DNA of 64,000 nt from Diphasiastrum complanatum. Lineage: Eukaryota; Streptophyta; Lycopodiopsida; Lycopodiales; Lycopodiaceae. Of the stretch, positions 1 through 64,000 are shown piece after piece (within the stretch, counting starts at the first letter, position 1; each line of letters begins with the position of its first letter). The notes beneath the pieces are model-generated. The model was not told the DNA's origin, searched no databases, and saw only the letters and a list, made by a program, of their open reading frames with translations. The position numbers and the translations under genes were made by a program. The stretch spans positions 32,717-96,716 of the forward strand of contig MU831924.1 in NCBI GenBank assembly GCA_029204225.1. The letters run 5' to 3'.

Positions 1-1
1 C

Positions 2-283
2 CGTCAGAGAGCCACATTAAAGGGTACTCAGATTTTCCTGGATGAAGACCTAACCTACGTACAGGTGGAAGAACGGAAGAAAGCTTGTCAACGAGCGAAA
101 GACATGGGCATACGTCTCATCTACAAAGACGGGACAATGCACTTCGTGGAAATCAAAAAGGGAATAGAGAGAGTAGAGGTAGCAATAGAGTTAGAGAAAT
201 CAGGAGGGTTCAGTTATCTTCCTGATCTGTTTTATCTCCTCATAGGCTTTCAATTAGTAGTTTTAGTTTTAGTATTAGAATGA
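2..283 (+). CDS. 3' part of an ORF, possibly LINE ORF1 C-terminus
   Basis: An open frame enters from the left edge and stops at 283. The first ATG inside the window is at 65, but the frame is open from base 2, so this is the end of a longer protein. The conserved-looking part reads LKGTQIFLDEDLT, followed by a charged helix-like stretch (VEERKKACQRAKDMG) and a short strand-like motif (IRLIYKDGTMHFVEIKK). This order resembles the C-terminal domain of plant L1-type LINE ORF1 proteins, by pattern memory only. The tail after residue 75 is hydrophobic and may be read-through. It could also be an unrelated host protein. No poly(A) tail or LINE ORF2 is visible nearby. Confidence 0.35.
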   Translation, partial: RQRATLKGTQIFLDEDLTYVQVEERKKACQRAKDMGIRLIYKDGTMHFVEIKKGIERVEVAIELEKSGGFSYLPDLFYLLIGFQLVVLVLVLE

Positions 284-373
284 CGGACTTGATCCGTCCT
301 GGTGAAATTATCTGACATGTACTTCCTTTTGTCTTATATGTCTCAGGGCATGGAAAAGACGTTAATGAAATCT

Positions 374-376
<3 letters not shown>

Positions 377-406
<30 letters not shown>
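377..406. repeat. (TC)n microsatellite
   Basis: An uninterrupted TC dinucleotide run of about 30 bp. The poly-Ser/Leu open frame through it is an artefact of the repeat. Confidence 0.9.
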
Positions 407-409
<3 letters not shown>

Positions 410-512
410 TTGGTCAGATTTGTCAGTGCTGCTCTTTACAGGAGATTGAGGATGAGTTCCTGCTCTAGAAAGAAGCCTTTGGTTTGAAGTCCTTCCATTC
501 TAATAGATGATG

Positions 513-600
513 GACTCAAGGGTGTTGGCTCAATTGGTTATCTTGACATCCAAAGTTTCTTTGGTCTCAAGTTCGAGCCTCCCCTTGGAAACCAAGAAGC
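513..600 (+). mobile_element. Short tRNA-derived SINE, copy 1
   Basis: An 88-bp element flanked by a perfect 16-bp target duplication (497-512 and 601-616, starting ATTCTAATAG). It has RNA polymerase III promoter motifs like those of tRNA genes: box A TGGCTCAATTGG at 526-537 and box B GTTCGAGCC at 571-579. The same sequence recurs at 36459-36545 and 56539-56629, each time with its own duplication, so it is a mobile family and not a tRNA gene. It ends CCAAGAAGC with no poly(A) or T-rich tail and has no long tRNA-unrelated body, which is unusually short for a plant SINE. Mobilisation by a LINE is inferred from the SINE class. Confidence 0.85.
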
Positions 601-616
601 ATTCTAATAGATGATG

Positions 617-1103
617 TGTTGGATTTTACCTTCTGCAATTTTTCAATTGTCATGCTACTTCACCAACTACACATGCCCAACACCCCGTCCAAGATGTGTT
701 CCTAGACTTTGCATTCTTGCCTCACCTTTCAAGACCGCCAAATAGGCCTGATCATTGTCACTGAGAATATGTTAAGGCGGATGCAATGACATCGGTGTAG
801 GAGGGCCTTTGATTGCCACCATTAAGGAGGGACAAAACAAGGTTTTTTGTCATAAGGGATGGGTCTGAGGTACACTACGACAATTTGAGCAGAATCCAAG
901 GTGGTTGAGACTCCCTGGTTTCTCATAGTTTCCGGTATTTCTCAAAGCTTGTGGTATTGTTGAGACATGTTGGCACTTTGTTTGGTTGCTTAGATTTCCA
1001 AATTCCGTTATTCGCATATGCGTATGCTTGAATATGCTGGAAAGTAGGATTGTGGCTTGTCACCTTCGTAACTGTTATCATCAAGTGATCTTTCTAAGTC
1101 TGA
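617..1103. other. No gene recognised
   Basis: Mixed-composition sequence without a long open frame, repeat or splice-supported exon that I can recognise. The missing upstream exons of the FemAB-like gene were looked for here and not found. Confidence 0.5.
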
Positions 1104-1572
1104 ATGAATGTGACAGTAAGTAGCAGTATCTTTTCTGTTTTGTGCTTCATTTGTTTCTTTCAAAACTTTGTTGCACTCCTGTCTCTACACTGCTGCCTTC
1201 TGGTTGAAGTCATCAAAGAGATTTTGAAACAAGGCAAGTTTGCGAAGTATTTCTATGGTGGAATTGAATTGCTTGATGCTCATATTGACCATACAGTAAT
1301 CCATGAGTACATGGCAAAACTGGAAAGTGCAGTGACAAGAACTTTCAAGAAAAACAGTTTCTCATCTATTTTTTTAACACTAATTGGCCAGGGGCTTTCA
1401 AAAATCTGTCACAGATGCCTCTTACCTGGAATGGATAGTTGAAAACCCAGCAGTTATTCTTGATGTAATTTCTTCTACTAGTTTTGTCATCAAGGAACCC
1501 TATTGTAGACTGAGAATCTTGGCATCCAGCTTGCAATATGTGCTTTTTGTCTGTTTTACCCCTTTGAGTTAA
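1104..1572 (+). other. Exon-like coding stretch, unrecognised
   Basis: Two overlapping open frames. The first (1104-1442) contains a segment at about 1207-1350 that looks like real protein: VIKEILKQGKFAKYFYGG, then LLDAHIDHTVIHEYMAKL. The second frame (1384-1572) contains SVTDASYLEWIVENPAVI. The amino-acid composition is that of a soluble helical protein, not a repeat translation. I do not recognise the family. It does not match the part of PF04339 expected just upstream of the exon at 3512. It could be a remnant of a neighbouring gene or a captured fragment. Confidence 0.3.
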
Positions 1573-2133
1573 GCAGTGGTTTGAAAGTCTGGCAAAATAG
1601 TACCGTAGTCTCTTTGATCATGGGAGGTTTCTTGGTACAAGGCATAATTGCACAGAATCACGATTCTGGGAGGGGACGTTTCGGAAACCGCGTTTCTGAG
1701 AAACGCGTTTCTCCTCCCAGAATCGCATTCCAGAATCGTATTTAAAAAAAAACAGTATACTTAAAAAATTTTGCACCTCTTCACGGCCAGAATCGCGCCA
1801 GCCGTGGAGGAGGTAAATTTTTTTGTTTTGAGCTACGGGTGTCCGATCGAGGCATGTGCATAGTTGGAAGGCATCTACTCGGCGATACGGAGGTGGTGTG
1901 CACGGTGCCAGGGGGATCTGAGCTTCGCGCAGATCGAAACGATTAGTTTTCGATTTTTGGTAAGTGTAGGCTTGTTTTTTTACAAGTGTTGACATTGAGC
2001 TGTATGCAACCAAATCAAGCGTAGTTTGGCTCTAGACCACCTTTCTTCATGCCCACGGTGATTCCTACCATGGGCGCGACACGGGTGACCTGCGACGACT
2101 GGCCGAGAGAGTCCTTGTACAGGACACACTTGC

Positions 2134-2698
2134 TTGGTGGATTCATCAGTTGCTGCTCCTCGGGCACCACCCACGCAGGAGGAGATGGATGATGAGATCT
2201 ATAGAGAGTTATATAGACAGGCGCAGGCTGACGCACGGGATCTATGGCATTCGAGGAGGGCAGACAGGCAGAGGGATAGGGCTGAGGAGGGGGATGATGA
2301 GGGCTTGGAGGGTGGAGAGGAGCTCAGGGCTGAGTTCGCTTTTTGTAGACAGGAGTGGAGCATCACATGTAGCCGTCGGCCAGGCATCATCACAGTGGGT
2401 AGGGCCATCCCAGGGCGTTGGATCACAGCCACCTGACACACAGACATGCGGGGGTAGACACAGGGGTGGGGGCAGGCAGAGTGGGGCCAGAGGAGGGGAG
2501 AGAGGCAAAGGCAGAGGTAGAGGCAGGGGGAGGATCCAGAGCCAGAGCACGCAGCAGAGAGCCAGAGCACGCGGCAGAGCCAGGGCCACACCACGGCATA
2601 TGGCTCCCTCCAGTTCTGATTCATCTACAGACCCTTGGGATCTGCAGTCACGCACAGATTCAGATGATGGTTCCTACCATGACTCTAACGAGCCTTAG
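2134..2698 (+). pseudogene. Acidic then Arg/Gly-rich reading frame inside the hAT-like element
   Basis: Two overlapping frames appear to be one frameshifted coding stretch. The first (from 2134) reads QEEMDDEIYRELYRQAQADA followed by an acidic run. The second (to 2698) reads RGKGRGRGRGRIQSQ, then a Ser/Asp-rich tail DSSTDPWDLQSRTDSDDGS, and stops. A GRGRGR stretch followed by a serine/aspartate tail resembles the C-terminus of some plant hAT transposases. No dimerisation-domain motif is visible. GC content is far above the flanking DNA. The minus-strand frames over the same bases are shadows. Confidence 0.4.
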
Positions 2699-2818
2699 TT
2701 GTGTAGTTTTCATTATGTTCATGGAACATCATTGTACCCCATTCTGGTGCCATGTGGCCCGATATTATATATTACGATGATCCTATTCACAGCAGTGTAA
2801 TGATTCAGTACTATTCTT

Positions 2819-2819
<1 letters not shown>

Positions 2820-2894
<75 letters not shown>
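2820..2894. repeat. (TG)n(AG)n compound microsatellite
   Basis: A short TG run passes directly into a long AG run of about 60 bp inside the hAT-like element. Confidence 0.9.
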
Positions 2895-2897
<3 letters not shown>

Positions 2898-3033
2898 GGT
2901 TGAAAAACGATTCCATATGGTTGAAAAATGCTTCAGTACGGTTCAGGACGATGCAGTATTGTGATTGGTTCAGAACACTTAGCATGGTTTTTGTTTAGCA
3001 TGATTCAGCATTTTTGTTTAGTTTGTTGGATCT

Positions 3034-3037
<4 letters not shown>

Positions 3038-3096
<59 letters not shown>
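3038..3096. repeat. (GA)n microsatellite
   Basis: GA dinucleotide run of about 58 bp inside the hAT-like element. Confidence 0.9.
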
Positions 3097-3099
<3 letters not shown>

Positions 3100-3511
3100 G
3101 GAGAATTTTGGGGCATCATGTTTTTTTATTAATGCACCTGGGAGTTAAAGCGTAAACCTGGGAGTTAATGCACCTAAACTAGACCATCCTGCACCCGAAA
3201 CATTCGGCAAAATACACAGTAATTATGCTCTTAATTAGAGCTTTCACCTGATACCCATATTGCCCAAAAAAAAACCAAAAAAATAAAAAATAAAAAAAAA
3301 AACGTTTCTGGGAATTTTTTTCATATTTCAGAAACGCGTTTCAGAAACGCAGTGCAACTATGGTACAAGGGCACAACCGTGAAGTACTAGAATTTTTTAT
3401 GCGCTTGTTGTTCATTGAATTGATTGTATGAATTCTTCTTGATCAAGATTGATGTAAAATAACCAGACTCTATTTCTTCTCATCATTCTTTCTTGTTTAC
3501 TTTTGTTACAG

Positions 3512-3578
3512 TTTCGATGAGTTTCTCATGGATTTGAAGCAGACAAAAAGAAAGAACATACGCCAAGAACGCAAAAAG
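3512..3578 (+). CDS. FemAB-like gene, first visible exon
   Basis: The acceptor is TTTTGTTACAG and the donor is GTAGTA. The first base completes a split codon; the rest encodes [20 protein letters not shown] plus KK, the basic signature of PF04339 that precedes the acetyltransferase-like fold. The exon ends in phase 0. Confidence 0.88.
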
Positions 3579-6500
3579 GTAGTAAAGTTTGCTGAGAACT
3601 GTTCTCAAGCTTGGAGTACCGGTATCAACATTTGCAACGTTATAGCCATTCTGATTGTAGTATTTCTTCTCTGCTGGTTAAGTAAACTTTGTGACTATAT
3701 TTTCTGAAAATTAATATTTGAGCTGGTCTCTTCATGATCTGGCAAATCATTTGGCAGTCATTTGGCAGTTTTCTAGCTATGCGAAGGCGTTTGACTACCT
3801 GTACTAAATGCATAGTAAATCTGAGCTACAAGTTATGTTCTTTTCAGGTCCAGGCTCAAAATTTAAAAGTAAAGCGCCTTAGAGGAGATGAAATAAAGGT
3901 GTGCATGAATTCCATTCTTTAGAAAGAAAGTTTCTAATGGAGTTGCAGTCAAGCTTGGGTTGATGTAGGTTAGAATTGTTAAGTCTGAGTTTCTTCTCAC
4001 CAACCCCCTTGCTTTGTGTGGTTCCTAGTGACTTTGTATAAGGATTGAGCACAATATCAATGTCCTATCATCTATGAATGGCCTATATTTGTTTGGAATG
4101 TGCTTCTGGACTAGATCATGGCAAAATATTTTGAATTTTTCCTCATTAATGACAAGTGTAAAGGTGGGCATTCACTGAAAAGCCTGGTCATAAAAAATAT
4201 GAGCTTCATAACATCTGCTACAAAATATGCACCCAATGGATTATTGCTAATAGTCCATTTACTAGTTTGAATTCCCCAAATGTATGCAACAAATTTGAAC
4301 ATATTGAAGTGATGAAAAAAAATTTATTATCATAACTGGTCCAATTATAATAGCAGATGCGATCCTTGGATTTGGAAAACTAGTTATTGTCATTTAATTG
4401 ACGACTAATGTCAGCTATTGCTGAATATTTGTACTGTGCAGTGACAACTTAAATGCAATGCGCAAACAAACAGTTGTAGGCATAAGGTAATTGGTGAAAC
4501 TGTTAGAAATCAATGATAAACTTCATTGTTACACTTCTTACTTACTGTTCACGATGTACTTTATTATTGACAGCTATTACCAGCTGTAACTAGCCGTAGG
4601 CTAGTCTAGTAGTCTACTCCTAGGTTTTCTCTCTCTATCAGGGTTCAAGGTTTATTTGTACATTTTACATTCAGTATGCATACAGTGTAATAGAGTGTTG
4701 AGTGAGAGTGCGTGTTCTACTTTCGCCTTCTTTGGTGATTGCTTATGGTGAATGCTTGATGTTGCTTATCTGATTACTGACATGGTATCAGAGCTGCGAT
4801 AGTCTTGCGTGCCTGATTAGTGGATACAGCTTGTCACAGGCTCCGGAATGAAGTGAGGAAGTCCTTCACAGGAGGTGAAAGCTTGGAGAGACAAAAAACA
4901 GCTGGAAGTTGCATATCCGTACCAATATCGGATCAACACGCGCGAGCCCAAGAAGGTCCCAAGCGGTAGTACACCCGCGCGCTGAACCGATATCAGGTGT
5001 ACAACCAAGAATATACAGTTTTGTGGTGTGATAAATTTGGAAACAAGTTGTGTGCTCAGACTGAGCCATTTTTTTTTTTCTGCAATCTGGACTCATCTAT
5101 CCAGTAATGGCAACTCTAGGCGAGAGCGTCCTCAAAGAGTCAAGCAAATTGGAAGGAGCCAGCAACTATGCAGTTTGGAAATTCAAACTGAAAAACATTT
5201 TGATGGAAAAGGAGCTATGGGAGATCGTGACAGGTGAAGAGACAAGGCCAGTGATTGAAGAAGATCAGTGGGCATTTGACAGGAGAAAATGGAAAGCACA
5301 AAATGTCATCAACTTATCAGTTAGAGATGCAATCATTCCCTACATTTCGGATTCAGAAGGACCAAAAGAAGCATGGGATACGTTGAAGGCATTGTTTGAG
5401 ACCACAAACACATCTCGAGTGCTATTACTGAAGACGAAGCTGCACACATGGATGATGGTGCAACTATTCCTGATCACCTACTGAAGATCAAAGAGATTCG
5501 TGACCAATTAGCAGAAGTTGGAAAGCGAGTACAAGATCGTGAGATCGTGCAGTTGACATTGAATAGTCTAAGTGAGTCACATCAGATGTTTGTGACAAGT
5601 ATAGCTACAAGAGAGAACCTTCCAACCTATGAAGAACTAGGTGGATTGCTTTTGCAGGAAGAGCAACGTCAAGAGAACTTGAATCATCGTAACAGGGGCT
5701 ATGATCAAGCTCTTGCAGTTAGAGGATGAGGAGGAAGATTTGGCCGTGGAAGGTATCAATCGAGAGGTGGAAACTCAAATCGTGGATCGTCCCAACAATT
5801 TCAAGAACAATCCAATGATGGCCCAAATTGAGGCAATTGGAATCAAGGCCGAGGTCAAGGACGCGGCTATTCCAGGCAAAATAAACCTAGAAATTGTAGG
5901 TACTGCTACAAACCTGGCCATTGGGAGCGTGAATGCTTCAAGAAACAGAAGGAGATAGAACAAAGAAAAGGCAAATGGCAAGCGGGCAATTATGCTGATC
6001 AATATCAATTTGATGATGATTATTATGAAGACAATTATGCTGATCAACATCAATACGATGATGATCAATATGAAGAGGATACAGGTGAGAGTTCAAACTT
6101 GTTCATTACAGCATTAATGAAAAGTGATGAAGCCAAGGATACTTGGTACATTGATAGTGGTGCATTCAAGCACATGACTTCAAGGAAAGAGTGGTTTTCA
6201 GAACTCAAGGAAACTCACAACGGGGATGAAGTTGCACAAGTTGATGGCAAATTGCTATCTGTTAAAGGATTTGGAGTGGTGCCAGTGAAGTTAGCCAGCG
6301 GGATGATAAAGCGGATAAGCAATGTGGAATATGTACCTGGCTTAGCTAACAATCTACTATCTGTTGGGACAATGGTTGATCAACAACTCAAGGTTGAGTT
6401 TGACAGTGACAAATGTCTTGTCAAAGACATCAAGAATTACTACAAAGTGATTGTTACAAGAGCTAGAGTTAACGGGAATCGACTCTACAAATTGAATGCG

Positions 6501-9500
6501 AGATCTTTTGCTCAAGCTATGGTAAGCACTGTTGATAGTCGAAGTGATCTTTGGCATCAACGATTGGTCATATTAGTGCTCAAAGTTTACAGATTCTCAA
6601 AAGAGGTAATCTAGTTATTGGATTGCCTGATATTTCTTTTGAAGGAAAAATCCGTGAAAGTTGCATTTTGGGAAAACAACACAGAGAGAGGTTTCCCAAA
6701 AGTGGAGCAAGGAGAGCCAGTGTGTAATAGATCCTAACACCATAGTAGGGCAAACACTAACTGATCCACGCAACCTTGCCCACTCCCTGATATAGTGTAA
6801 GCCCCTCTTAGCCCAGTGTGAGGACTGGTAGCATGCAACTGCCAAGTGTCGGTCACGTGTCACTGACGTGGCCGACTGCACGTCGAGACCCAACTGGGGG
6901 CCCTTTCCTGCTGACAGGGTCCCTAGACTGTGTTAGGCCCGCCATGGCTATGGACCGTGCTGGGGCACACTACTCACACTGTCTTGCCCTGTTGGTCGTG
7001 TACGCTGGACACGACCCTGACTGTGGTCTTTGACCTATTTGTGTTCTCTAGGGTTTGGCACTGGTCACGAGCTCGTAACACTCCCTCCCCCTTAAAAACT
7101 GTCTTGGTCCTCTAAGACAAAGTCTAGAAAAATCTTGCGAAGGACGCTGCCTCTTTCCCAAGTGGCATTCACAATAGGCTGATCATTCCACTTGACCAAA
7201 TATTCTCGGTATAGAGTATGACGAGTCTGCGTCTCTCTACTATCAAGAATCTCCTCTGGTTCATGTGGAGGTTGCTGAGGATCCAATGGGAGAACTAGAA
7301 CACTGTTCCCTACCAGATTTTCTGATCTGGTTAAGGCTTTTCGTAACTGACGTACATGAAAGACTAGAAAAACCTTACTACTGTGTGGGAGTTCTAGTTC
7401 ATAGGTGACCTCACCTAGTCTCCTACTGATGGTAAAGGGACCACAATACCTAGGAGACAACTTAGCACACACTCCTTATTTGAGGGTTTTAGAGTCAACT
7501 GGGACTCTCAAGTAGACTTTCTCACCAGCGAAGAACTACACATCCTGTCTGTGTGGATCTGCATAATGCCTGGCTCGATCCTGGGACTGCCTAATGCTAC
7601 GCTTAGCATGTTCTATTATCTTGTTTAGGTCCTCTAAAAAGTTTCTGGCTGCTTCAACTTTTTCTTGTTTAAACCCTATAGCTGTGTGTGAGCGTGGCTG
7701 AAAACCGTACATCAGCATAAATGGGCTGTATCCCGTAGCTGAATGTTTGGTACTGTTATAAGCAAACTCTAATGTCGAGAGATACTCCTCCCAATTAGTC
7801 TGCTTCTTGCCATTACCCTCTCTGTTTGACCGTCCGTCTGTGAATGGTCAGTGGTACTCATATTAAGTTTAGTATGGAGATGATGGAATAATGCCTTCCA
7901 AAAATTTCCATTAAACTTACTGTCCCGGTCGCTGACTATGCCGGAAGGTAGACCATACAATTTAAATATCCCGTCTACAAACAACCTCGCTAACTCTGGA
8001 GCTCTAACGATTGTTTTGGTCGAAATAAAATGAGCCATTTTGGTCAGACGGTCAACTGTGACCCATATAGCGTCATTACCCTTTTGGGTTTTAGGCAGGC
8101 CTACTATAAAACCCATGGAGATACTCTTCCATTTATCAGCTGGTATTTCTAAGGGCTGCAATAACCCTCCTGCCTTTAAATGCTCTGCTTTGTTTACTTG
8201 ACATTTCTGGCAACTAGTTACATACTGTTGGACGTCCTTTTTCATATTGGGCTAGAAAAATTGCCTACAAAGAAGCTCATAGGTCTTCTGTATGCCTGGG
8301 TGTCCCGCACTAGGATTGTCATGACATTCATATAGGACCTGCTGCCTATAATCCTCTGAATTGGGGACACATACTCTATCTCTATAGAGCAAGTACTCAT
8401 CCTGAATGGAATATTGTTTCCATTTGAATCCTTGAGTCAACTGACCCTCAACCACTGGGGTTTGCTTGGGTAATGCAGGCTCAAAATCCTCAACGTCATC
8501 TGACGACGTATACTCGGACTCATCATCATCCTCAACGGAAGCTGCCGTATTCTTGGATGAATTAGCACCAGCCCCGGGAACTGGTTCTGGAGTCTGTAAC
8601 TGTCTGCTCTGGACTGAGTTCCAGATAGTAGAGAAGAATGCTCCCTCTCAAGGACTCATTACGAATCTGAGTAACTCAGCTCGTTTATCATAGGCATTCT
8701 GCTAAGGGCATCTGCTACTGTATTGAATTTCCACCGTCTATATCTGATAGACATATCAAACTCTTGCATCAACTCTGCCCAACGAGCTTTCCGACCTCTA
8801 AGCTCAGGTTGATTGCAAAGGTATCTGAGACTTTCATGGTCTGTCAGGACCTCAAAGTTGGCACCATACAAATAATGCCTCCAAGTCTTAAGGGCATGGA
8901 CTATAGAAAAGAGTTCCTTTTCATAGGCACTGTACCTAGTCTGAGCTGGCTCGAGTTTTTACTCTTGAACGCAACTGGTCGTCCACCCTGAGTTAGCACA
9001 GCACCTACTGCAAAGTCGCTAGCATCTGTTTCGACCACAAATGGCTGATTGGGGTCGACGACTTTTAAAACTGGTGTTGTAGCTAAGGCTGTTTTGAGAG
9101 CATCAAAGCTCTCCTGCTGTGCGGACTCCCAAATAAACTCCTTTCCCTTCCCCTTAAGAAGATTTGTCATGGGAACTGCTATTTGAGCATATTCCTTGAC
9201 AAATTGTTTGTAATATCCCGCCAAACCAAGAAAGATCTGAAGTTTCAAAATATTCTGAGGTCTTAGCCAACTGAGTATGGCTTTAACCTTATTCGGGTCC
9301 ATTTTAATCCCATCTGACGAGATGATGTGACCCAAATATGCTACTTCTTCTACGAAGAATTCACACTTGGATTGTTTAGCATAAAGCTTATGCTTTCTGA
9401 GCAGTCGAAACACCTTTCTGAGGTGTTTTAGATGCTCCTTCCTCGTTTTGCTATAGACGAGGATGTCATCTAAAATACGACTACAAACTTACCCAAGTAT

Positions 9501-12500
9501 GGTCTGAGGACACTGTTCATCAAGGTCATAAAGGTAGCTGGAGCATTTGTGAGCCCAAATGGCATCACCTTAAACTCATAATCACCGTGACGAGTCCTAA
9601 AAGCTGTTTTCGGGACATCTTCCGATTTTATACGGACTTGATGATATCCTGATTTGAGGTCTATTTTACTGAAAAATTTAGCCCCGTCGAGTTGATCAAA
9701 CAACTCGTCTGCCCGAGGCATAGGATATTTATTCTTTATTGTGACTTTATTGAGGGCTCTGTAATCTACGCAAAGACTCCCCTCGTCCATCGTAGCAACC
9801 GCCATCCACCACAACACACAACTTTCAATCGTATCCCACCGCTACCCCTCTTTCTTTTTCACCAAAAGGACTGGTGAGGCCCATGGTGAACTACTTGTCT
9901 GAATTTGGCCTTTCCCAAGATAATTTGTTAACTGCCTAGTTATTTCTTCATCCTCTGTTCGGTTGACCCGATACGGAGGTTTAGAAACAGGTGCTGTACC
10001 TGGTACTAGGTTTATTACATGATCTACCTCTCTGCTAGGTGGCAAACCATGTGGCAAATCTTCAAGAAAAACATCTTTAAATTTAGACAATAAAGTTTTT
10101 AATTTACTGATTTTTTGTTGTATAGAACTAGAAATAGAAACTTTAGGAATAAACTGAAAGTCACATAAGAATACCCGATGGTTGTCGTCTCCGATTAGCT
10201 GACAGAGCTCTGAATTGCAGATCATAGGACTGTTGGGAACATCATGCTCCCCATGCAACTGGATCTCTCAGCCTTTATGCTGAAAGCTGAGGGTGTTCTC
10301 CTGATAGTTTCTGTGGAGGGAAGGTCCTAAACTGTAGAGCCAATCTCTCCCGAGAACAATGTCTGTGCGATCTAGGTGCATTATCTGAAAGTTTATTTCA
10401 TCTTGGTACCCCTGAATACCAAGATTTAAGTTACTTACCATAGTTTCCAATATTTTCTTATCTTCACCCTTAGCTAGTGAAACTAGATACCTATGCTGAC
10501 TAGGTACTTCTGGTAGTTTAAGCTTTTTAACCAGGGTGTAGTTGATGAAATTATGGGTTGCCCCATCATCAACCATAACTCTTACTGACTGGTTACCAAC
10601 TTTCCTATGCATACGTAGTAGGCCATGTGGCCCAAAGCTGAAGGGTCTCGCTAGCATTGCAGAGGTTAGCTGGCAACAATGTTCATGGTCTTCATGATAC
10701 ACTTTGATCTCGGAAGCTGCCGAGTCACTGGGGAAACTTACAGTCTGAACAAGATGAACTTGTTTCTTATCTTTTTTATCTTTCTTAGTGAAAGGCCCTT
10801 TGGGACACTGTCTGACTGTGTGTCCCTTGCCCATACACACAAAGCACAAACGTTCTTGTTGGGCTTTCTCAAAATCTTCTGGTTTTAAGGGCTGTTGTCT
10901 CGCCTTCTTCCTACCCACTGAATCATCATAGATTTGAGCATATCTGAGAGCTTGCTCAAGGGTAGTAGGCGAGTTTCTCTGGACCTCTACTTTATATTCA
11001 TCTTTTTCACTACCCTGTCAACGCTGGCCCTGCTAGGGAAATTTGCTTTGAAATCCCCTCAAATTTGCTCAGATTTCTCTGGCAAATCGGAGGTAGATAG
11101 CTAATTCTACATCGATGGACCTGCTCGCTGGTTTCTACTCTAATTCCTTTCTGAAATCTTTATCAGATTTCTGAAATCAGAGATAGATTGCTGCCTCTCC
11201 AGCGATTTACCTACATAAGGAATTCTACTTCCCACAACTATAAATTCTCAGTGAATTTTAAGTGTTTGAAGGCTGCACCTACAACGATTCTCCTCCTCTA
11301 TTCGTCTTTGAGAATCTGAGAGATTTTTCCTATCCTCTGATAGCTTTCTCTATTGCTGCTACTAAGCTCCCAAAGATGGAGATGGCTCTGATACCAGTGT
11401 AATAGATCCTAACACCACAGTAGAGCAAACACTAACTGATCCACCTGACCTTGCCCACTCCCTGATATAGAGTAAGCCCCTCCTAGCCCAGTGTGAGGAC
11501 TGGTAGCATGCAACTTCCAAGTGTCAGCCACGTGTCACTGACGTGGCCGACTGCATGTCGGGACCCAATTGGGGGCCCTGTCCTGCTGACAGGGTCCCTA
11601 GACTGTGTTAGGCCCGCCATGGCTATGGACCGTGCTGGGGCACACTACTCACACTGTCTTGCCCTGTTGGTCGTGTATGCTGGACACGACCCTGACTGTG
11701 GTATCTGACCTATCTGTGTTCTCTAGGGTTCAGCACTGGTCACGAGCTCGTAACACAGTGGCATCCTAGATCTAGTCCACAGTGATCTATGTGGACCTAT
11801 GCAGACTAGATCTCTTAGTGGCTACTATTACTTTATTACCTTCATTGATGATTATAGCAGATGCATTTGGATTTATTTCATAAGCAAGAAATCAGATGCT
11901 TTTGCTAAGTTCAGGGAATTCAAGGCTTTAGTTGAAAAGCAAACAGGATGTTGCATCAAGACTTTGAGATCTGATGGAACAAAATTTATTGATTTCTGCA
12001 AATATCAAGGGATCAAGAGGCAGACTACAACACCTTATTCACCACAACAAAATGGAGTTGCAGAACGAACGAACAGATCTATTGTTGAGATGGCCAGGGC
12101 GATGTTCAAAAGCAAGGGTTTGCCGAACACCTTTTGGGTAGAAGCTTGTAGCACAGCTACGCACATCCTGAATCGGTGTCCTACAAAATCTGTGGAAGGT
12201 AAGACACCTCATGAAGCTGTTACTGGGAAGAAACCTAATATTTCTCATTTGAGAGTATTGGTTGTGATGCTTATGCTCATATTCCTGATGAGAAACGAAG
12301 GAAATTGGATGCCAAAGCTGTCAAGTGTATTTTCCTTGGATATGATGAGAAGGCCAAGGCATATAGGATGTGTGACACAAATGCAAAGAAGCTTGTGATT
12401 TCTAGGGATGCTACATTTGACAAGATGGGCCGAGGTGAACAATTTGAAGTAATCACTGAACCTTTTGATGAGGGAGCGAAGTACAGGTCAAGAAGGAAGT

Positions 12501-15500
12501 GGATTTTGATACGGAAAATCCATTGGACAAAGGCAAGCCTGATGCTGAAATCCCCAAGAGAGTACCTAAATGGTACTTATCAGTCACAAATGGTGCAAAG
12601 AAGGGAGATACTCCCGAATCTAGCGAGCAGGGAGAGCTTATAAGATCAAGTAGAAATCGAAAACCTCCTACAAGATTAGAGATGAGAATCTAGCCCTAAT
12701 GGGTTCTGTGCTCAAGGCTCAAGAACCAAAAACTTTCGATAAAGCAAAGGAGCACAAGGAGTGGCGTGAAGCTATGGAAACAGAAATGGAAGCTATATCA
12801 AAAAATAGGACGTGGAACCTGGTTGAGCTACCCCTGATGGTAAGACGCCTATCACTTGCAAATGGATATACAAGATCAAATATGGAGCTGATGGGCAACT
12901 CAACAAGTACAAAGCACGGTTGGTTGCGAGAGGATTTGAGCAACAGGAAGGTATTGATTTTGAGGAAACCTTCGCACCCGTAGCTAAGATGGTAACTATA
13001 CGTTCTATCATTGCTATTTCTGCTTTCTATGGTTGGAAGATCCAGCAAATGGACGTTAAATCTGCTTTTCTTAATGGAGTGCTGGATGAAGAAGTGTACT
13101 TAGTACAACCTCAAGGATTTGTTGAGCCAGGGAGAGAGCATCTTGTTTGTAAGCTGAACAAAGCTAATTATGGATTGAAGCAAGCACCACGAGCGTGGTA
13201 CTCTTGCATTGATGAACACTTTAAGCGAAGGGGAATGGTAAAGAGTGATGCTGATCCTCACCTTTACATCCTAAGGCAAGATTCAAATATAGTGTTCATT
13301 GTGTTGTACGTGGATGATTTGATTATTACAGGAAGTAATGAGAGCTTAATTGATGAAATCAAATCAGATCGTTCCAATGCCTTTGACATGAGTGATCTAG
13401 GATTGATGCACTATTGTCTTGGCATTGAAGTATGGCAAAAGGAAGACATGGTCTTTCTTACACAAAGCAAATATGCACGAGATTTTCTTTATAAGTTCAA
13501 TATGCAGGATTGTAAGCCTTTGAGTACACCTATGGATGTCAACACGAAGCTTACTACATATGATGAATCTGAAAAAGAAGATGCTTATTTGTATAGACAG
13601 CTGTTGGTGGGTAGTTCGATTTATTTGACACACACACGACCTGATATTTCTTATGATGCTGGTGTTGTTAGTCAATTTATGCAAGATCCTAGTCAAGCAC
13701 ACTGGAAGTCTGACTCTGTATTCTCAACGAGGGACATTGAATTTTGGTTTGAAGTATGATCAGCCTGAAGCGCCAATATTGGTAGGATATACAGATGCCG
13801 ATTGGGCAGGTAATATTGATGACAGAAGATCTACCAGTGGTCGTACATTCAGTTATGGTACAGCTGCAGTTTCATGGAGCAGCAAAAAGCAACCTACAGT
13901 AGCCTTATCCTCGACAGAAGCTGAATATCGAGCACTCAGCAATGCTACACAAGAAGCGGTATGGTTACGAAGATTGCTTGTGGATTTAGGTCAACCAGGG
14001 GTGGATGCGACTACTATATCTTGCGACAATCAAAGCTGCATTCACCTTGCCAAAAATCCAGTTTTACAAGCTCAAACCAAGCACATCGGAATACATTATC
14101 ATTTTGTTCGAGAGAAAATGATGGAGCCATTGATCTTGTTTTCTGTAAATCTGAAGATCAAGTGGCAGATATTTTTACTAAGTCATTAGGTAGATGTAAA
14201 TTTGAAAAGTTTCGTACTCTACTAGGAATAGTTTATCATTGAGGGAGAGTGCTAGAAATCAATGATAAACTTCATTGTTACACTTCTTAGTTACTGTTCA
14301 CAATGTACTTTATTATTGACAACTATTACCAGCTGTAACTAGCCGTAGGCTAGTCTAGTAGTCTACTCCTAGGTTTTCTCTCTCTGTCAGGGTTCAGGGT
14401 TTATTTGTACATTTTACATTCAGTATGCATACAGTGTAATAGAGTGTTGAGTGAGAGTGCATGTTCTTCTTTCGCCTTCTTTGGTGATTGCTTATGGTGA
14501 ATGCTTGATGTTGCTTATCTGATTATTGACAGAATCATACATGTAAAAGCAAGGGGGTTTGAGAGACATTCCTGCAATCCTATGATGAGAAACATGGTTC
14601 ATGAGTTTTTTCATAAGTGGTGCTGTCAGAATTTGTGATATAAATTCTAGATGGAGTTACTAGTCCTACTAGCACTCACACAAAACCAAGCATAGAGAGA
14701 ATTCAGATCATAGGAGAATTGAGCAATTGCTCTAGCTTATTGAATTGAATGGAATAATTGTGGTGGGGCACCAACCTTCTGCCGCCTCGGAAGTGCCTGC
14801 ACCAGCTACTGCTGCCCTCAGACGTGCCTGTTTAGATGTGCATGCACCTGAAAAACACCTGTTCAGATCTGCCTGTCTCAGAAATCACTTGTTCAGATAC
14901 TACCTTCCTCAGATGTTGCAAGTGTCTTGCGGAGACTAACTGCCACCTACAATGTTTGATCAGCCAAACTAAGATCTATTCTGATTCAGATCTGTCGACA
15001 ACCAGTAACTTTTCGTCAATCTTCTCCTAGAAGATTCTCGTTGTTTTCCTAACAACGTTGACTCCACATGCAGCTTCAGCTCCTCCAATCTGATTGCACA
15101 CCTGCAAATACAAACTCTCTCTCTCACCAAAGAGCCTGCTCTGATACCATGTCAGAATTTGTGATACAAATTCTAGATGGAGTTACTAGTCCTACTAGCA
15201 CTCACACAAAACCAAGCATAGAGAGAATTCAGATCATAGGAGAATTGAGCAATTGCTCTAGCTCATTGAATTGAATGGAATAATTGTGGTGGGGCACCAG
15301 CCTTCTTAAATAGTTTCTCTAATGATTGATAAAAGCTAATGAGCCTAAAGTAAATAGCAAAAGACAAAAAGCTAATTGCTATAATTACTACCTATATTGG
15401 GTAAACACCCAAAATGAGTTTCTAAGTGATAAAAGCAAATCCTATTCTAGTAGTAGTGCACCCACCTAACTAAAAAATGAATTTACTATTAGTAGTAATG

Positions 15501-18500
15501 ATCCTAAAATATGACTTACTATAAATAGTAATGGCCTCTAAAAATAGCACCTAGGCATGGCCAAACTATCATTAAGGGGTGTCAAATAAACATTACTTTC
15601 TAACAGGTGTTGTGCAGTAGAACCAAATTGTAGGATAAGTAGGAGAATTTTATGTGAACTTTGAGTTATTTTAGGATAATCAGAAGACATCTTTCTCAAC
15701 TTTAATCTGTGAAAACCATTGAGCTATATAAAAAGACATTAAGAAGGAACCACCCTTTTAATCAAGAGTTATAATGAGGATGAAAAAAGAAAATAATCAA
15801 GCTAATGAAGGTTAGGATGAATCTGTAGAATGATTTCAGAGTTGAAAGAAGTTGTCAGCTTAATGTTCGAGTAAAATTTATTGTTTTGCAAGCCAGTAAT
15901 GGAATTGTAACATTTATGACAAATGGGATCAAGTTTGTTGGGATGAACTGGTAAGAATAAACCATACTATTGCTTTAGAATAAAACAATATCAGTTCAGT
16001 TCAAAATTGTAATTAGGTGGATTAGAAGGAATTCTCCAAAAAGACAATTTAGGCGCAATCAGAAACACGAGTTTAGAGTGTGCCAAACACTCTTTCATCG
16101 TTGCACTTACCTTGACCTTAAAATGATGGTAATTGAGCAAGGTATAGTGTGAAATAGGATATCATGACAGTCGATATTGGTGGTAGGGGTTAGCCGACAT
16201 GACAATCTGACTCCCAACCTTGCATCCATAATTCAGGAATCATGACCTATTTTTGAAGAATGAAGTTGATTTAAGAGCAAAAACAACAACAAAAAGTGGA
16301 AGAGAAAATAAACTAGGATGGCTTTTTGTGTGAAATTTTTTTTTCAGAGTTGGAATTGTTATTAGTCTTTAAACATGTCGTTGCCTTCTTGTCTTATAAA
16401 AGGTGGCTCTCTCTCTCAAGTATAATAAAACATCAGCACTTCATTTGGAGAAATTATCACATGCTCAGGTGCTCTTGAAAGTGATTACACACACGAGGGA
16501 TACATAAAAGTTGCATGTATGATGGAGAAGTTATTTGTCGTTGTTGCATTGTGCAAGAAATCAACGGTAGCTTGCACCTTAAGACCTTTGAGTCTGACAA
16601 AAACTAGCGAACGTGCCTGAAAGCCATACATCAACAAAAACAAACTAAATTTAGTGATAAAATCCTTCGCACTATTGTGGAACTCAACCATTGGGAGGTA
16701 CTTTTCCTAATCAGACCGTCTATGAGATACATATGCTCAAAGCATATCCTCCATAGTCTGGTTGATACATTTTGTTTGCCCGTCGGATTTTGGGTGATCC
16801 AAAGAAAGTTTTTCAAATAGTGATTGCCAAAAATTGCTAATGAACTTGGAGTCTTGATCACTAATATATCGTTTGGCAAGCCATACAATCCGAACAACTT
16901 TTCAACGAAAGGTTGGGCTAATTCAGGTGCCTTGAAAGTAGATTTAGTTGGTATAAATTGCACCAATTTGGTTAGCCTATCAACCACCACTCAAATGGTG
17001 TCATGATGTTTTCGGTCTTAGGGAGTCTAGTCACAAAATTCATTCTTATTGGGATTTCCAAAGGATGTAAAAGACCCAAAACTTTGAATCTAGTTGCTTT
17101 ATTGAACGGGCATTGAACATATGCCTCGACATGACCTTTCATCTTTGGCCAATAAAAACTATGTTTAACAAGGGCCAGTGTCCTCTGTATGCCAAGGTGA
17201 CCAGCACAAGGGTTGTCATGACACTATTGTAGGATTTGAGCCTTAAGGTCCTCCCCGTTTGGCACATATACCTTTCCCTTCTAGAAAAGCAAGCCTTTCC
17301 TTATGGAATATTCATTTAATATCTAATCATTTCAAGAACTCTAGAAATCTTGCATCTCAAGGTCTTCACTGGATCTAGAATTCCTTGCCATGACATCTAG
17401 CTAGATTCGACCGAAATGCCCATCGGTCCGACAAAGATCTCAAAGTGAAAGATACAAATCGGATTAGATCTTAGCAAAGCATAACCGATCAACCTCTCCA
17501 ATTCAACTCAAAGCATCAATTACATAGTCTGACGTACCTTTATGATACTTAATGTCGAACTCTGTGAATGAATTCCAACAACCTAGCCTTATGGCCTCTT
17601 AGGTCAACAACATCACATATGTACTAAAGGGATCGATGATCAATCATCACCGTAAATTTGGCACCTTATAAATAATGCCTCCAAATTTTCAAGGCATAAA
17701 TGACTACAAAAAGTTCCTTCTCATAGGTAGAATACCTACACTGAGCAAATGTGTAGGTATTCAACTACACATTGTAAATGGGTATATTGAAGAATTATGA
17801 GACCTAGCTATGGAGTATCTTAACTCAGATGCTAGATCAACCATGAAAGCTTGAGAAAACTTGGCTATGGAAATATCACACACAAGGAGAATTGCATGAG
17901 CATCTCACAAACTCAAAAGTGTCAAGAAGAAATGAATTGCTAGAGAGAGAGAGGAGGGCGTGGGTCCTCCAAATCCCTTGTGAGGCAAGCACCTCCTTTA
18001 CATGCATGGAAAGTCTAGGTGTCAACCATAGGAGTGAGCTACTTGGCCAAGTGGGCCACTTGCACTAATTTACATAAGTTAACAAAAGGGGGGGTCATGC
18101 ATTTAATTAAAACATGCCCCATGAGTTATGTACAACTTAACTAATGCTTAGCCAAAAGGGGTAAAATAGGCATTACTCTTCAACACCCTCCCTTAATGGC
18201 AATTTTATTCAAACTGACACCCAACAAAGTTCTGAACTTTTCAAACTTATCTTTACTAAGTGGTTTAGTAAAAATATCAGCTGTCTGGTCGTTGGTGTCA
18301 CAATAAACTAGCTCGATCTCCCCACTGTGCACTTTCTCTCGTATAAAATGCTGGTCCACCTCTATATGTTTTGTCCGTGCATGATAGACTGGATTCCTTG
18401 CAAGCTGAATGCAGCTTTGGTTATCACAATGTAACAATGTAGGTCTTACTTGAGCAATCTGCATGTCCTCAAGTAGACGGCGTAACCAAATGGCTTCACA

Positions 18501-21500
18501 GGCGGACCTCGTAGTCGCCCTGTACTCAGCTTCGGTAGACGATAGAGCAATAGTAGGCTGCTTCTTACTGCACCACGATATAGCCCCTGAACCTAGGCTG
18601 AAACAATAGCCTGTCGTCGATCTCCGATCGTCTCTATCACCTGCCCAATCAGAATCTGAATAGCCTTCCAGCTGAAGGTTCCCGTCATCCGTGTATCCAA
18701 TCCCATAAGTCACTGTCCCTCTCACATATCGTAAGATCCGCTTGGCTGCCTTCCAATGTGCTTCGGTAGGCTTACACATGTATTGACTTGCGATTCCAAC
18801 CGCATAAGCAATATCTGGCCTGGTGGTAGTAAGGTAAATCAGGCTGCCCACTAACTGACGATAGAGCGTCTCATCTGCAAATGCTAGACCATCATCTTTT
18901 GATGGCTTGTTGCTTGCATCCATGGGTGTGCTGATTGGTTTGCTTTCTTGCATGTTAAACCTCTTCAATAATTTCTGTGCATACTTTGCCTGTGAGATAA
19001 AAAGACAACGCTTTCCTTTCCAAACTTCAACTCCTAGGCAATAGTGTAGCAAACCCAAATCTTTCATTTCAAACTCATTAGAAAGATTCTTCTTAACACA
19101 AGCAATAAGCTTCTTATTGCTTCCCGTGATGAGTAGATCATCCACATAGAGCACAACAACCACAAAGTCTTCTCCTTCCCTGAAGACATAAAGATTGCAA
19201 TCAGACTTACTCTTCTCAAACCCTTGCCTTGCAAAGTACTCATCAATTCGGCTATACCAAGCCCTTGGCGCCTGTTTGAGCCCATACAAAGCTTTCCTAA
19301 GCCTGCAAACCAGATTCTCCTTGCCTGTTACTTCAAATCCCTGCGGTTGTTCCATGTAAACCTCCTCCTGTAGGTGCCCATTAAGAAAGGCACTCTTGAC
19401 ATCCATTTGATGGACATCCCAATCAAAATATGAGGCTATAGCCAAAACGGTCCTGATAGATGTCATTTTAGCAACAGGTGCGCCCCTCTTGCTGAGCATA
19501 GCCTTTCGCCACCAACCTTGCCTTGTACTTGTCCACTGTTCCATTGGCATGAAACTTGGTCTTATAGACCCACTTGCAACCTATTGGTTGCTTCCCTTCT
19601 GGCAATGTAGTGAGCTCCCATGTGTCATTCTTGACAATGGAGTCGTACTCCTCCTGCATGGCATGTTGCCATACCTTTTCTCTCACGGCTTCGTGAAAGA
19701 ATTGTGGCTCATCTGCATTCAGAATAGTGGACATAAGAGCAAAGTTAGTCTCTTGTCTCTCATGAGACCTAAGAGATCTTCTGACACCCTGTTCACTGCT
19801 CTCTCCTTCTTCAATCATTTGACCTTCTTTGATTGTTTCCCAATACCACCTAGGTAGCTTCTTCCTAGCAGTAGGTGATGTGGATGGTGACCACGTATCC
19901 CATGGTACTGTTTTAGTCTTCCGTTTGTCCCCAACTTCTGCTTCTGGGACTTGGCCAAAAAGAGGTCTCGAACTAGTAGGTTCGGTTTCCTGTTGTTGCT
20001 CCTGCACTTGAGGCTTACAGGACTCTTGACTAGGATCCTCATCCGTGGAATCAATCAAGGGTATGAACTCAGTAATTCCTTCCTTCTCCTGCTCCTGTAT
20101 CTTGGGTGCATGCTCTTCATCAAAGATGACATCTCGACTTAGGATCTTCCTCCTATTTTCGAGATCATATAGCACATAAGCTTTCTCACCTTCACTATAC
20201 CCAAGAAAGACACACTTTACGGATTTTGCATCAAGTTTCTTCCGCAAGTCCTTTGGTATATGTGCATATGCTGTACACCCAAATACTCGAAGGCTGCCCA
20301 CCTTGGGCTTGTTGCCACTATATGCCTCTTCTGGCGTGATTCCTTCAACTGCTTTGGTTGGACTTCTATTCAATAGAAAAACAGCAGTTGCTACCGCTTC
20401 TGCCCAAAAGGAATTTGGCAACCCCTTTGCCTTGAGCATGCTCCTCGCACACTCAACTATAGACCTGTTTTTCCGCTCAGCCACGCCGTTTTGCTGCGGT
20501 GTATGTGGAGCAGTAAACTGTCTCTTTATCCCACATGCTTTGCAAAGATCTTTGAACTCATCAGAAATATACTCACCACCCTTATCTGACCTGAGAGTCT
20601 TTAACCTCTTTCCTGTGTGGTTTTCCACCATAGCTTTCCACTGTTTGAAGTATTTGAACGCTTCAGATTTCAGTTTCAGAAAATAGACCCATACCTTCCG
20701 AGAGAAATCATCTACGAAGGTCATGAGATAGTATGCCCCCCTTGCTGATTTGACCTGCATGGGACCACATAAATCTGAATGCACAAGTTCAAGAATGCCC
20801 TTGGCCCTGGTAGCTTTCTCCTTTGGAAACTTTTTCCTCTGTTGCTTCCCTAATGCACAAGCCTCACATGTATCTGAAGAAGACTTAATGCTAGGAAGAT
20901 CTACTACCATTTTGTGCCTGTTCAAAACTTGCAAACTTTTGTAACTCAAATGACCATATCTCTCATGCCAAAGCTTGTCCCGATTAGTATCTCTTGCAGA
21001 CAAGGCCTCTTGGCTAGGAATGGTTGTGAAAAGCTTGTAAAGGCCTCCTTCTTGCATTCCCTTGGCTACCACTTTGAAGTTCTTCTCTTTGTCTTTTACC
21101 AAACATTTAGAATCATTAAACTCTACCACCATGTTCTGTTTGGTAATGGCACCAACAGATAACAAGTTCTTAGCCAACCCTGGTACATGCAACACACTTT
21201 TAATTTCCTTCACCTCACCTGATGATAGCTGTATTGCAACTGTACCTTTGCCCCTCACCATACGTGTAGAATTATCCCCAAGGCAAACATGCTGGCTATC
21301 TTCTGTCTCCTCATAGGTGCTGAACCAATCTCTATGAGGTGTCATGTGCTTTGAGGCTCCAGAATCAATGTACCATCCACCAAATGTGGATTCAGATGAT
21401 AGGGCTGCGGTGAATAGCTCAAGCACACCAGATTGCTCCTCCTCTGCAACTTTGTCAACAAAGTGACTCTGCTGGTTCTTTCCCTTCTTCTGATCACTTT

Positions 21501-23942
21501 GCTTCTTCCTGCATTCAAAAGCAAAATGCCCATACTTACCACAATAGTTGCAGTTGCCCTTCCTCTTGGGTGTAGATGAGGAATTGGTGCTTGACTCCTC
21601 TCCAACCTGTAACTTGGACACCTGCTGCTCCAAGCTTTGCTTTGAGTTCTTCTTTTTGCCTTTGCCTTTCTTCTGAAAGTTTTGCTTCTTCTTAGAAGCA
21701 AATGCAAGCTCTGGATTATCTTCCCTTTCAAAAAGATTCTTCCTTCTCATCTCCTCCTGTAAAAGAAGACCACATAACTCCCCAAAGGTTGGGAGTTTCT
21801 CCCTAGCAGAAAGGGACATCACATAGTCTTGATAGTTGAATGACAAGCTGTTCAAGACTATGGGAACAATACTCCTGTCACTTACTTTCTCTCCAACTGA
21901 AGCAAGCTGATCCAATAGGTCCTTGACCTTTGTAATATGATCACCAATTGTTGCACCTGCTTCCATCTTGAGAGTATGTAACCTGTTTTGCAAATACGCC
22001 AGCTTGGCTGAATCCACTGTTTCAAACATAGACTTCAGAATTGTCCAAGCATCAGCTGCATCCCTTGCATTGCAAATGTGAGGAATAATATTGTCCTTGA
22101 CAGAAAGATTGATTATCCTATGAGCTTTATGTCTCCTGTTCATGTAGTCCTTCAATTCAGGATCAGATGTTGGTACAGGTTCTGTACCTGTCATGACCTC
22201 CCAGCAATTCTTATCCATCAAGATATTGGCTATCTTGAACTTCCACACTCTGTAGTTTGTGCCATCTAGTTTGCTAGATTCACCCAGCAAACTCTCCCCA
22301 AGACTTGCCATGCTAAAATCTGTGCTTAAAACAGAAGCTCAACTTGAAAGAGATCAGAAAAGAACAGCTTCCAGCAACAAGGGTTTAACCCCAAACTAGG
22401 GTATGTAGCCACTTCAAGGCAACCCTTCAGCTCCTGCTTTTGTCTTTGCCACTTGGTGTGGCCTCACTAGCACAAGCACTAGGCTCCACTGGAACAGAAA
22501 CCAGAAGCCCCTACAGAAAGTGCGCCCTACTTTTGTGTAAGCTCCTCCAGAAAGACTCTCCAAAACTTAGCCAGATTTAGAAAGTTTTTGGATCATCCCA
22601 CTCCCCTTGCCAATAGCTCTCCAACAGTGCAAGACTCCACCTGATCTGACACCTGTAGATCAAATGCTCCCTCTTTCAAGATTGAGGTGCTTGTAGAAGA
22701 TAAGAATCTTCTCAAGAATCTAAGCACTGAAGTTTCTCTCACTCTCAGACTCACAGGCTAGACAACCTGCTCTGATACCATGAAGAATTATGAGACCTAG
22801 CTATGGAGTATCTTAACTCAGATGCTAGATCAACTATGAAAGCTTGAGAAAACTTGGCTATGGAAATATCACACACAAGGAGAATTGCATGAGCATCTCA
22901 CAAACTCAAAAGTGTCAAGAAGAAATGAATTGCTAGAGAGAGAGAGGAGGGCGTGGGTCCTCCAAATCCCTTGTGAGGCAAGCACCTCCTTTACATGCAT
23001 GGAAAGTCTAGGTGTCAACCATAGGAGTGAGCTACTTGGCCAAGTGGGCCACTTGCACTAATTTACATAACTTAACAAAAGGGGGGGTCATGCATTTAAT
23101 TAAAACATGCCCCATGAGTTATGTACAACTTAACTAATGCTTAGCCAAAAGGGGTAAAATAGGCATTACTCTTCAACATATATGAGTTCAACTTACTAGA
23201 CATTCATTAGTCCCATGATTAATTATCATGGGTTATATCTATTCACATTAATTGGATGGGATATGCAATGGTAAAAGGAAATTGGGCCTATTATGAACGA
23301 TTACTTTTGGAACTGCATGTGAGAACCATGCAGAAACCCTCGAGTATCTTGAGTTCTACGAGGAGGCCCACTTATTGTACAAGTAAGGATTAGGATGTCA
23401 TTTGCAATTAGGTTCAAATAGCGCACATACGACAAGTTTTTCATGTATGAGCATTGGGCTCAAGTTTTAACGCATAATAGGTTAGGAGAAACTTCTATGG
23501 TTTAATGTGATGCTTGATCCCTCCGCTATTGTGTTTAATTTGCAACTGAGTATCACTGAGTCGTCATCCAAAGCATTAGGTATGATAGCTTTGTATGATC
23601 ACAAGGTTTCTCTCACAATGTACCTAACAATTTCGAATGTTTAATCCCAAGAACCAATGATCATTGCATATTCAAAGACACTTTTGTGTTATAATAGATA
23701 CAAGAAACTAACTAACCAAATTCTTCACCTATTTTTTATATCCCATTTTGGATTTTAAGCTTTTCTATATGATGTAATTATCAGTGGAGTCAACTTTCCT
23801 TACATGATGTTATATATTCCATGCTTTTCTATGTATCTATATAATAATCGAGTCATATTTCCTCACCTGATATTGTTTATGTGCAGGCACATCATTGGGA
23901 TGCGTTCTATAAGTTTTATCGAAATACAACTGACAATAAGTG

Positions 23943-23998
<56 letters not shown>

Positions 23999-26900
23999 GC
24001 ATCTCCCTCCTTATCAACTATGGCACCAAAAAAGAAGGGATCTAGCCCTACCGGCCAACCTCCCCTCCATATCCCCTTCTAACCCCCCATCATCTACGTC
24101 TTCTCTTGAAAGTATCGCTTGCATCTTTGCCATGGTTCTCTCCATGCTGCCCATGCAAGCGAACTTGTAGTCACCATATTTGGATTATGGTCAAGGCTAG
24201 GGATAGGGCTAGCAGGTGGTGATTGGAGGGCAATTGGAGGGCTAAGAAGAATATCGACACGGTCATCAGCCCTATTTTTAGTAGATTGACCAAATTTGTA
24301 CCAACACTTGTGCTGGTTTTGCCCCTCAGACAATTTGAATCTTTTGTCGGTTTTCCCCAAAAACCAGCCCGGAATCACTGTAAACTGCTTGATCTTCGAT
24401 CTGAAAATGGGTTGGAGGGGTAGTTGTTGTAGGGCGCCCATGCAAAATCTCAGGAAAAACGGGTGAGAAATGAAAAAGCTACCTCTTACTACAAAATCAA
24501 CCCCTCCTTTTCAAGCCAAGATTAGGTTGATCCAAACCAGACATTCCAAACACAACATTATGATCAAACTCACTTCTATCCCAATCAAACTAGGATTAGT
24601 GACATTTGATCTTACTCTGTACTACTCATAATGATTTTCAATTTCAAACGACCTCTAGTTCCAGATTGTTTGATACAATCCCACTTCTCTTATCCGAAAA
24701 TTGTGTAACTAATAGTTTCTCTAATGGAATCTTACCCCTCACTTCACCCTCCTTTTGAAGAAATTATCTAATTTCTTGCAAAAGTTAGCTGGAGAGATGA
24801 CACATGAAAATATCTAAAAAGGCAATTATAAGTGCCTTCCAAAATGGATTCACTTTATTATACTCAGGACTTTCCTTCCAAACATTTTCAACACGAGTGA
24901 TAGTAACCATCATCCATCTGAGATCTACCCATGCATAAGAGATAATCTGGTTTTAAGAAATTGAAATACAACTATCTTGGAACATCTCAAAATCCAAGCC
25001 TTAACCATATAAGTAGTAATTTGCATGATGATGACAGCCCTTCAGAAAAGAAATAACTTTCACGCTGGGAGGATCATATGAATTTGATCTCATGTCTAGT
25101 ACTCAAGAAACTCAAAAGAAGCAAGGGTTCTTTATAAGGTGAGAAATAGCATTAAGGATTTCCTGATTTGTAAATTATGAGATACCTTCATAGGGATCCA
25201 GATTAAACCTCAAAATTTCACAAAATACCCCAATATTTAACCGATGGATTCATCAGCTAGAATTACCATTATTGTAAATACTAACCATGGTCTACATATC
25301 ACTCTTGCACAAGAAATTTCCTTTGGAATCACTGATGTCCCATATCATCACCAAGAAACTCTTTGCTTCTAATTCTGTTCACTAGAGAGTCAAATTCTCC
25401 CGTGTTACCACTAGCCATTGACCCAGGTATGGATGAGAAATATCGTTCATATACTATTGAAATAACCCAAGTGTATTCATTCTCCAAAAGAAAAACATTA
25501 AGAATTCAAGACAACTGAAGTAACACAATAATAGATGTCCAATATCTATATCAGAATTGGTACAAGGAATTTCATTCCTTCCAAAAGATCCATAGCCTTT
25601 ATATTCGATATTCCAGAGATGTTAACCTGGATTCCCCATATCTTATAGGCACATATCTATCACAACCAAGATATGATACCACTATAACGATCGCCAAGTG
25701 AAGATCTTCTCAAATCCTGTTACATACAACCAAAAGGACACCTGTGGAGCAAAAAACAAAGAGATCCACCAAAAAGCTGCAAAAAGCAAGAATCCTGATT
25801 GATGTAACGATCGCCAAGTGAAGATCTTCTCAAATCCTGTTACATGCAACCAAAAGGACACCTGTGGAGCAAAACCACCCAACCAACAGGAAATGGATAG
25901 TCATTACCCTAACCACTTCACCCCCAACTCCAAGGTGAATGAATACAAGATAGGAGGGGATTCTGACTTTTGAAATCAGAAAAGACAATGAGGAGATGGG
26001 CGAGTTCCACTAGGATATATACTCTCCAGATGTCTAGAGAATATTCCCTCTAGGATCCCTCCATTCCTATCAAAAGCAATTGACCTCCTATTCTTGCATA
26101 ATATCAAACACCATGCAAGACGTGCCACATGTTCTCACACTTGTCCTGGTTGTAGAACATTCATGGGAACGTGATTTTGGGCACATGACCAAAGAATGTG
26201 TCCCGAAGATTTCAGAACATGGTTGGGAACATGTTTTTTGGTCACATTTTTTATAAACCTAATACCAGAATCAGCAAGGGAGGAAACAAAAAAGTCTAGA
26301 GCTATATATTGCTTACATAGCAGTGATATTGCACAAATACAGTACTCATGCTGTATTCTGTTTATATGATGTGTGATTCATAGTACAAAGCTGTGGAAAG
26401 TTCAAGTTTTGAAGTGTATGTATATCTTTTTATTATATGTCGCTATGATAATGTGGCGTTCCCATTTTCTTAGGGACATTTTTGTTTCTTGTTCCTATTA
26501 TCACTATAATTGCCTCCACATGGTGGAAAACCCATAGGCAACATACTATTGATCCACGGAGACATTCCAGCTGGGAGGGTTCTAATCAGGACTTACGGAA
26601 GGCCAATAGTGCTCCTCAATGACTTGGGAGGTATACATCTTTTGGAGCATACAACGGACACCCACTATATATTAAAATAGCATGGTTTCATGCCGCATCT
26701 TTCCACATTGAGTCACTTGAGAGGCCTATGTCACTTCCTGCCACCTTGGAGGAGAAATATGTGCCCCAATCATTAACATATTTTTCGTATCCAGGCCTGC
26801 ATCTCGGCCTTCGGTACCATTTTATGCTTCTACTCTTGCTTATAGAAATAACACCACAATTTTACAATAGATAATAGCAGACAACAAACTGAAGATTACA

Positions 26901-27888
26901 ACAATCTCCAGCCAGATCATTGTACGAGCACCAATATGCATATCTTCAAGTGGATGACGGACCCTCTTCCAAAGGAATTGCATATATGAGTCTCATACAA
27001 AGAACTCAAGGAACTCGTAATGATCAGCTTTCGACTGCTAATAAGAGAATTGTGTTATTGTCAATTTCTAGGATCCACGTAGGGTGGGGACCTATTGTGC
27101 TGTATGTCATCATTCATTATTTTCCTCCAGAGTCTCTCTTTTGGATCAAGATATGATCTGACTCTAGAACTATAGGACACCAGAACAATCTCACGTGTCA
27201 CTTCCCTCTCACTCTATTTCCCGAGATCTAGCCAGTATCTCCAGTTGCAACCTCTGAACCTCACCTCCGAAGCTCATTCAATGGCACTAAAATCCCAAGC
27301 TGGAGAGAAGGTTAAGGGGAAGTGCCTAGTATTTGAATTTCTCAAGAATATGGGAGAAATGTTTTTCATTACACCATAGAGTTTCATGAATTTAAGCTAT
27401 TTTACTATGTTTTAGTATCAATGACCATGTTTTAGATTTGAAAGGCACTACATACTAGGTCATTGACAATGCAATTAGTCTACAGATAGTCTAGCTCTTG
27501 CCATTTGTTTCTTTTACAATTTACGTGGGAGCGTCGAGATAAGCCAGTTAATTTTTTTGGTCCATCTTTGAAATGCATTTTCTTAAGCAACTTCACACAG
27601 CTAATTTTTTCTCAAATGTGGAGATTGTCTTGTGAAAGTGATACCCTAAAACTTTTCTTTTTGTCATAGGTGGGGCCAAGCATATTTGACTCATGATTTT
27701 TTTCATATGTTGGGGTCTCGTATGGGAAGAGATGTGCTACTGGTCATAGCAGAGGATAATGAAGAGCTTGTAGCAGGTGCATTGAACTTGATTGGTGGTG
27801 ATACCCTATATGGTCGCAACTGGGGTAGTGCTCCCAACATATTCTACTCCCATCTCCACTTTGAAATGTGCTATTATCAGGTCAGTCG

Positions 27889-27950
<62 letters not shown>

Positions 27951-28355
27951 ATGAGCCACTATTCATCTGCACAGGCAATGGAAGCTGCTATTGAATGGGG
28001 ACTGAAGAAAGTAGAGGCAGGTGCACAAGGCGAGCATAAAATTCAGCGCGGTTACCTTCCAACAGCCACATATAGTGCTCACTATATTTCTGACATCGAA
28101 TTTAGGGATGCAATTGCAGATTTTCTTTCCAGAGAAACAATGCAGGTTGGTATTATAATCTAGGTCTGTCAAAGTTTTATTACATAAACTCAGAGTACCA
28201 GTAATTAACATTAAGTTTTCCCTTGCTGCCTGCAGATGAAAAGTGCGATGCAAATTCTCTACCAATCCAGTCCATTCAAAGCAGGTTCTCATCAGGAGAG
28301 TGACAACAACTCGCTTGACAGGCCCCTTGAAAGCCAATTTATGAACTCCAGTTGA
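3512..28355 (+). CDS. FemAB-like/GNAT-fold protein (PF04339, ex-DUF482), C-terminal half, six exons
   Basis: Coding exons are 3512-3578, 3848-3898, 23887-23939, 27670-27880, 27975-28145 and 28236-28355, about 223 residues ending in TGA. All five introns are GT-AG and phases match: the AA|G lysine codon is split between 23939 and 27670. Motifs in order are [77 protein letters not shown] and [17 protein letters not shown]. They follow the plant PF04339 proteins block by block. Bacterial relatives are annotated as peptidoglycan biosynthesis/recognition or acyl-CoA N-acyltransferase-like; the plant function and substrate are not established. The exon before 3512 ends in phase 2 and was not found, so the N-terminus is probably left of the window. 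I see no stop or frameshift in the visible exons. Intron sizes are 269, 19988, 3730, 94 and 90 bp. Confidence 0.88.
3848..3898 (+). CDS. FemAB-like gene, second visible exon
   Basis: A 51-bp exon between TTTTCAG and GTGTGC, encoding [17 protein letters not shown]. Phase 0 at both ends. Confidence 0.88.
4501..4782 (+). repeat. Copia-A 5' LTR
   Basis: Starts TGTTAGAAATC and ends TTACTGACA. It is matched almost base for base by 14250-14531. Confidence 0.93.
4783..4794 (+). promoter_or_regulatory. Copia-A primer-binding site
   Basis: TGGTATCAGAGC directly follows the LTR. It is complementary to the 3' end of plant initiator tRNA-Met, the usual copia primer. Confidence 0.92.
5107..6722 (+). pseudogene. 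Copia-A gag, zinc knuckle, protease and pre-integrase segment
   Basis: The reading frame starts at ATG 5107 ([17 protein letters not shown]), the usual start of copia Gag of this type. Gag continues through 5729 across a frame change near 5450-5484. A CX2CX4HX4C zinc knuckle, [14 protein letters not shown], lies at about 5895-5936 in another frame. An Asp/Tyr-rich low-complexity stretch at 5990-6075 follows. Protease is marked by [12 protein letters not shown] near 6147 (catalytic DSG). The pre-integrase zinc segment begins near 6550 (LWHQR). The frame is cut at 6722 by Gypsy-B and resumes at 11756. At least three frame changes break the polyprotein. Confidence 0.88.
6723..7080 (-). repeat. 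Gypsy-B 3' LTR
   Basis: In element orientation it starts TGTTACGAGCTCG and ends GATCTATTACA. The ORFs that cross it at 6818-7115 are not genes. Confidence 0.93.
7081..7092 (-). promoter_or_regulatory. Gypsy-B polypurine tract
   Basis: On the minus strand AGGGGGAGGGAG sits directly upstream of the 3' LTR, as expected for a plus-strand primer. Confidence 0.85.
7092..7472 (-). pseudogene. Gypsy-B integrase C-terminus with chromodomain
   Basis: The 126-residue frame begins [20 protein letters not shown], the conserved GPF/Y-like module after the integrase core. It continues with [11 protein letters not shown] and ends with a chromodomain: a Leu/Asp hinge ([13 protein letters not shown]), then [20 protein letters not shown]. 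The aromatic residues Y, W and W typical of histone-tail-binding chromodomains are partly kept. In the family this domain targets integration to chromatin. The frame is open but disconnected from the integrase core by frame changes at 7473-7768. Confidence 0.9.
7536..8455 (-). pseudogene. Gypsy-B integrase core and zinc-binding domain
   Basis: The HHCC zinc-binding part is at 8455-8200 ([19 protein letters not shown], then CQKCQVNK). The catalytic core follows at 8245-7769: [31 protein letters not shown] and [15 protein letters not shown] supply the D, D and E regions. It goes on to 7536 with LMYGFQPRS. Breaks occur at about 8250, 7790 and 7520. The protein inserts element cDNA into host DNA in active relatives. 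Confidence 0.9.
8659..10258 (-). pseudogene. Gypsy-B reverse transcriptase and RNase H
   Basis: RT begins after [15 protein letters not shown] (about 10040). Conserved blocks are [34 protein letters not shown] and [15 protein letters not shown] one-base shift near 9470 interrupts the frame just before the LDDILVYS catalytic block. The thumb follows ([16 protein letters not shown]), then RNase H at 9080-8659: [30 protein letters not shown] and NTVADALSR. At least four frame breaks are visible (9842-9817, 9470-9413, 8901-8871 and near 8659). Confidence 0.92.
10268..11100 (-). pseudogene. Gypsy-B residual gag C-terminus, zinc knuckle and protease
   Basis: The minus-strand frame at 10268-10918 encodes [17 protein letters not shown] (CX2CX4HX4C) near residue 30. 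The retropepsin-like active site [16 protein letters not shown] follows, with DGA in place of the common [19 protein letters not shown] comes later, a typical gypsy protease block. Upstream, about 10920-11030 still reads [14 protein letters not shown], the end of Gag, but the rest of Gag is absent. Confidence 0.85.
11384..11396 (-). promoter_or_regulatory. Gypsy-B primer-binding site
   Basis: On the minus strand TGGTATCAGAGCC lies one base after the 5' LTR and matches initiator tRNA-Met. Confidence 0.9.
11398..11755 (-). repeat. Gypsy-B 5' LTR
   Basis: 358 bp, the partner of 6723-7080. Confidence 0.93.
11756..14242 (+). pseudogene. Copia-A integrase, reverse transcriptase and RNase H
   Basis: The Copia-A frame resumes after the insertion with [19 protein letters not shown]. 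Integrase core motifs are [22 protein letters not shown] and [17 protein letters not shown]. The frame changes near 12290 and again near 12690 and 12900. RT at 12920-13759 has [31 protein letters not shown], the catalytic YVDD at 13307-13318, and LGIEVWQ. A further break near 13720 precedes RNase H ([28 protein letters not shown]). The C-terminal [16 protein letters not shown] ends at 14242 just before the 3' LTR after one more frame change near 14110. Catalytic residues survive, but five breaks make it a pseudogene. Confidence 0.9.
14250..14531 (+). repeat. Copia-A 3' LTR
   Basis: Partner of 4501-4782, preceded by the purine tract GAGGGAGAG. Confidence 0.93.
14624..15605 (-). mobile_element. 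Deleted LTR retrotransposon (minus orientation)
   Basis: A complete 456-bp 5' LTR lies at 15150-15605 (TG...CA). The primer site TGGTATCAGAGC follows on the minus strand (15138-15149 on the window). A 157-bp remnant of the 3' LTR is at 14624-14780, nearly identical to the matching end of 15150-15605. Only about 360 bp of non-coding leader separate them, so a deletion removed all coding sequence and two thirds of the 3' LTR. Flanks GGTGC (14619-14623) and GGTGT (15606-15610) are a one-mismatch target duplication. Small open frames in the leader are not convincing genes. Confidence 0.85.
15611..16479. other. Intronic sequence, nothing recognised
   Basis: AT-rich sequence without long frames or obvious repeats. 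It is probably original intron DNA or an old decayed element. Confidence 0.5.
16480..17755 (-). pseudogene. Degenerate gypsy integrase and RNase H relic
   Basis: Minus-strand frames at 16485-16990 read [31 protein letters not shown] and [10 protein letters not shown], homologous to the Gypsy-B integrase core. The zone 17000-17350 encodes a decayed HHCC region; on the plus strand it carries the complement of a [12 protein letters not shown] motif near 17210. The zone 17450-17750 parallels Gypsy-B RNase H at 8700-8940 at DNA level. It has no LTRs and many stops, so it is an old fragment. RT is not found on the other side of Copia-C, so the relic ends near 17760. Confidence 0.7.
17788..18185 (-). 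repeat. Copia-C 3' LTR
   Basis: In element orientation it starts TGTTGAAGAG and ends AATTCTTCA. A polypurine tract (AAGGGAGGG on the minus strand) abuts it at 18186-18194. Confidence 0.95.
18180..19550 (-). CDS. Copia-C reverse transcriptase and RNase H frame
   Basis: This frame carries the pol C-terminal half. It has [55 protein letters not shown], the catalytic YVDD (19137-19148), [11 protein letters not shown] and [14 protein letters not shown]. RNase H reads [30 protein letters not shown] and [20 protein letters not shown], and the end is [20 protein letters not shown]. The annotated Met is not a real start: the sequence belongs to the same polyprotein as 19468-22311, and the two frames meet near 19490. 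It ends a few bases inside the LTR junction. Apart from that break it looks intact. Confidence 0.92.
   Translation of the reverse strand: MPMEQWTSTRQGWWRKAMLSKRGAPVAKMTSIRTVLAIASYFDWDVHQMDVKSAFLNGHLQEEVYMEQPQGFEVTGKENLVCRLRKALYGLKQAPRAWYSRIDEYFARQGFEKSKSDCNLYVFREGEDFVVVVLYVDDLLITGSNKKLIACVKKNLSNEFEMKDLGLLHYCLGVEVWKGKRCLFISQAKYAQKLLKRFNMQESKPISTPMDASNKPSKDDGLAFADETLYRQLVGSLIYLTTTRPDIAYAVGIASQYMCKPTEAHWKAAKRILRYVRGTVTYGIGYTDDGNLQLEGYSDSDWAGDRDDRRSTTGYCFSLGSGAISWCSKKQPTIALSSTEAEYRATTRSACEAIWLRRLLEDMQIAQVRPTLLHCDNQSCIQLARNPVYHARTKHIEVDQHFIREKVHSGEIELVYCDTNDQTADIFTKPLSKDKFEKFRTLLGVSLNKIAIKGGC
19468..22311 (-). CDS. Copia-C Gag, protease and integrase polyprotein
   Basis: 947 codons from Met at 22311 ([17 protein letters not shown]). 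Domains in order: Gag (UBN2-like) residues 1-210; zinc knuckle [14 protein letters not shown] about residue 255; protease [13 protein letters not shown] about 312; pre-integrase [17 protein letters not shown] about 455; integrase core with [28 protein letters not shown] and [14 protein letters not shown] about 530-650; RT start [16 protein letters not shown] at the end. It then runs into a stop because about 20 bp that normally encode the conserved acidic IDxxETF-like block are missing. The antisense frames over it are shadows. Expression in the host intron would be antisense to the host gene. Confidence 0.94.
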   Translation of the reverse strand: MASLGESLLGESSKLDGTNYRVWKFKIANILMDKNCWEVMTGTEPVPTSDPELKDYMNRRHKAHRIINLSVKDNIIPHICNARDAADAWTILKSMFETVDSAKLAYLQNRLHTLKMEAGATIGDHITKVKDLLDQLASVGEKVSDRSIVPIVLNSLSFNYQDYVMSLSAREKLPTFGELCGLLLQEEMRRKNLFEREDNPELAFASKKKQNFQKKGKGKKKNSKQSLEQQVSKLQVGEESSTNSSSTPKRKGNCNYCGKYGHFAFECRKKQSDQKKGKNQQSHFVDKVAEEEQSGVLELFTAALSSESTFGGWYIDSGASKHMTPHRDWFSTYEETEDSQHVCLGDNSTRMVRGKGTVAIQLSSGEVKEIKSVLHVPGLAKNLLSVGAITKQNMVVEFNDSKCLVKDKEKNFKVVAKGMQEGGLYKLFTTIPSQEALSARDTNRDKLWHERYGHLSYKSLQVLNRHKMVVDLPSIKSSSDTCEACALGKQQRKKFPKEKATRAKGILELVHSDLCGPMQVKSARGAYYLMTFVDDFSRKVWVYFLKLKSEAFKYFKQWKAMVENHTGKRLKTLRSDKGGEYISDEFKDLCKACGIKRQFTAPHTPQQNGVAERKNRSIVECARSMLKAKGLPNSFWAEAVATAVFLLNRSPTKAVEGITPEEAYSGNKPKVGSLRVFGCTAYAHIPKDLRKKLDAKSVKCVFLGYSEGEKAYVLYDLENRRKILSRDVIFDEEHAPKIQEQEKEGITEFIPLIDSTDEDPSQESCKPQVQEQQQETEPTSSRPLFGQVPEAEVGDKRKTKTVPWDTWSPSTSPTARKKLPRWYWETIKEGQMIEEGESSEQGVRRSLRSHERQETNFALMSTILNADEPQFFHEAVREKVWQHAMQEEYDSIVKNDTWELTTLPEGKQPIGCKWVYKTKFHANGTVDKYKARLVAKGYAQQEGRTCC
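22769..22780 (-). promoter_or_regulatory. Copia-C primer-binding site
   Basis: On the minus strand TGGTATCAGAGC directly follows the 5' LTR (tRNA-Met type). Confidence 0.93.
22781..23178 (-). repeat. Copia-C 5' LTR
   Basis: Partner of 17788-18185 with two visible substitutions. Confidence 0.95.
23184..23886. other. Intron remainder before the 53-bp exon
   Basis: No gene or repeat recognised. It ends in a pyrimidine-rich region and the acceptor TATGTGCAG. Confidence 0.6.
23887..23939 (+). CDS. FemAB-like gene, 53-bp exon
   Basis: The exon encodes [17 protein letters not shown] plus two bases of the next Lys codon. The acceptor is GTGCAG and the donor GTGAGC. The split codon is completed by base 27670. 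It fills exactly the gap between GDEIK and [11 protein letters not shown] expected for the family. Confidence 0.9.
23944..23996. repeat. (CT)n microsatellite next to a splice donor
   Basis: A CT run of about 52 bp that begins within a few bases of the GTGAGC donor at 23940. Confidence 0.92.
23997..27669. other. Intron of the FemAB-like gene, no gene recognised
   Basis: A 3.7-kb intron. A plus-strand start ATGGCACCAAAAAAGAAGGG at 24020 has the look of a LINE ORF1 beginning but stops after about 20 codons. No RT, integrase or LTR pair was recognised in the rest. It ends with the acceptor TTGTCATAG. Confidence 0.55.
25685..25876. repeat. Direct repeat of about 73 bp, two copies
   Basis: 25685-25757 and 25803-25876 are nearly identical (start TAACGATCGCCAAGTGAAGA), with period about 118 bp. 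The minus-strand ORF with an internally repeated FAPQVSFWL motif is a translation of this repeat. Confidence 0.8.
27670..27880 (+). CDS. FemAB-like gene, core exon
   Basis: The exon encodes [50 protein letters not shown] and [13 protein letters not shown], the most conserved block of the family. It is followed by the donor GTCAGT. Confidence 0.92.
27895..27948. repeat. (CT)n microsatellite filling a 94-bp intron
   Basis: About 54 bp of CT repeat make up more than half of intron 27881-27974. It sits between the donor and the branch/acceptor region and may serve as extended polypyrimidine sequence. Confidence 0.92.
27975..28145 (+). CDS. FemAB-like gene, penultimate exon
   Basis: 57 codons in phase 0: [40 protein letters not shown], then a helix ending FLSRETMQ. 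The acceptor is CACAG and the donor GTTGGT. Confidence 0.92.
28236..28355 (+). CDS. FemAB-like gene, last exon
   Basis: The acceptor is CTGCCTGCAG. The exon reads [20 protein letters not shown] followed by a 19-residue polar tail and TGA at 28353-28355. The SSPFK block matches the family C-terminus; the tail is species-specific. Confidence 0.85.
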   Translation: MKSAMQILYQSSPFKAGSHQESDNNSLDRPLESQFMNSS

Positions 28356-29700
28356 AGAATGTACAACTAGACATATTTCCTCCAAATAACCCATCATGAT
28401 TCCCATTTCTTTCAGGTAGTGCATGATGTTACTATGACGTTGCCAACGCAAATTGATTCTTAGAAACCCAAATCTTGATGGTATTTGTGGATGTAAGTTG
28501 TATTTGGCATATGCACACATACACACATACAGCATTGTCTTTTTGAGTTTGTTCTCAATTCTTGCAGATGGCTGCAATGGCAGAATAGGAGTCTGATGCA
28601 TTCAAATGGACTGCTAAGCAGGCCAGTTATTCTAACTCACCTAGTCACTAACAAGAAACCTCCTAAGAAAGCTACAATTAATTTCAATGCAACTGTATGC
28701 AGTGAATCTTGCTTTATTCTCAGGCAAATGTAAATTTTGTATATGGCTAAAAGATGCCAGCATGCCTGTGTTACTGGTGTCTTTGTTAAAGCCTGCAAAC
28801 AGAAGCGAGATGTTTTTTGACAAATCTCAATGATGCTTTTCTGTAAATGATTGGTCGGCAAAATCTCAGGTATCCTATGTTTTCAAAATTTTTCACAAAA
28901 CTGCATAATGCTCAACTTCTGAACCAGAAACTCTGCTGAAGTTTTGGTTGGGACAAAATAAGCTGATTATTTGGAATTAAAAGGTAAGCGTTTCAGATGG
29001 ATGCCTGGCATGTGCTTTGTGAAAACCAATATACGTTAAAAATGTTTAGTCTTCTTGGATTGCTTATGTTTTCTAAGGAGAAAAGCTCCATCAATCCTTT
29101 TCTTGTGATTGTAGCCATGCTTTTATTTGCAATTACCTGAGGACTTAAGAACATAATAGCAAGTAGAATCTTCACCATAGGTAAACCTTTGATTATGAAA
29201 TTTTGAAATAGTTGGAAGTTTTCAAAAGAAAGATTATGACTTTAGTAGTCTAGATTTAAAAAGCTAGAACGGGCAAAACATTTGTGTTTTCATAAATCAT
29301 TACAACACTAAATACTACAGGAAATCATTTTGCCATGGAACAAGTATCTATGGTTTTCTCAACGGCTCTAGTATAAGTGCTCTGATTACTCCAATTGGTT
29401 ATGTTGGATCATGAGTGGTGTTTGATATATCTTTGGAGTACGTTAGTTTAGGCCCTAGGGTTAACCTGGTTAGGGTCCAATATGATGCATGATCAGGCTG
29501 CAAGGGACTGATTGCATGCATGAGACTAAGCACATGCAATGTCTCATTGATAAGTGATTAAAAGAAAAAATTTGTCTTACATTTGGGCGGTTTACCTGCC
29601 TGCCCTTGTTTGTTTCCAAACTAGGTTACAGACAACAAAACTTTAGACTTTTAGCACCAAGTGGTAGTTGAATACTCAATTGGATCGACTCCGAGACGAT
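28356..29700. other. Downstream region of the FemAB-like gene
   Basis: Likely 3' UTR followed by intergenic DNA. No coding homology or repeat recognised. Short minus-strand frames at 28637-29178 look random. Confidence 0.5.
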
Positions 29701-31552
29701 GGGGGGGGGGGGGGGGGGGGGGGTCAAATTGTAGGTAATTACAGATAGATTCTATAAACAATGAAAAAGAGTAAACTCTAAACAGGGTATTGACATGGAA
29801 TGAAAGCATCCTTGGAAATTGTTGTGGAAATAACACTCTTGGCATAGGGGATTAGAGATCCTCACAGTAACATAAATCTAAACTCTCAAATCAAAATGAG
29901 TAGAGATAAGGTGAGAAATGTGGATTCCTCAATAAAAGCATATTATATGAACTTGAACAAGCTGAGCATGGCATATTTCACAAACCATGCTCTCAAAGGA
30001 AGTGCATATGAGTCTCTTAAAAAGTCTCAAGTCACCAAATCAATCATTTATCGAATGAATGGTGGTTACTCTTAGTGTTTTGCAGGCCCTTAAGGGAGCC
30101 TCCTATGAAGCTACAAGGTAGGTTTAGGGCATATCATAAGCATGGTAGAGATTTGTGGTCCTACTAGTCTCTTGGTTCAATCAACCGAAGGTTATCAACT
30201 AGCGGAATAAAAACAAGAACCATGGGCTCAACTCATAACAACGTTTGAATACCTATAACTCTGAGTTGCCCTAATCATGTGTCCTTAACTTTAATCTCCT
30301 TGAATGTAGGCAGTAAATGGAGGAGCTAAATATATTTAAATGAGAATGAAACATAAGTTTTAAATGTAATTTATATGCTCAAGTAGGTAGTGAACACGTC
30401 AAAATTTTTTTGGCCACATCTGTAGTGATTGAATGATTTGCAAGTGTGCTCACTGCAAGTGCTCATGCTTAGCCCTGAAGCAGAGTGCATGGACAAGCAC
30501 ATCAGTGGACTCTAATGTGGACTTGGCAAATCATCCATTATGGCGACTTTTGCTATGTTGTAATTGTTATGTAGAGCAACACATAAATAAAGTGAACAAA
30601 AGAGGAATCATCTGGCAAGTTTGGACCATTGGGGGGGGGGGGATCAAATTGTAGGTAATTACAGATAGATTCTATAAACAATGAAAAAGAGTAAACTCTA
30701 AACAAGGTATTGACATGGAATGAAAGCATCCTTGGAAATTGTTGTGGAAATAACACTGTTGGCATAGCGGATTAGAGATCCTCACAGTAACATAAATCTA
30801 AACTCTTAAATCAAAATGAGTAGAGATAAGGTGAGAAATGTGGATTCCTCAATAAAAGCATATTGTATGAACTTGAACAAGCTGAGCATGGCATATTTCA
30901 CAAACCATGCTTTCAAAGGAAGTGCATATGAGTCTCTTACAAAGTCTCAAGTCACCAAATCAATCATTTATCGAATGAATGGTGGTGACTCTTAGTGTTT
31001 TGCAGGCCCTTAAGGGAGCTTCCTATGAAGCTACAAGGTAGGTTTAGGGCATATCATAAGCATGGTAGAGATTTGTGGTCCTACTAGTCTCTTGGTTCAA
31101 TCAACCGAAGGTTATCAACTAGCGGAATAAAAACAAGAACCATGGGTTCAACTCATAACAACGTTTGAATACCTATAACTCTGAGTTGCCCTAATCATGT
31201 GTCCTTAACTTTAATCTCCTTGAATGTAGGCAGTAAATGGAGGAGCTAAATATATTTAAATGAGAATGAAACATAAGTTTTAAATGTAATTTATATGCTC
31301 AAGTAGGTAGTGAACACGTCAAAAAAATTTTGGCCACATCTGTAGTGATTGAATGATTTGCAAGTGTGCTCACTGCAAGTGCTCATGCTTAGCCCTGAAG
31401 CAGAGTGCATGGACAAGCACATCAGTGGACTCTAATGTGGACTTGGCAAATCATCCATTATGGCGACTTTTGCTATGTTGTAATTGTTATGTAGAGCAAC
31501 ACATAAATAAAGTGAACAAAAGAGGAATCATCTGGCAAGTTTGGACCATTGG
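29701..31552. repeat. Direct tandem duplication, period 920 bp, with poly(G) runs
   Basis: Unit A is 29724-30632 and unit B 30644-31552. Corresponding points are exactly 920 bp apart at both ends. By eye about a dozen differences occur over some 900 bp. Unit A is preceded by 23 G (29701-29723) and unit B by 12 G (30631-30642). Unit A ends GGACCATTGG directly in the second G run; unit B ends GGACCATTGGCC. The duplicated ORFs (MICKCAHCKCSC start at 30433 and 31353) are copies of one short frame and are not supported as genes. Confidence 0.93.
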
Positions 31553-32486
31553 CCTTGTTAAATCCAATGGTAGCCAGTAACTAGCATAAAAGATTGTAAG
31601 TAGAATCTTGAGTACCCATTAGAGCTATGATGATGAACAATAGTAGGGATCCACAATACCATGTAGCACATAAGCAAGTCTGTAGACTCTAGTAGCCTAG
31701 GAAATATAAGATGAAAAGCTCCAACAGGGATTGAAGCTTAATATGATACAAAATTGGAAAGATAGATTGGTATGGGTTGAATGCTATGTTTATGGATCAA
31801 GAATGGCACATGAAATTACGAACTACCTCAAGAATGCCATTACATGACTCCTTTACCCGAATAGATATGTTGCCAACCCACCCAATGGACAAATATAGTC
31901 ACACGACTAGAATAGATACTCCATCATGGCCAACCAGTACAAAAAGCTGATTGAAAGAGCTAAACAAATATACTGCAAGGTAAATGATAGCCCTTGAGCA
32001 CAATGTGATGATAGATATCGCTTAGAGAATGCTAAGCGCATGGTGTACTCCAAAAACATCATGCAATAGTAGTTCATCCGAAATATATTAACATACTTTC
32101 TACTAGACAGAAAACCTCAAGTCGTTATAGGGACCATGAATGAAGTGTAATAGCATAAAGGACCATGAGGGCCACTTAACCAAAAGCAATAAACAGAGCT
32201 AGAATTAGTCATTTGGGGGATGAACTTCTTTAAAATAAAGTACAAGACAACAACACCTTTAAAAATAGAACATTCTGACATTCTAGCACTCTATTTTTTG
32301 CTACTAGAAGAGAGAGACATTTTAGATACTATTTAGCGTGTATCAACAAGGAACGTAGAAATGCAATTAGAATGAAAATTTTACGACTATAAAGACACCT
32401 AGAGTAAAAAAACAAGACACTTGAGTCTTTTTTTCTATACCAAACCTACAATAACAAACTGATTGGCATAGAGAGAAGATGGTATT
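31553..32486. other. No gene recognised
   Basis: AT-rich DNA without long frames or repeated segments that I can identify. Confidence 0.5.
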
Positions 32487-33079
32487 TGTTGAAATCTCAC
32501 AATCCTAGCTTGACTAGTTTGATGTAATTTTGTCTTTTACCATGATGAGATGGCTTTGACACATGGATAGATGCTTAGACAATGTGTATCTAACGTATAT
32601 TTCTTTAGTAGAATCTCTCCCACATGAAGGTCAAAGTTAGGGCTGATTGGCCACATTAGGTTATTGATGTTAGGTTTAGGTATGAAATGGTTCGAGGCTA
32701 ACTCTAAACCCAAGATCCAAGATACCTATGTATAAAGATCTATGTAAATCTTGATAAAATTTTATGTAGAAATCAAGAATTTGAGTTTTCCAATACATTG
32801 TTTGCTTGTTGTGAGTTGTAGCTTCATAGTATTGTCAATTTTTGATGTGTAATGCTTTTTTTGAAGCTTAATTAGTTTTTTTAAAAGTCTTGAAATGTTG
32901 TTGGACCTTCAAACCTGAGTTTTGATCAAAATCTATGTGCCAATGTGGAGCAATTGTTAAGATAAGCTAGAATTGTGATCTAGACTTGATTTCAAGTATT
33001 AATATGTATTCAATTTGATGCTTTGTGAAAACTCCATCACTTCATCATTGATTCGGATACTTTTGCACTTCTTTTATCA
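32487..33079 (+). repeat. Copia-I 5' LTR (probable)
   Basis: Begins TGTTGAAATC and ends TTTTATCA immediately before a TGGTATCAGAGC primer site. No second copy was found in the window, so the left end is inferred from the TG and is less certain than the right end. Confidence 0.6.
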
Positions 33080-33091
33080 TGGTATCAGAGC
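33080..33091 (+). promoter_or_regulatory. Copia-I primer-binding site
   Basis: TGGTATCAGAGC, tRNA-Met type, next to the LTR end. Confidence 0.85.
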
Positions 33092-33865
33092 TTGATTGAA
33101 AGTGAACATTGTTTTTTTTTATCAAATTAAGCTTCTAAATCTAGTTTGCTTGTAGTATTGGAAGTGCCTCTACTACTAGGTGCATCTCTAGATATTACAC
33201 ATCATTTTTTGGACTTGTGGGAGTCAAATGAGGTTGAATAGGATCTGAAATGTTGTGTATATGCTTCAGAAACTGTGGAGAACCCATTTCCAATTGATAG
33301 TACCATATTAGAAAGTCTTCGTGATTTTGTCTTTCGAGTACAAGTCACGTAGGAGAGATTTTCTTGTAGATTTGAATGCTACCACTCAAAGTGAAGTTGG
33401 ATCAGCCTTCATAGAGTTCTAATGGGTTGTTTAGGTCTTTTTAGGCTCATTTTTGCTTCAAGAAAAAGTATTTAGATGATCTTGATAGTACATTGCATCT
33501 TTGTCAAGATTGCATTGATTTTTAGTAGATTTGTGATTGATAGTGCTCATGTGATTCAACTTGATCTAAAAATGCTTTAATTGAGAGGCATTAATGTGCT
33601 TTAAAGTTGTTTTGGATCAGTATAAGTGAATTCACATTCCTTGTGGAGTTTTGATCAAGGAGAAGGCATTTTTTCATTCAAATTTAGATTGCTTTGAGCT
33701 AGAATTGGATTTTGTAATTTGATCAAGTTCAAGATCATTGTGGATCTTGTTGGGAAGCTTATTAGACTCTTCCCAAGTCACGAAGTTATTGGGATAACAG
33801 GTTTGATCCTTTTATTGTCCTATCTTGTACTTTTGAATCAAGTTTTTCTCATTGAAAATGGCATC

Positions 33866-35196
33866 ATGTTGGAGTTAAGTGATAGGCTTATTTCATCCAA
33901 TTGTTCAACTTGGAAGTTTAGGATAGAGTCCATTCTTGTTTTCCAAGACCTGATGGACATTGTGAATGGTGAGGAAGTTGAACTCATCCATCCACAAGAA
34001 GCAACAAAGTACAAGAAGAGACATAAAATTGCTTTTCCATGTATCAAAATGAATGTTGCTAATGAATTGCTTAAAGAGGTTGGAGCATGTACCAGGGCCC
34101 AAGAGGCTTGGAAGCCTAGATGATCTCCAAGGTGTCTTGATGGACGAGGAGAGTAGAAAAGCACAAGTCAAAGCAAGGATGGAGATACTATCTGTCAATG
34201 AGGGTGATGACAAAGCATTGTTTTTCAAAGGCAAAGGCAAGACAAAGTGGAAAATGAGGAGCATTCAAGAAGGATCAAGCCAATGATGGAGATCAATCTT
34301 CATCATCTTCATCAAACCAAGCAAGACCCAAGAAGGACAAGTCCAAGATCAAGTGCTACTATTGTAGCAAGATGGGGCATTATGCTTCGGAGTGCTTCAA
34401 GAAGAAGAATGCCAAAGTCAATCCAGCATAAACAAAGAAGAGGATGAAAGTGATCGTGAAGGGCAAAAGGGAGTATATTTCACATCTTATACGTATACAA
34501 CAAATGATAATGAAATGTAAGATTGAGGGAGTTGGTTCCATTCCCATGTATCTTGGATCTTCCAAGAAGACCAATCTTGATGGTGTACTTTTCATTCCTA
34601 GCACTATAAAAAACTTGCTAGTGTTGGACAACTATTGGTAGACAACTATTGTGGATAATGGATACATTGTAGAGTTTGCTTCTAACTTTTGTTACATCAA
34701 GGAGAATGAGAGAGGAGTCATAACAAGAGGGATAAGATTTGGAAGGTTATTCAAGCTAAAGGCATTTATATCCACATCGAGTTGTGGCACAAGAGGCTTG
34801 TACACATAGATCACAAGTCAATGGAAGCAATGTGCAAGGAAAAGCTTTCTCTCGGCCTTCCCATATCCATTACCTTGAGTTGATTCATTTTGATATACAT
34901 TTTGCTAGTACAAGAAGCATTGGAGGTTCTACGATGTTTGTTACTTTTATAGAACTTGATGAGGAATCCACTCACAATCATATTGGCAAAGATATGGTTG
35001 AAATCAAGGAGGAGCTTGATCAAGAGGAGCAAAATCCAAGAGCTCCAATTATTCGAAGGAGAGTCACAAGAGCAAAGATGGAGCTATCAATGCTCATTTT
35101 TGTGGACAAGGCAAGGCAAGTTGGAGGAGGTAAAATTTTGTACTTCATTTGCCAAATTTTTGAAGGGGATAGGATCAATGTAAATATTAGCCAATA
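33866..35196 (+). pseudogene. Copia-I gag, zinc knuckle and decayed protease/pre-integrase
   Basis: Gag starts near 33866 (MLELSDRLISSNCSTWKFRI) and resembles Gag at 42907 and 45023, so all three are related copia families. It breaks near 34120. A zinc knuckle CYYCSKMGHYASEC lies at about 34353-34396. A protease-like block NLDGVLFIPSTIKNLLVL follows near 34570, and a pre-integrase piece (WHKRLVHIDHKSMEAM) near 34785. A deletion removes the integrase core and the polymerase. The last coding-like part is RAPIIRRRVTRAK near 35040. No 3' LTR was found. Confidence 0.78.
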
Positions 35197-35415
35197 GGAT
35201 TTTGGGGCAAGGGCCTGGATTCATCTTGGACCCATCTTGATCCAAGGGTCCACAAAAAGTACATTGAAATTCACAATATTCATGTGAGTCCCAAATTGGA
35301 CCCAACTCTAAAAAAGTAATCTCTAAGTTTAAAATTGACTTTGGGCCTCACGTTTTATTTTACTTACAAAGGTCCCTAGCCTATTATTTTATTTACAACT
35401 TAGCTTGCATGCTCA

Positions 35416-35856
35416 TTGGGCCATGGGCTTATACGCGCAGGATGCCATGCCCTCGCAACACCTTTTATTGGACGATTTTATTTATTTACACTTCATCCGG
35501 AATACCCGGAAGTTGCTTTGAAGTCTAAAGAATGGAATGACTGCTGGTTCTCATATCTACTTACTCTTGAATGTGCTAGAAGTAAGCATGATATTTTCAT
35601 TCATAAGTTGAAAGATTGTGACTTCATATTCAAAGAGGCATATTGTGAACCTTGTGTGAGAATAAGTGAATCATCCTTGAAAGATGATTGGTACTATTTT
35701 TTGACCAAACACTCCAAAAATGGTTGGCATTATTTTAATTATCTTGTTGATTCTCTTTTCCAAGTAGTAGATGAGTTTGAAATGTTTGATTTTGTATTCA
35801 ATCAATCAAAGGTATTGTCTTTTCTAACCACTTACTCATTTTTTCTCTCCTCTTGA
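35416..35856 (+). CDS. Unrecognised 146-codon ORF
   Basis: An open frame with protein-like composition: RFYLFTLHPEYPEVALKSKE, then EWNDCWFSYLLTLECARSKH, DCDFIFKEAYCEPCVRISES and DDWYYFLTKHSKNGWHYFNY. It is rich in aromatic residues and lacks low complexity. The Phe-Tyr-Leu/Trp pattern faintly recalls the N-terminal domain PF04195 (putative gypsy-type transposon) found with plant retroelements, but I cannot confirm this. It lies just right of the Copia-I relic and could be captured or be part of another element. No function is assigned. Confidence 0.35.
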   Translation: MGHGLIRAGCHALATPFIGRFYLFTLHPEYPEVALKSKEWNDCWFSYLLTLECARSKHDIFIHKLKDCDFIFKEAYCEPCVRISESSLKDDWYYFLTKHSKNGWHYFNYLVDSLFQVVDEFEMFDFVFNQSKVLSFLTTYSFFLSS

Positions 35857-36444
35857 AAAGCCAATTTGTATCATCAAATTGAGTACTATGAATGACTCCA
35901 AGATTTTCATGTGTAGTCGTAAAACTGGTGCAAAAATCCACTACGAACCATTCTTTTGAATAACACTCAATCCATTTCCTAACATTACATAAATCACAAA
36001 GGGCAACAATCCAAAAAATCATAATGATTATTTTAAAAATGAAAATCTTTACAAATTTGACATGTTTTATTATCTACAATTACAAACAAAATAATTTTTT
36101 TAAGTGTTGATGATCAACATTTGAAAACATTGAATATATATGTTTGTTGTAGCTACATTTATGTATATCGCTTAAAAAAACATTGTAAGAAAATCATTGA
36201 TAATATGTATGTATCTCATGATATTTATTCACGTCGCTCAAATACTTTTGGATATACGACATATTAATTAGCTAGACTTATTTATTTTTCAAGTATTAAA
36301 ATTTAGAAATTGAAATTCTAATCACTTTGAATTTTGAATATCGATTTTTTTTTATTTATTAAAAATAATTTCTTCAATCTAAAAAAAATTGACAGCCAAA
36401 TTTAGATTCGAATAGGAGCTATTCTAAGTCGGTCATATAGAGTC
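35857..36444. other. AT-rich DNA, nothing recognised
   Basis: Very AT-rich stretch with A and T runs and no supported feature. Confidence 0.55.
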
Positions 36445-36458
36445 ATTATTACGAACTC

Positions 36459-36545
36459 ACCCAACGGGGTTGGCTCAACTGATTAGCTTGGCATCCAAAG
36501 TTTCTTTGGTCCCAGGTTCGAGCCTCCCCTTGGAAACCAAGAAGC
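36459..36545 (+). mobile_element. Short tRNA-derived SINE, copy 2
   Basis: An 87-bp copy with a perfect 14-bp target duplication starting ATTATTACGAACTC (36445-36458 and 36546-36559). Box B GGTTCGAGCC is at 36515-36524; box A at 36471 is slightly changed (TGGCTCAACTGA). It ends CCAAGAAGC as in the other two copies and sits at the left end of a gypsy RNase H relic. Confidence 0.85.
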
Positions 36546-36830
36546 ATTATTACGAACTCGAGAGACTCATTGATTTAGAGACATCATATTCTACTCGTAA
36601 TAAGGAAATATGGGCAATTGTAATTGCACTAAAAAAAAATGGCATCATTATTTATATGGTTTTGAAATTATAATTTAAAACAATTATCATAGCTTGAAAT
36701 ACCTCTTCAACCAAAAACGATTGAGTGACAAATGAAAGGGATGGTTGTCACATGTTCAATCATATAATTCTAATATTATCTTTTAAAAAAAGACAAATAT
36801 AGTTGTTGATGCAATGGAATGCGTTTCTTT
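36546..36830 (+). pseudogene. Gypsy RNase H relic
   Basis: Translation across frames gives ETSYSTRNKEIWAIVIALKK, then a WRHYLYG-like HHYLYG, SLKYLFNQKRLSDK, and finally NIVVDAM (the NVVADALSR motif). This is the second half of a Ty3/gypsy RNase H with several stops. The rest of the element is not seen nearby. Confidence 0.65.
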
Positions 36831-37768
36831 GCATCCACATTTCAAAACGTTCATCAAAAAAAAAAAATTGAAATTCAAAAAAAAATTCTGTTAATGGTTC
36901 CCTTCAATGCCATTGGTCATCCTTGTGCTTTGAATTGTAGTTTGTTCTTTGAATTTAGCTTGGGAAATTTCATCAAGAATATATTCTAGAAGAAAAATCA
37001 TGAAAATGAGCAAAAAGACCATGGATATTATTAGTTGTATATTTGAACTACAAACTAAACATTAAAGTGAGGAGTCCATGCAACTTGTTTCTATGATTGT
37101 CAACAATCCATATTGGGTTGGTAAACATGTTATTACAAATCAGTAGTTCTTGGAAACAGGTCTCCTCAAAAGTTCTAATGGGTTTTGGAATATTGCTTTC
37201 TTGCACTTTGATTTTTTCGCTACCTGCTCACCATCTTTCATTGTAGTGATAGCTAGATGTTCAAGATAGAAACCCTTTTTTAAGTTCAAGAAGTTTGTCA
37301 ACTTCTGCCAAAGTAGGACTATGTTGTCTAAAGTTTTGCTTGACACTTCATTTTATTGCTTGATTTCCATTTATCACACCATCACTGCTTCGCCTATACA
37401 TTGATCAATACATATTATGATCAATACACATTGAATCAGTGAATCACCCTAAACATATGTATTATCTGTAGGCACCTACAGTACATAAAAAATTTGCAAA
37501 AATCACCATTAAACCTCCCAAAAAAAAAAAACAAAATTTTAAACCCATATAAAAAAAAACATTTTGGGACAAAATCCCATAACTTGTTTCGAGACGCGTT
37601 CTAGAACAAGTGACATCTACGAAATATATATATATATATATATATATAAAAAGATATTTAAGAGAGAGTGTAATGGATGTGTTAACTCGGTCTATTACCC
37701 TATGTCACGCCTAGAGCCTACTCTTTGCACACAAACATAAGCTTACTTTTTCAAATTTCATTTCCCCG

Positions 37769-37771
<3 letters not shown>
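36831..37771. other. No gene recognised; short (TA)n
   Basis: AT-rich DNA with a (TA)n run at about 37624-37648. A minus-strand 68-codon frame at 37140-37346 has no recognisable family. Confidence 0.5.

Positions 37772-37804
<33 letters not shown>
37772..37804. repeat. (CT)n microsatellite
   Basis: CT dinucleotide run of about 32 bp. Confidence 0.9.
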
Positions 37805-37805
<1 letters not shown>

Positions 37806-37859
37806 ACGTGATCCATTAGTCTGCTCTGCATCCGACGCGATCCATTCGTCTTTCTACAT

Positions 37860-38295
37860 GTTATCAAACACTTTGCTAAGACATCCAATCCCTTCTGCAG
37901 ATGGAAGGTGCAGCTTATTTTTATCTAGCGGCTTCACCTTTTCCAGCTTTGGTTTGTTTTTCAATGTCAATGTGCAACTTGGATCGAGCATGTTGACGCC
38001 ATATCCATTCTTGCTGTTGGCAATGGAGTTCTATAATACTCTGCATCCTGGGACAAAACCGTGAAGGTATGGCGACTATCAAATTATCGGTGCTTGGAAA
38101 CTATTCAAACCAACGATGACGCTATTAATACGCTGATCGTGAAAGGTAACGAGCGCATCTACACTGGATCTCAGTAGAAAGAAAAGTGATATCATGGCAC
38201 AAATTGAGTAAGAAACATGCTTTGCTTTCCATGATGGAGGGACACAAATAGGGAGTGAATGCATTGGCGCTATTGCAAATGAAGTCATTTCACAT
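37860..38295 (+). pseudogene. WD40-repeat protein fragment, JINGUBANG-like
   Basis: The clear part is 37989-38280. It reads HVDAISILAVGNGVL, a stop, YSASWDKTVKVWRLSNYRCL, ETIQTNDDAINTLIVKGN, ERIYTGSQ, a stop, KVISWHKLSKKHALLSMM, EGHK, a stop, and GVNALALL. The succession YSASWDKTVKVWRLS, then DDAIN, YTGS and GHKSGVNALAL-like blocks is that of plant JINGUBANG-type WD40 proteins. Three in-frame stops within about 100 codons show a pseudogene. The segment 37860-37985 (FLSSGFTFSSFGL) may belong to the same pseudogene but is not conserved. No introns or poly(A) tail were seen, so both a retrocopy and a gene fragment are possible. Confidence 0.7.
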
Positions 38296-38469
38296 TTCAT
38301 TAAGGAGCCGACACATAGTAATTAAACAGCAGGAGCAGCTGCTGCTATCTTAGGATATTGTTCAGCCCCTTCCCTACCTCTAGATCTTAAATCATCTCCT
38401 AAGAGCTCTCCATGCAATAGCAGCAAGCCCAGAACTCTGATGACCAGTTGAGTTAATGAGGAAAGAGAT

Positions 38470-39230
38470 ATGTTGCGGAGAAGCGATATCAAGCTAGCAA
38501 TCATGAACAAGAATTTTATGTTTGAGAGTGCGATGGCAGTGGAGAGGTGGTGGTGCGTGAGCTCGAAGTGTCTCCTTGGGAATTTTCGGGCTACTCAGCT
38601 GCGGTTGAGGATGAGCACCAACAGCGCAGGACCACTTCCATTGACTACAAAATCTCCCAGTTTTGGAAAAACCAACCTCTGCTAGATCACAATGGATCGG
38701 ACCAGCACGATGGCCATCTAAAATGCGTTGATAGAAAATGGAAGCTTGTTGTTGCCAAAGCCGATTTGGTAAACGTCACCAATTCCAGACCTGTCCTAGG
38801 GAGCTACTCTTTTCAGTATAATCTGTCTGATTTAGGTGCTGCTGGCACTTGGACTTTAAAGAATAGCCCAGGACAAATTTTGGAGAGTGGAAAATCTCCA
38901 ATTAGGAACAATGCTTTTTCTGTGCGTAATTGTTGCCACATTTACTGTGCATGTGTCAATCTGATGATCTTTATTGTTGAGAAAGCAAGACAGATACTCA
39001 AGATGCGGCTATCTTTGAGTTGCGAGTCAGAACAAAATTCTCAAGGCCAAATGTCGTTAAATACGGATGGACTTATTTTGACAGCACTCAAGAGCCTTAT
39101 ATATATTTTACATTTGGGCGGGAAGTTCAAGAGGTACGTGCCAACAACATGATTCAAGTGCCCATTCCAAACGTAGAAAAATTAGTGCTAGAGTTGAAGA
39201 TCTGTGTGTTTTCGGCATTGATGCTTGGAT
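38470..39230 (+). other. Unrecognised coding-like stretch, probably two exons or one frameshifted gene
   Basis: A 201-codon frame at 38547-39152 has protein-like sequence to about 38935: ELEVSPWEFSGYSAAVEDEH, KISQFWKNQPLLDHNG, WKLVVAKADLVNVTNSRPVL and YSFQYNLSDLGAAGTWTLKN. A second frame continues from about 38995 to 39230: DAAIFELRVRTKFSRPNVVK, then YGWTYFDSTQEPYIYFTFGR. The change of frame near 38940-38990 fits an intron or an indel. I do not recognise the family. It lies close to the WD40 fragment but in a different frame and without WD motifs. Confidence 0.4.
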
Positions 39231-40705
39231 AAACGAAAAATATTTCAGTTTATAGTATAGAAGCATCTTTTGCTTGAGAATGCATATTACCATTCATAGA
39301 TTCATCCCTTGCTATTATCTATAAGTACCATTGCATTACTGGCGGAATGTGTCGAACAAAGGTTTACGCAGCATGAAGAAAGGTTATCTTCAAGCCTTCA
39401 CAAACAGAATTAAGATAAATGCAATCTTGACCACCCTACGACATAAATATGAAGAAAAAAAAAACCGTGCTTGGTCTCAAATTAGTGAGACCAAGCTAAA
39501 CGTACGAGTATGAACCCTTTGCCAATTTGGTCAACCACTTCAAGCCATAACCATACTTCGTATTGATCTCGAAGGCAACTAGAACTCGATATGACGACTA
39601 AGTACCTTTTTCAGGCTTGCTGGCTAACATTACAAGCCACTTGAAACATGTATTATTGTTAGGAGGAATGCGAACAAGTTCGTTTTTACAAGAGGGGCAA
39701 GACTAACTCCGGTAGTTGTCACCTGGCATTCAAAAGAAGTGCATAATATGCCAGCTTTTTACGTGTAGAAAATTCCATTGCAAGTCATTAGTGGCAGCTA
39801 CCGTGAAGGCAACAAGGGTATATCTTACATGAAGTTTTCTCAGAGGACTATAACTTAGATTACTAAAGTTCTTGAGAGAGGCCCTATGACTTATTATGAG
39901 AGTCCAGAAATTCTTCCAAGCCTCATCTGTACTCTAGAAAAGTTTCAAATGCGACAATCAGCAGTGCATGTGCTAAGAAACTTTTTAAAAATCAACTGTC
40001 ATGATAAGAAAATAGAGATGAAAACAAAATTAACGAAGCTAGAGAATGCTAGACATATTTTCTTCTAAAGTAAGATGAGTGAAGCTGAAGACTTTGTTCT
40101 GAAGTAAGATGAGTGAAGCTGAAGACTTCTAAGGCTTTAGAATTTATCGCACAAGTGTCTATTGCAATTGTTGTCATCACAAACATGAGGATTGATGAGA
40201 TCACAAATTCAAGTATGAAGACTTCCACATAACCTCCCTGAAGAAGAGTCGCTCCACCATGCAGATGACTAAAAAATGGATCTTCTAAGATTTTGGGTTC
40301 AAGTTAGGATGATCTTTTAACTAGCTGACGAAACATTCCTTTCATGCAATAGTATATCTTAGAAACTAGCATGTACCCTTGGGAGCATAAAGCTTTAAAG
40401 GGCTTAAGGGAGATGACATCCAAACATCCCTGGTAAATTTTCTTTTGACGTAAATGTTTACCCTTTCACATTTAGCATTTCTTGGATAGACTCTTGACGA
40501 TGCTCACATTTAGCATCTCTTCAATTGCTCTTAGTCCGCAGTCAGTGGCAATATTATCAATAGTCCCTGGCTGATCCTATAGTTGTGGACCTAGCCCGCA
40601 AGCAAACACCATCCACATCCTTTGAGAGTAGCTCTCAACGCCACTAAGTTGTCTTATTAGCTTACTGTTAACAACCTTAATCAGTACATGGATTTTGTAA
40701 AGAAA
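39231..40705. other. No gene supported
   Basis: Scattered short frames (39331-39513, 39886-40068) without recognisable domains. A 32-bp tandem duplication (AAGTAAGATGAGTGAAGCTG core) lies at about 40069-40128. Confidence 0.5.
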
Positions 40706-41780
40706 TCAACTCTGCCTCTTATTAAATAATCTAGCTCCCATCCCTTTGATAGAGTTGGACTCCTTCTTGGTCCTTACATTCAAGGGAACATGAACAAAAC
40801 AAATGGATCCAAAGATCTTAAGATGATCAATTTTTGGCTTTTTCTTATACAACAGTTCAAATGGTGTTTTCCCTCCAATAGTAATTGGCCCAAGTGAGAG
40901 CCTCACCCCCAAAATGACTTTGTAAGATGTGCATCCAACCTCATAGCCTTTGCACACTCACAAAGAGTTCGATTTTTCCTCTCGACCATGCCATTTGGTT
41001 GAGGTGAGTAGGCACATGTGATCTCGTTCTTGATGCCAACTTGCTCACAATGCTCTTGAAACTTTGTGGAGATATACTCCCCACCTCCATCCGACATCAA
41101 AGCCTTGATCTTGATATCAAATTGATTCTCTACAAGAGCTTTGAACTTCAAGAAAGTGTCAAATATCATAGCCGCCTTTGAAGGTAAGAAATAAATCCAA
41201 GTGAATCTAGAGTATTCATCAATGAAGGAGACAAACATACTAGCACCACCATTGCTCCTAGTTGATGAAAAATGAACATTCGAGTGCACAAGATGAAAAG
41301 GATGAGTGGATGAAGTAGTAGTAGACCTTGGGAATGGCAATTTGTGTGATTTTGCCAAAGCACATGCTTCACAAGCCTTACCATCTTTTGCCAACAATTT
41401 AGGCAAGCCAATTGCCTTCTCCTCCTTAATCATGGATTACATAAATTTAAAGTTGGGATGGCCCAACCTTTTGTGCCAAAGCTCCTCTTTGGACATCACA
41501 AACTCGGCCATCAACCACAAAAGTTAGCTCCATCATTAGTATCCAACTTAAAGAGTTTTCCAAATTCTGTCCCTCTTGCTACCACTTCTTTATCCCTCTT
41601 GATCAAGCAAGCATCCACACCAAAATCAATCGGAAGACAAGCAACACTTAGAAGATTCTTGGTGATATTAGGCACAAAGAAAACACCATCTAGCTTTAAG
41701 ATCTTGGTAGATCCTAAATCTATTGGCACACTATCAAAAAGATTGTTTGTACATAGAGAGTTTGTGAAAATTGGCAAATA
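40706..41780 (-). pseudogene. Copia-J fragment: protease end to integrase, minus strand
   Basis: Minus-strand frames in order: 41777-41511 with LDGVFFVPNITKNLLSVACL (end of protease, start of pre-integrase); 41433-40903 with KACEACALAKSHKLPFPRST, SFIDEYSRFTWIYF, MSDGGGEYISTKF and AYSPQPNGMVERKNRTL (integrase D, D, E regions); 40957-40706 with GKTPFELLYKKKPKIDHLKI. Gag, RT, RNase H and LTRs are missing. The break near 41470 and the frame change near 40920 show decay. It is oriented opposite to the copia relics on both sides. Confidence 0.85.
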
Positions 41781-42417
41781 TTAGCTTGATAAACATATAG
41801 TTTATTGTAAATTTTGTAATCCACATGTGTGAGAATAAGCTTAGGGCAATTAGGTCCTAATCATAGGAGTTAGATAGGAAGTATGGTCGAGTTTCTTAGA
41901 ATTTAGGAGCTACCTCCAAAAATCAAGGAACTTGGTGTTGATCTAACTACCATAGATGGTACACCTAATGGTTAAGTCAAATTGACTTGAGTAGGTCAAC
42001 CTAATGATTTTTTGGTACCTAAAAACGTGTTGTACATGCTTAGCCAGCCAAGGATAGGGTTACTCTTTTTACTTGCAAATCATTCAATCAATGTGGGAGA
42101 GATCATGATTTTGGGGCACTTGACAATTTTGAGTTTCTACACCATTTGTGTTGAGTTTTTTTAACGTGAATGCAATATGAACTTGGTAAAGTTGAATCTC
42201 TAATACTAGGCCATACTACAGACTGATTTTCACACGTGTGAACAAAACATTAAGTATTTTGATCAATAATTGATTGTTCTTGGTTGATTAGATCAAAATT
42301 GCAATCTAGATCAAGATTTGACTGCTAGTTTTGCAATAGATTGATTAACCAAATATCCAATCACTCTTGATGATCTTTTGTAGATCCATTTACGGTCTTA
42401 AACACTAAATTTAAATA
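41781..42417 (+). repeat. Possible Copia-H 5' LTR region
   Basis: Non-coding DNA directly upstream of a primer site at 42418. By position it should hold the 5' LTR. The left end is not defined, because no partner copy is present and the right end (TTAAATA) lacks the usual CA. Confidence 0.4.
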
Positions 42418-44058
42418 TGGTATCAGAGCCAAGTACAAGAGTTTAATTGTTGATCAAAACCAAGTCCAAATTTAACAAGTTTGATGCTAAAAATATAGTT
42501 TTGAGAGGGCAAGCCTATACTAAGTGATTGCTTCAAATTTTGAGATCTGTATGTGGTAGTGGGTTGTAGGTGTACTTTTCACACATGTCGGGAGCTGTTG
42601 TACCTACATTTAATGTTCCATTATTGATAGAATCCTCATAATTTTTCTATACATCATCTTGATGAGAGTTTTTATGAAATCAAAGAGAAAGCATCAAAGA
42701 TCAAAAGCCATTATTGAGATTTGACTTTGTGTCATAGGACAAGTCCCAAAGAGTGATTTTTCAGGTCTTGTTGAATCATCAAGAAGAAGGGATGTCAAGT
42801 GAGTTGCAAGTGAGACAAATTCTAAAAAAGAACTTAGGGAGGGCCAAGAAGTACATCCATAGTACAAGTCACTAGCAAGATGGAATTGCTTGGGTCATTC
42901 TTCTTGGAAGCTAATGAGAGGTTAAATTCTACAAACTACTCAATATGGAAAGTGAGGATAGAGTCACTCCTAGTGCTCCAAGACCTCTTTGATATTGTCC
43001 TAGATGAAGAGGATGAACCTCTTGGAGGACAAAAGTTTGTAAAAGTACAAGAAAAAGGCAAGACTAGCATTTCATTGTATCAAAAAAATATGTTAGTAAT
43101 GATCTCCTAAAAGAGGTAGCCTCCTGTACTTCGGGCCAAATTAGAAGCATGGGATTCATTAAAGGCAATCTATGAATCATTATAACACCTCCGGGGTACT
43201 CATGCTTAGAAATCAAATCTTGCAAAGTATGAGAAACAGTGTGAGAGTGCACAAGAGTATGTGCTTAAAATCAAATCTCTTTATAAAGAACTTGCTTCAA
43301 TAAGAGATAAGATTTTTTATAATGAACTTGTACAAGTGATCCTCAATGGTCTAGGAGGTGACTTCTCCAATTTGGTTCAAATCTTTGCCATCCAAGATGT
43401 CTTACTTTCTATTGACAAGCTATATAGTGTGCTTGTGGCCGAGGAGTGTAGGATCTTACATGCCAAGAGTAGAATGCGTTTCTTATCTTTGCATGATGGA
43501 GATGAGAAAGCCAACTTCTCATTCAAAGGAAAAAAGAAGACCAAGGGAGTCAAGAAGAATCAAAGCAAAGACGCCAAGGAAAGAGGATCAAACAACAAGC
43601 TCAAAGGCAAAAGACAAAAAAGACGAGTCCAAACTAAAATGCTTCTTTTGTAAAAAGAATGGACATTTTGCATCCGAGTGCTTCAAGAGGAGAGATGCAC
43701 AATAGCAAACTTAAACAAAGAATAATTTCATGATCCTTATATTGACAAGGAGTCACTAATGGTCTCCAATTTCCCATCAACAAGCCTCAAAGGTGAGGAA
43801 GAATCATGGTGGGTAGATAGTGGGACAAGCTCTCACATGACAAATCACAAAGAGTACTTCTCTCAACTCTTATCTTTTAATAAACCTAAGAAGCTTATTC
43901 ATATAGCAAGTGATTTTAAATACAAGATTGAGGGAGTAGGATTAGTTTTTATGTGTCTTAAATCTACCAAAAAAGTCATGCTTGAGGGTGTGTTGTATGC
44001 TCCCAACATTACAAAAAATTGCTAAGTTTTGGGCAACTCATGGACAAGGGCTTAAGTT
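42418..44058 (+). pseudogene. Copia-H: primer site, gag, zinc knuckle and protease
   Basis: The primer site TGGTATCAGAGCC is at 42418-42430. Gag starts at 42880 (MELLGSFFLEANERLNSTNY) and continues at 43261-43653 after a break and a deletion near 43110-43260. A zinc knuckle CFFCKKNGHFASEC lies at about 43640-43682. Protease is at 43759-44025 with WWVDSGTSSHMT (catalytic DSG) and ends VLYAPNITKN. The homology continues in shifted frame to about 44058 (a FGQLMDKGL-like block) and then stops at the truncated Copia-D LTR. Integrase and polymerase are absent. Confidence 0.85.
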
Positions 44059-44067
44059 TTTATTTTT

Positions 44068-44409
44068 TTTCTCTCTCTTATCTCATTCATTCTTATACAT
44101 GATTCTCTTTGGGTTCTACTATCTATTGGCGCACTATACTTGTGATATCTTGCAATTTTGTGTGTAGAATGCTCATTAAATGTTATATTTAGATCCACAC
44201 ATGTGAAATATAGTAGCTTACTGTTTTTGTACGGACAAAAATTCCATTTCATGTTTTGATTGATGTTTGATCAAGATCTGTTAGAGTTTGCATCTCATTC
44301 ATAGTGTAGATGTTGGTTTTTCTACATTGGCAAGATAGATGATTTGTTGTCTTTCTAAGTCAACATCATTTTATGGATTTGGATCTTAATTGATTTGAAA
44401 TCTTTCACA
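44068..44409 (+). repeat. Copia-D 5' LTR, truncated
   Basis: Matches the right half of the LTRs at 50081-50730 and 52251-52930 (ATACATG, TTGGGTTCTA, then the end GAAATCTTTCACA). The left half is missing. A degenerate primer site TGATAGCTTGTG follows at 44410. Confidence 0.8.
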
Positions 44410-45313
44410 TGATAGCTTGTGTTTCAGGTTATGAAGAAGCAATCACATCTATCAATGATTTGGAAAAGACATCAACGCTAGAGCATGCTAGATTGGCTTC
44501 TATTCAAAAATCGAGTTCATGCATATGTAGATTGGATCTTTTGTAGATCAAAACTCAAAATAGATTTATATACTTGATCAATTCCGCTTTCACACATCAC
44601 ATACTGGATTTGGCCAATTTTTGATGCATTAGAAAAGCCTAAGTGGTGGCTACAAGATTGCATATCAAGTTTTAGGCAATTGCATGTAAAACTTGAAATA
44701 TTCAATTTTTTGTGATTTTGTCAAAATCCTAATTTTTAGTTTGTGAGGTTACTGAATTTCATTTGAGTGTGTTTCAATCTTAGGAAGTGGCAAGAGTCAT
44801 TAGATTGAGGATAGATCATAGGTTGATCAAGATTTCACTATTCTATGTGTTGATTTGCTAGATATAAGTGCTAGAAGAAAATTGAGAGGTTCCATATCTT
44901 TGTGATTTCTTTTTGAAAACATTTGTTGTTGTTCAAAAGAGTGCTTTGTGCATTGGAACATGTTCAAAGAGAGGATCAAGTCATGGCTACATGGCTACAT
45001 TAAGTAGATTCATGTGGAAGGCAATGATAGGCTTATCTCAAGTAACTATTCATTGTGGAAAGTGAGGATGGAATCACTTCTTGAGATGAATGATGTTTTG
45101 GATATTGTTGTAGGTTTGGAGGAGAGGCCAACAACACAACAAGATCAAGTGAGGTATGACAAGAGAGCTAAGAAAGTTCTACATATGATAAAGATGAATG
45201 TTACCAATGAACTTCTCAAGGAAGTTGGTAAGAGTATTTCATCAAAGGATGTTTGGTGTCATTCAAAAGACTTTGCCAAGTTTGATTTATCTTCAAGAGA
45301 TTTTTATCAATGA
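44410..45313 (+). pseudogene. Copia-D leader and gag fragment
   Basis: The leader 44410-45013 is non-coding. Gag at 45014-45313 reads MEGNDRLISSNYSLWKVRME, LLEMNDVLDIVVGLEERPTT and KMNVTNELLKEVGKSISSKD. It then runs out of homology (KDFAKFDLSSRD) at a deletion. Up to about 45430, decayed remnants suggest an end-of-gag Ser-rich piece and a DSG-like region. Confidence 0.75.
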
Positions 45314-45454
45314 AGAATATAGGCTTTAAGCAAGGGGTGGATCTTCATCATCATCTCAAGTTGGAGATGAGGCTATGTTTGTTATGTCCATGACCAATAC
45401 ATAGGATATAGTATACTCCTAGTCTTGGATACATGGTACTCTAGTGAAACAAGC

Positions 45455-45823
45455 TGTTAGTTATGCCACGTCATACTGGACATGACCCGAAAGTAACTAA
45501 TATTCTTGTGAGGCTTAGAACACACTAAATATAGCAATTCTATGAATATTTGGTCAATGCTTAGGACTAGTGAATCTATGTATAGGGAACTTAGGGCTAT
45601 GCATGGCTATGTGCCCAGGATGCTTTTGGCTCTATATATTGAAGCCAAACTCGCCCTACTCCTCATTGTGGTCATTGATTTATTGCCAGGCTTTCACTCT
45701 ATATTTATGCTTCTTGTTCCTTGGCTTGGGGGTGAAGCTTTTAGAGTTTGATTGGATGCTTCTTCTCCATAGTGTGTTATCCTTTGTGTTTTGTAAGCAG
45801 GATCTAAGGAGCTTCTCTTTTAG
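45455..45823 (+). repeat. Gypsy-E 5' LTR (probable)
   Basis: Begins TGTTAGTTATGCC and lies directly upstream of a TGGTATCAGAGC primer site at 45824-45835. The right end TTTTAG has lost the canonical CA. No partner LTR is present. Confidence 0.55.
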
Positions 45824-46788
45824 TGGTATCAGAGCAAGGCTTACAAGCTTGGAGAGGTAGTACTTTCAGCCCATACTGCTTCATAGGATCTGTATGAAGG
45901 CTTCATGGAACTCTTAGAGACCATTTAAGACTGTTTGGATTATCACTTTTAGGTTTGGTTGGGTGTTTGCATGTTTTTAGGCAGATTGGGCTTGAAAAAA
46001 TGCACCCTCCTACAGGTTTTTTGGTTGTTCAAAACTCACACGTGTGAATCCTAGGTGGCAGGATGATGTGGCAAGAGTCTTGTTCACTAGGTCTCCCTCT
46101 GTACCGAGCTTTACAGCATCCAAAGATATGATCATTTGAACTTTTGCAATTTTGTGGGCAAAATTGATAGAATTTCGAATTGTTCTGATTGCATACAAGG
46201 TAATTAATTTCCTATTTTGTGGTATTCTACTTGCATGGAACGTCTGCATGTTGATTCTCAAAGTGATTTTGACATGCATGTGAAGTTTATTTTGAGTGGT
46301 TATACGCATGTGCTCTAACTGATAAATACAAAACTGGATTTTATAGCTGATAATTTTCATAGAATTTGATTTTACGTAAAATTTTGTAATTATGAAAAAT
46401 CAATTTAATGTCGCATGTCTTGCATGTCTGTTGGACATTAATGCAGTAAGGTTAAGAATCGAACAGTGAATCGAATTTTCAATTTCGGTTGCTTAATAAT
46501 TAATAGTGGTTTTTACGAGTTTTTAAAAAACGTAAAATCTAAAAAAAAAAAAATTAAAAGTGCAAAAACTCAAATTTTTTAGTTTTTTCCAGTTTCTTGA
46601 ATTATCTATGAAATTGACTAAAAATAGTGATTTGACCATGCTGGAGTCAATTTTAGTCGATTTTGGTCAATTGTGCTTCACTATGACTTAATCTGATATT
46701 AACTAAATCTAGTAATTTCCAAGATAGATAAATCGAAATCGTCGAAGAAACTTCAAATCAAGCTGCAAATCCAGGTGCACCATCTTAC

Positions 46789-48177
46789 ATGGTGATTTGT
46801 CAACAGTTGAGTACGACGCTCAATGATATAAATAATCGTAATCAAATGAGAGATCAGCAAATGGAGGTTCTGCTGAATCAAGTCAAATTAATGTCTTCTT
46901 CCAATCTCGGTTTTCAACCGAGGTTTATGTTGGGGAGAAGAAGGAGAAGAAACCTGAAGTCGTCGAGGACTGGATGGTTAAGTGGAGTAGTTACTTCAAT
47001 CTGCACGGAGTTCCTGATGAGAAGAAAATTGAAAGTGTCTTGTTGTTCTTACACGGCAAAGCGTCATCGTGGTGGCAAGATTTACCGATGAAGCCAACTA
47101 CTTGGGATGCATTTGCGAAAGTTTTCAAAAAAGCTTTCGTAATTGCTGATGACGTTGACTACCTAAAATTTGTGAACTGCAAGATGGGTACAAAGAGTTT
47201 AGACTCTTATATCCAAGAATTTATGAACTTATAGAATAGAGTTCCATCATTCGATGCGAAGTTGGCACTTTGGCAGTTTGTCCTAGGTTTGCCAGCCGAC
47301 TATCAAAACGAATACATGTGAAATGTGCTTCAAAACCTCGAGGATTCGTTTCGAATTGCAAAAGCATATGATTCCACAGTGGTGGCATCCAAGAAGCAGT
47401 TTGCGCAAATTCCAACCACTTTGAAAACCAAGAAGGGTAAGAAGCGCGGTCTAGACCAAGCAAAATATTTTGACGAATTTAATCAAGCAGCGTCGGAACC
47501 CAGGAAGTCGAAGAGAAAGAGATTCAAGAAATCTGTCCCGAGAAAAGGCTAAGAAAGAGAACTTATGTTTCGTCTGTAAGAAGCCTGGACATATGATAAA
47601 ATTTTGTCCAAAAAGAAAAAAAATGTCAGTCCACACGATTGAGATTTCAGGTGGCAATGGTAAGACTTTGGAAATTAACATGACTGATTGTGAGTGTGAA
47701 TATTTTTTCGGTACTACTTCTTTCTTGCCTAATGAACTTTTCTGTTTAATTGGCAAAGTTAAAGATCAAGAAGTGAGTATTCTATTGGGCAGTGGTTCAA
47801 CTCATAATTTTGTTAATTCTCGTCTTGTGCAGAAACTCAGCTTGGAAACTGAAGCCAACAATCATAGATATAAAGTTTATCTAGCTTCGGGAGCAGAGTT
47901 GGAGACTTGGAACGTAAAAGTCCCGAAGCTCCCAGTTTTGATGCAAGGACACACAGAATTAGTTAATTTTCATGTTTTAGACCTAGCCCGTACTGATTTA
48001 ATCTTAGATTATGAGTGGTTATTTAGTAAATCGCCTTCTCTGTTGATTGATTTTGAGAACCATGTTCTCACTTTCAAGGAGGGTGATAAGGTAGTTACAT
48101 TATTTGGCGGTAATTTTGTACGTCCGTTGGATCAGATTTCTACAGTTAATGAAATGAAAGTATTGGATTATTCATAG
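46789..48177 (+). pseudogene. Gypsy-E gag, zinc knuckle and protease
   Basis: Gag starts near 46789 and after a frame change reads EDWMVKWSSYFNLHGVPDEK, VLLFLHGKASSWWQDLPMKP and TTWDAFAKVFKKAF, a standard retrotransposon Gag core (46964-47234). The zinc knuckle CFVCKKPGHMIKFC is at about 47570-47612. Protease at 47780-48010 has ILLGSGSTHNFVNSRLV: the catalytic Asp is replaced by Gly, while Gypsy-F has ILLDNGSTHDFINSRLV. LARTDLILDYEWLF follows. Stops at 47233 and 47320 and the lost Asp show it is inactive. Confidence 0.85.
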
Positions 48178-48210
48178 TATGAAGTTTTTTCAATATGTGC
48201 TATTCCAGTT

Positions 48211-49030
48211 GTGGATGTTCTTGAAATGAATCTAAATGGTTATGAATTCTCAACAATTCTTAACTCAGTAAATTTAGATCATGAACAAGTAGTGAAAGAA
48301 CAGATCATAAATGAATTCAGGGATGTTTTTTCATCTGAATTACCTCATGGTTTACCACCATCTAGGTCAGTAGACCACATGATTGAGCTAATTCAGGAGT
48401 AAACCTGTCTCTAGACAACCTTATAGGTTTTCTCAGAAAGAGGAGACGGAGATTTCAAATCGAATAGAAAACTATCTGAGGATGAGACATATACAACCTA
48501 GTAAATTACCATGGGGCGCTCCTGTTCTTCTTAAAACGAAGAAAGATGGAGGTTTCGGGATGTGTGTGAATTACAAGGGTCTTAATAAAGTGACTATCAA
48601 AAATAAATATCCATTACCCAGGATGGATGACCTTGTAGATCGCTTGGGTGGAGCACGGTATTTCACCAAGATAGATCTCAGGACAGGGTACCATTAAAAA
48701 GAATTAAGTCGAAAAATGTCCAAAAGACAAGATTTCGTTCTAGATTTTTTCATTATGAATTCTTAGTGTTGTCATTTGGATTAACGAATGCGCCAGCAAC
48801 GTTCCAATAAATGATGAACGATTTATTTCGTCCATATTTGAAAAATTTTGTGGTTGTATTCTTAGACAATATTCTTGTTTATAGGAGATCCTTGGTGGAA
48901 CACGTAGAACACTTAAAAATCATCTTGATGAAACTCTGTCGGGAGTTACTCTACGCTAAAGAATCCAAGTGTGAATTCTTTAAGCATGAGTTGCTTTATC
49001 TCGGTCATAAGATCACAGTAAATGAGATCA
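48211..49030 (+). pseudogene. Gypsy-E reverse transcriptase fragment
   Basis: [20 protein letters not shown] (about 48320) leads into [42 protein letters not shown] and [12 protein letters not shown], a stop near 48697, then [10 protein letters not shown]. The catalytic block reads VVVFLDNILVY, so the second Asp is Asn. The fragment ends with CEFFKHELLYLGHKIT. Confidence 0.88.
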
Positions 49031-50080
49031 TGTATGCTTGCTAATGATGGAGATCTAGATCCATGGTGGATTGATAGTGCAGCAAGTTCACACATGACTT
49101 AAGAGTACTTCACTACTTTGTTAGCATATGGAGATGACAAGACGATAATCTACACGACCAATGATGGTGAGTGTGCAATCAAAGAGATTGGTACAATTCC
49201 TATTTCTCTCTCTACAAATAGGAATGTTCATTTGGAGGATGTCTTGTTTATTCCATCTATTACCAAGAATTTGTTTAGTGTGAGTCAATTGCTAAGTAAA
49301 GGCCTCAAAGTTGAGTTTGATGGAGATGTTTGTATGATCAAAAGGACTGATATCTTGATTGGAAAAGGTAAAAGGCAATGAAATTTGTTCAAACTAGATG
49401 CTTGTATTATTACTAACCAAGTTGGATGTGTTGCAAGAGAGCAAATACCTATTCAAGAGGTTTGGCATAAAAGGATGAGACACCTCAACTTCAAGTCATT
49501 GGAGGTAATGGCTAAAAAGCAAGTTGTGATAGGTCTTCCAAGTTCCTTAAAGAATATCAATCATGTTTGTGAGTCTTGTGCTTTATCTAAGTCACCTAAA
49601 CTACCTTATGCTAGATCTACATCTAGATCTACAAAGCCTTTTCAAATAGTACATTTGGATTTGCATGGAATTACTACAATTAGCAATAGTGGAGCTAAGA
49701 TGTATGTAACTTTCATTGATGATTTTAGTAGATTTTGTTGGATCTATCTACTAAAGAACAAAGATAAAGTGTATGATGTCTTTGTCAAGTTCAAGAATGC
49801 AAGGGAGAACCAATTTTCCACAAGGATCAAGTGCTTAAGGAGTGACAATGGTGGTGAGTACATATCTACCACGTTCAAGGCCTTTTGTGATGAGCATGGG
49901 ATCAACAGAGAGTATACAACACCAAGGACTCCACAACAAAATGGAGTGACTGAAAAGAATAATAGGACTTTATGTGAAAGTGCTAAAGCCATGAGGTTAA
50001 GTGCTAATCTTGATAAACCATTTTGGGATCAAGCTTTGTTGTGTGCCAATTTCTTGTGCAATAGGTGGTCGAGTGCTATT
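49031..50080 (+). pseudogene. Copia-D protease, pre-integrase and integrase, part 1
   Basis: The sequence begins with DPWWIDSAASSHMT (active-site DSG changed to DSA) and a stop at 49100. It continues with VLFIPSITKNLFSVSQLLSK, and after a stop near 49381 with EVWHKRMRHLNFKSLEVM and CESCALSKSPKLPYARST. The integrase core has FIDDFSRFCWIYLL, CLRSDNGGEYISTTF and TPQQNGVTEKNNRT. The frame is open through integrase until the solo LTR begins at 50081 inside the codons after LCNRWSSAI. Confidence 0.88.
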
Positions 50081-50730
50081 TGTGAAAGATTCAACTAGTT
50101 TCATCAGATTTTGCAATATTTTCATATTTGGCATATTGAGGTCAGAACTTGTTTTAGACTTAGAGGTTGACTTTTCAAAGTTCATTAGTCTAAATTTCAT
50201 TTGAATAAACACTTTTTGAAAGTGTGGGAAAGATAGAATGTGAGTTTGAGTAGATTCAATTTGAATAAGTTGGGTACATTGAATCTAGACCCAAAATTGG
50301 TAGGATTAGCATTTTGGTAGGAAAGCCAAGTGGCCAAATAGGGTTTGGACCTGTTTTAAAAGGATGTAACTCGTGGAGAGAGTCATCTTCTCTCTTCTCT
50401 ATCTCATTTCATGCTTATACATGGTTCTCTTGGGTTCTACTATCCATTGGTGCACTATCTTGGTAATTGCTTGCAATTCTATGTGTAAAATGATCTATAT
50501 TTGCTATTTTTGGATCCACACGTGTGAAATACAGTAGCTTGCTGGTTTTGTACGGACAGCAACAGTACATAATCATTTTATTCAAGTTTGATCAAGTTCT
50601 ATTAGTGTTTGCATCTCAAATTGTGTGTAGATGCTGATTTTTCTACATTGGTGAAATTGGTAGTGTATTTCTCTTTCTAACCAAAGATCATTCAAGTAGA
50701 TTGGATCTTAAGGATCTGAAATCTTTCACA
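50081..50730 (+). mobile_element. Solo LTR of the Copia-D family inside Copia-D
   Basis: A 650-bp LTR (TGTGAAAGATTC to GAAATCTTTCACA, 10-bp inverted ends TGTGAAAGAT/ATCTTTCACA). A perfect 5-bp target duplication CTATT flanks it (50076-50080 and 50731-50735). It interrupts the integrase frame, which resumes at 50731. A solo LTR normally results from recombination between the two LTRs of a complete insertion. Confidence 0.93.
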
Positions 50731-52004
50731 CTATTTTGGATGGAAGGACACCTTTTGAGATGCTATTCAAGAGGATGCTGAGTGTCAACTTTCTAAGAAC
50801 TTTTGGATGCACACGCTATGTCAACATCACTCTTGAAGATAGGACCAAAGAGTTTCCATCTTCAAGGAAAGGTATTTTTGTTGGATATAGTGAGGTGAGT
50901 AAAGCCTACAAGGTTTACATTCCTTCTACTAACAAAGTGATTGTTTATAGAGATGTCATTTTTTATGAGGAAAACATTCCAAAAGTGTCTTCAAGCATTA
51001 TTGATGGTAATGTGGATGGATCTAACATTCTTGATGTTGATGTAAAGGATCCTACTTTAGATGGTGATGATGATGGACCTTCATCAAGTCAAAAGCCAAG
51101 GAGAACACCAAGGGAAAGACAAATGCCTTCAAGGCTCACATATGATGAGAAAGGTAAGCAAGTGGAAGTGACTCATTTTGCATTTCTCACATATTTTGGT
51201 GAATCTTCTTGTGTAGATGATGTTATGCAAGTGGATGGATGTTATCATGCTATAAAATCAAGTAATGGATATGGAAAACAAAGTTTGTTCAATGACTTTT
51301 ATGGTCAAGTTGATGATCAAGAGGTCGATCTCAAAGGGCTTCAACAACATGAAAGGAGATATGACAATTTGGAGCTAGTCAAGAGCATCCAAGGAGAGTC
51401 AATTGGCAAAGATGTTTGTTTTTTCATGTTATTGAAGTCTCAAGTAAGGTCAAAGGAGCATCAAGAAAGTGTTGTTCAAGTTTACTTTACCTATCTTATG
51501 TTAGAGCAATTTCATGTGGATGTGTGCAAATTGTCAAGATATGATAAAACTAGTTACATTGGTGAGCATCATTTTGATGTTGGATTTGTACTAGCATTCT
51601 TGGCTGGTTTTGTTGATGGAAATAAAGCTATTGGAGGTTCATTATATTACTCATCCATGACTAAGTTCTCAAGTGTTGAGCTATTTAGTGCCAATGTTTG
51701 GAGATTGTCAATTTTTTATGAATTCATGGTCATTTTCTTGTGTCAAGTAGATCTTGAAGATGGACTAGTAAAACTTGCTTGGTTTATGGAGTCATGTGGT
51801 GTTGGATTAGTATTTTCGATGTACTCACTTACTCATGGATTTCCAAGGGTTGATGGTTTCTTGTGGCAAGATGGAGATGGAGGCTCATTCATGGAGTTTC
51901 ATAGTGAATACATGGCAACAAAGGACAAAGAAGGAGGAGACATGCAAGCAAATTTGATCACTCACATTTATTTTTTGTTTGCTGTAAATTTTCAGAGACT
52001 TTAA
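50731..52004 (+). CDS. Copia-D integrase C-terminus fused to unrecognised sequence; no RT
   Basis: A 422-codon open frame. Residues 1-85 are the integrase C-terminal part (DGRTPFEMLFKR, FGCTRYVNI, GIFVGYSEVSKAYKVYIPST, VIVYRDVIFYEENIPK). Residues about 85-170 are an acidic linker and an RRTPRERQMPSRLTYD block with THFAFLTYFGESSCVDD, the usual approach to RT. RT should start near 51250. Instead about 240 codons encode sequence I cannot place, for example VVQVYFTYLMLEQFHVDVCK, HHFDVGFVLAFLAGFVDGNK and LVKLAWFMESCGVGLVFSMY. Near the end HSEYMATKD could be a decayed TEAEYMAT motif of RNase H. No stop occurs for 1.27 kb although the rest of the element is decayed. Confidence 0.6.
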
Positions 52005-52009
52005 AGTTG

Positions 52010-52255
52010 ATAACATGGAAGAATCATCTCATTTACATTCTATGTGATTCTTCATAGCACATTAAAGTGATATGTCAACATTTTGTGAGGGAGCAAGTCA
52101 TGGCAAAGGATGTGGAGCTTCAACATGTGTTGTCAAGGGAATGTGTAGCTGATATCTTCACCAAAACATTGGGAAACGACTTGTTCATGAAGCATAGGAC
52201 ATCACTTGGACTGTTATCAAAGTCCATGCTAAAACTAGTTGAAGAGAGAGTGTGA
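52010..52255 (+). pseudogene. Copia-D RNase H C-terminus
   Basis: ILCDSS, a stop, HIKVICQHFVREQVMAKDVE and LQHVLSRECVADIFTKTLGN are the last blocks of copia RNase H (…HFVRE, …[10 protein letters not shown]). The purine tract GAAGAGAGAG precedes the 3' LTR. Confidence 0.82.
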
Positions 52256-52533
52256 AAGATTCAACTAGTTTAGTCATATTTGTTATATTTGTTTATATGG
52301 CATTTGAGGCCAATTTCATATTAGAATTAGAGTTTGACTTTTCAAAGTTATATTAGTCCAAAAGCATTTGAATAAACGTTTTTGGAAAGTGTGAAAAAGT
52401 TTAGAAGTCGAGTTTGAATAGATTCAAATTTGAATGTTGGGTACATTGAAGGATTTTTCATATTGGAAGAAAACCAAGTCACAAGCTAGATTTTGTACTT
52501 GTTATAAAAGGATGTAACTCGTGGGAAGAGAGG

Positions 52534-52604
<71 letters not shown>

Positions 52605-52930
52605 TCATTCATGCTTATACATGGTTCTTTTGGGTTCTAGTATCCATTGGTGCACTATACTTGTGATATCTTACAATTATATGTGTAGAATGATCAATAA
52701 GTGTTATTTTTAGATCCACACGTGTGAAATACAGTAGCTTACTGTAATTATACAGACAAGAATAGTATTTTGTGTTTTTGTTCATGTTTGATCAAGATCT
52801 ATTAGAGTTTGCATCTCATTTTTTGTGTAGATGCTGATTTTTTTACATTGGCAACATTGGTGGAGTTGATTGTTTTCTAACCAAAGATCAAAGGGATATT
52901 TTGGATCTTAGTGATCTGAAATCTTTCACA
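52251..52930 (+). repeat. Copia-D 3' LTR
   Basis: 680 bp, TGTGAAAGATTC to GATCTGAAATCTTTCACA. It contains a (CT)n run at about 52536-52601 that the solo LTR and the 5' remnant lack at that length. It is followed directly by Gypsy-F gag (GAGGATTGG). Confidence 0.9.
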
Positions 52931-53487
52931 GAGGATTGGCTCTTCAAGTGAAGCAATTGCTTCAACTTACATTGAATTTCTGATGAGAAAAAGATGGAAA
53001 GTGTCATGTTATTCTTACACAGCAAGGCGTCATCGTGGTGGCAAGATCTGATAGTGAAGCCCACAACCTGAGAAGCTTTTGCAGAGGTCTTCAAAAAAAG
53101 ATTTCGTGATAGTGAATGACGTCGACTATTTACTAGAAGTTTGTGAACTACAAGATGGGTAATAAGAGCTTGGACTCTTATATTCAGGAATTTATGGATC
53201 TCTAGAACAGAGTTTCATCATTTGATCCTAAATTGGCACTATGGTAGTTTATCTCCTAGGTTTGTCGACCGATTATCAGAACGAATAATGTGCTTCAAAG
53301 CCTTGATGATGTTTTCTGAATAGCAAAAGCATATGATTCCACGGAGATGGCGTCCAGAAAGCAATTTCAACAAATTTCAACCACTCTGAAAACCAAGAAA
53401 AGGAAGCAACGAGGTCCAAACCAAGCTCCTATATATTTTGACAAATTAGATCAATTGGCATAGGAGTTTGAAAATTTACAAGGAACC
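52931..53487 (+). pseudogene. Gypsy-F gag fragment
   Basis: DNA and decayed protein match Gypsy-E gag: EDWLFKW at the start, KMESVMLFLHSKASSWWQD near 53000, and SLDSYIQEFMDL near 53180. Many stops. It is cut at 53487 by the minus-strand LTR element and resumes at 55363. Confidence 0.78.
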
Positions 53488-55362
53488 TTATAGAAAAATT
53501 GCGAAGTTTAATTTTTGCAAAGAAAAACCCCTAAGATGAGGATAGGAAATACAACAGGATACACGTTGGCGCAAAACCTCTCAACCAAACCTAGATCAAT
53601 CCTTTATCTAGCCCCTGAGCCATGCCATGTGAAGAGGAGAAGAGAGCAACTGGTAACCTAAACCAAGTTGTCGACGGGAGAATCTCTACCTCAATATATA
53701 GAGAGTAGATTCATGTGCATGAACCCATGAAATCGCCATGTAGGTCAACTATAAATAGGTCACATCTCTTTAGGCAGTCCTCTTGCCTATATCCGTCACA
53801 CATATATGCACTATTCCATATGTCTCAATTAGAGTGTCTGGGTCCTCTCAAAGTTATTAGTCACCAGCATGCCTCAACATGAAATTAAATCTCGACGTGA
53901 CCAATAATCTCGAACATCAAGGGCCGGTCTACCATATTAGGACTATTCCATGTCCTTAACAGAATATGGCCATAACATTCTTCCTTCCTTAAACTGGTTC
54001 TGTCTTCAGAACGGGAAAGAGAAGACATGAAATTATTCTTTAAGCTTTCAACTTTTTTCCATGAATTATTATCCTTAGTCTGATCTTTCCATTTGAATAA
54101 ATACTCAGAGATGCAACAATTCTTCAATTGCTTGTCTCTTCGCAGGAGTATTAACTCAAGATTCGAAGATACATTAAGTCATAATTCTTTCAAACGAGTT
54201 GATCTTTTCCAAATAAAAACATCACCTTCATGTAATCACAATTACATGAATCCCTGGGTAAAATGGTCCTTTATTCTAGAGATCAATTCCAAAAGCTAAA
54301 GAAAAACTCATTTTTCTGATAGTCTGAACATTGTCCACAATTCCTTGTAGATAATAGTGCTTGGTACAAATATTCTTAAAATATTCAAATGTTCTAAAAT
54401 TACAACAATTCAATCAAATGTTCTAAAATTACAACAATTCAATCAACCAAAATCTCTAGGAGATCCATCAAGTCTCAAACAATTATAACTCAATCTAGAG
54501 TACTACAGTTACTCTAATAAGTTGATAGCCCCATTTCTAGCATCACATGCAAAAAATTAACAATCTATTTGAATCTAAATATATTATTCTATCTCCTATC
54601 AATCCGGAGATCTAGATTGAACCTCATACACAAGCACTTATAGACCACAATTTGTAGTAGAATACAATCCACTAAAATAAGCAAAATTCTCCATAAGTCA
54701 AAACAAATAAAAAAGAAATAATTTCCTTAACAGGAAAGCATTCTAAAAATCATTAACATTAGGAATAATGGTCGCATGCAGCATGAATCTTTAAGAGAAC
54801 TTCTTTTTTAGATGGAAGCTTGTTGTCTCTTGTTTGGAAGCTTTGTGAGATTGAGATGTGTAACCAGGTTAGGAAACAATTTTGATGTAAAGATCACTAA
54901 GAAAAACCCCTAAGATGAGAATAGGAAAACACAACAGGATATACGTTGGAGCAAAACCTCCCAACCAAACCTAGATCAATCCTGGATTTAGCCCACAAGC
55001 CATGCCATGTGAAAGCTAGAGGAGAAGAGAGCAACTAGTAACCTGAACCAAGTTGTCCATGGGAGAATCCCTACCTCAATATATAGAGAGTAGATTCATG
55101 TGCATGAACCCATGCAATCCCCATGCAGGTCAACTGTAAATAGGTCATAGCTCTTCATGCAGTCTTCTTGCCTATATTCGTCACACGTACATGCACTATT
55201 CCATATGTCTCAATTAGAGTGTTTGGGTCCTCTCAAGGTTATTAGCACAAACAGGCCTCGACATGGAAATAAATCTCGACGTGACCAATAATCTCGAACA
55301 CTGGAGGGTCGGTCTACCATATTAGGACTATTCCATGTGCTTAACAGAATATGGCCATAACA
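53488..55362 (-). mobile_element. Gypsy-G: internally deleted LTR element nested in Gypsy-F
   Basis: LTR copies are 53488-53977 and 54869-55362; the second half of each is strongly conserved (AATCTCGACGTGACCAATAA to GGCCATAACA). Target duplication GGAACC is at 53482-53487 and 55363-55368. On the minus strand a polypurine tract GGAAGGAAGAA abuts the 3' LTR at 53978-53988. Only about 890 bp separate the LTRs. On the minus strand they hold a decayed chromodomain-like end (EYLFKWKDQTKDNNSWKKVE, 54127 to about 53990), which points to a gypsy chromovirus. The left ends of the LTRs are diverged, so the exact limits there are approximate. A 30-bp tandem repeat lies at about 54385-54445. Confidence 0.75.
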
Positions 55363-57540
55363 GGAACCACAGACACCGAAAAAAAAAAAAGTTGAAGAAT
55401 TCTATGTCCCAGATGAAGGCTAAAAGGCAAATCTATATTTCATTTGCAACAAGCTTGGACATAAGATGAAGTTTTGTCTAGAAAGGAAAAAACTGGTTGT
55501 ACAGATGATTGAAATTCTAGGGTGTAAATGTAAAACTTTGGAAATTAACTTGTTTGATTGTGAGTGTGAATGTTCTTTTAGTACTGCTTCTTTCTTGTCT
55601 AATGAATCGTTTCATTTAACATGCAGAATTAGAGATCAAGAAGTAAATATTCTATTAGACAACGGTTCTACTCATGACTTCATTAATTCTCGTCTTGTGC
55701 AGAAACTCAACCTAGCAATTGAAGCCAGCAATCATAGATATAGAGTTTATCTTGCTTCAAAAGTAGATTTGGAGACTTGGAACGTTGAAAGTGCTGAATC
55801 TCTCATTATGAATGGTAATTTAGTAATTCGCCTTCTTTGGCTACTAATTTTGAGAAACATGTTCTCACTTTCAAGGAGGGTGATAAGGTAGTTACTTTAT
55901 TTGGCAACAATTTTGTACATCCGTTGGATGGAATTTCTATAGTTAATATAATGGAAGCATTTGATTATTCATAGTATGATATTTTTTCAGTATTTGCTAT
56001 TTCTATTATGGATGTTTATTATGTGCATCTAAGTAGCTGTAAATTCTCTGTAATTCTTAACTTATTAAGTTTAGATCACGAACAAGCAATGAAAAATCAT
56101 ATCATAAGTGAATTTAAGGATGTTTTTCCATTAGAGTTACCTCATGGTTTACCACCATCTAGGTCAGTAGACCACAGGATAGAGTTAATTCCCAGAAAGT
56201 CATCATATCTCTAGATCGCCTTATAGGTTCTCTCAAATAGAGGAGATAGAGATTTCAAATCAAATAGAAAACTATCTGAGGATGAGACATATCCAACCCA
56301 ATAAGTCACTATGCGAAGAAAGATGAAAGTTTCCGGATGTGCGTGAATTACAAGGGGTTGAACAAAGTGATTATTAAAAATAAATATTCATTACTTAGGA
56401 TGAATGACCTTGTAGGTCGCCTAGGTGGGGCTAAATACTTCACTAAGATAGATCTCAGGGCAGGGTACCATCAGGTAAGAATTAATCAAAATATGTCCGA
56501 AAGATTGGATTTCGTACTAGATTTGGCCATTATGAGTTTGTAAGTCAAGGGTGTTAGCTCAATTGGTTATCTTGACATCCAAAGTTTCTTTGGTCTCAAG
56601 TTCGAGCCTCTCCTTGGAGACCAAGAAGCATTATGAGTTCTTAGTGTTACCTTTTGGGTTAACAAATGCTCCAACAACATTCCAACAAATGATGAACGAT
56701 TTGTTTCATCCATATTTGGGAAAGTTTGTAGTAGTATTCCTACATTATATTCTCATCTACAGTAAGACCTTTGAGGAACGTATTGAACATTTGAGAATTA
56801 TCTTGATGAAACTCTGATAGGAGTTACTCTATGCTAAGAAATCCAAGTGTGAATTCTTTAAGCATGATCTAGTTTACCTCAGTCATAAGATAACTACTTA
56901 TAAGATCAAGATTAACGAGGATAAAATCAAGATAGTGGTTGATTGGCCAATACCACAAACTGTCAGGCAAGTTGAATCATTTTTGGGATTTACGATTTTC
57001 TTTCAGAGATTCATTGAGAATTATGCTAAAGTAACAGCATTGCTCAATAATCTGACAAAAGAGATTGTTAACAAAAAGAAAAAGAGGAATCAACCTAGTC
57101 CGCCTATTGTTTGGAAGAAGAAATTGAATCCGTGTTTTGAGAAACTTAAAACTTTGATTGTTTGTGCTCCCATGTTGCAGATTGCAGATCTAGATTTACC
57201 TTACGTCGTGAAAATTGATGCAAGTGATATTGCAATTGGAGCGGTTCTATTACAGAATGATATGCCACTAGCGTTTGAAACCAAAAAATTCAGTGGTCCT
57301 CAGTTGCGTTATACTGTGCAGGAAAATGATTTATTTGCAATTATTCATTCACTTAAAACTTGGAGACACTACTTGTATGGTAGTAAGTTTATAGTGTATA
57401 CGGATCACCTTCCTCTTAAGTACTTTTGAAATCAACATGATCTTCGGGGAAGGAAAGCCTGATGGGCGGAATTGATACCTGCATTTATTGCATGATATTC
57501 ATTTGATCACAAAAAATTCAAATTTGAGTTCTTGATAAGA
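55363..57540 (+). pseudogene. Gypsy-F zinc knuckle, protease, RT and RNase H
   Basis: It starts with a decayed zinc knuckle (CNKLGHKMKFC, about 55446-55482). Protease at 55466-55891 keeps [37 protein letters not shown] is near 56130. RT begins [20 protein letters not shown] (56340) and [16 protein letters not shown]. It is interrupted by SINE copy 3 at 56539 and resumes with [18 protein letters not shown]. The catalytic block reads [12 protein letters not shown], so both Asp residues are lost. RNase H at 57190-57430 has VVKIDASDIAIGAVLLQND, WRHYLYGSKFIVYTDHLPLK. Homology ends near 57540; integrase and 3' LTR are not present. Confidence 0.87.
56539..56629 (+). mobile_element. Short tRNA-derived SINE, copy 3, in gypsy RT
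   Basis: A 91-bp copy inside the Gypsy-F RT frame, with target duplication ATTATGAGTT (56529-56538 and 56630-56639). The duplicated bases encode part of the HYEF motif on both sides. Box A TAGCTCAATTGG is at 56555-56566 and box B GTTCGAGCC at 56601-56609. It closely resembles copy 1 in sequence. Confidence 0.88.
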
Positions 57541-58380
57541 TTTTTGGTGCTAATCTTATGAAAAGCCACCAAGTGTGAGTGCCATTGATTAGATTTGACA
57601 TAGGGTCATGAGATCTAATTAATCTAGGCTAAAATTAGGTCCTCTAAATTTGTTTTACAGGTCTTGAAAGTACATCAAGTAGTGTGAGTGAGATTTAGTC
57701 ATGTTTTTGTCCAAAAATGGTGAACTTGATAGGATTTGATAAGTCTTTGATAGAATCTCATCTAATCTTCATTTCATCTTTGAGTGCTTTCTTCTTGGTG
57801 AATTAGGCAAGATAGTTTTTCCAAACACTATTGACATTGGTGAGGAGAGTGAAATAGATAGTGATCAAGACCTTTGTGGATCTTGATATAACTTTGTGTA
57901 AGTCACTATAAGGTTGCAAAAACATTGGTTTTCACCTCTAATCACAACTCACATGTGTGTACTTTGTGTACCACAATAGTTTTTTATGGAAGCTAGAGGA
58001 AGGAAGAATGAGTCAAGGTTCAAGTGCTACTTGTGTGGCAAGAAGGGCCACTTTGCATCCAAATGCTACAAGAGGCAAAATGCACTGGAGGAGAACAAAC
58101 AAGGAGATGTTTGTTCCATTTTGAAGAATGATGTTTGCATTGCAAAATGATTTAAACATGGAAGATTGTTGAAATTGGAAGCTAATATTGCTTTTGAGAA
58201 TGTGAACTTGGCAAAGGAGGAGATCACTCAAGATCTTGGCAAAGTGTGATCTTGATAGCATTGAGGAGGAGCATCAAAGGAGGAAGATATTGAGAATCAG
58301 CCTCAAAACATGAGAGTTCCAAGGAGGTACTCAATGACAAAATCCGAGTCATCAAATTGCATGCAAATTGTCCATTCAAG
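57541..58380 (+). pseudogene. Copia relic with zinc knuckle
   Basis: A decayed copia segment. A plus-strand frame near 57988 reads EARGRKNESRFKCYLCGKKG and HFASKCYKRQN, a CX2CX4HX4C zinc knuckle. Further on, KLEANIAFENVNLAKEEITQ suggests a later part joined by deletion, and NMRVPRRYSMTKSESSNCM resembles the linker after integrase. Stops at 58149, 58246 and later. No LTR pair was found. Confidence 0.6.
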
Positions 58381-58984
58381 TGTGCAGAGGGTATAAGTAT
58401 ACCTACTGGGCTCTCACTAGTGTATGCTTGATTGCAAGACTGGTAGCAGTATGTTGCTGGAGTGAATCCTCATTCTTCTTTGAGATTGATCCATAGATTG
58501 GGGGCAAGATCCATCCGATCTAGGTATGGTTGGGTTGGTTTGTCCACCATCTGTTCCCTTGTTTGTTGCTTGTATTGGCATGTTTAGATAGTATCTTGTA
58601 TGCTGGACTTTATATTGGTATCAGAGCCAAGGCTAAGCGGATTTGCCGCCGAGAAGTGCTCAAGTTGGAGCCGAAGTATTGTACAAAATCTTGGTGGTGA
58701 TTCTCGTTCTCTTCTCAAATCACGGGCTTTTGAGAGGATATTGATTGTGTGGTAGATGTGCTACCAAAAGATACAATCAATTTGATAAAGTACACTCTTG
58801 ACTGGTGATTTTGAGTAGATTTTAATTCACTTGTGATATTTAACTTTTGCAATTACTTTTGCTTATAGCTTTTTGACGTCAAGCCAAAATTTCAGCCTTT
58901 TGAAAGCTGATATTTTGTGCTTTCAAAAAGCCAGATTATTGAGTATTTTATGGCAAAGCAATCTGAATTTTTTTTGCTATGGTA
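58381..58984 (+). repeat. Probable LTR end, primer site and leader of another retroelement
   Basis: The primer site TGGTATCAGAGCC at 58616-58628 implies an LTR end at about 58615, though TTATAT lacks the canonical CA. The leader after it has no coding frame and is interrupted at 58985 by the next LTR element. Confidence 0.5.
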
Positions 58985-61278
58985 TGTTGTGGGTATTTTA
59001 TGTACGATAATAAACAAGTGGGTCCCACCACTTAAAATATTGTTGGCCAAGCCTTACCAGAAAAATGGGCCCTGCACAGTACTGTACAAGTAGGGCAATA
59101 AGTGCGAGGGCACTGGCATCCTACGCGTATAAGCCCAACCCAATGAGCACAAGTAGCAAGTTGTAATTTCTAGGAATAAGTGACTAGGGGATTAAAACTC
59201 TAAAATGACATTAGAGGCCCTAAGTTGTTAATGAAAAAGCTAAAAGGGCCCAAATTAGAACTAACATGAATCATGTGAGTGGCCCTTGTGCTTTCTTAGC
59301 ACCACTAAATTTAAGTTTTGTTTCTTTGAAAGGCTTGGATTAGAATCCTTGCCCCAATGAAGTGGCCAATTGGAGTGAAGAAGGCTCACCTCTAAATCTA
59401 TAAGAGCATTGCCACGCACATGCTCTGGCGTGACAACCCCCCCTGAACTACCCACACCACTGACACCAACAGTGGACCTTGAAGCAATCCACCATGTGGC
59501 TACTTTGCGACATTCTAGTGCTGAGCTATGGAGACCGCCATTGCAGGATTATTTAAACTAAAGAAGTTCTCTGATGAAACAATCCGAAACTACACCTATC
59601 GGATCTTCCATCTAGTGAAGGATTGTCCGATTCTTGAACATATCATCATGACAAAATACTATGTTGGACTGCCCAAAAGGATCAGATCTGGTATGGCAAA
59701 ATTAGCATCATATGCGTCACTTGCACTTGGCCTATGTAGACCGACATGCACCTACGGTGACCCTTCCACCTCGAACGCACTATAAAAGAAAAATCTTAGT
59801 GCCACCGAGTTGTGAACGAGTGACAAAGAAGACAATCTGGCAAAAGTCCCAAAATATGCAAAGATACCCTCGAGTAGACAAGCAACATCAACATCACAGA
59901 AGACATAGCTAGTAGAATCTATAAAGCCAATGGTAACTGAGAAAGTCAAGAAATTGGCAACCGACGAAGTCCAACGGATTTTACCAAGTCTCTTGAAGCA
60001 AACATTACAAAGATTTCTTAGTGATGAATCTCTCAGGGAACTTGTGTCAACGGAACGACGAGAAGGCAGATCAGCACAAGATCCAAGGAAAAGCACAATC
60101 ATGTAGCCTTCAAATGGGAAGTGCAATGATCAGGGAAAGACTAAAGTTGATGATTGCCCTTCAACGAGCAAGATTCAACCAAAGTCTCATTGTTCCACAA
60201 TGCAGCAGCCCAAGCCAACGCCAAACCTGGGTATATCCATTCTTCAAAGGCCAAATCCAAGGAATCCAAGCCCAAAATAGGCCTCCAGTCCCGCAAGCAC
60301 CATCGCGAACAATGATTTGCAAAACCTTGTCCTCCATTTGTAAGATTGACTGCGGAAGAGAGTATTCAAGTTCAAGCATACCACGAATATCTGGATATAC
60401 AAAGTAGTCAAACAAGCACGTCGTATCCACATTATGAATTGGGGGAGTCTAGGACATTAGAACAAGTTGTGCCAATCTATGAGGAGCAATCTCAGCAAGT
60501 TATATTTTGGGATACTCTGATGGAATGGCTCGACTATTCGATTGTCGATAAACAAGGTTATCCAGCATGGCCACCAGACCTTATGGGTATTATTGAGAAT
60601 CTGGCAAGTCCAAGTTCTTGCTGCGCATCAACAATCAATAAAGCCTCAGGTTTTACGTAAGCGAATTCTATCCACGCTTTTTCTGAAGCATCCATGTCCC
60701 AACAATAAACGAATCGACAACAGCGCCCGTCCACGACAAATGCAGGCATAGTGCCGAGGGACCGGCACTACTTCGGGCCGAGGACCCTGTTGTGGGTATT
60801 TGCTGTACGATAATAAACAAGTGGGTCCCACCACTTAAAATATTGTTGGCCAAGCATTACCAAGTGGGCCCCACCATAGTACTGTACAAGTAGGGTAATA
60901 AGTGCGAGGGCACTGGCATCCTGCGCATATAAGCCCAACCCAATGAGCACAAGTAGCAAGTTGTAATTCCTAGGAATAAGTGACTAGGGGCTTAAAAATC
61001 TAAAATGACATTAGAGGCCCTAAGTCAAGTTGTTAATAAAAAAGCTAAAAGGGCCCAAATTAAAACTCACATGAATCATGTGAGTGGCCTTGTGCTTTCT
61101 TAGCACCATTAGATTTAAGTTGTGTTTCTTTGAAAGGCTTGGATTAGAATCCTTGCCCCAATGAAGTGGCCAATGAGAGTGAAGGAGGCTCACCTCTAAA
61201 TCTATAAGACGGAGCCATTTCCTTTGTATTGTATCATCTTCCATCTTCTTCTTAATAAAACTTTGCTGGTCTCACTTC

Positions 61279-61280
<2 letters not shown>
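58985..61280 (+). mobile_element. Gag-only (non-autonomous) LTR retrotransposon
   Basis: Two LTR copies start TGTTGTGGGTAT at 58985 and 60788 and match over more than 400 bp (to about 59405 and 61209). The 3' copy continues through a polyadenylation-like AATAAAA (about 61253) towards a (CT)n run; its exact end is uncertain and the 5' copy appears cut at 59405. The sequence before the 3' LTR is GGGCCGAGGACCC, a purine-rich candidate tract. Only about 1.4 kb lie between the LTRs, with gag-like but no pol sequence. The left flank is TGGTA; a matching right duplication was not located. Confidence 0.78.
59528..60750 (+). pseudogene. Gag-like coding remnants of the non-autonomous element
   Basis: METAIAGLFKLKKFSDETIR, then NYTYRIFHLVKDCPILEHII and TKYYVGLPKRIRSGM match the pattern of the plant Ty3-type Gag core (SLRSYxxRF…, followed by F..GL). 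After a stop at 59785 further frames read KLATDEVQRILPSLLKQTLQ (near 59950) and YPHYELGESRTLEQVVPIYE with WLDYSIVDKQGYPAWPPDLM (60346-60660). These are not protease, RT or integrase; I do not recognise the last part. Frames change several times. Confidence 0.5.
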
Positions 61281-61324
<44 letters not shown>

Positions 61325-61382
61325 GTTGGGATAGAATAGCTTTGGGTAGGTGCTCAAGCCCCCCAAAGCCTTTCTCAACATA

Positions 61383-61432
<50 letters not shown>
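61281..61432. repeat. Two (CT)n microsatellites
   Basis: CT runs at about 61281-61321 and 61387-61432, separated by 65 bp of unique DNA. The minus-strand Arg/Glu ORF through them is an artefact. Confidence 0.9.
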
Positions 61433-61433
<1 letters not shown>

Positions 61434-62290
61434 TTTGCTATGCAAGTGAAGGCGGGGTTGACGCTCCCAGCATTCGAACCTTATACACATTGACGACACT
61501 ACATGGCAGAGGGTTGAATGCTGGATTACCGCCTTTCTTTTGTAAGTGACGGAGTGCTTTCAACTTTTGATTGTTTCCTATCTTTCAAGGCCATTTAGGA
61601 CATAGTCCCTTTGGCATAAATTGGAAACACTATTTAAGAATGATTGTCTACATTCTTTAATGCTGAAACCAGTTTGTTTTACCATAAAAATTATTACCAA
61701 ATGTATTTTTTGGTATTCAAACTTGCTTTGCATAACTTCCACAAGTCTTGTACTGTGATTTGGTTAAATTTGAAAAGAGTACCAAAAAACAACCAAAGCT
61801 TCTTGTAGGCATTAGTTTTGTTCTTGTTTGCAAATGTTCTCTGAAAGCAAGATTCTGCTTTCATTATGAAACACGATTTCTGTTTCAAAGTGAGTAAAAG
61901 CTAATTAGAATTTGCTTTCTTTTGCCCTAACTTTGCAAGGAACAAGAACAAAACAAGTGTTAGTCTATAGGATTTTGGAATAATGAAACAACCTATTCTT
62001 TCAAAGCACGTTTTTGCTTTCTCAGATCTACCTAATAGATTGTTTCATAGTTGTGGAAATGGCTAGAAGTCCTTGCCTCCAGGATCCCTATAAAACACCA
62101 GTGGGTGGCTACAATATAAACGTTAAACAAATTGAAAAACCAGAAGTTTGCTTGCAGGAAAGCCTTGCTGGAACTGAGTTGTCTTCTTCTTGTTTTTTCT
62201 GTTTGCACCTTGTAACTGGGACAGGTACATTCTTTTCACCTGCAGGAAAACCACATGTAATAGGGGATCTGGAAGTGCGCTGCTTGGCTG

Positions 62291-62295
<5 letters not shown>
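61433..62295. other. No gene supported
   Basis: No coding homology, LTR or SINE recognised. The frame from 62014 becomes poly-Ser/Leu in the next microsatellite. Confidence 0.5.

Positions 62296-62332
<37 letters not shown>
62296..62332. repeat. (CT)n microsatellite
   Basis: CT run of about 36 bp followed by a GC-rich patch (ACGCGCGTG). That patch is compositionally distinct from the AT-rich DNA around it. Confidence 0.9.
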
Positions 62333-62334
<2 letters not shown>

Positions 62335-64000
62335 GCGCGTGCTCTGTTGCCTGCTCGGGGTTGGAGGGGGCGTGTACTCGCTGCTGCAAGAAGAGGAGGA
62401 GCCCCGATCGAGCTGGCGCGGTTTTGACCAGCTCGGTTTTGATGAAAGAGAACGTGAGGAGAAAGGGGTGGCGTGGGAGTTGCTTTAGGTTAGAATTTTT
62501 TAATTTCTAATTTGGCTGTTGGAAGGAGGGGGGTGGGGCAAGTGGATTTTTGGCTAAACGAGAAGCTTGATCGTGAAAAGAAGCAAGAGTGAATTCAGCA
62601 TAAAGTTATATTGTAAGGCCCAACGGCAGAACTCATTCAAAAACTGGTTTTTTAGGCTCTAATCAAGCCATTCTTTTAGGAACCGAGGAATTTGATAAAG
62701 GGACATTCAAAATATCTTAATCAAATTCATTCTTAATTGAATTATTCCACTCATTCTTACCCATTACAAAATCTGTCACTCATGGAATAATGGGGCATGT
62801 CCCACAATCCTTTTGGCTGACCATAAAAATTAAGTAAATGGTAAAGACTAAAGTGAGTTGGAATTGGTACTCTGAAGTTGGAATGTGAAATTCCCGAGAA
62901 CTTCAATGGTACCGGTGGTTTAATTTCAATCAATTTATGTATTTTTTATATAAAATCTGGATTTTGAGGACACTTTGATCAGGAAGTGGAGGGCCTTCAT
63001 GGAGGGAAGAACCTGTGGTATGGGACGCAGGGGGCCTCCAAAATGAAGATCTAAAACTAATTGGATCAGTTGACTGGTAGTAAGCCGTAAATGTAATTGA
63101 TGCCAAATACTATGGGTCATAAAACGGGTGTTTTGTCGAAAATTTGAGATATTGGTCATGACCCCTTATGGATATCTCAAATTTACAAAACCGGGAAACC
63201 CGCATGCTATTTCTTTATAAAAAATATATTGGTGAATTTCTTAAACATTGATTAGCCCGATTTCTTGTGATTCCTTGGTAGGTAATTTTTATTACCCATT
63301 GACCTTGGATGATGTCACATGAATGGTTAATGCAATTGTTTTCTAAATTGTTTTTTTTATGTAAATCTTCAATAATTCCTTTTTTGATTTATGGGTCACT
63401 TCTTAGTGTTGATAACGAAGAAGATCTTTTGATAAGTCATTCACGAAAATGTGGTGAGACATTATCAATATTGGGTTACGATAATGCAACACCTTTTTTT
63501 GGACTTTTAAGTTTTTTCTTGGATCTCTTCTTTAAAACTTCTCCTAGGGAAAATCTAGATGGATATGTGTGAAGGGTTTCAAATCCTTCAAGATCCAATC
63601 CATGTCCCTGATCTTTGGTTACAAAAAGGAGCAAACCAACAATCCTGCCAAACACGGTTATCAGAGACAGAGGATCACATGGCTGTCCAAGACGCCTAAT
63701 GCTTCGCAATCCTACTGTTATGGCAGTCTCAGACTCGTACTCTGATAACCCAAATGGATAACAAGCTCCGTTCCCTAGTCAATCCACGTTCCTGAAATCG
63801 CAATTACTATTGTGTTCATTGTTTTTCTTACTGTTAGTAGAGACATCGTTTTTATCGCAATCGCCCTCTCGTGTTCTACCTCCGTCATGTCTGCTACAAT
63901 CGCTAATCAATCATAGACCGAGTAGACCATCGTTTCATACACCAACAAAAGGTAACAAACAAGTTGCACCACCAATACTTATGTGATTTTGCAATAGCAC
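62333..64000. other. No gene supported up to the window end
   Basis: Short frames (63309-63572 plus, 63476-63709 minus) lack recognisable domains. A short inverted motif GAGATATT…ATATCTC occurs at about 63147-63178. An ACTCTGATAACCC-like word at 63737 faintly resembles a reverse-oriented primer site but is not convincing. Confidence 0.5.

Follow-up and report, generated by a model that had tools for sequence, protein, structure and literature searches.

Here we describe a very short SINE in Diphasiastrum complanatum that carries neither tail nor body and that recurs, at a strongly preferred site, in head-to-tail arrays whose later copies appear to have entered on the left, clearly in one array (L047) and with weaker indications in six others. 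Judging from sequence comparison, the element is probably copied from a putative Pol III transcript with boxes A and B and inserted by LINE enzymes through target-primed reverse transcription, a reading that we hold with good confidence. The first-pass annotation had reported three copies inserted at CATT; the longer target signal, the arrays, and the order of left entry are new.

Copies in the window and in the genome

The window is the whole stretch of 64,000 nucleotides that was analysed, and all features located in it here lie on the + strand. The three copies reported earlier (513-600, 36459-36545 and 56539-56629) are real, each with a perfect target-site duplication (TSD), a common 3′ terminus CCAAGAAG(C), and a pairwise identity of 87-96%; nhmmer, run with a model built from copies 1-3, found no fourth copy in the window (next best E 0.35). 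The TSDs had been recognised earlier at 16, 14 and 10 bp, but those lengths omitted a shared C, and when it is assigned to the target they become CATTCTAATAGATGATG (17 bp), CATTATTACGAACTC (15 bp) and CATTATGAGTT (11 bp). Copy 1 (513..599), which belongs to subfamily A with 0 differences from the A reference, stands between TSDs at 496..512 and 600..616 and has the TT of the sampled-site consensus at 478..479, positions -18/-17 from the insertion point. Copy 2 (36459..36544; subfamily B, 1 difference) stands between 36444..36458 and 36545..36559 and has AA rather than TT at -18/-17. Copy 3 (56539..56628; subfamily A, 3 differences) has ~6 additional 5′ bases, TT at 56510-56511, a left TSD at 56528..56538 that lies within a Ty3 reverse transcriptase frame, and a right TSD at 56629..56639. 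Its empty target, CATTATGAATT, occurs once at 48751..48761 in a paralogous Ty3 element, so CATT was probably present before copy 3 inserted, in agreement with the pre-insertion site proposed earlier.

Judged against consensus motifs, copy 1 has TGGCTCAATTGG as its box A, while box B is AGTTCGAGCCT / GGTTCGAGCCT; the boxes are separated by 44 nt, a tRNA-like spacing. These boxes and their spacing fit the derivation from a tRNA that was claimed earlier, but ARAGORN returned 0 tRNA genes, no Rfam tRNA match was obtained (copies 1 and 2 had none even at a loose threshold), and the predicted RNA fold of copies 1 and 2 is a long hairpin with pairing ends and no cloverleaf. Near the copies, ARAGORN likewise found no tRNA gene in 51 loci, some of them overlapping. 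A tRNA origin of the SINE is something we only infer. In copy 1 the predicted fold has an apical hairpin, CCAAAG-TTT-CTTTGG, at 550..564. The description of the copies as little more than a tRNA head holds for the absence of body and tail, but not quite for the last 16 nt (CTTGGAAACCAAGAAG), which lie beyond the tRNA-like part and can form a stem-loop, predicted as possible in copy 1 at 584..599 (CTTGG-AAA-CCAAG-AAG).

A 21-base pattern made of the 3′ end followed by CATT has 3,935 exact matches in the genome (1.74 Gb), a count that thus presupposes CATT, and the reversed control has 0. Prokaryote genomes gave 0 matches; viral contigs gave 7 and 1, which were judged from their contexts to be chance matches in other sequences. 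TSDs are not peculiar to the window: after deduplication, 35 of the 36 sites of sample A have a parsable one, as do 23 of 29 in sample B, and wherever the TSD is parsable AAGAAG abuts it directly, with no poly(A), poly(T) or simple-repeat tail. Copies with a body or tail were not encountered among those examined, and the earlier picture of a dispersed family with TSDs, here ~86 bp long, at a strongly preferred site stands. SINEs usually carry a tail, according to PMC8825457; we do not treat it as essential to membership. Further in keeping with a SINE, the dispersed copies have TSDs of variable length (about 8-20 bp, mostly 14-16), and 5′-truncated copies share one 3′ end: several begin at model positions 13-67 and all reach 87, some with TSDs (e.g. 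L079, L084, L086 and L101). The variable 5′ ends may reflect truncation. These loci were selected by their 3′ end and so cannot show that it is always retained. At L083, one further match is followed by AGAT.

A split target

The CATT target proposed earlier is borne out, but the signal extends further, to T at -18/-17, T at -6, and a pyrimidine at -1. Over 58 sites, T is found at -18 in 45, at -17 in 43, and at -6 in 38, while the pyrimidine at -1 is present in all 58. Both upstream T are present at 35 of the 58 sites and at least one at 53; copy 2 has neither. The two samples, which are separate, agree: T at -18 in 27/35 and 18/23, T at -17 in 25/35 and 18/23, and a pyrimidine at -1 in 35/35 and 23/23, for samples A and B respectively. 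The background fraction of T at each of -18 and -17, over 1,621 YCATT sites, is 0.32. Insertions in sample A start with CATT at 33 of 35 sites and CATA at 2, a share biased, as is T at +6, by the presence of CATTCTAATA in the query; T at +6 and part of that CATT share were set aside for this reason.

Arrays and the order of insertion

Arrays account for 12 of the 81 sites on the part of contig C1 covered and hold 31 of the 100 copies there, where chance would give 0.03 same-strand neighbours. The copies in an array are oriented head to tail (up to 10 in the longest array read), and within an array copies of different subfamilies are separated by that site's own TSD as a spacer. Every one of the ten deduplicated arrays typed holds at least two subfamilies. 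At L045, two insertions of different subfamilies occupy the identical position in two copies of a repeated target.

The spacers of some arrays indicate the order in which copies arrived. The array read across L047 and L077 has 8 copies and ends on the right in the TSD CATTATTTG, but its inner spacers are CATTATTTGGCATC and include the GCATC of the truncated rightmost copy. Since these spacers hold the 5′-junction bases of the rightmost copy, that copy must have been complete before the others arrived, and the later copies clearly entered on its left. The rightmost-copy junction also appears in the spacers of L035 and L103 (the latter by eye) with two-base support, and in those of L019, L032, L034 and L102 (the last by eye) with one-base support, where point mutations or ambiguous 5′ bases could give the same result. 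At L042, two spacers match the genomic right flank for 16 and 18 nt, against 14 for the rightmost copy junction; we take this longer agreement to be a coincidence, as both continue AC. Mutation counts do not always fit growth on the left: comparing the leftmost copy with the rightmost, the former is the more changed in L023 (1/0), L032 (1/0) and L041 (3/0) and the less changed in L034 (0/4), L042 (0/4) and L050 (0/1). The left copy of L105 is diverged.

How the element may insert

Insertions start at Y|CATT and finish in AAGAAG. In the model that we favour, an endonuclease reading ~18 bp upstream (TT at -18/-17) would nick the bottom strand at AATG|R, and the 3′ end of the RNA (...AAGAAGCAU or ...CAUU) would pair with the AATG end and prime cDNA synthesis. 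Only sequence downstream of the nick would be duplicated, so that each insertion would restore the upstream signal and CATT on the left, the same site could be used again, and arrays would grow leftward in the layout L-TSD-new-TSD-old-TSD-R. Minimal target matches number, by extrapolation, several hundred thousand per genome. We tentatively propose a form of self-attraction, on the view that the sequence signal alone would not yield so much reuse: each copy, as a Pol III unit, might keep its 5′ flank open or occupied and recall the LINE machinery to the restored CATT, making arrays grow on one side; we regard this as possible but rather doubtful.

No partner LINE came to light in the sequences covered. 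Among the four of 71 zf-RVT matches inspected (L107-L110), none was a LINE with a matching 3′ end; L110 continues into about 12 A, and L109 stops short of the end of the frame. A LINE-tail search of 354 kb of sequence from the same genome, overlaps and the window included, gave two matches outside the modelled copies, a 21-nt truncated copy (L101) and L067 with two mismatches. The first 950 residues of P0113 have no match in the window or in a 200-kb sample, and P0113 was rejected as the window's LINE: of the whole query, the copia portion alone (residues 996-1453) matches the window. A copia search gave a best hit at 77% identity; the named hits listed come from land plants, at up to 58%, with PITA and Gb gene names read as Pinus and Ginkgo, and the assignment to plants was drawn from this result.

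The strongest competitor would build each array in a single event, the enzyme copying the target overhang after the first RNA, regenerating AATG-3′, and priming on the next RNA. This would predict TSD spacers of constant length, and within arrays spacer length is indeed nearly constant; many arrays also mix subfamilies at 0 changes from their references. Against it stand the rightmost 5′-junction bases in the spacers described above, and L021 and L050, which represent a single locus assembled twice, probably as haplotypes, and differ in the left copy, though later loss is an alternative cause. We consider a single event unlikely; it would be rated lower, and our preferred explanation higher, if four of the seven order-telling arrays did not depend on one base. 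Arrays that are uninformative as to order could still be accommodated by it. Tandem duplication through unequal exchange, with no insertion, is considerably less probable: L102, where a two-copy unit is present twice with the same spacer variant, indicates that duplication occurs, but duplication of one unit cannot yield the two or more subfamilies held by all ten typed arrays.

Two further alternatives concern the element itself. Occasional tail-less tRNA retropseudogenes, which L1 produces when priming is internal (Noll et al. 2015), would account for an absent tail and for TSDs, with priming by target complementarity possible, but not readily for thousands of copies, for a single 3′ end among the copies seen where several break points would be expected, or for the target Y|CATT in place of the TT/WAAAA given in PMC5322556, and we find this origin improbable. 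Even though copies 1 and 2 can fold end to end, their ends being partly complementary, a DNA element of the foldback or miniature inverted-repeat type is the least credible reading of all, with TSDs of variable length and 5′ ends that are ragged and often truncated; MITE-type elements have TSDs of one set length and terminal inverted repeats that are intact, features not found here.

Under the insertion model that we favour, some arrays would be a legible record of repeated insertion, their order given by the spacers, which is rarely possible for SINEs, and one-sided target restoration, a general but seldom seen result of target-primed reverse transcription, becomes directly testable. The responsible LINE could be sought by the signature of the split target, with its TT ~18 bp upstream and Y|CATT at the nick. 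Such families may be missed by annotation schemes like AnnoSINE, which, by its description (PMC8825457), looks for a SINE tail and drops candidates with inverted repeats.

Relation to known elements

With tRNA-derived plant SINE families, the element shares boxes A and B set apart as in a tRNA, TSDs of ~14-16 bp, 5′ truncation, and subfamilies; it differs from them in its ~86 bp, in the lack of a body and of any poly(A)/T or simple-repeat tail, in being unrecognised by tRNA searches, and in its arrays with shared TSD spacers. Tandem insertions at one site, with repeated use of a single target, occur for Alu as well, whereas here arrays make up 12 of 81 sites, reach 10 copies, and in some spacers leave the order of insertion legible. 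A split target, with an upstream T signal and a separate preference at the start of the TSD, also characterises the system of PMC13295347, where a T stretch lies ~10 nt upstream and TSDs begin with T; this combination, typical of plant RTE-type SINEs, was not found here, the TT lying instead at -18/-17, with a CATT start and no (GTT)n or Tn end. The tailless retropseudogenes of therians, primed by complementarity between RNA and target, likewise have no tail, and are defined in PMC5322556 by 3′ truncation inside a known RNA; for the present element no source RNA was found by ARAGORN or Rfam, and, in contrast to those retropseudogenes as there described, the 3′ end is constant in the copies seen, the target is another, and the family is large and divided into subfamilies.

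Results

The three SINE insertions of the window (copy 1 at 513-599, copy 2 at 36459-36544 and copy 3 at 56539-56628) are related elements of 86-90 bp, each ending in AAGAAG and followed by a perfect target duplication (TSD) that starts with CATT, which bears out the family of three copies with their own target duplications described in the first-pass annotation; a model built from the three found no fourth copy in the window. The insertion of copy 3 splits a Ty3 reverse transcriptase, and in a paralogous Ty3 segment, also within the window and 79% identical over 679 aligned positions, the site is empty and CATTATGAATT is present once. This paralogous empty site shows that copy 3 inserted cleanly, duplicating 11 bp of target, and its single CATTATGAATT suggests that CATT was part of the target before insertion, as had been proposed from the window alone. 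Copy 1 plus flanks (505-610) is identical at G000:C8:29334719-29334824; C406, the contig that carries the window, probably represents an alternative haplotype, and several other SINE loci likewise occur as such pairs in the assembly.

Elsewhere the window carries a copia element (18183-22338) whose open frames are long and which is young, its 398-bp flanking repeats (17788-18185 and 22781-23178) being 99.5% identical; its best database matches are 39% identical for the first frame and 77% for the RT part. There is also a tandem duplication of a 922-bp unit (29711-31552, units 98.5% identical) and an exon-like frame with the FemAB-like domain PF04339 (27650-27991, E 5.4e-25), which is likely a host gene.

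In the 1.74-Gb assembly containing the window, a DNA search in which 40 of 1,613 candidates were scored gave at least 58 matches, and the exact 21-mer CCTTGGAAACCAAGAAGCATT occurs 1,941 + 1,994 times, its reversed control 0 times. One copy was found in twenty 10-kb stretches from six large contigs (200 kb, of which 20.4 kb is N), very loosely compatible with a copy number on the order of 10,000. Six subfamilies (A, A2, B, B′, C and D) were distinguished using references built by hand. Most of the 75 typed copies, all close to the query or neighbours of such copies, carry 0 changes from their subfamily reference, and the family has therefore probably been active recently.

The proposed tRNA-derived character was not recovered: ARAGORN recognised no tRNA in the copies, nor did Rfam, whose loose-threshold scan covered copies 1 and 2. 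For these two copies the predicted fold is a single long hairpin in which box A pairs with the box B region (GGCTC/GAGCC); that of copy 3 differs, and folding z-scores range from -2.0 to -2.3. Across 23 distinct copies, 93.5% of the hairpin's cells are paired, against at most 61.4% when slid, and the pair of columns 7-73 is unpaired in 16 of the 23. Two-sided changes occur at two pairs, no excess over shuffles (281 of 500 reach it); all 500 shuffles stay below the observed value both for cells carrying such changes and for the covariation score. Since the structure was derived from these same sequences, the alignment lends it modest support. The terminal CTTGG-AAA-CCAAG is able to form a small stem-loop.

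Insertion at a split target signal

In sample A, collected with a CATT-containing query, 74 readable 3′ ends (the three window copies, 39 fetched stretches and the stretch L071, duplicates counted) are followed by CATT in 72 cases and CATA in 2; dropping eight duplicate stretches, and L047 for its broken left TSD, leaves CATT at 33/35 sites and CATA at 2/35. This share is biased because CATT was in the query; CATT also follows copies 2 and 3 and the L071 copy, all found free of that bias. Sample B comprises 28 stretches (L079-L106) from the exact 21-mer match list, hence with CATT by selection. A TSD could be parsed at 23 of its 29 sites and measures 14-16 bp at 16 of these (one was parsed as 27); an extra match in L083 has AGAT next after its 3′ end. 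At parsable sites AAGAAG abuts the TSD directly, so the tail-less 3′ end reported earlier holds. Several copies of sample B are 5′-truncated, and one (L101) consists of the last 21 nt of the element only, yet is flanked by a TSD with one mismatch. The direct 3′ junction, the TSDs and the 5′ truncation together are the signature of target-primed reverse transcription from the RNA 3′ end.

Aligning the 35 + 23 sites on the insertion point, with the upstream context of the stretch L045 entering twice, gave T at -18 (45/58), -17 (43/58) and -6 (38/58), G or T at -2 (47/58) and a pyrimidine at -1 (58/58). Background T at -18/-17 is 0.32 over 1,621 YCATT sites, and the -18/-17 and -1 signals recur in each sample taken separately. 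Only sample A has a strong G or C signal at -20 (30/35, vs 14/23 in sample B). We do not claim T at +6 (29/35 vs 11/23) as a target feature; it is strong in sample A only, whose query carried T there.

Arrays and their order of growth

The first 100 listed 21-mer positions, all on contig C1 (0-46.6 Mb), form 81 sites, 12 of which are arrays of head-to-tail copies: by exact ends nine of 2, two of 3 and one of 7, 31 copies together, spaced mostly 98-102 bp apart, with 0.03 same-strand neighbours expected by chance among these positions. Fully read arrays reach 6 copies in L032 and 8 in L047+L077, and L102 (G000:C1:15422800-15424100) holds at least 10 up to the end of the stretch. The spacer is the TSD of that same site, with small variants, and at least two subfamilies are present in 10/10 deduplicated arrays typed. 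Minimal TTN16YCATTNT sites, a pattern still including T at +6, number 63 in 180 kb, extrapolated to ~612,000 per genome, which excludes chance reuse of sites as the source of arrays. Within L102, a unit of two copies and a variant spacer occurs twice through duplication, so recombination acts too. The frequent reuse of some sites may reflect exceptionally strong target sequences or attraction by resident copies; L045, a repeated target in which different subfamilies hit the same position twice, points towards the strong target.

The order of insertion is recorded most clearly in L047+L077, where the rightmost copy is 5′-truncated, with TSD CATTATTTG, then the element from GCATCCAAAG, and right flank CATTATTTGTCTTT. 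The inner spacers, ahead of longer copies, read CATTATTTGGCATC, and because these TSDs took in GCATC of the rightmost copy, that copy came first and later copies entered on its left. The same pattern extends over two bases in L035 and, by eye, in L103; left entry fits by one base each in L019 (duplicate L020), L034 (duplicate L039), L032 and, by eye, L102, cases that a mutation or an ambiguous first base could also explain. Two spacers of L042 match the right flank slightly further than the junction, which we read as uninformative because flank and junction both continue AC, and this array gives left growth no support. Spacers of L023, L029, L041 and L050 carry no information on order; the arrays L092, L093, L100 and L105 lay outside this reading.

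Left-sided polarity would follow from the target signal, because the left boundary retains the upstream signal and regains CATT with each insertion and so refits the target, and the element's own 3′ end, with G at -1 and TT absent at -18/-17, does not. Mutation counts are only in part consistent with left growth: the leftmost copy has fewer changes than the rightmost in L034, L042 and L050 and more in L023, L032 and L041. L021 and L050, whose flanks differ by 8 bases within a CG run and are otherwise identical, are probably haplotypes of one locus; their right copies match at all but one base and their left copies are different, as expected if the left copy is younger, with loss a possible alternative.

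Candidate partners and comparison with known elements

A zf-RVT search of the assembly, with 150 of 1,335 candidates scored, gave at least 71 matches. Among four loci examined (L107-L110, of which L109 stops short of the frame end), no partner LINE with a SINE-like 3′ end was found: GGAAACCAAGAAG is absent downstream in LINE sense at up to 3 mismatches from L107 and L108, and at up to 4 from L110, which is followed by about 12 A; at up to 4 mismatches one match in L107 and six in L109 are all chance-like. On the small contigs C895, C3692, C4775 and C4778, zf-RVT matches lie at 19.5-19.7 kb intervals, the majority within 1527- or 1577-aa open frames, with other spacings on C3077, C429 and C2882; the regularly spaced frames may belong to a site-specific LINE residing in a long tandem repeat, e.g. 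ribosomal DNA. Literature searches, at the level of titles and abstract openings, yielded no description of this SINE family or of SINE arrays sharing TSD spacers, which is weak evidence of absence since most subscription journals lay outside the searches. A comparable split signal is, as PMC13295347 describes, also found in plant RTE-clade LINEs; their T part lies ~10 nt upstream, whereas that of the SINE lies at -18/-17.
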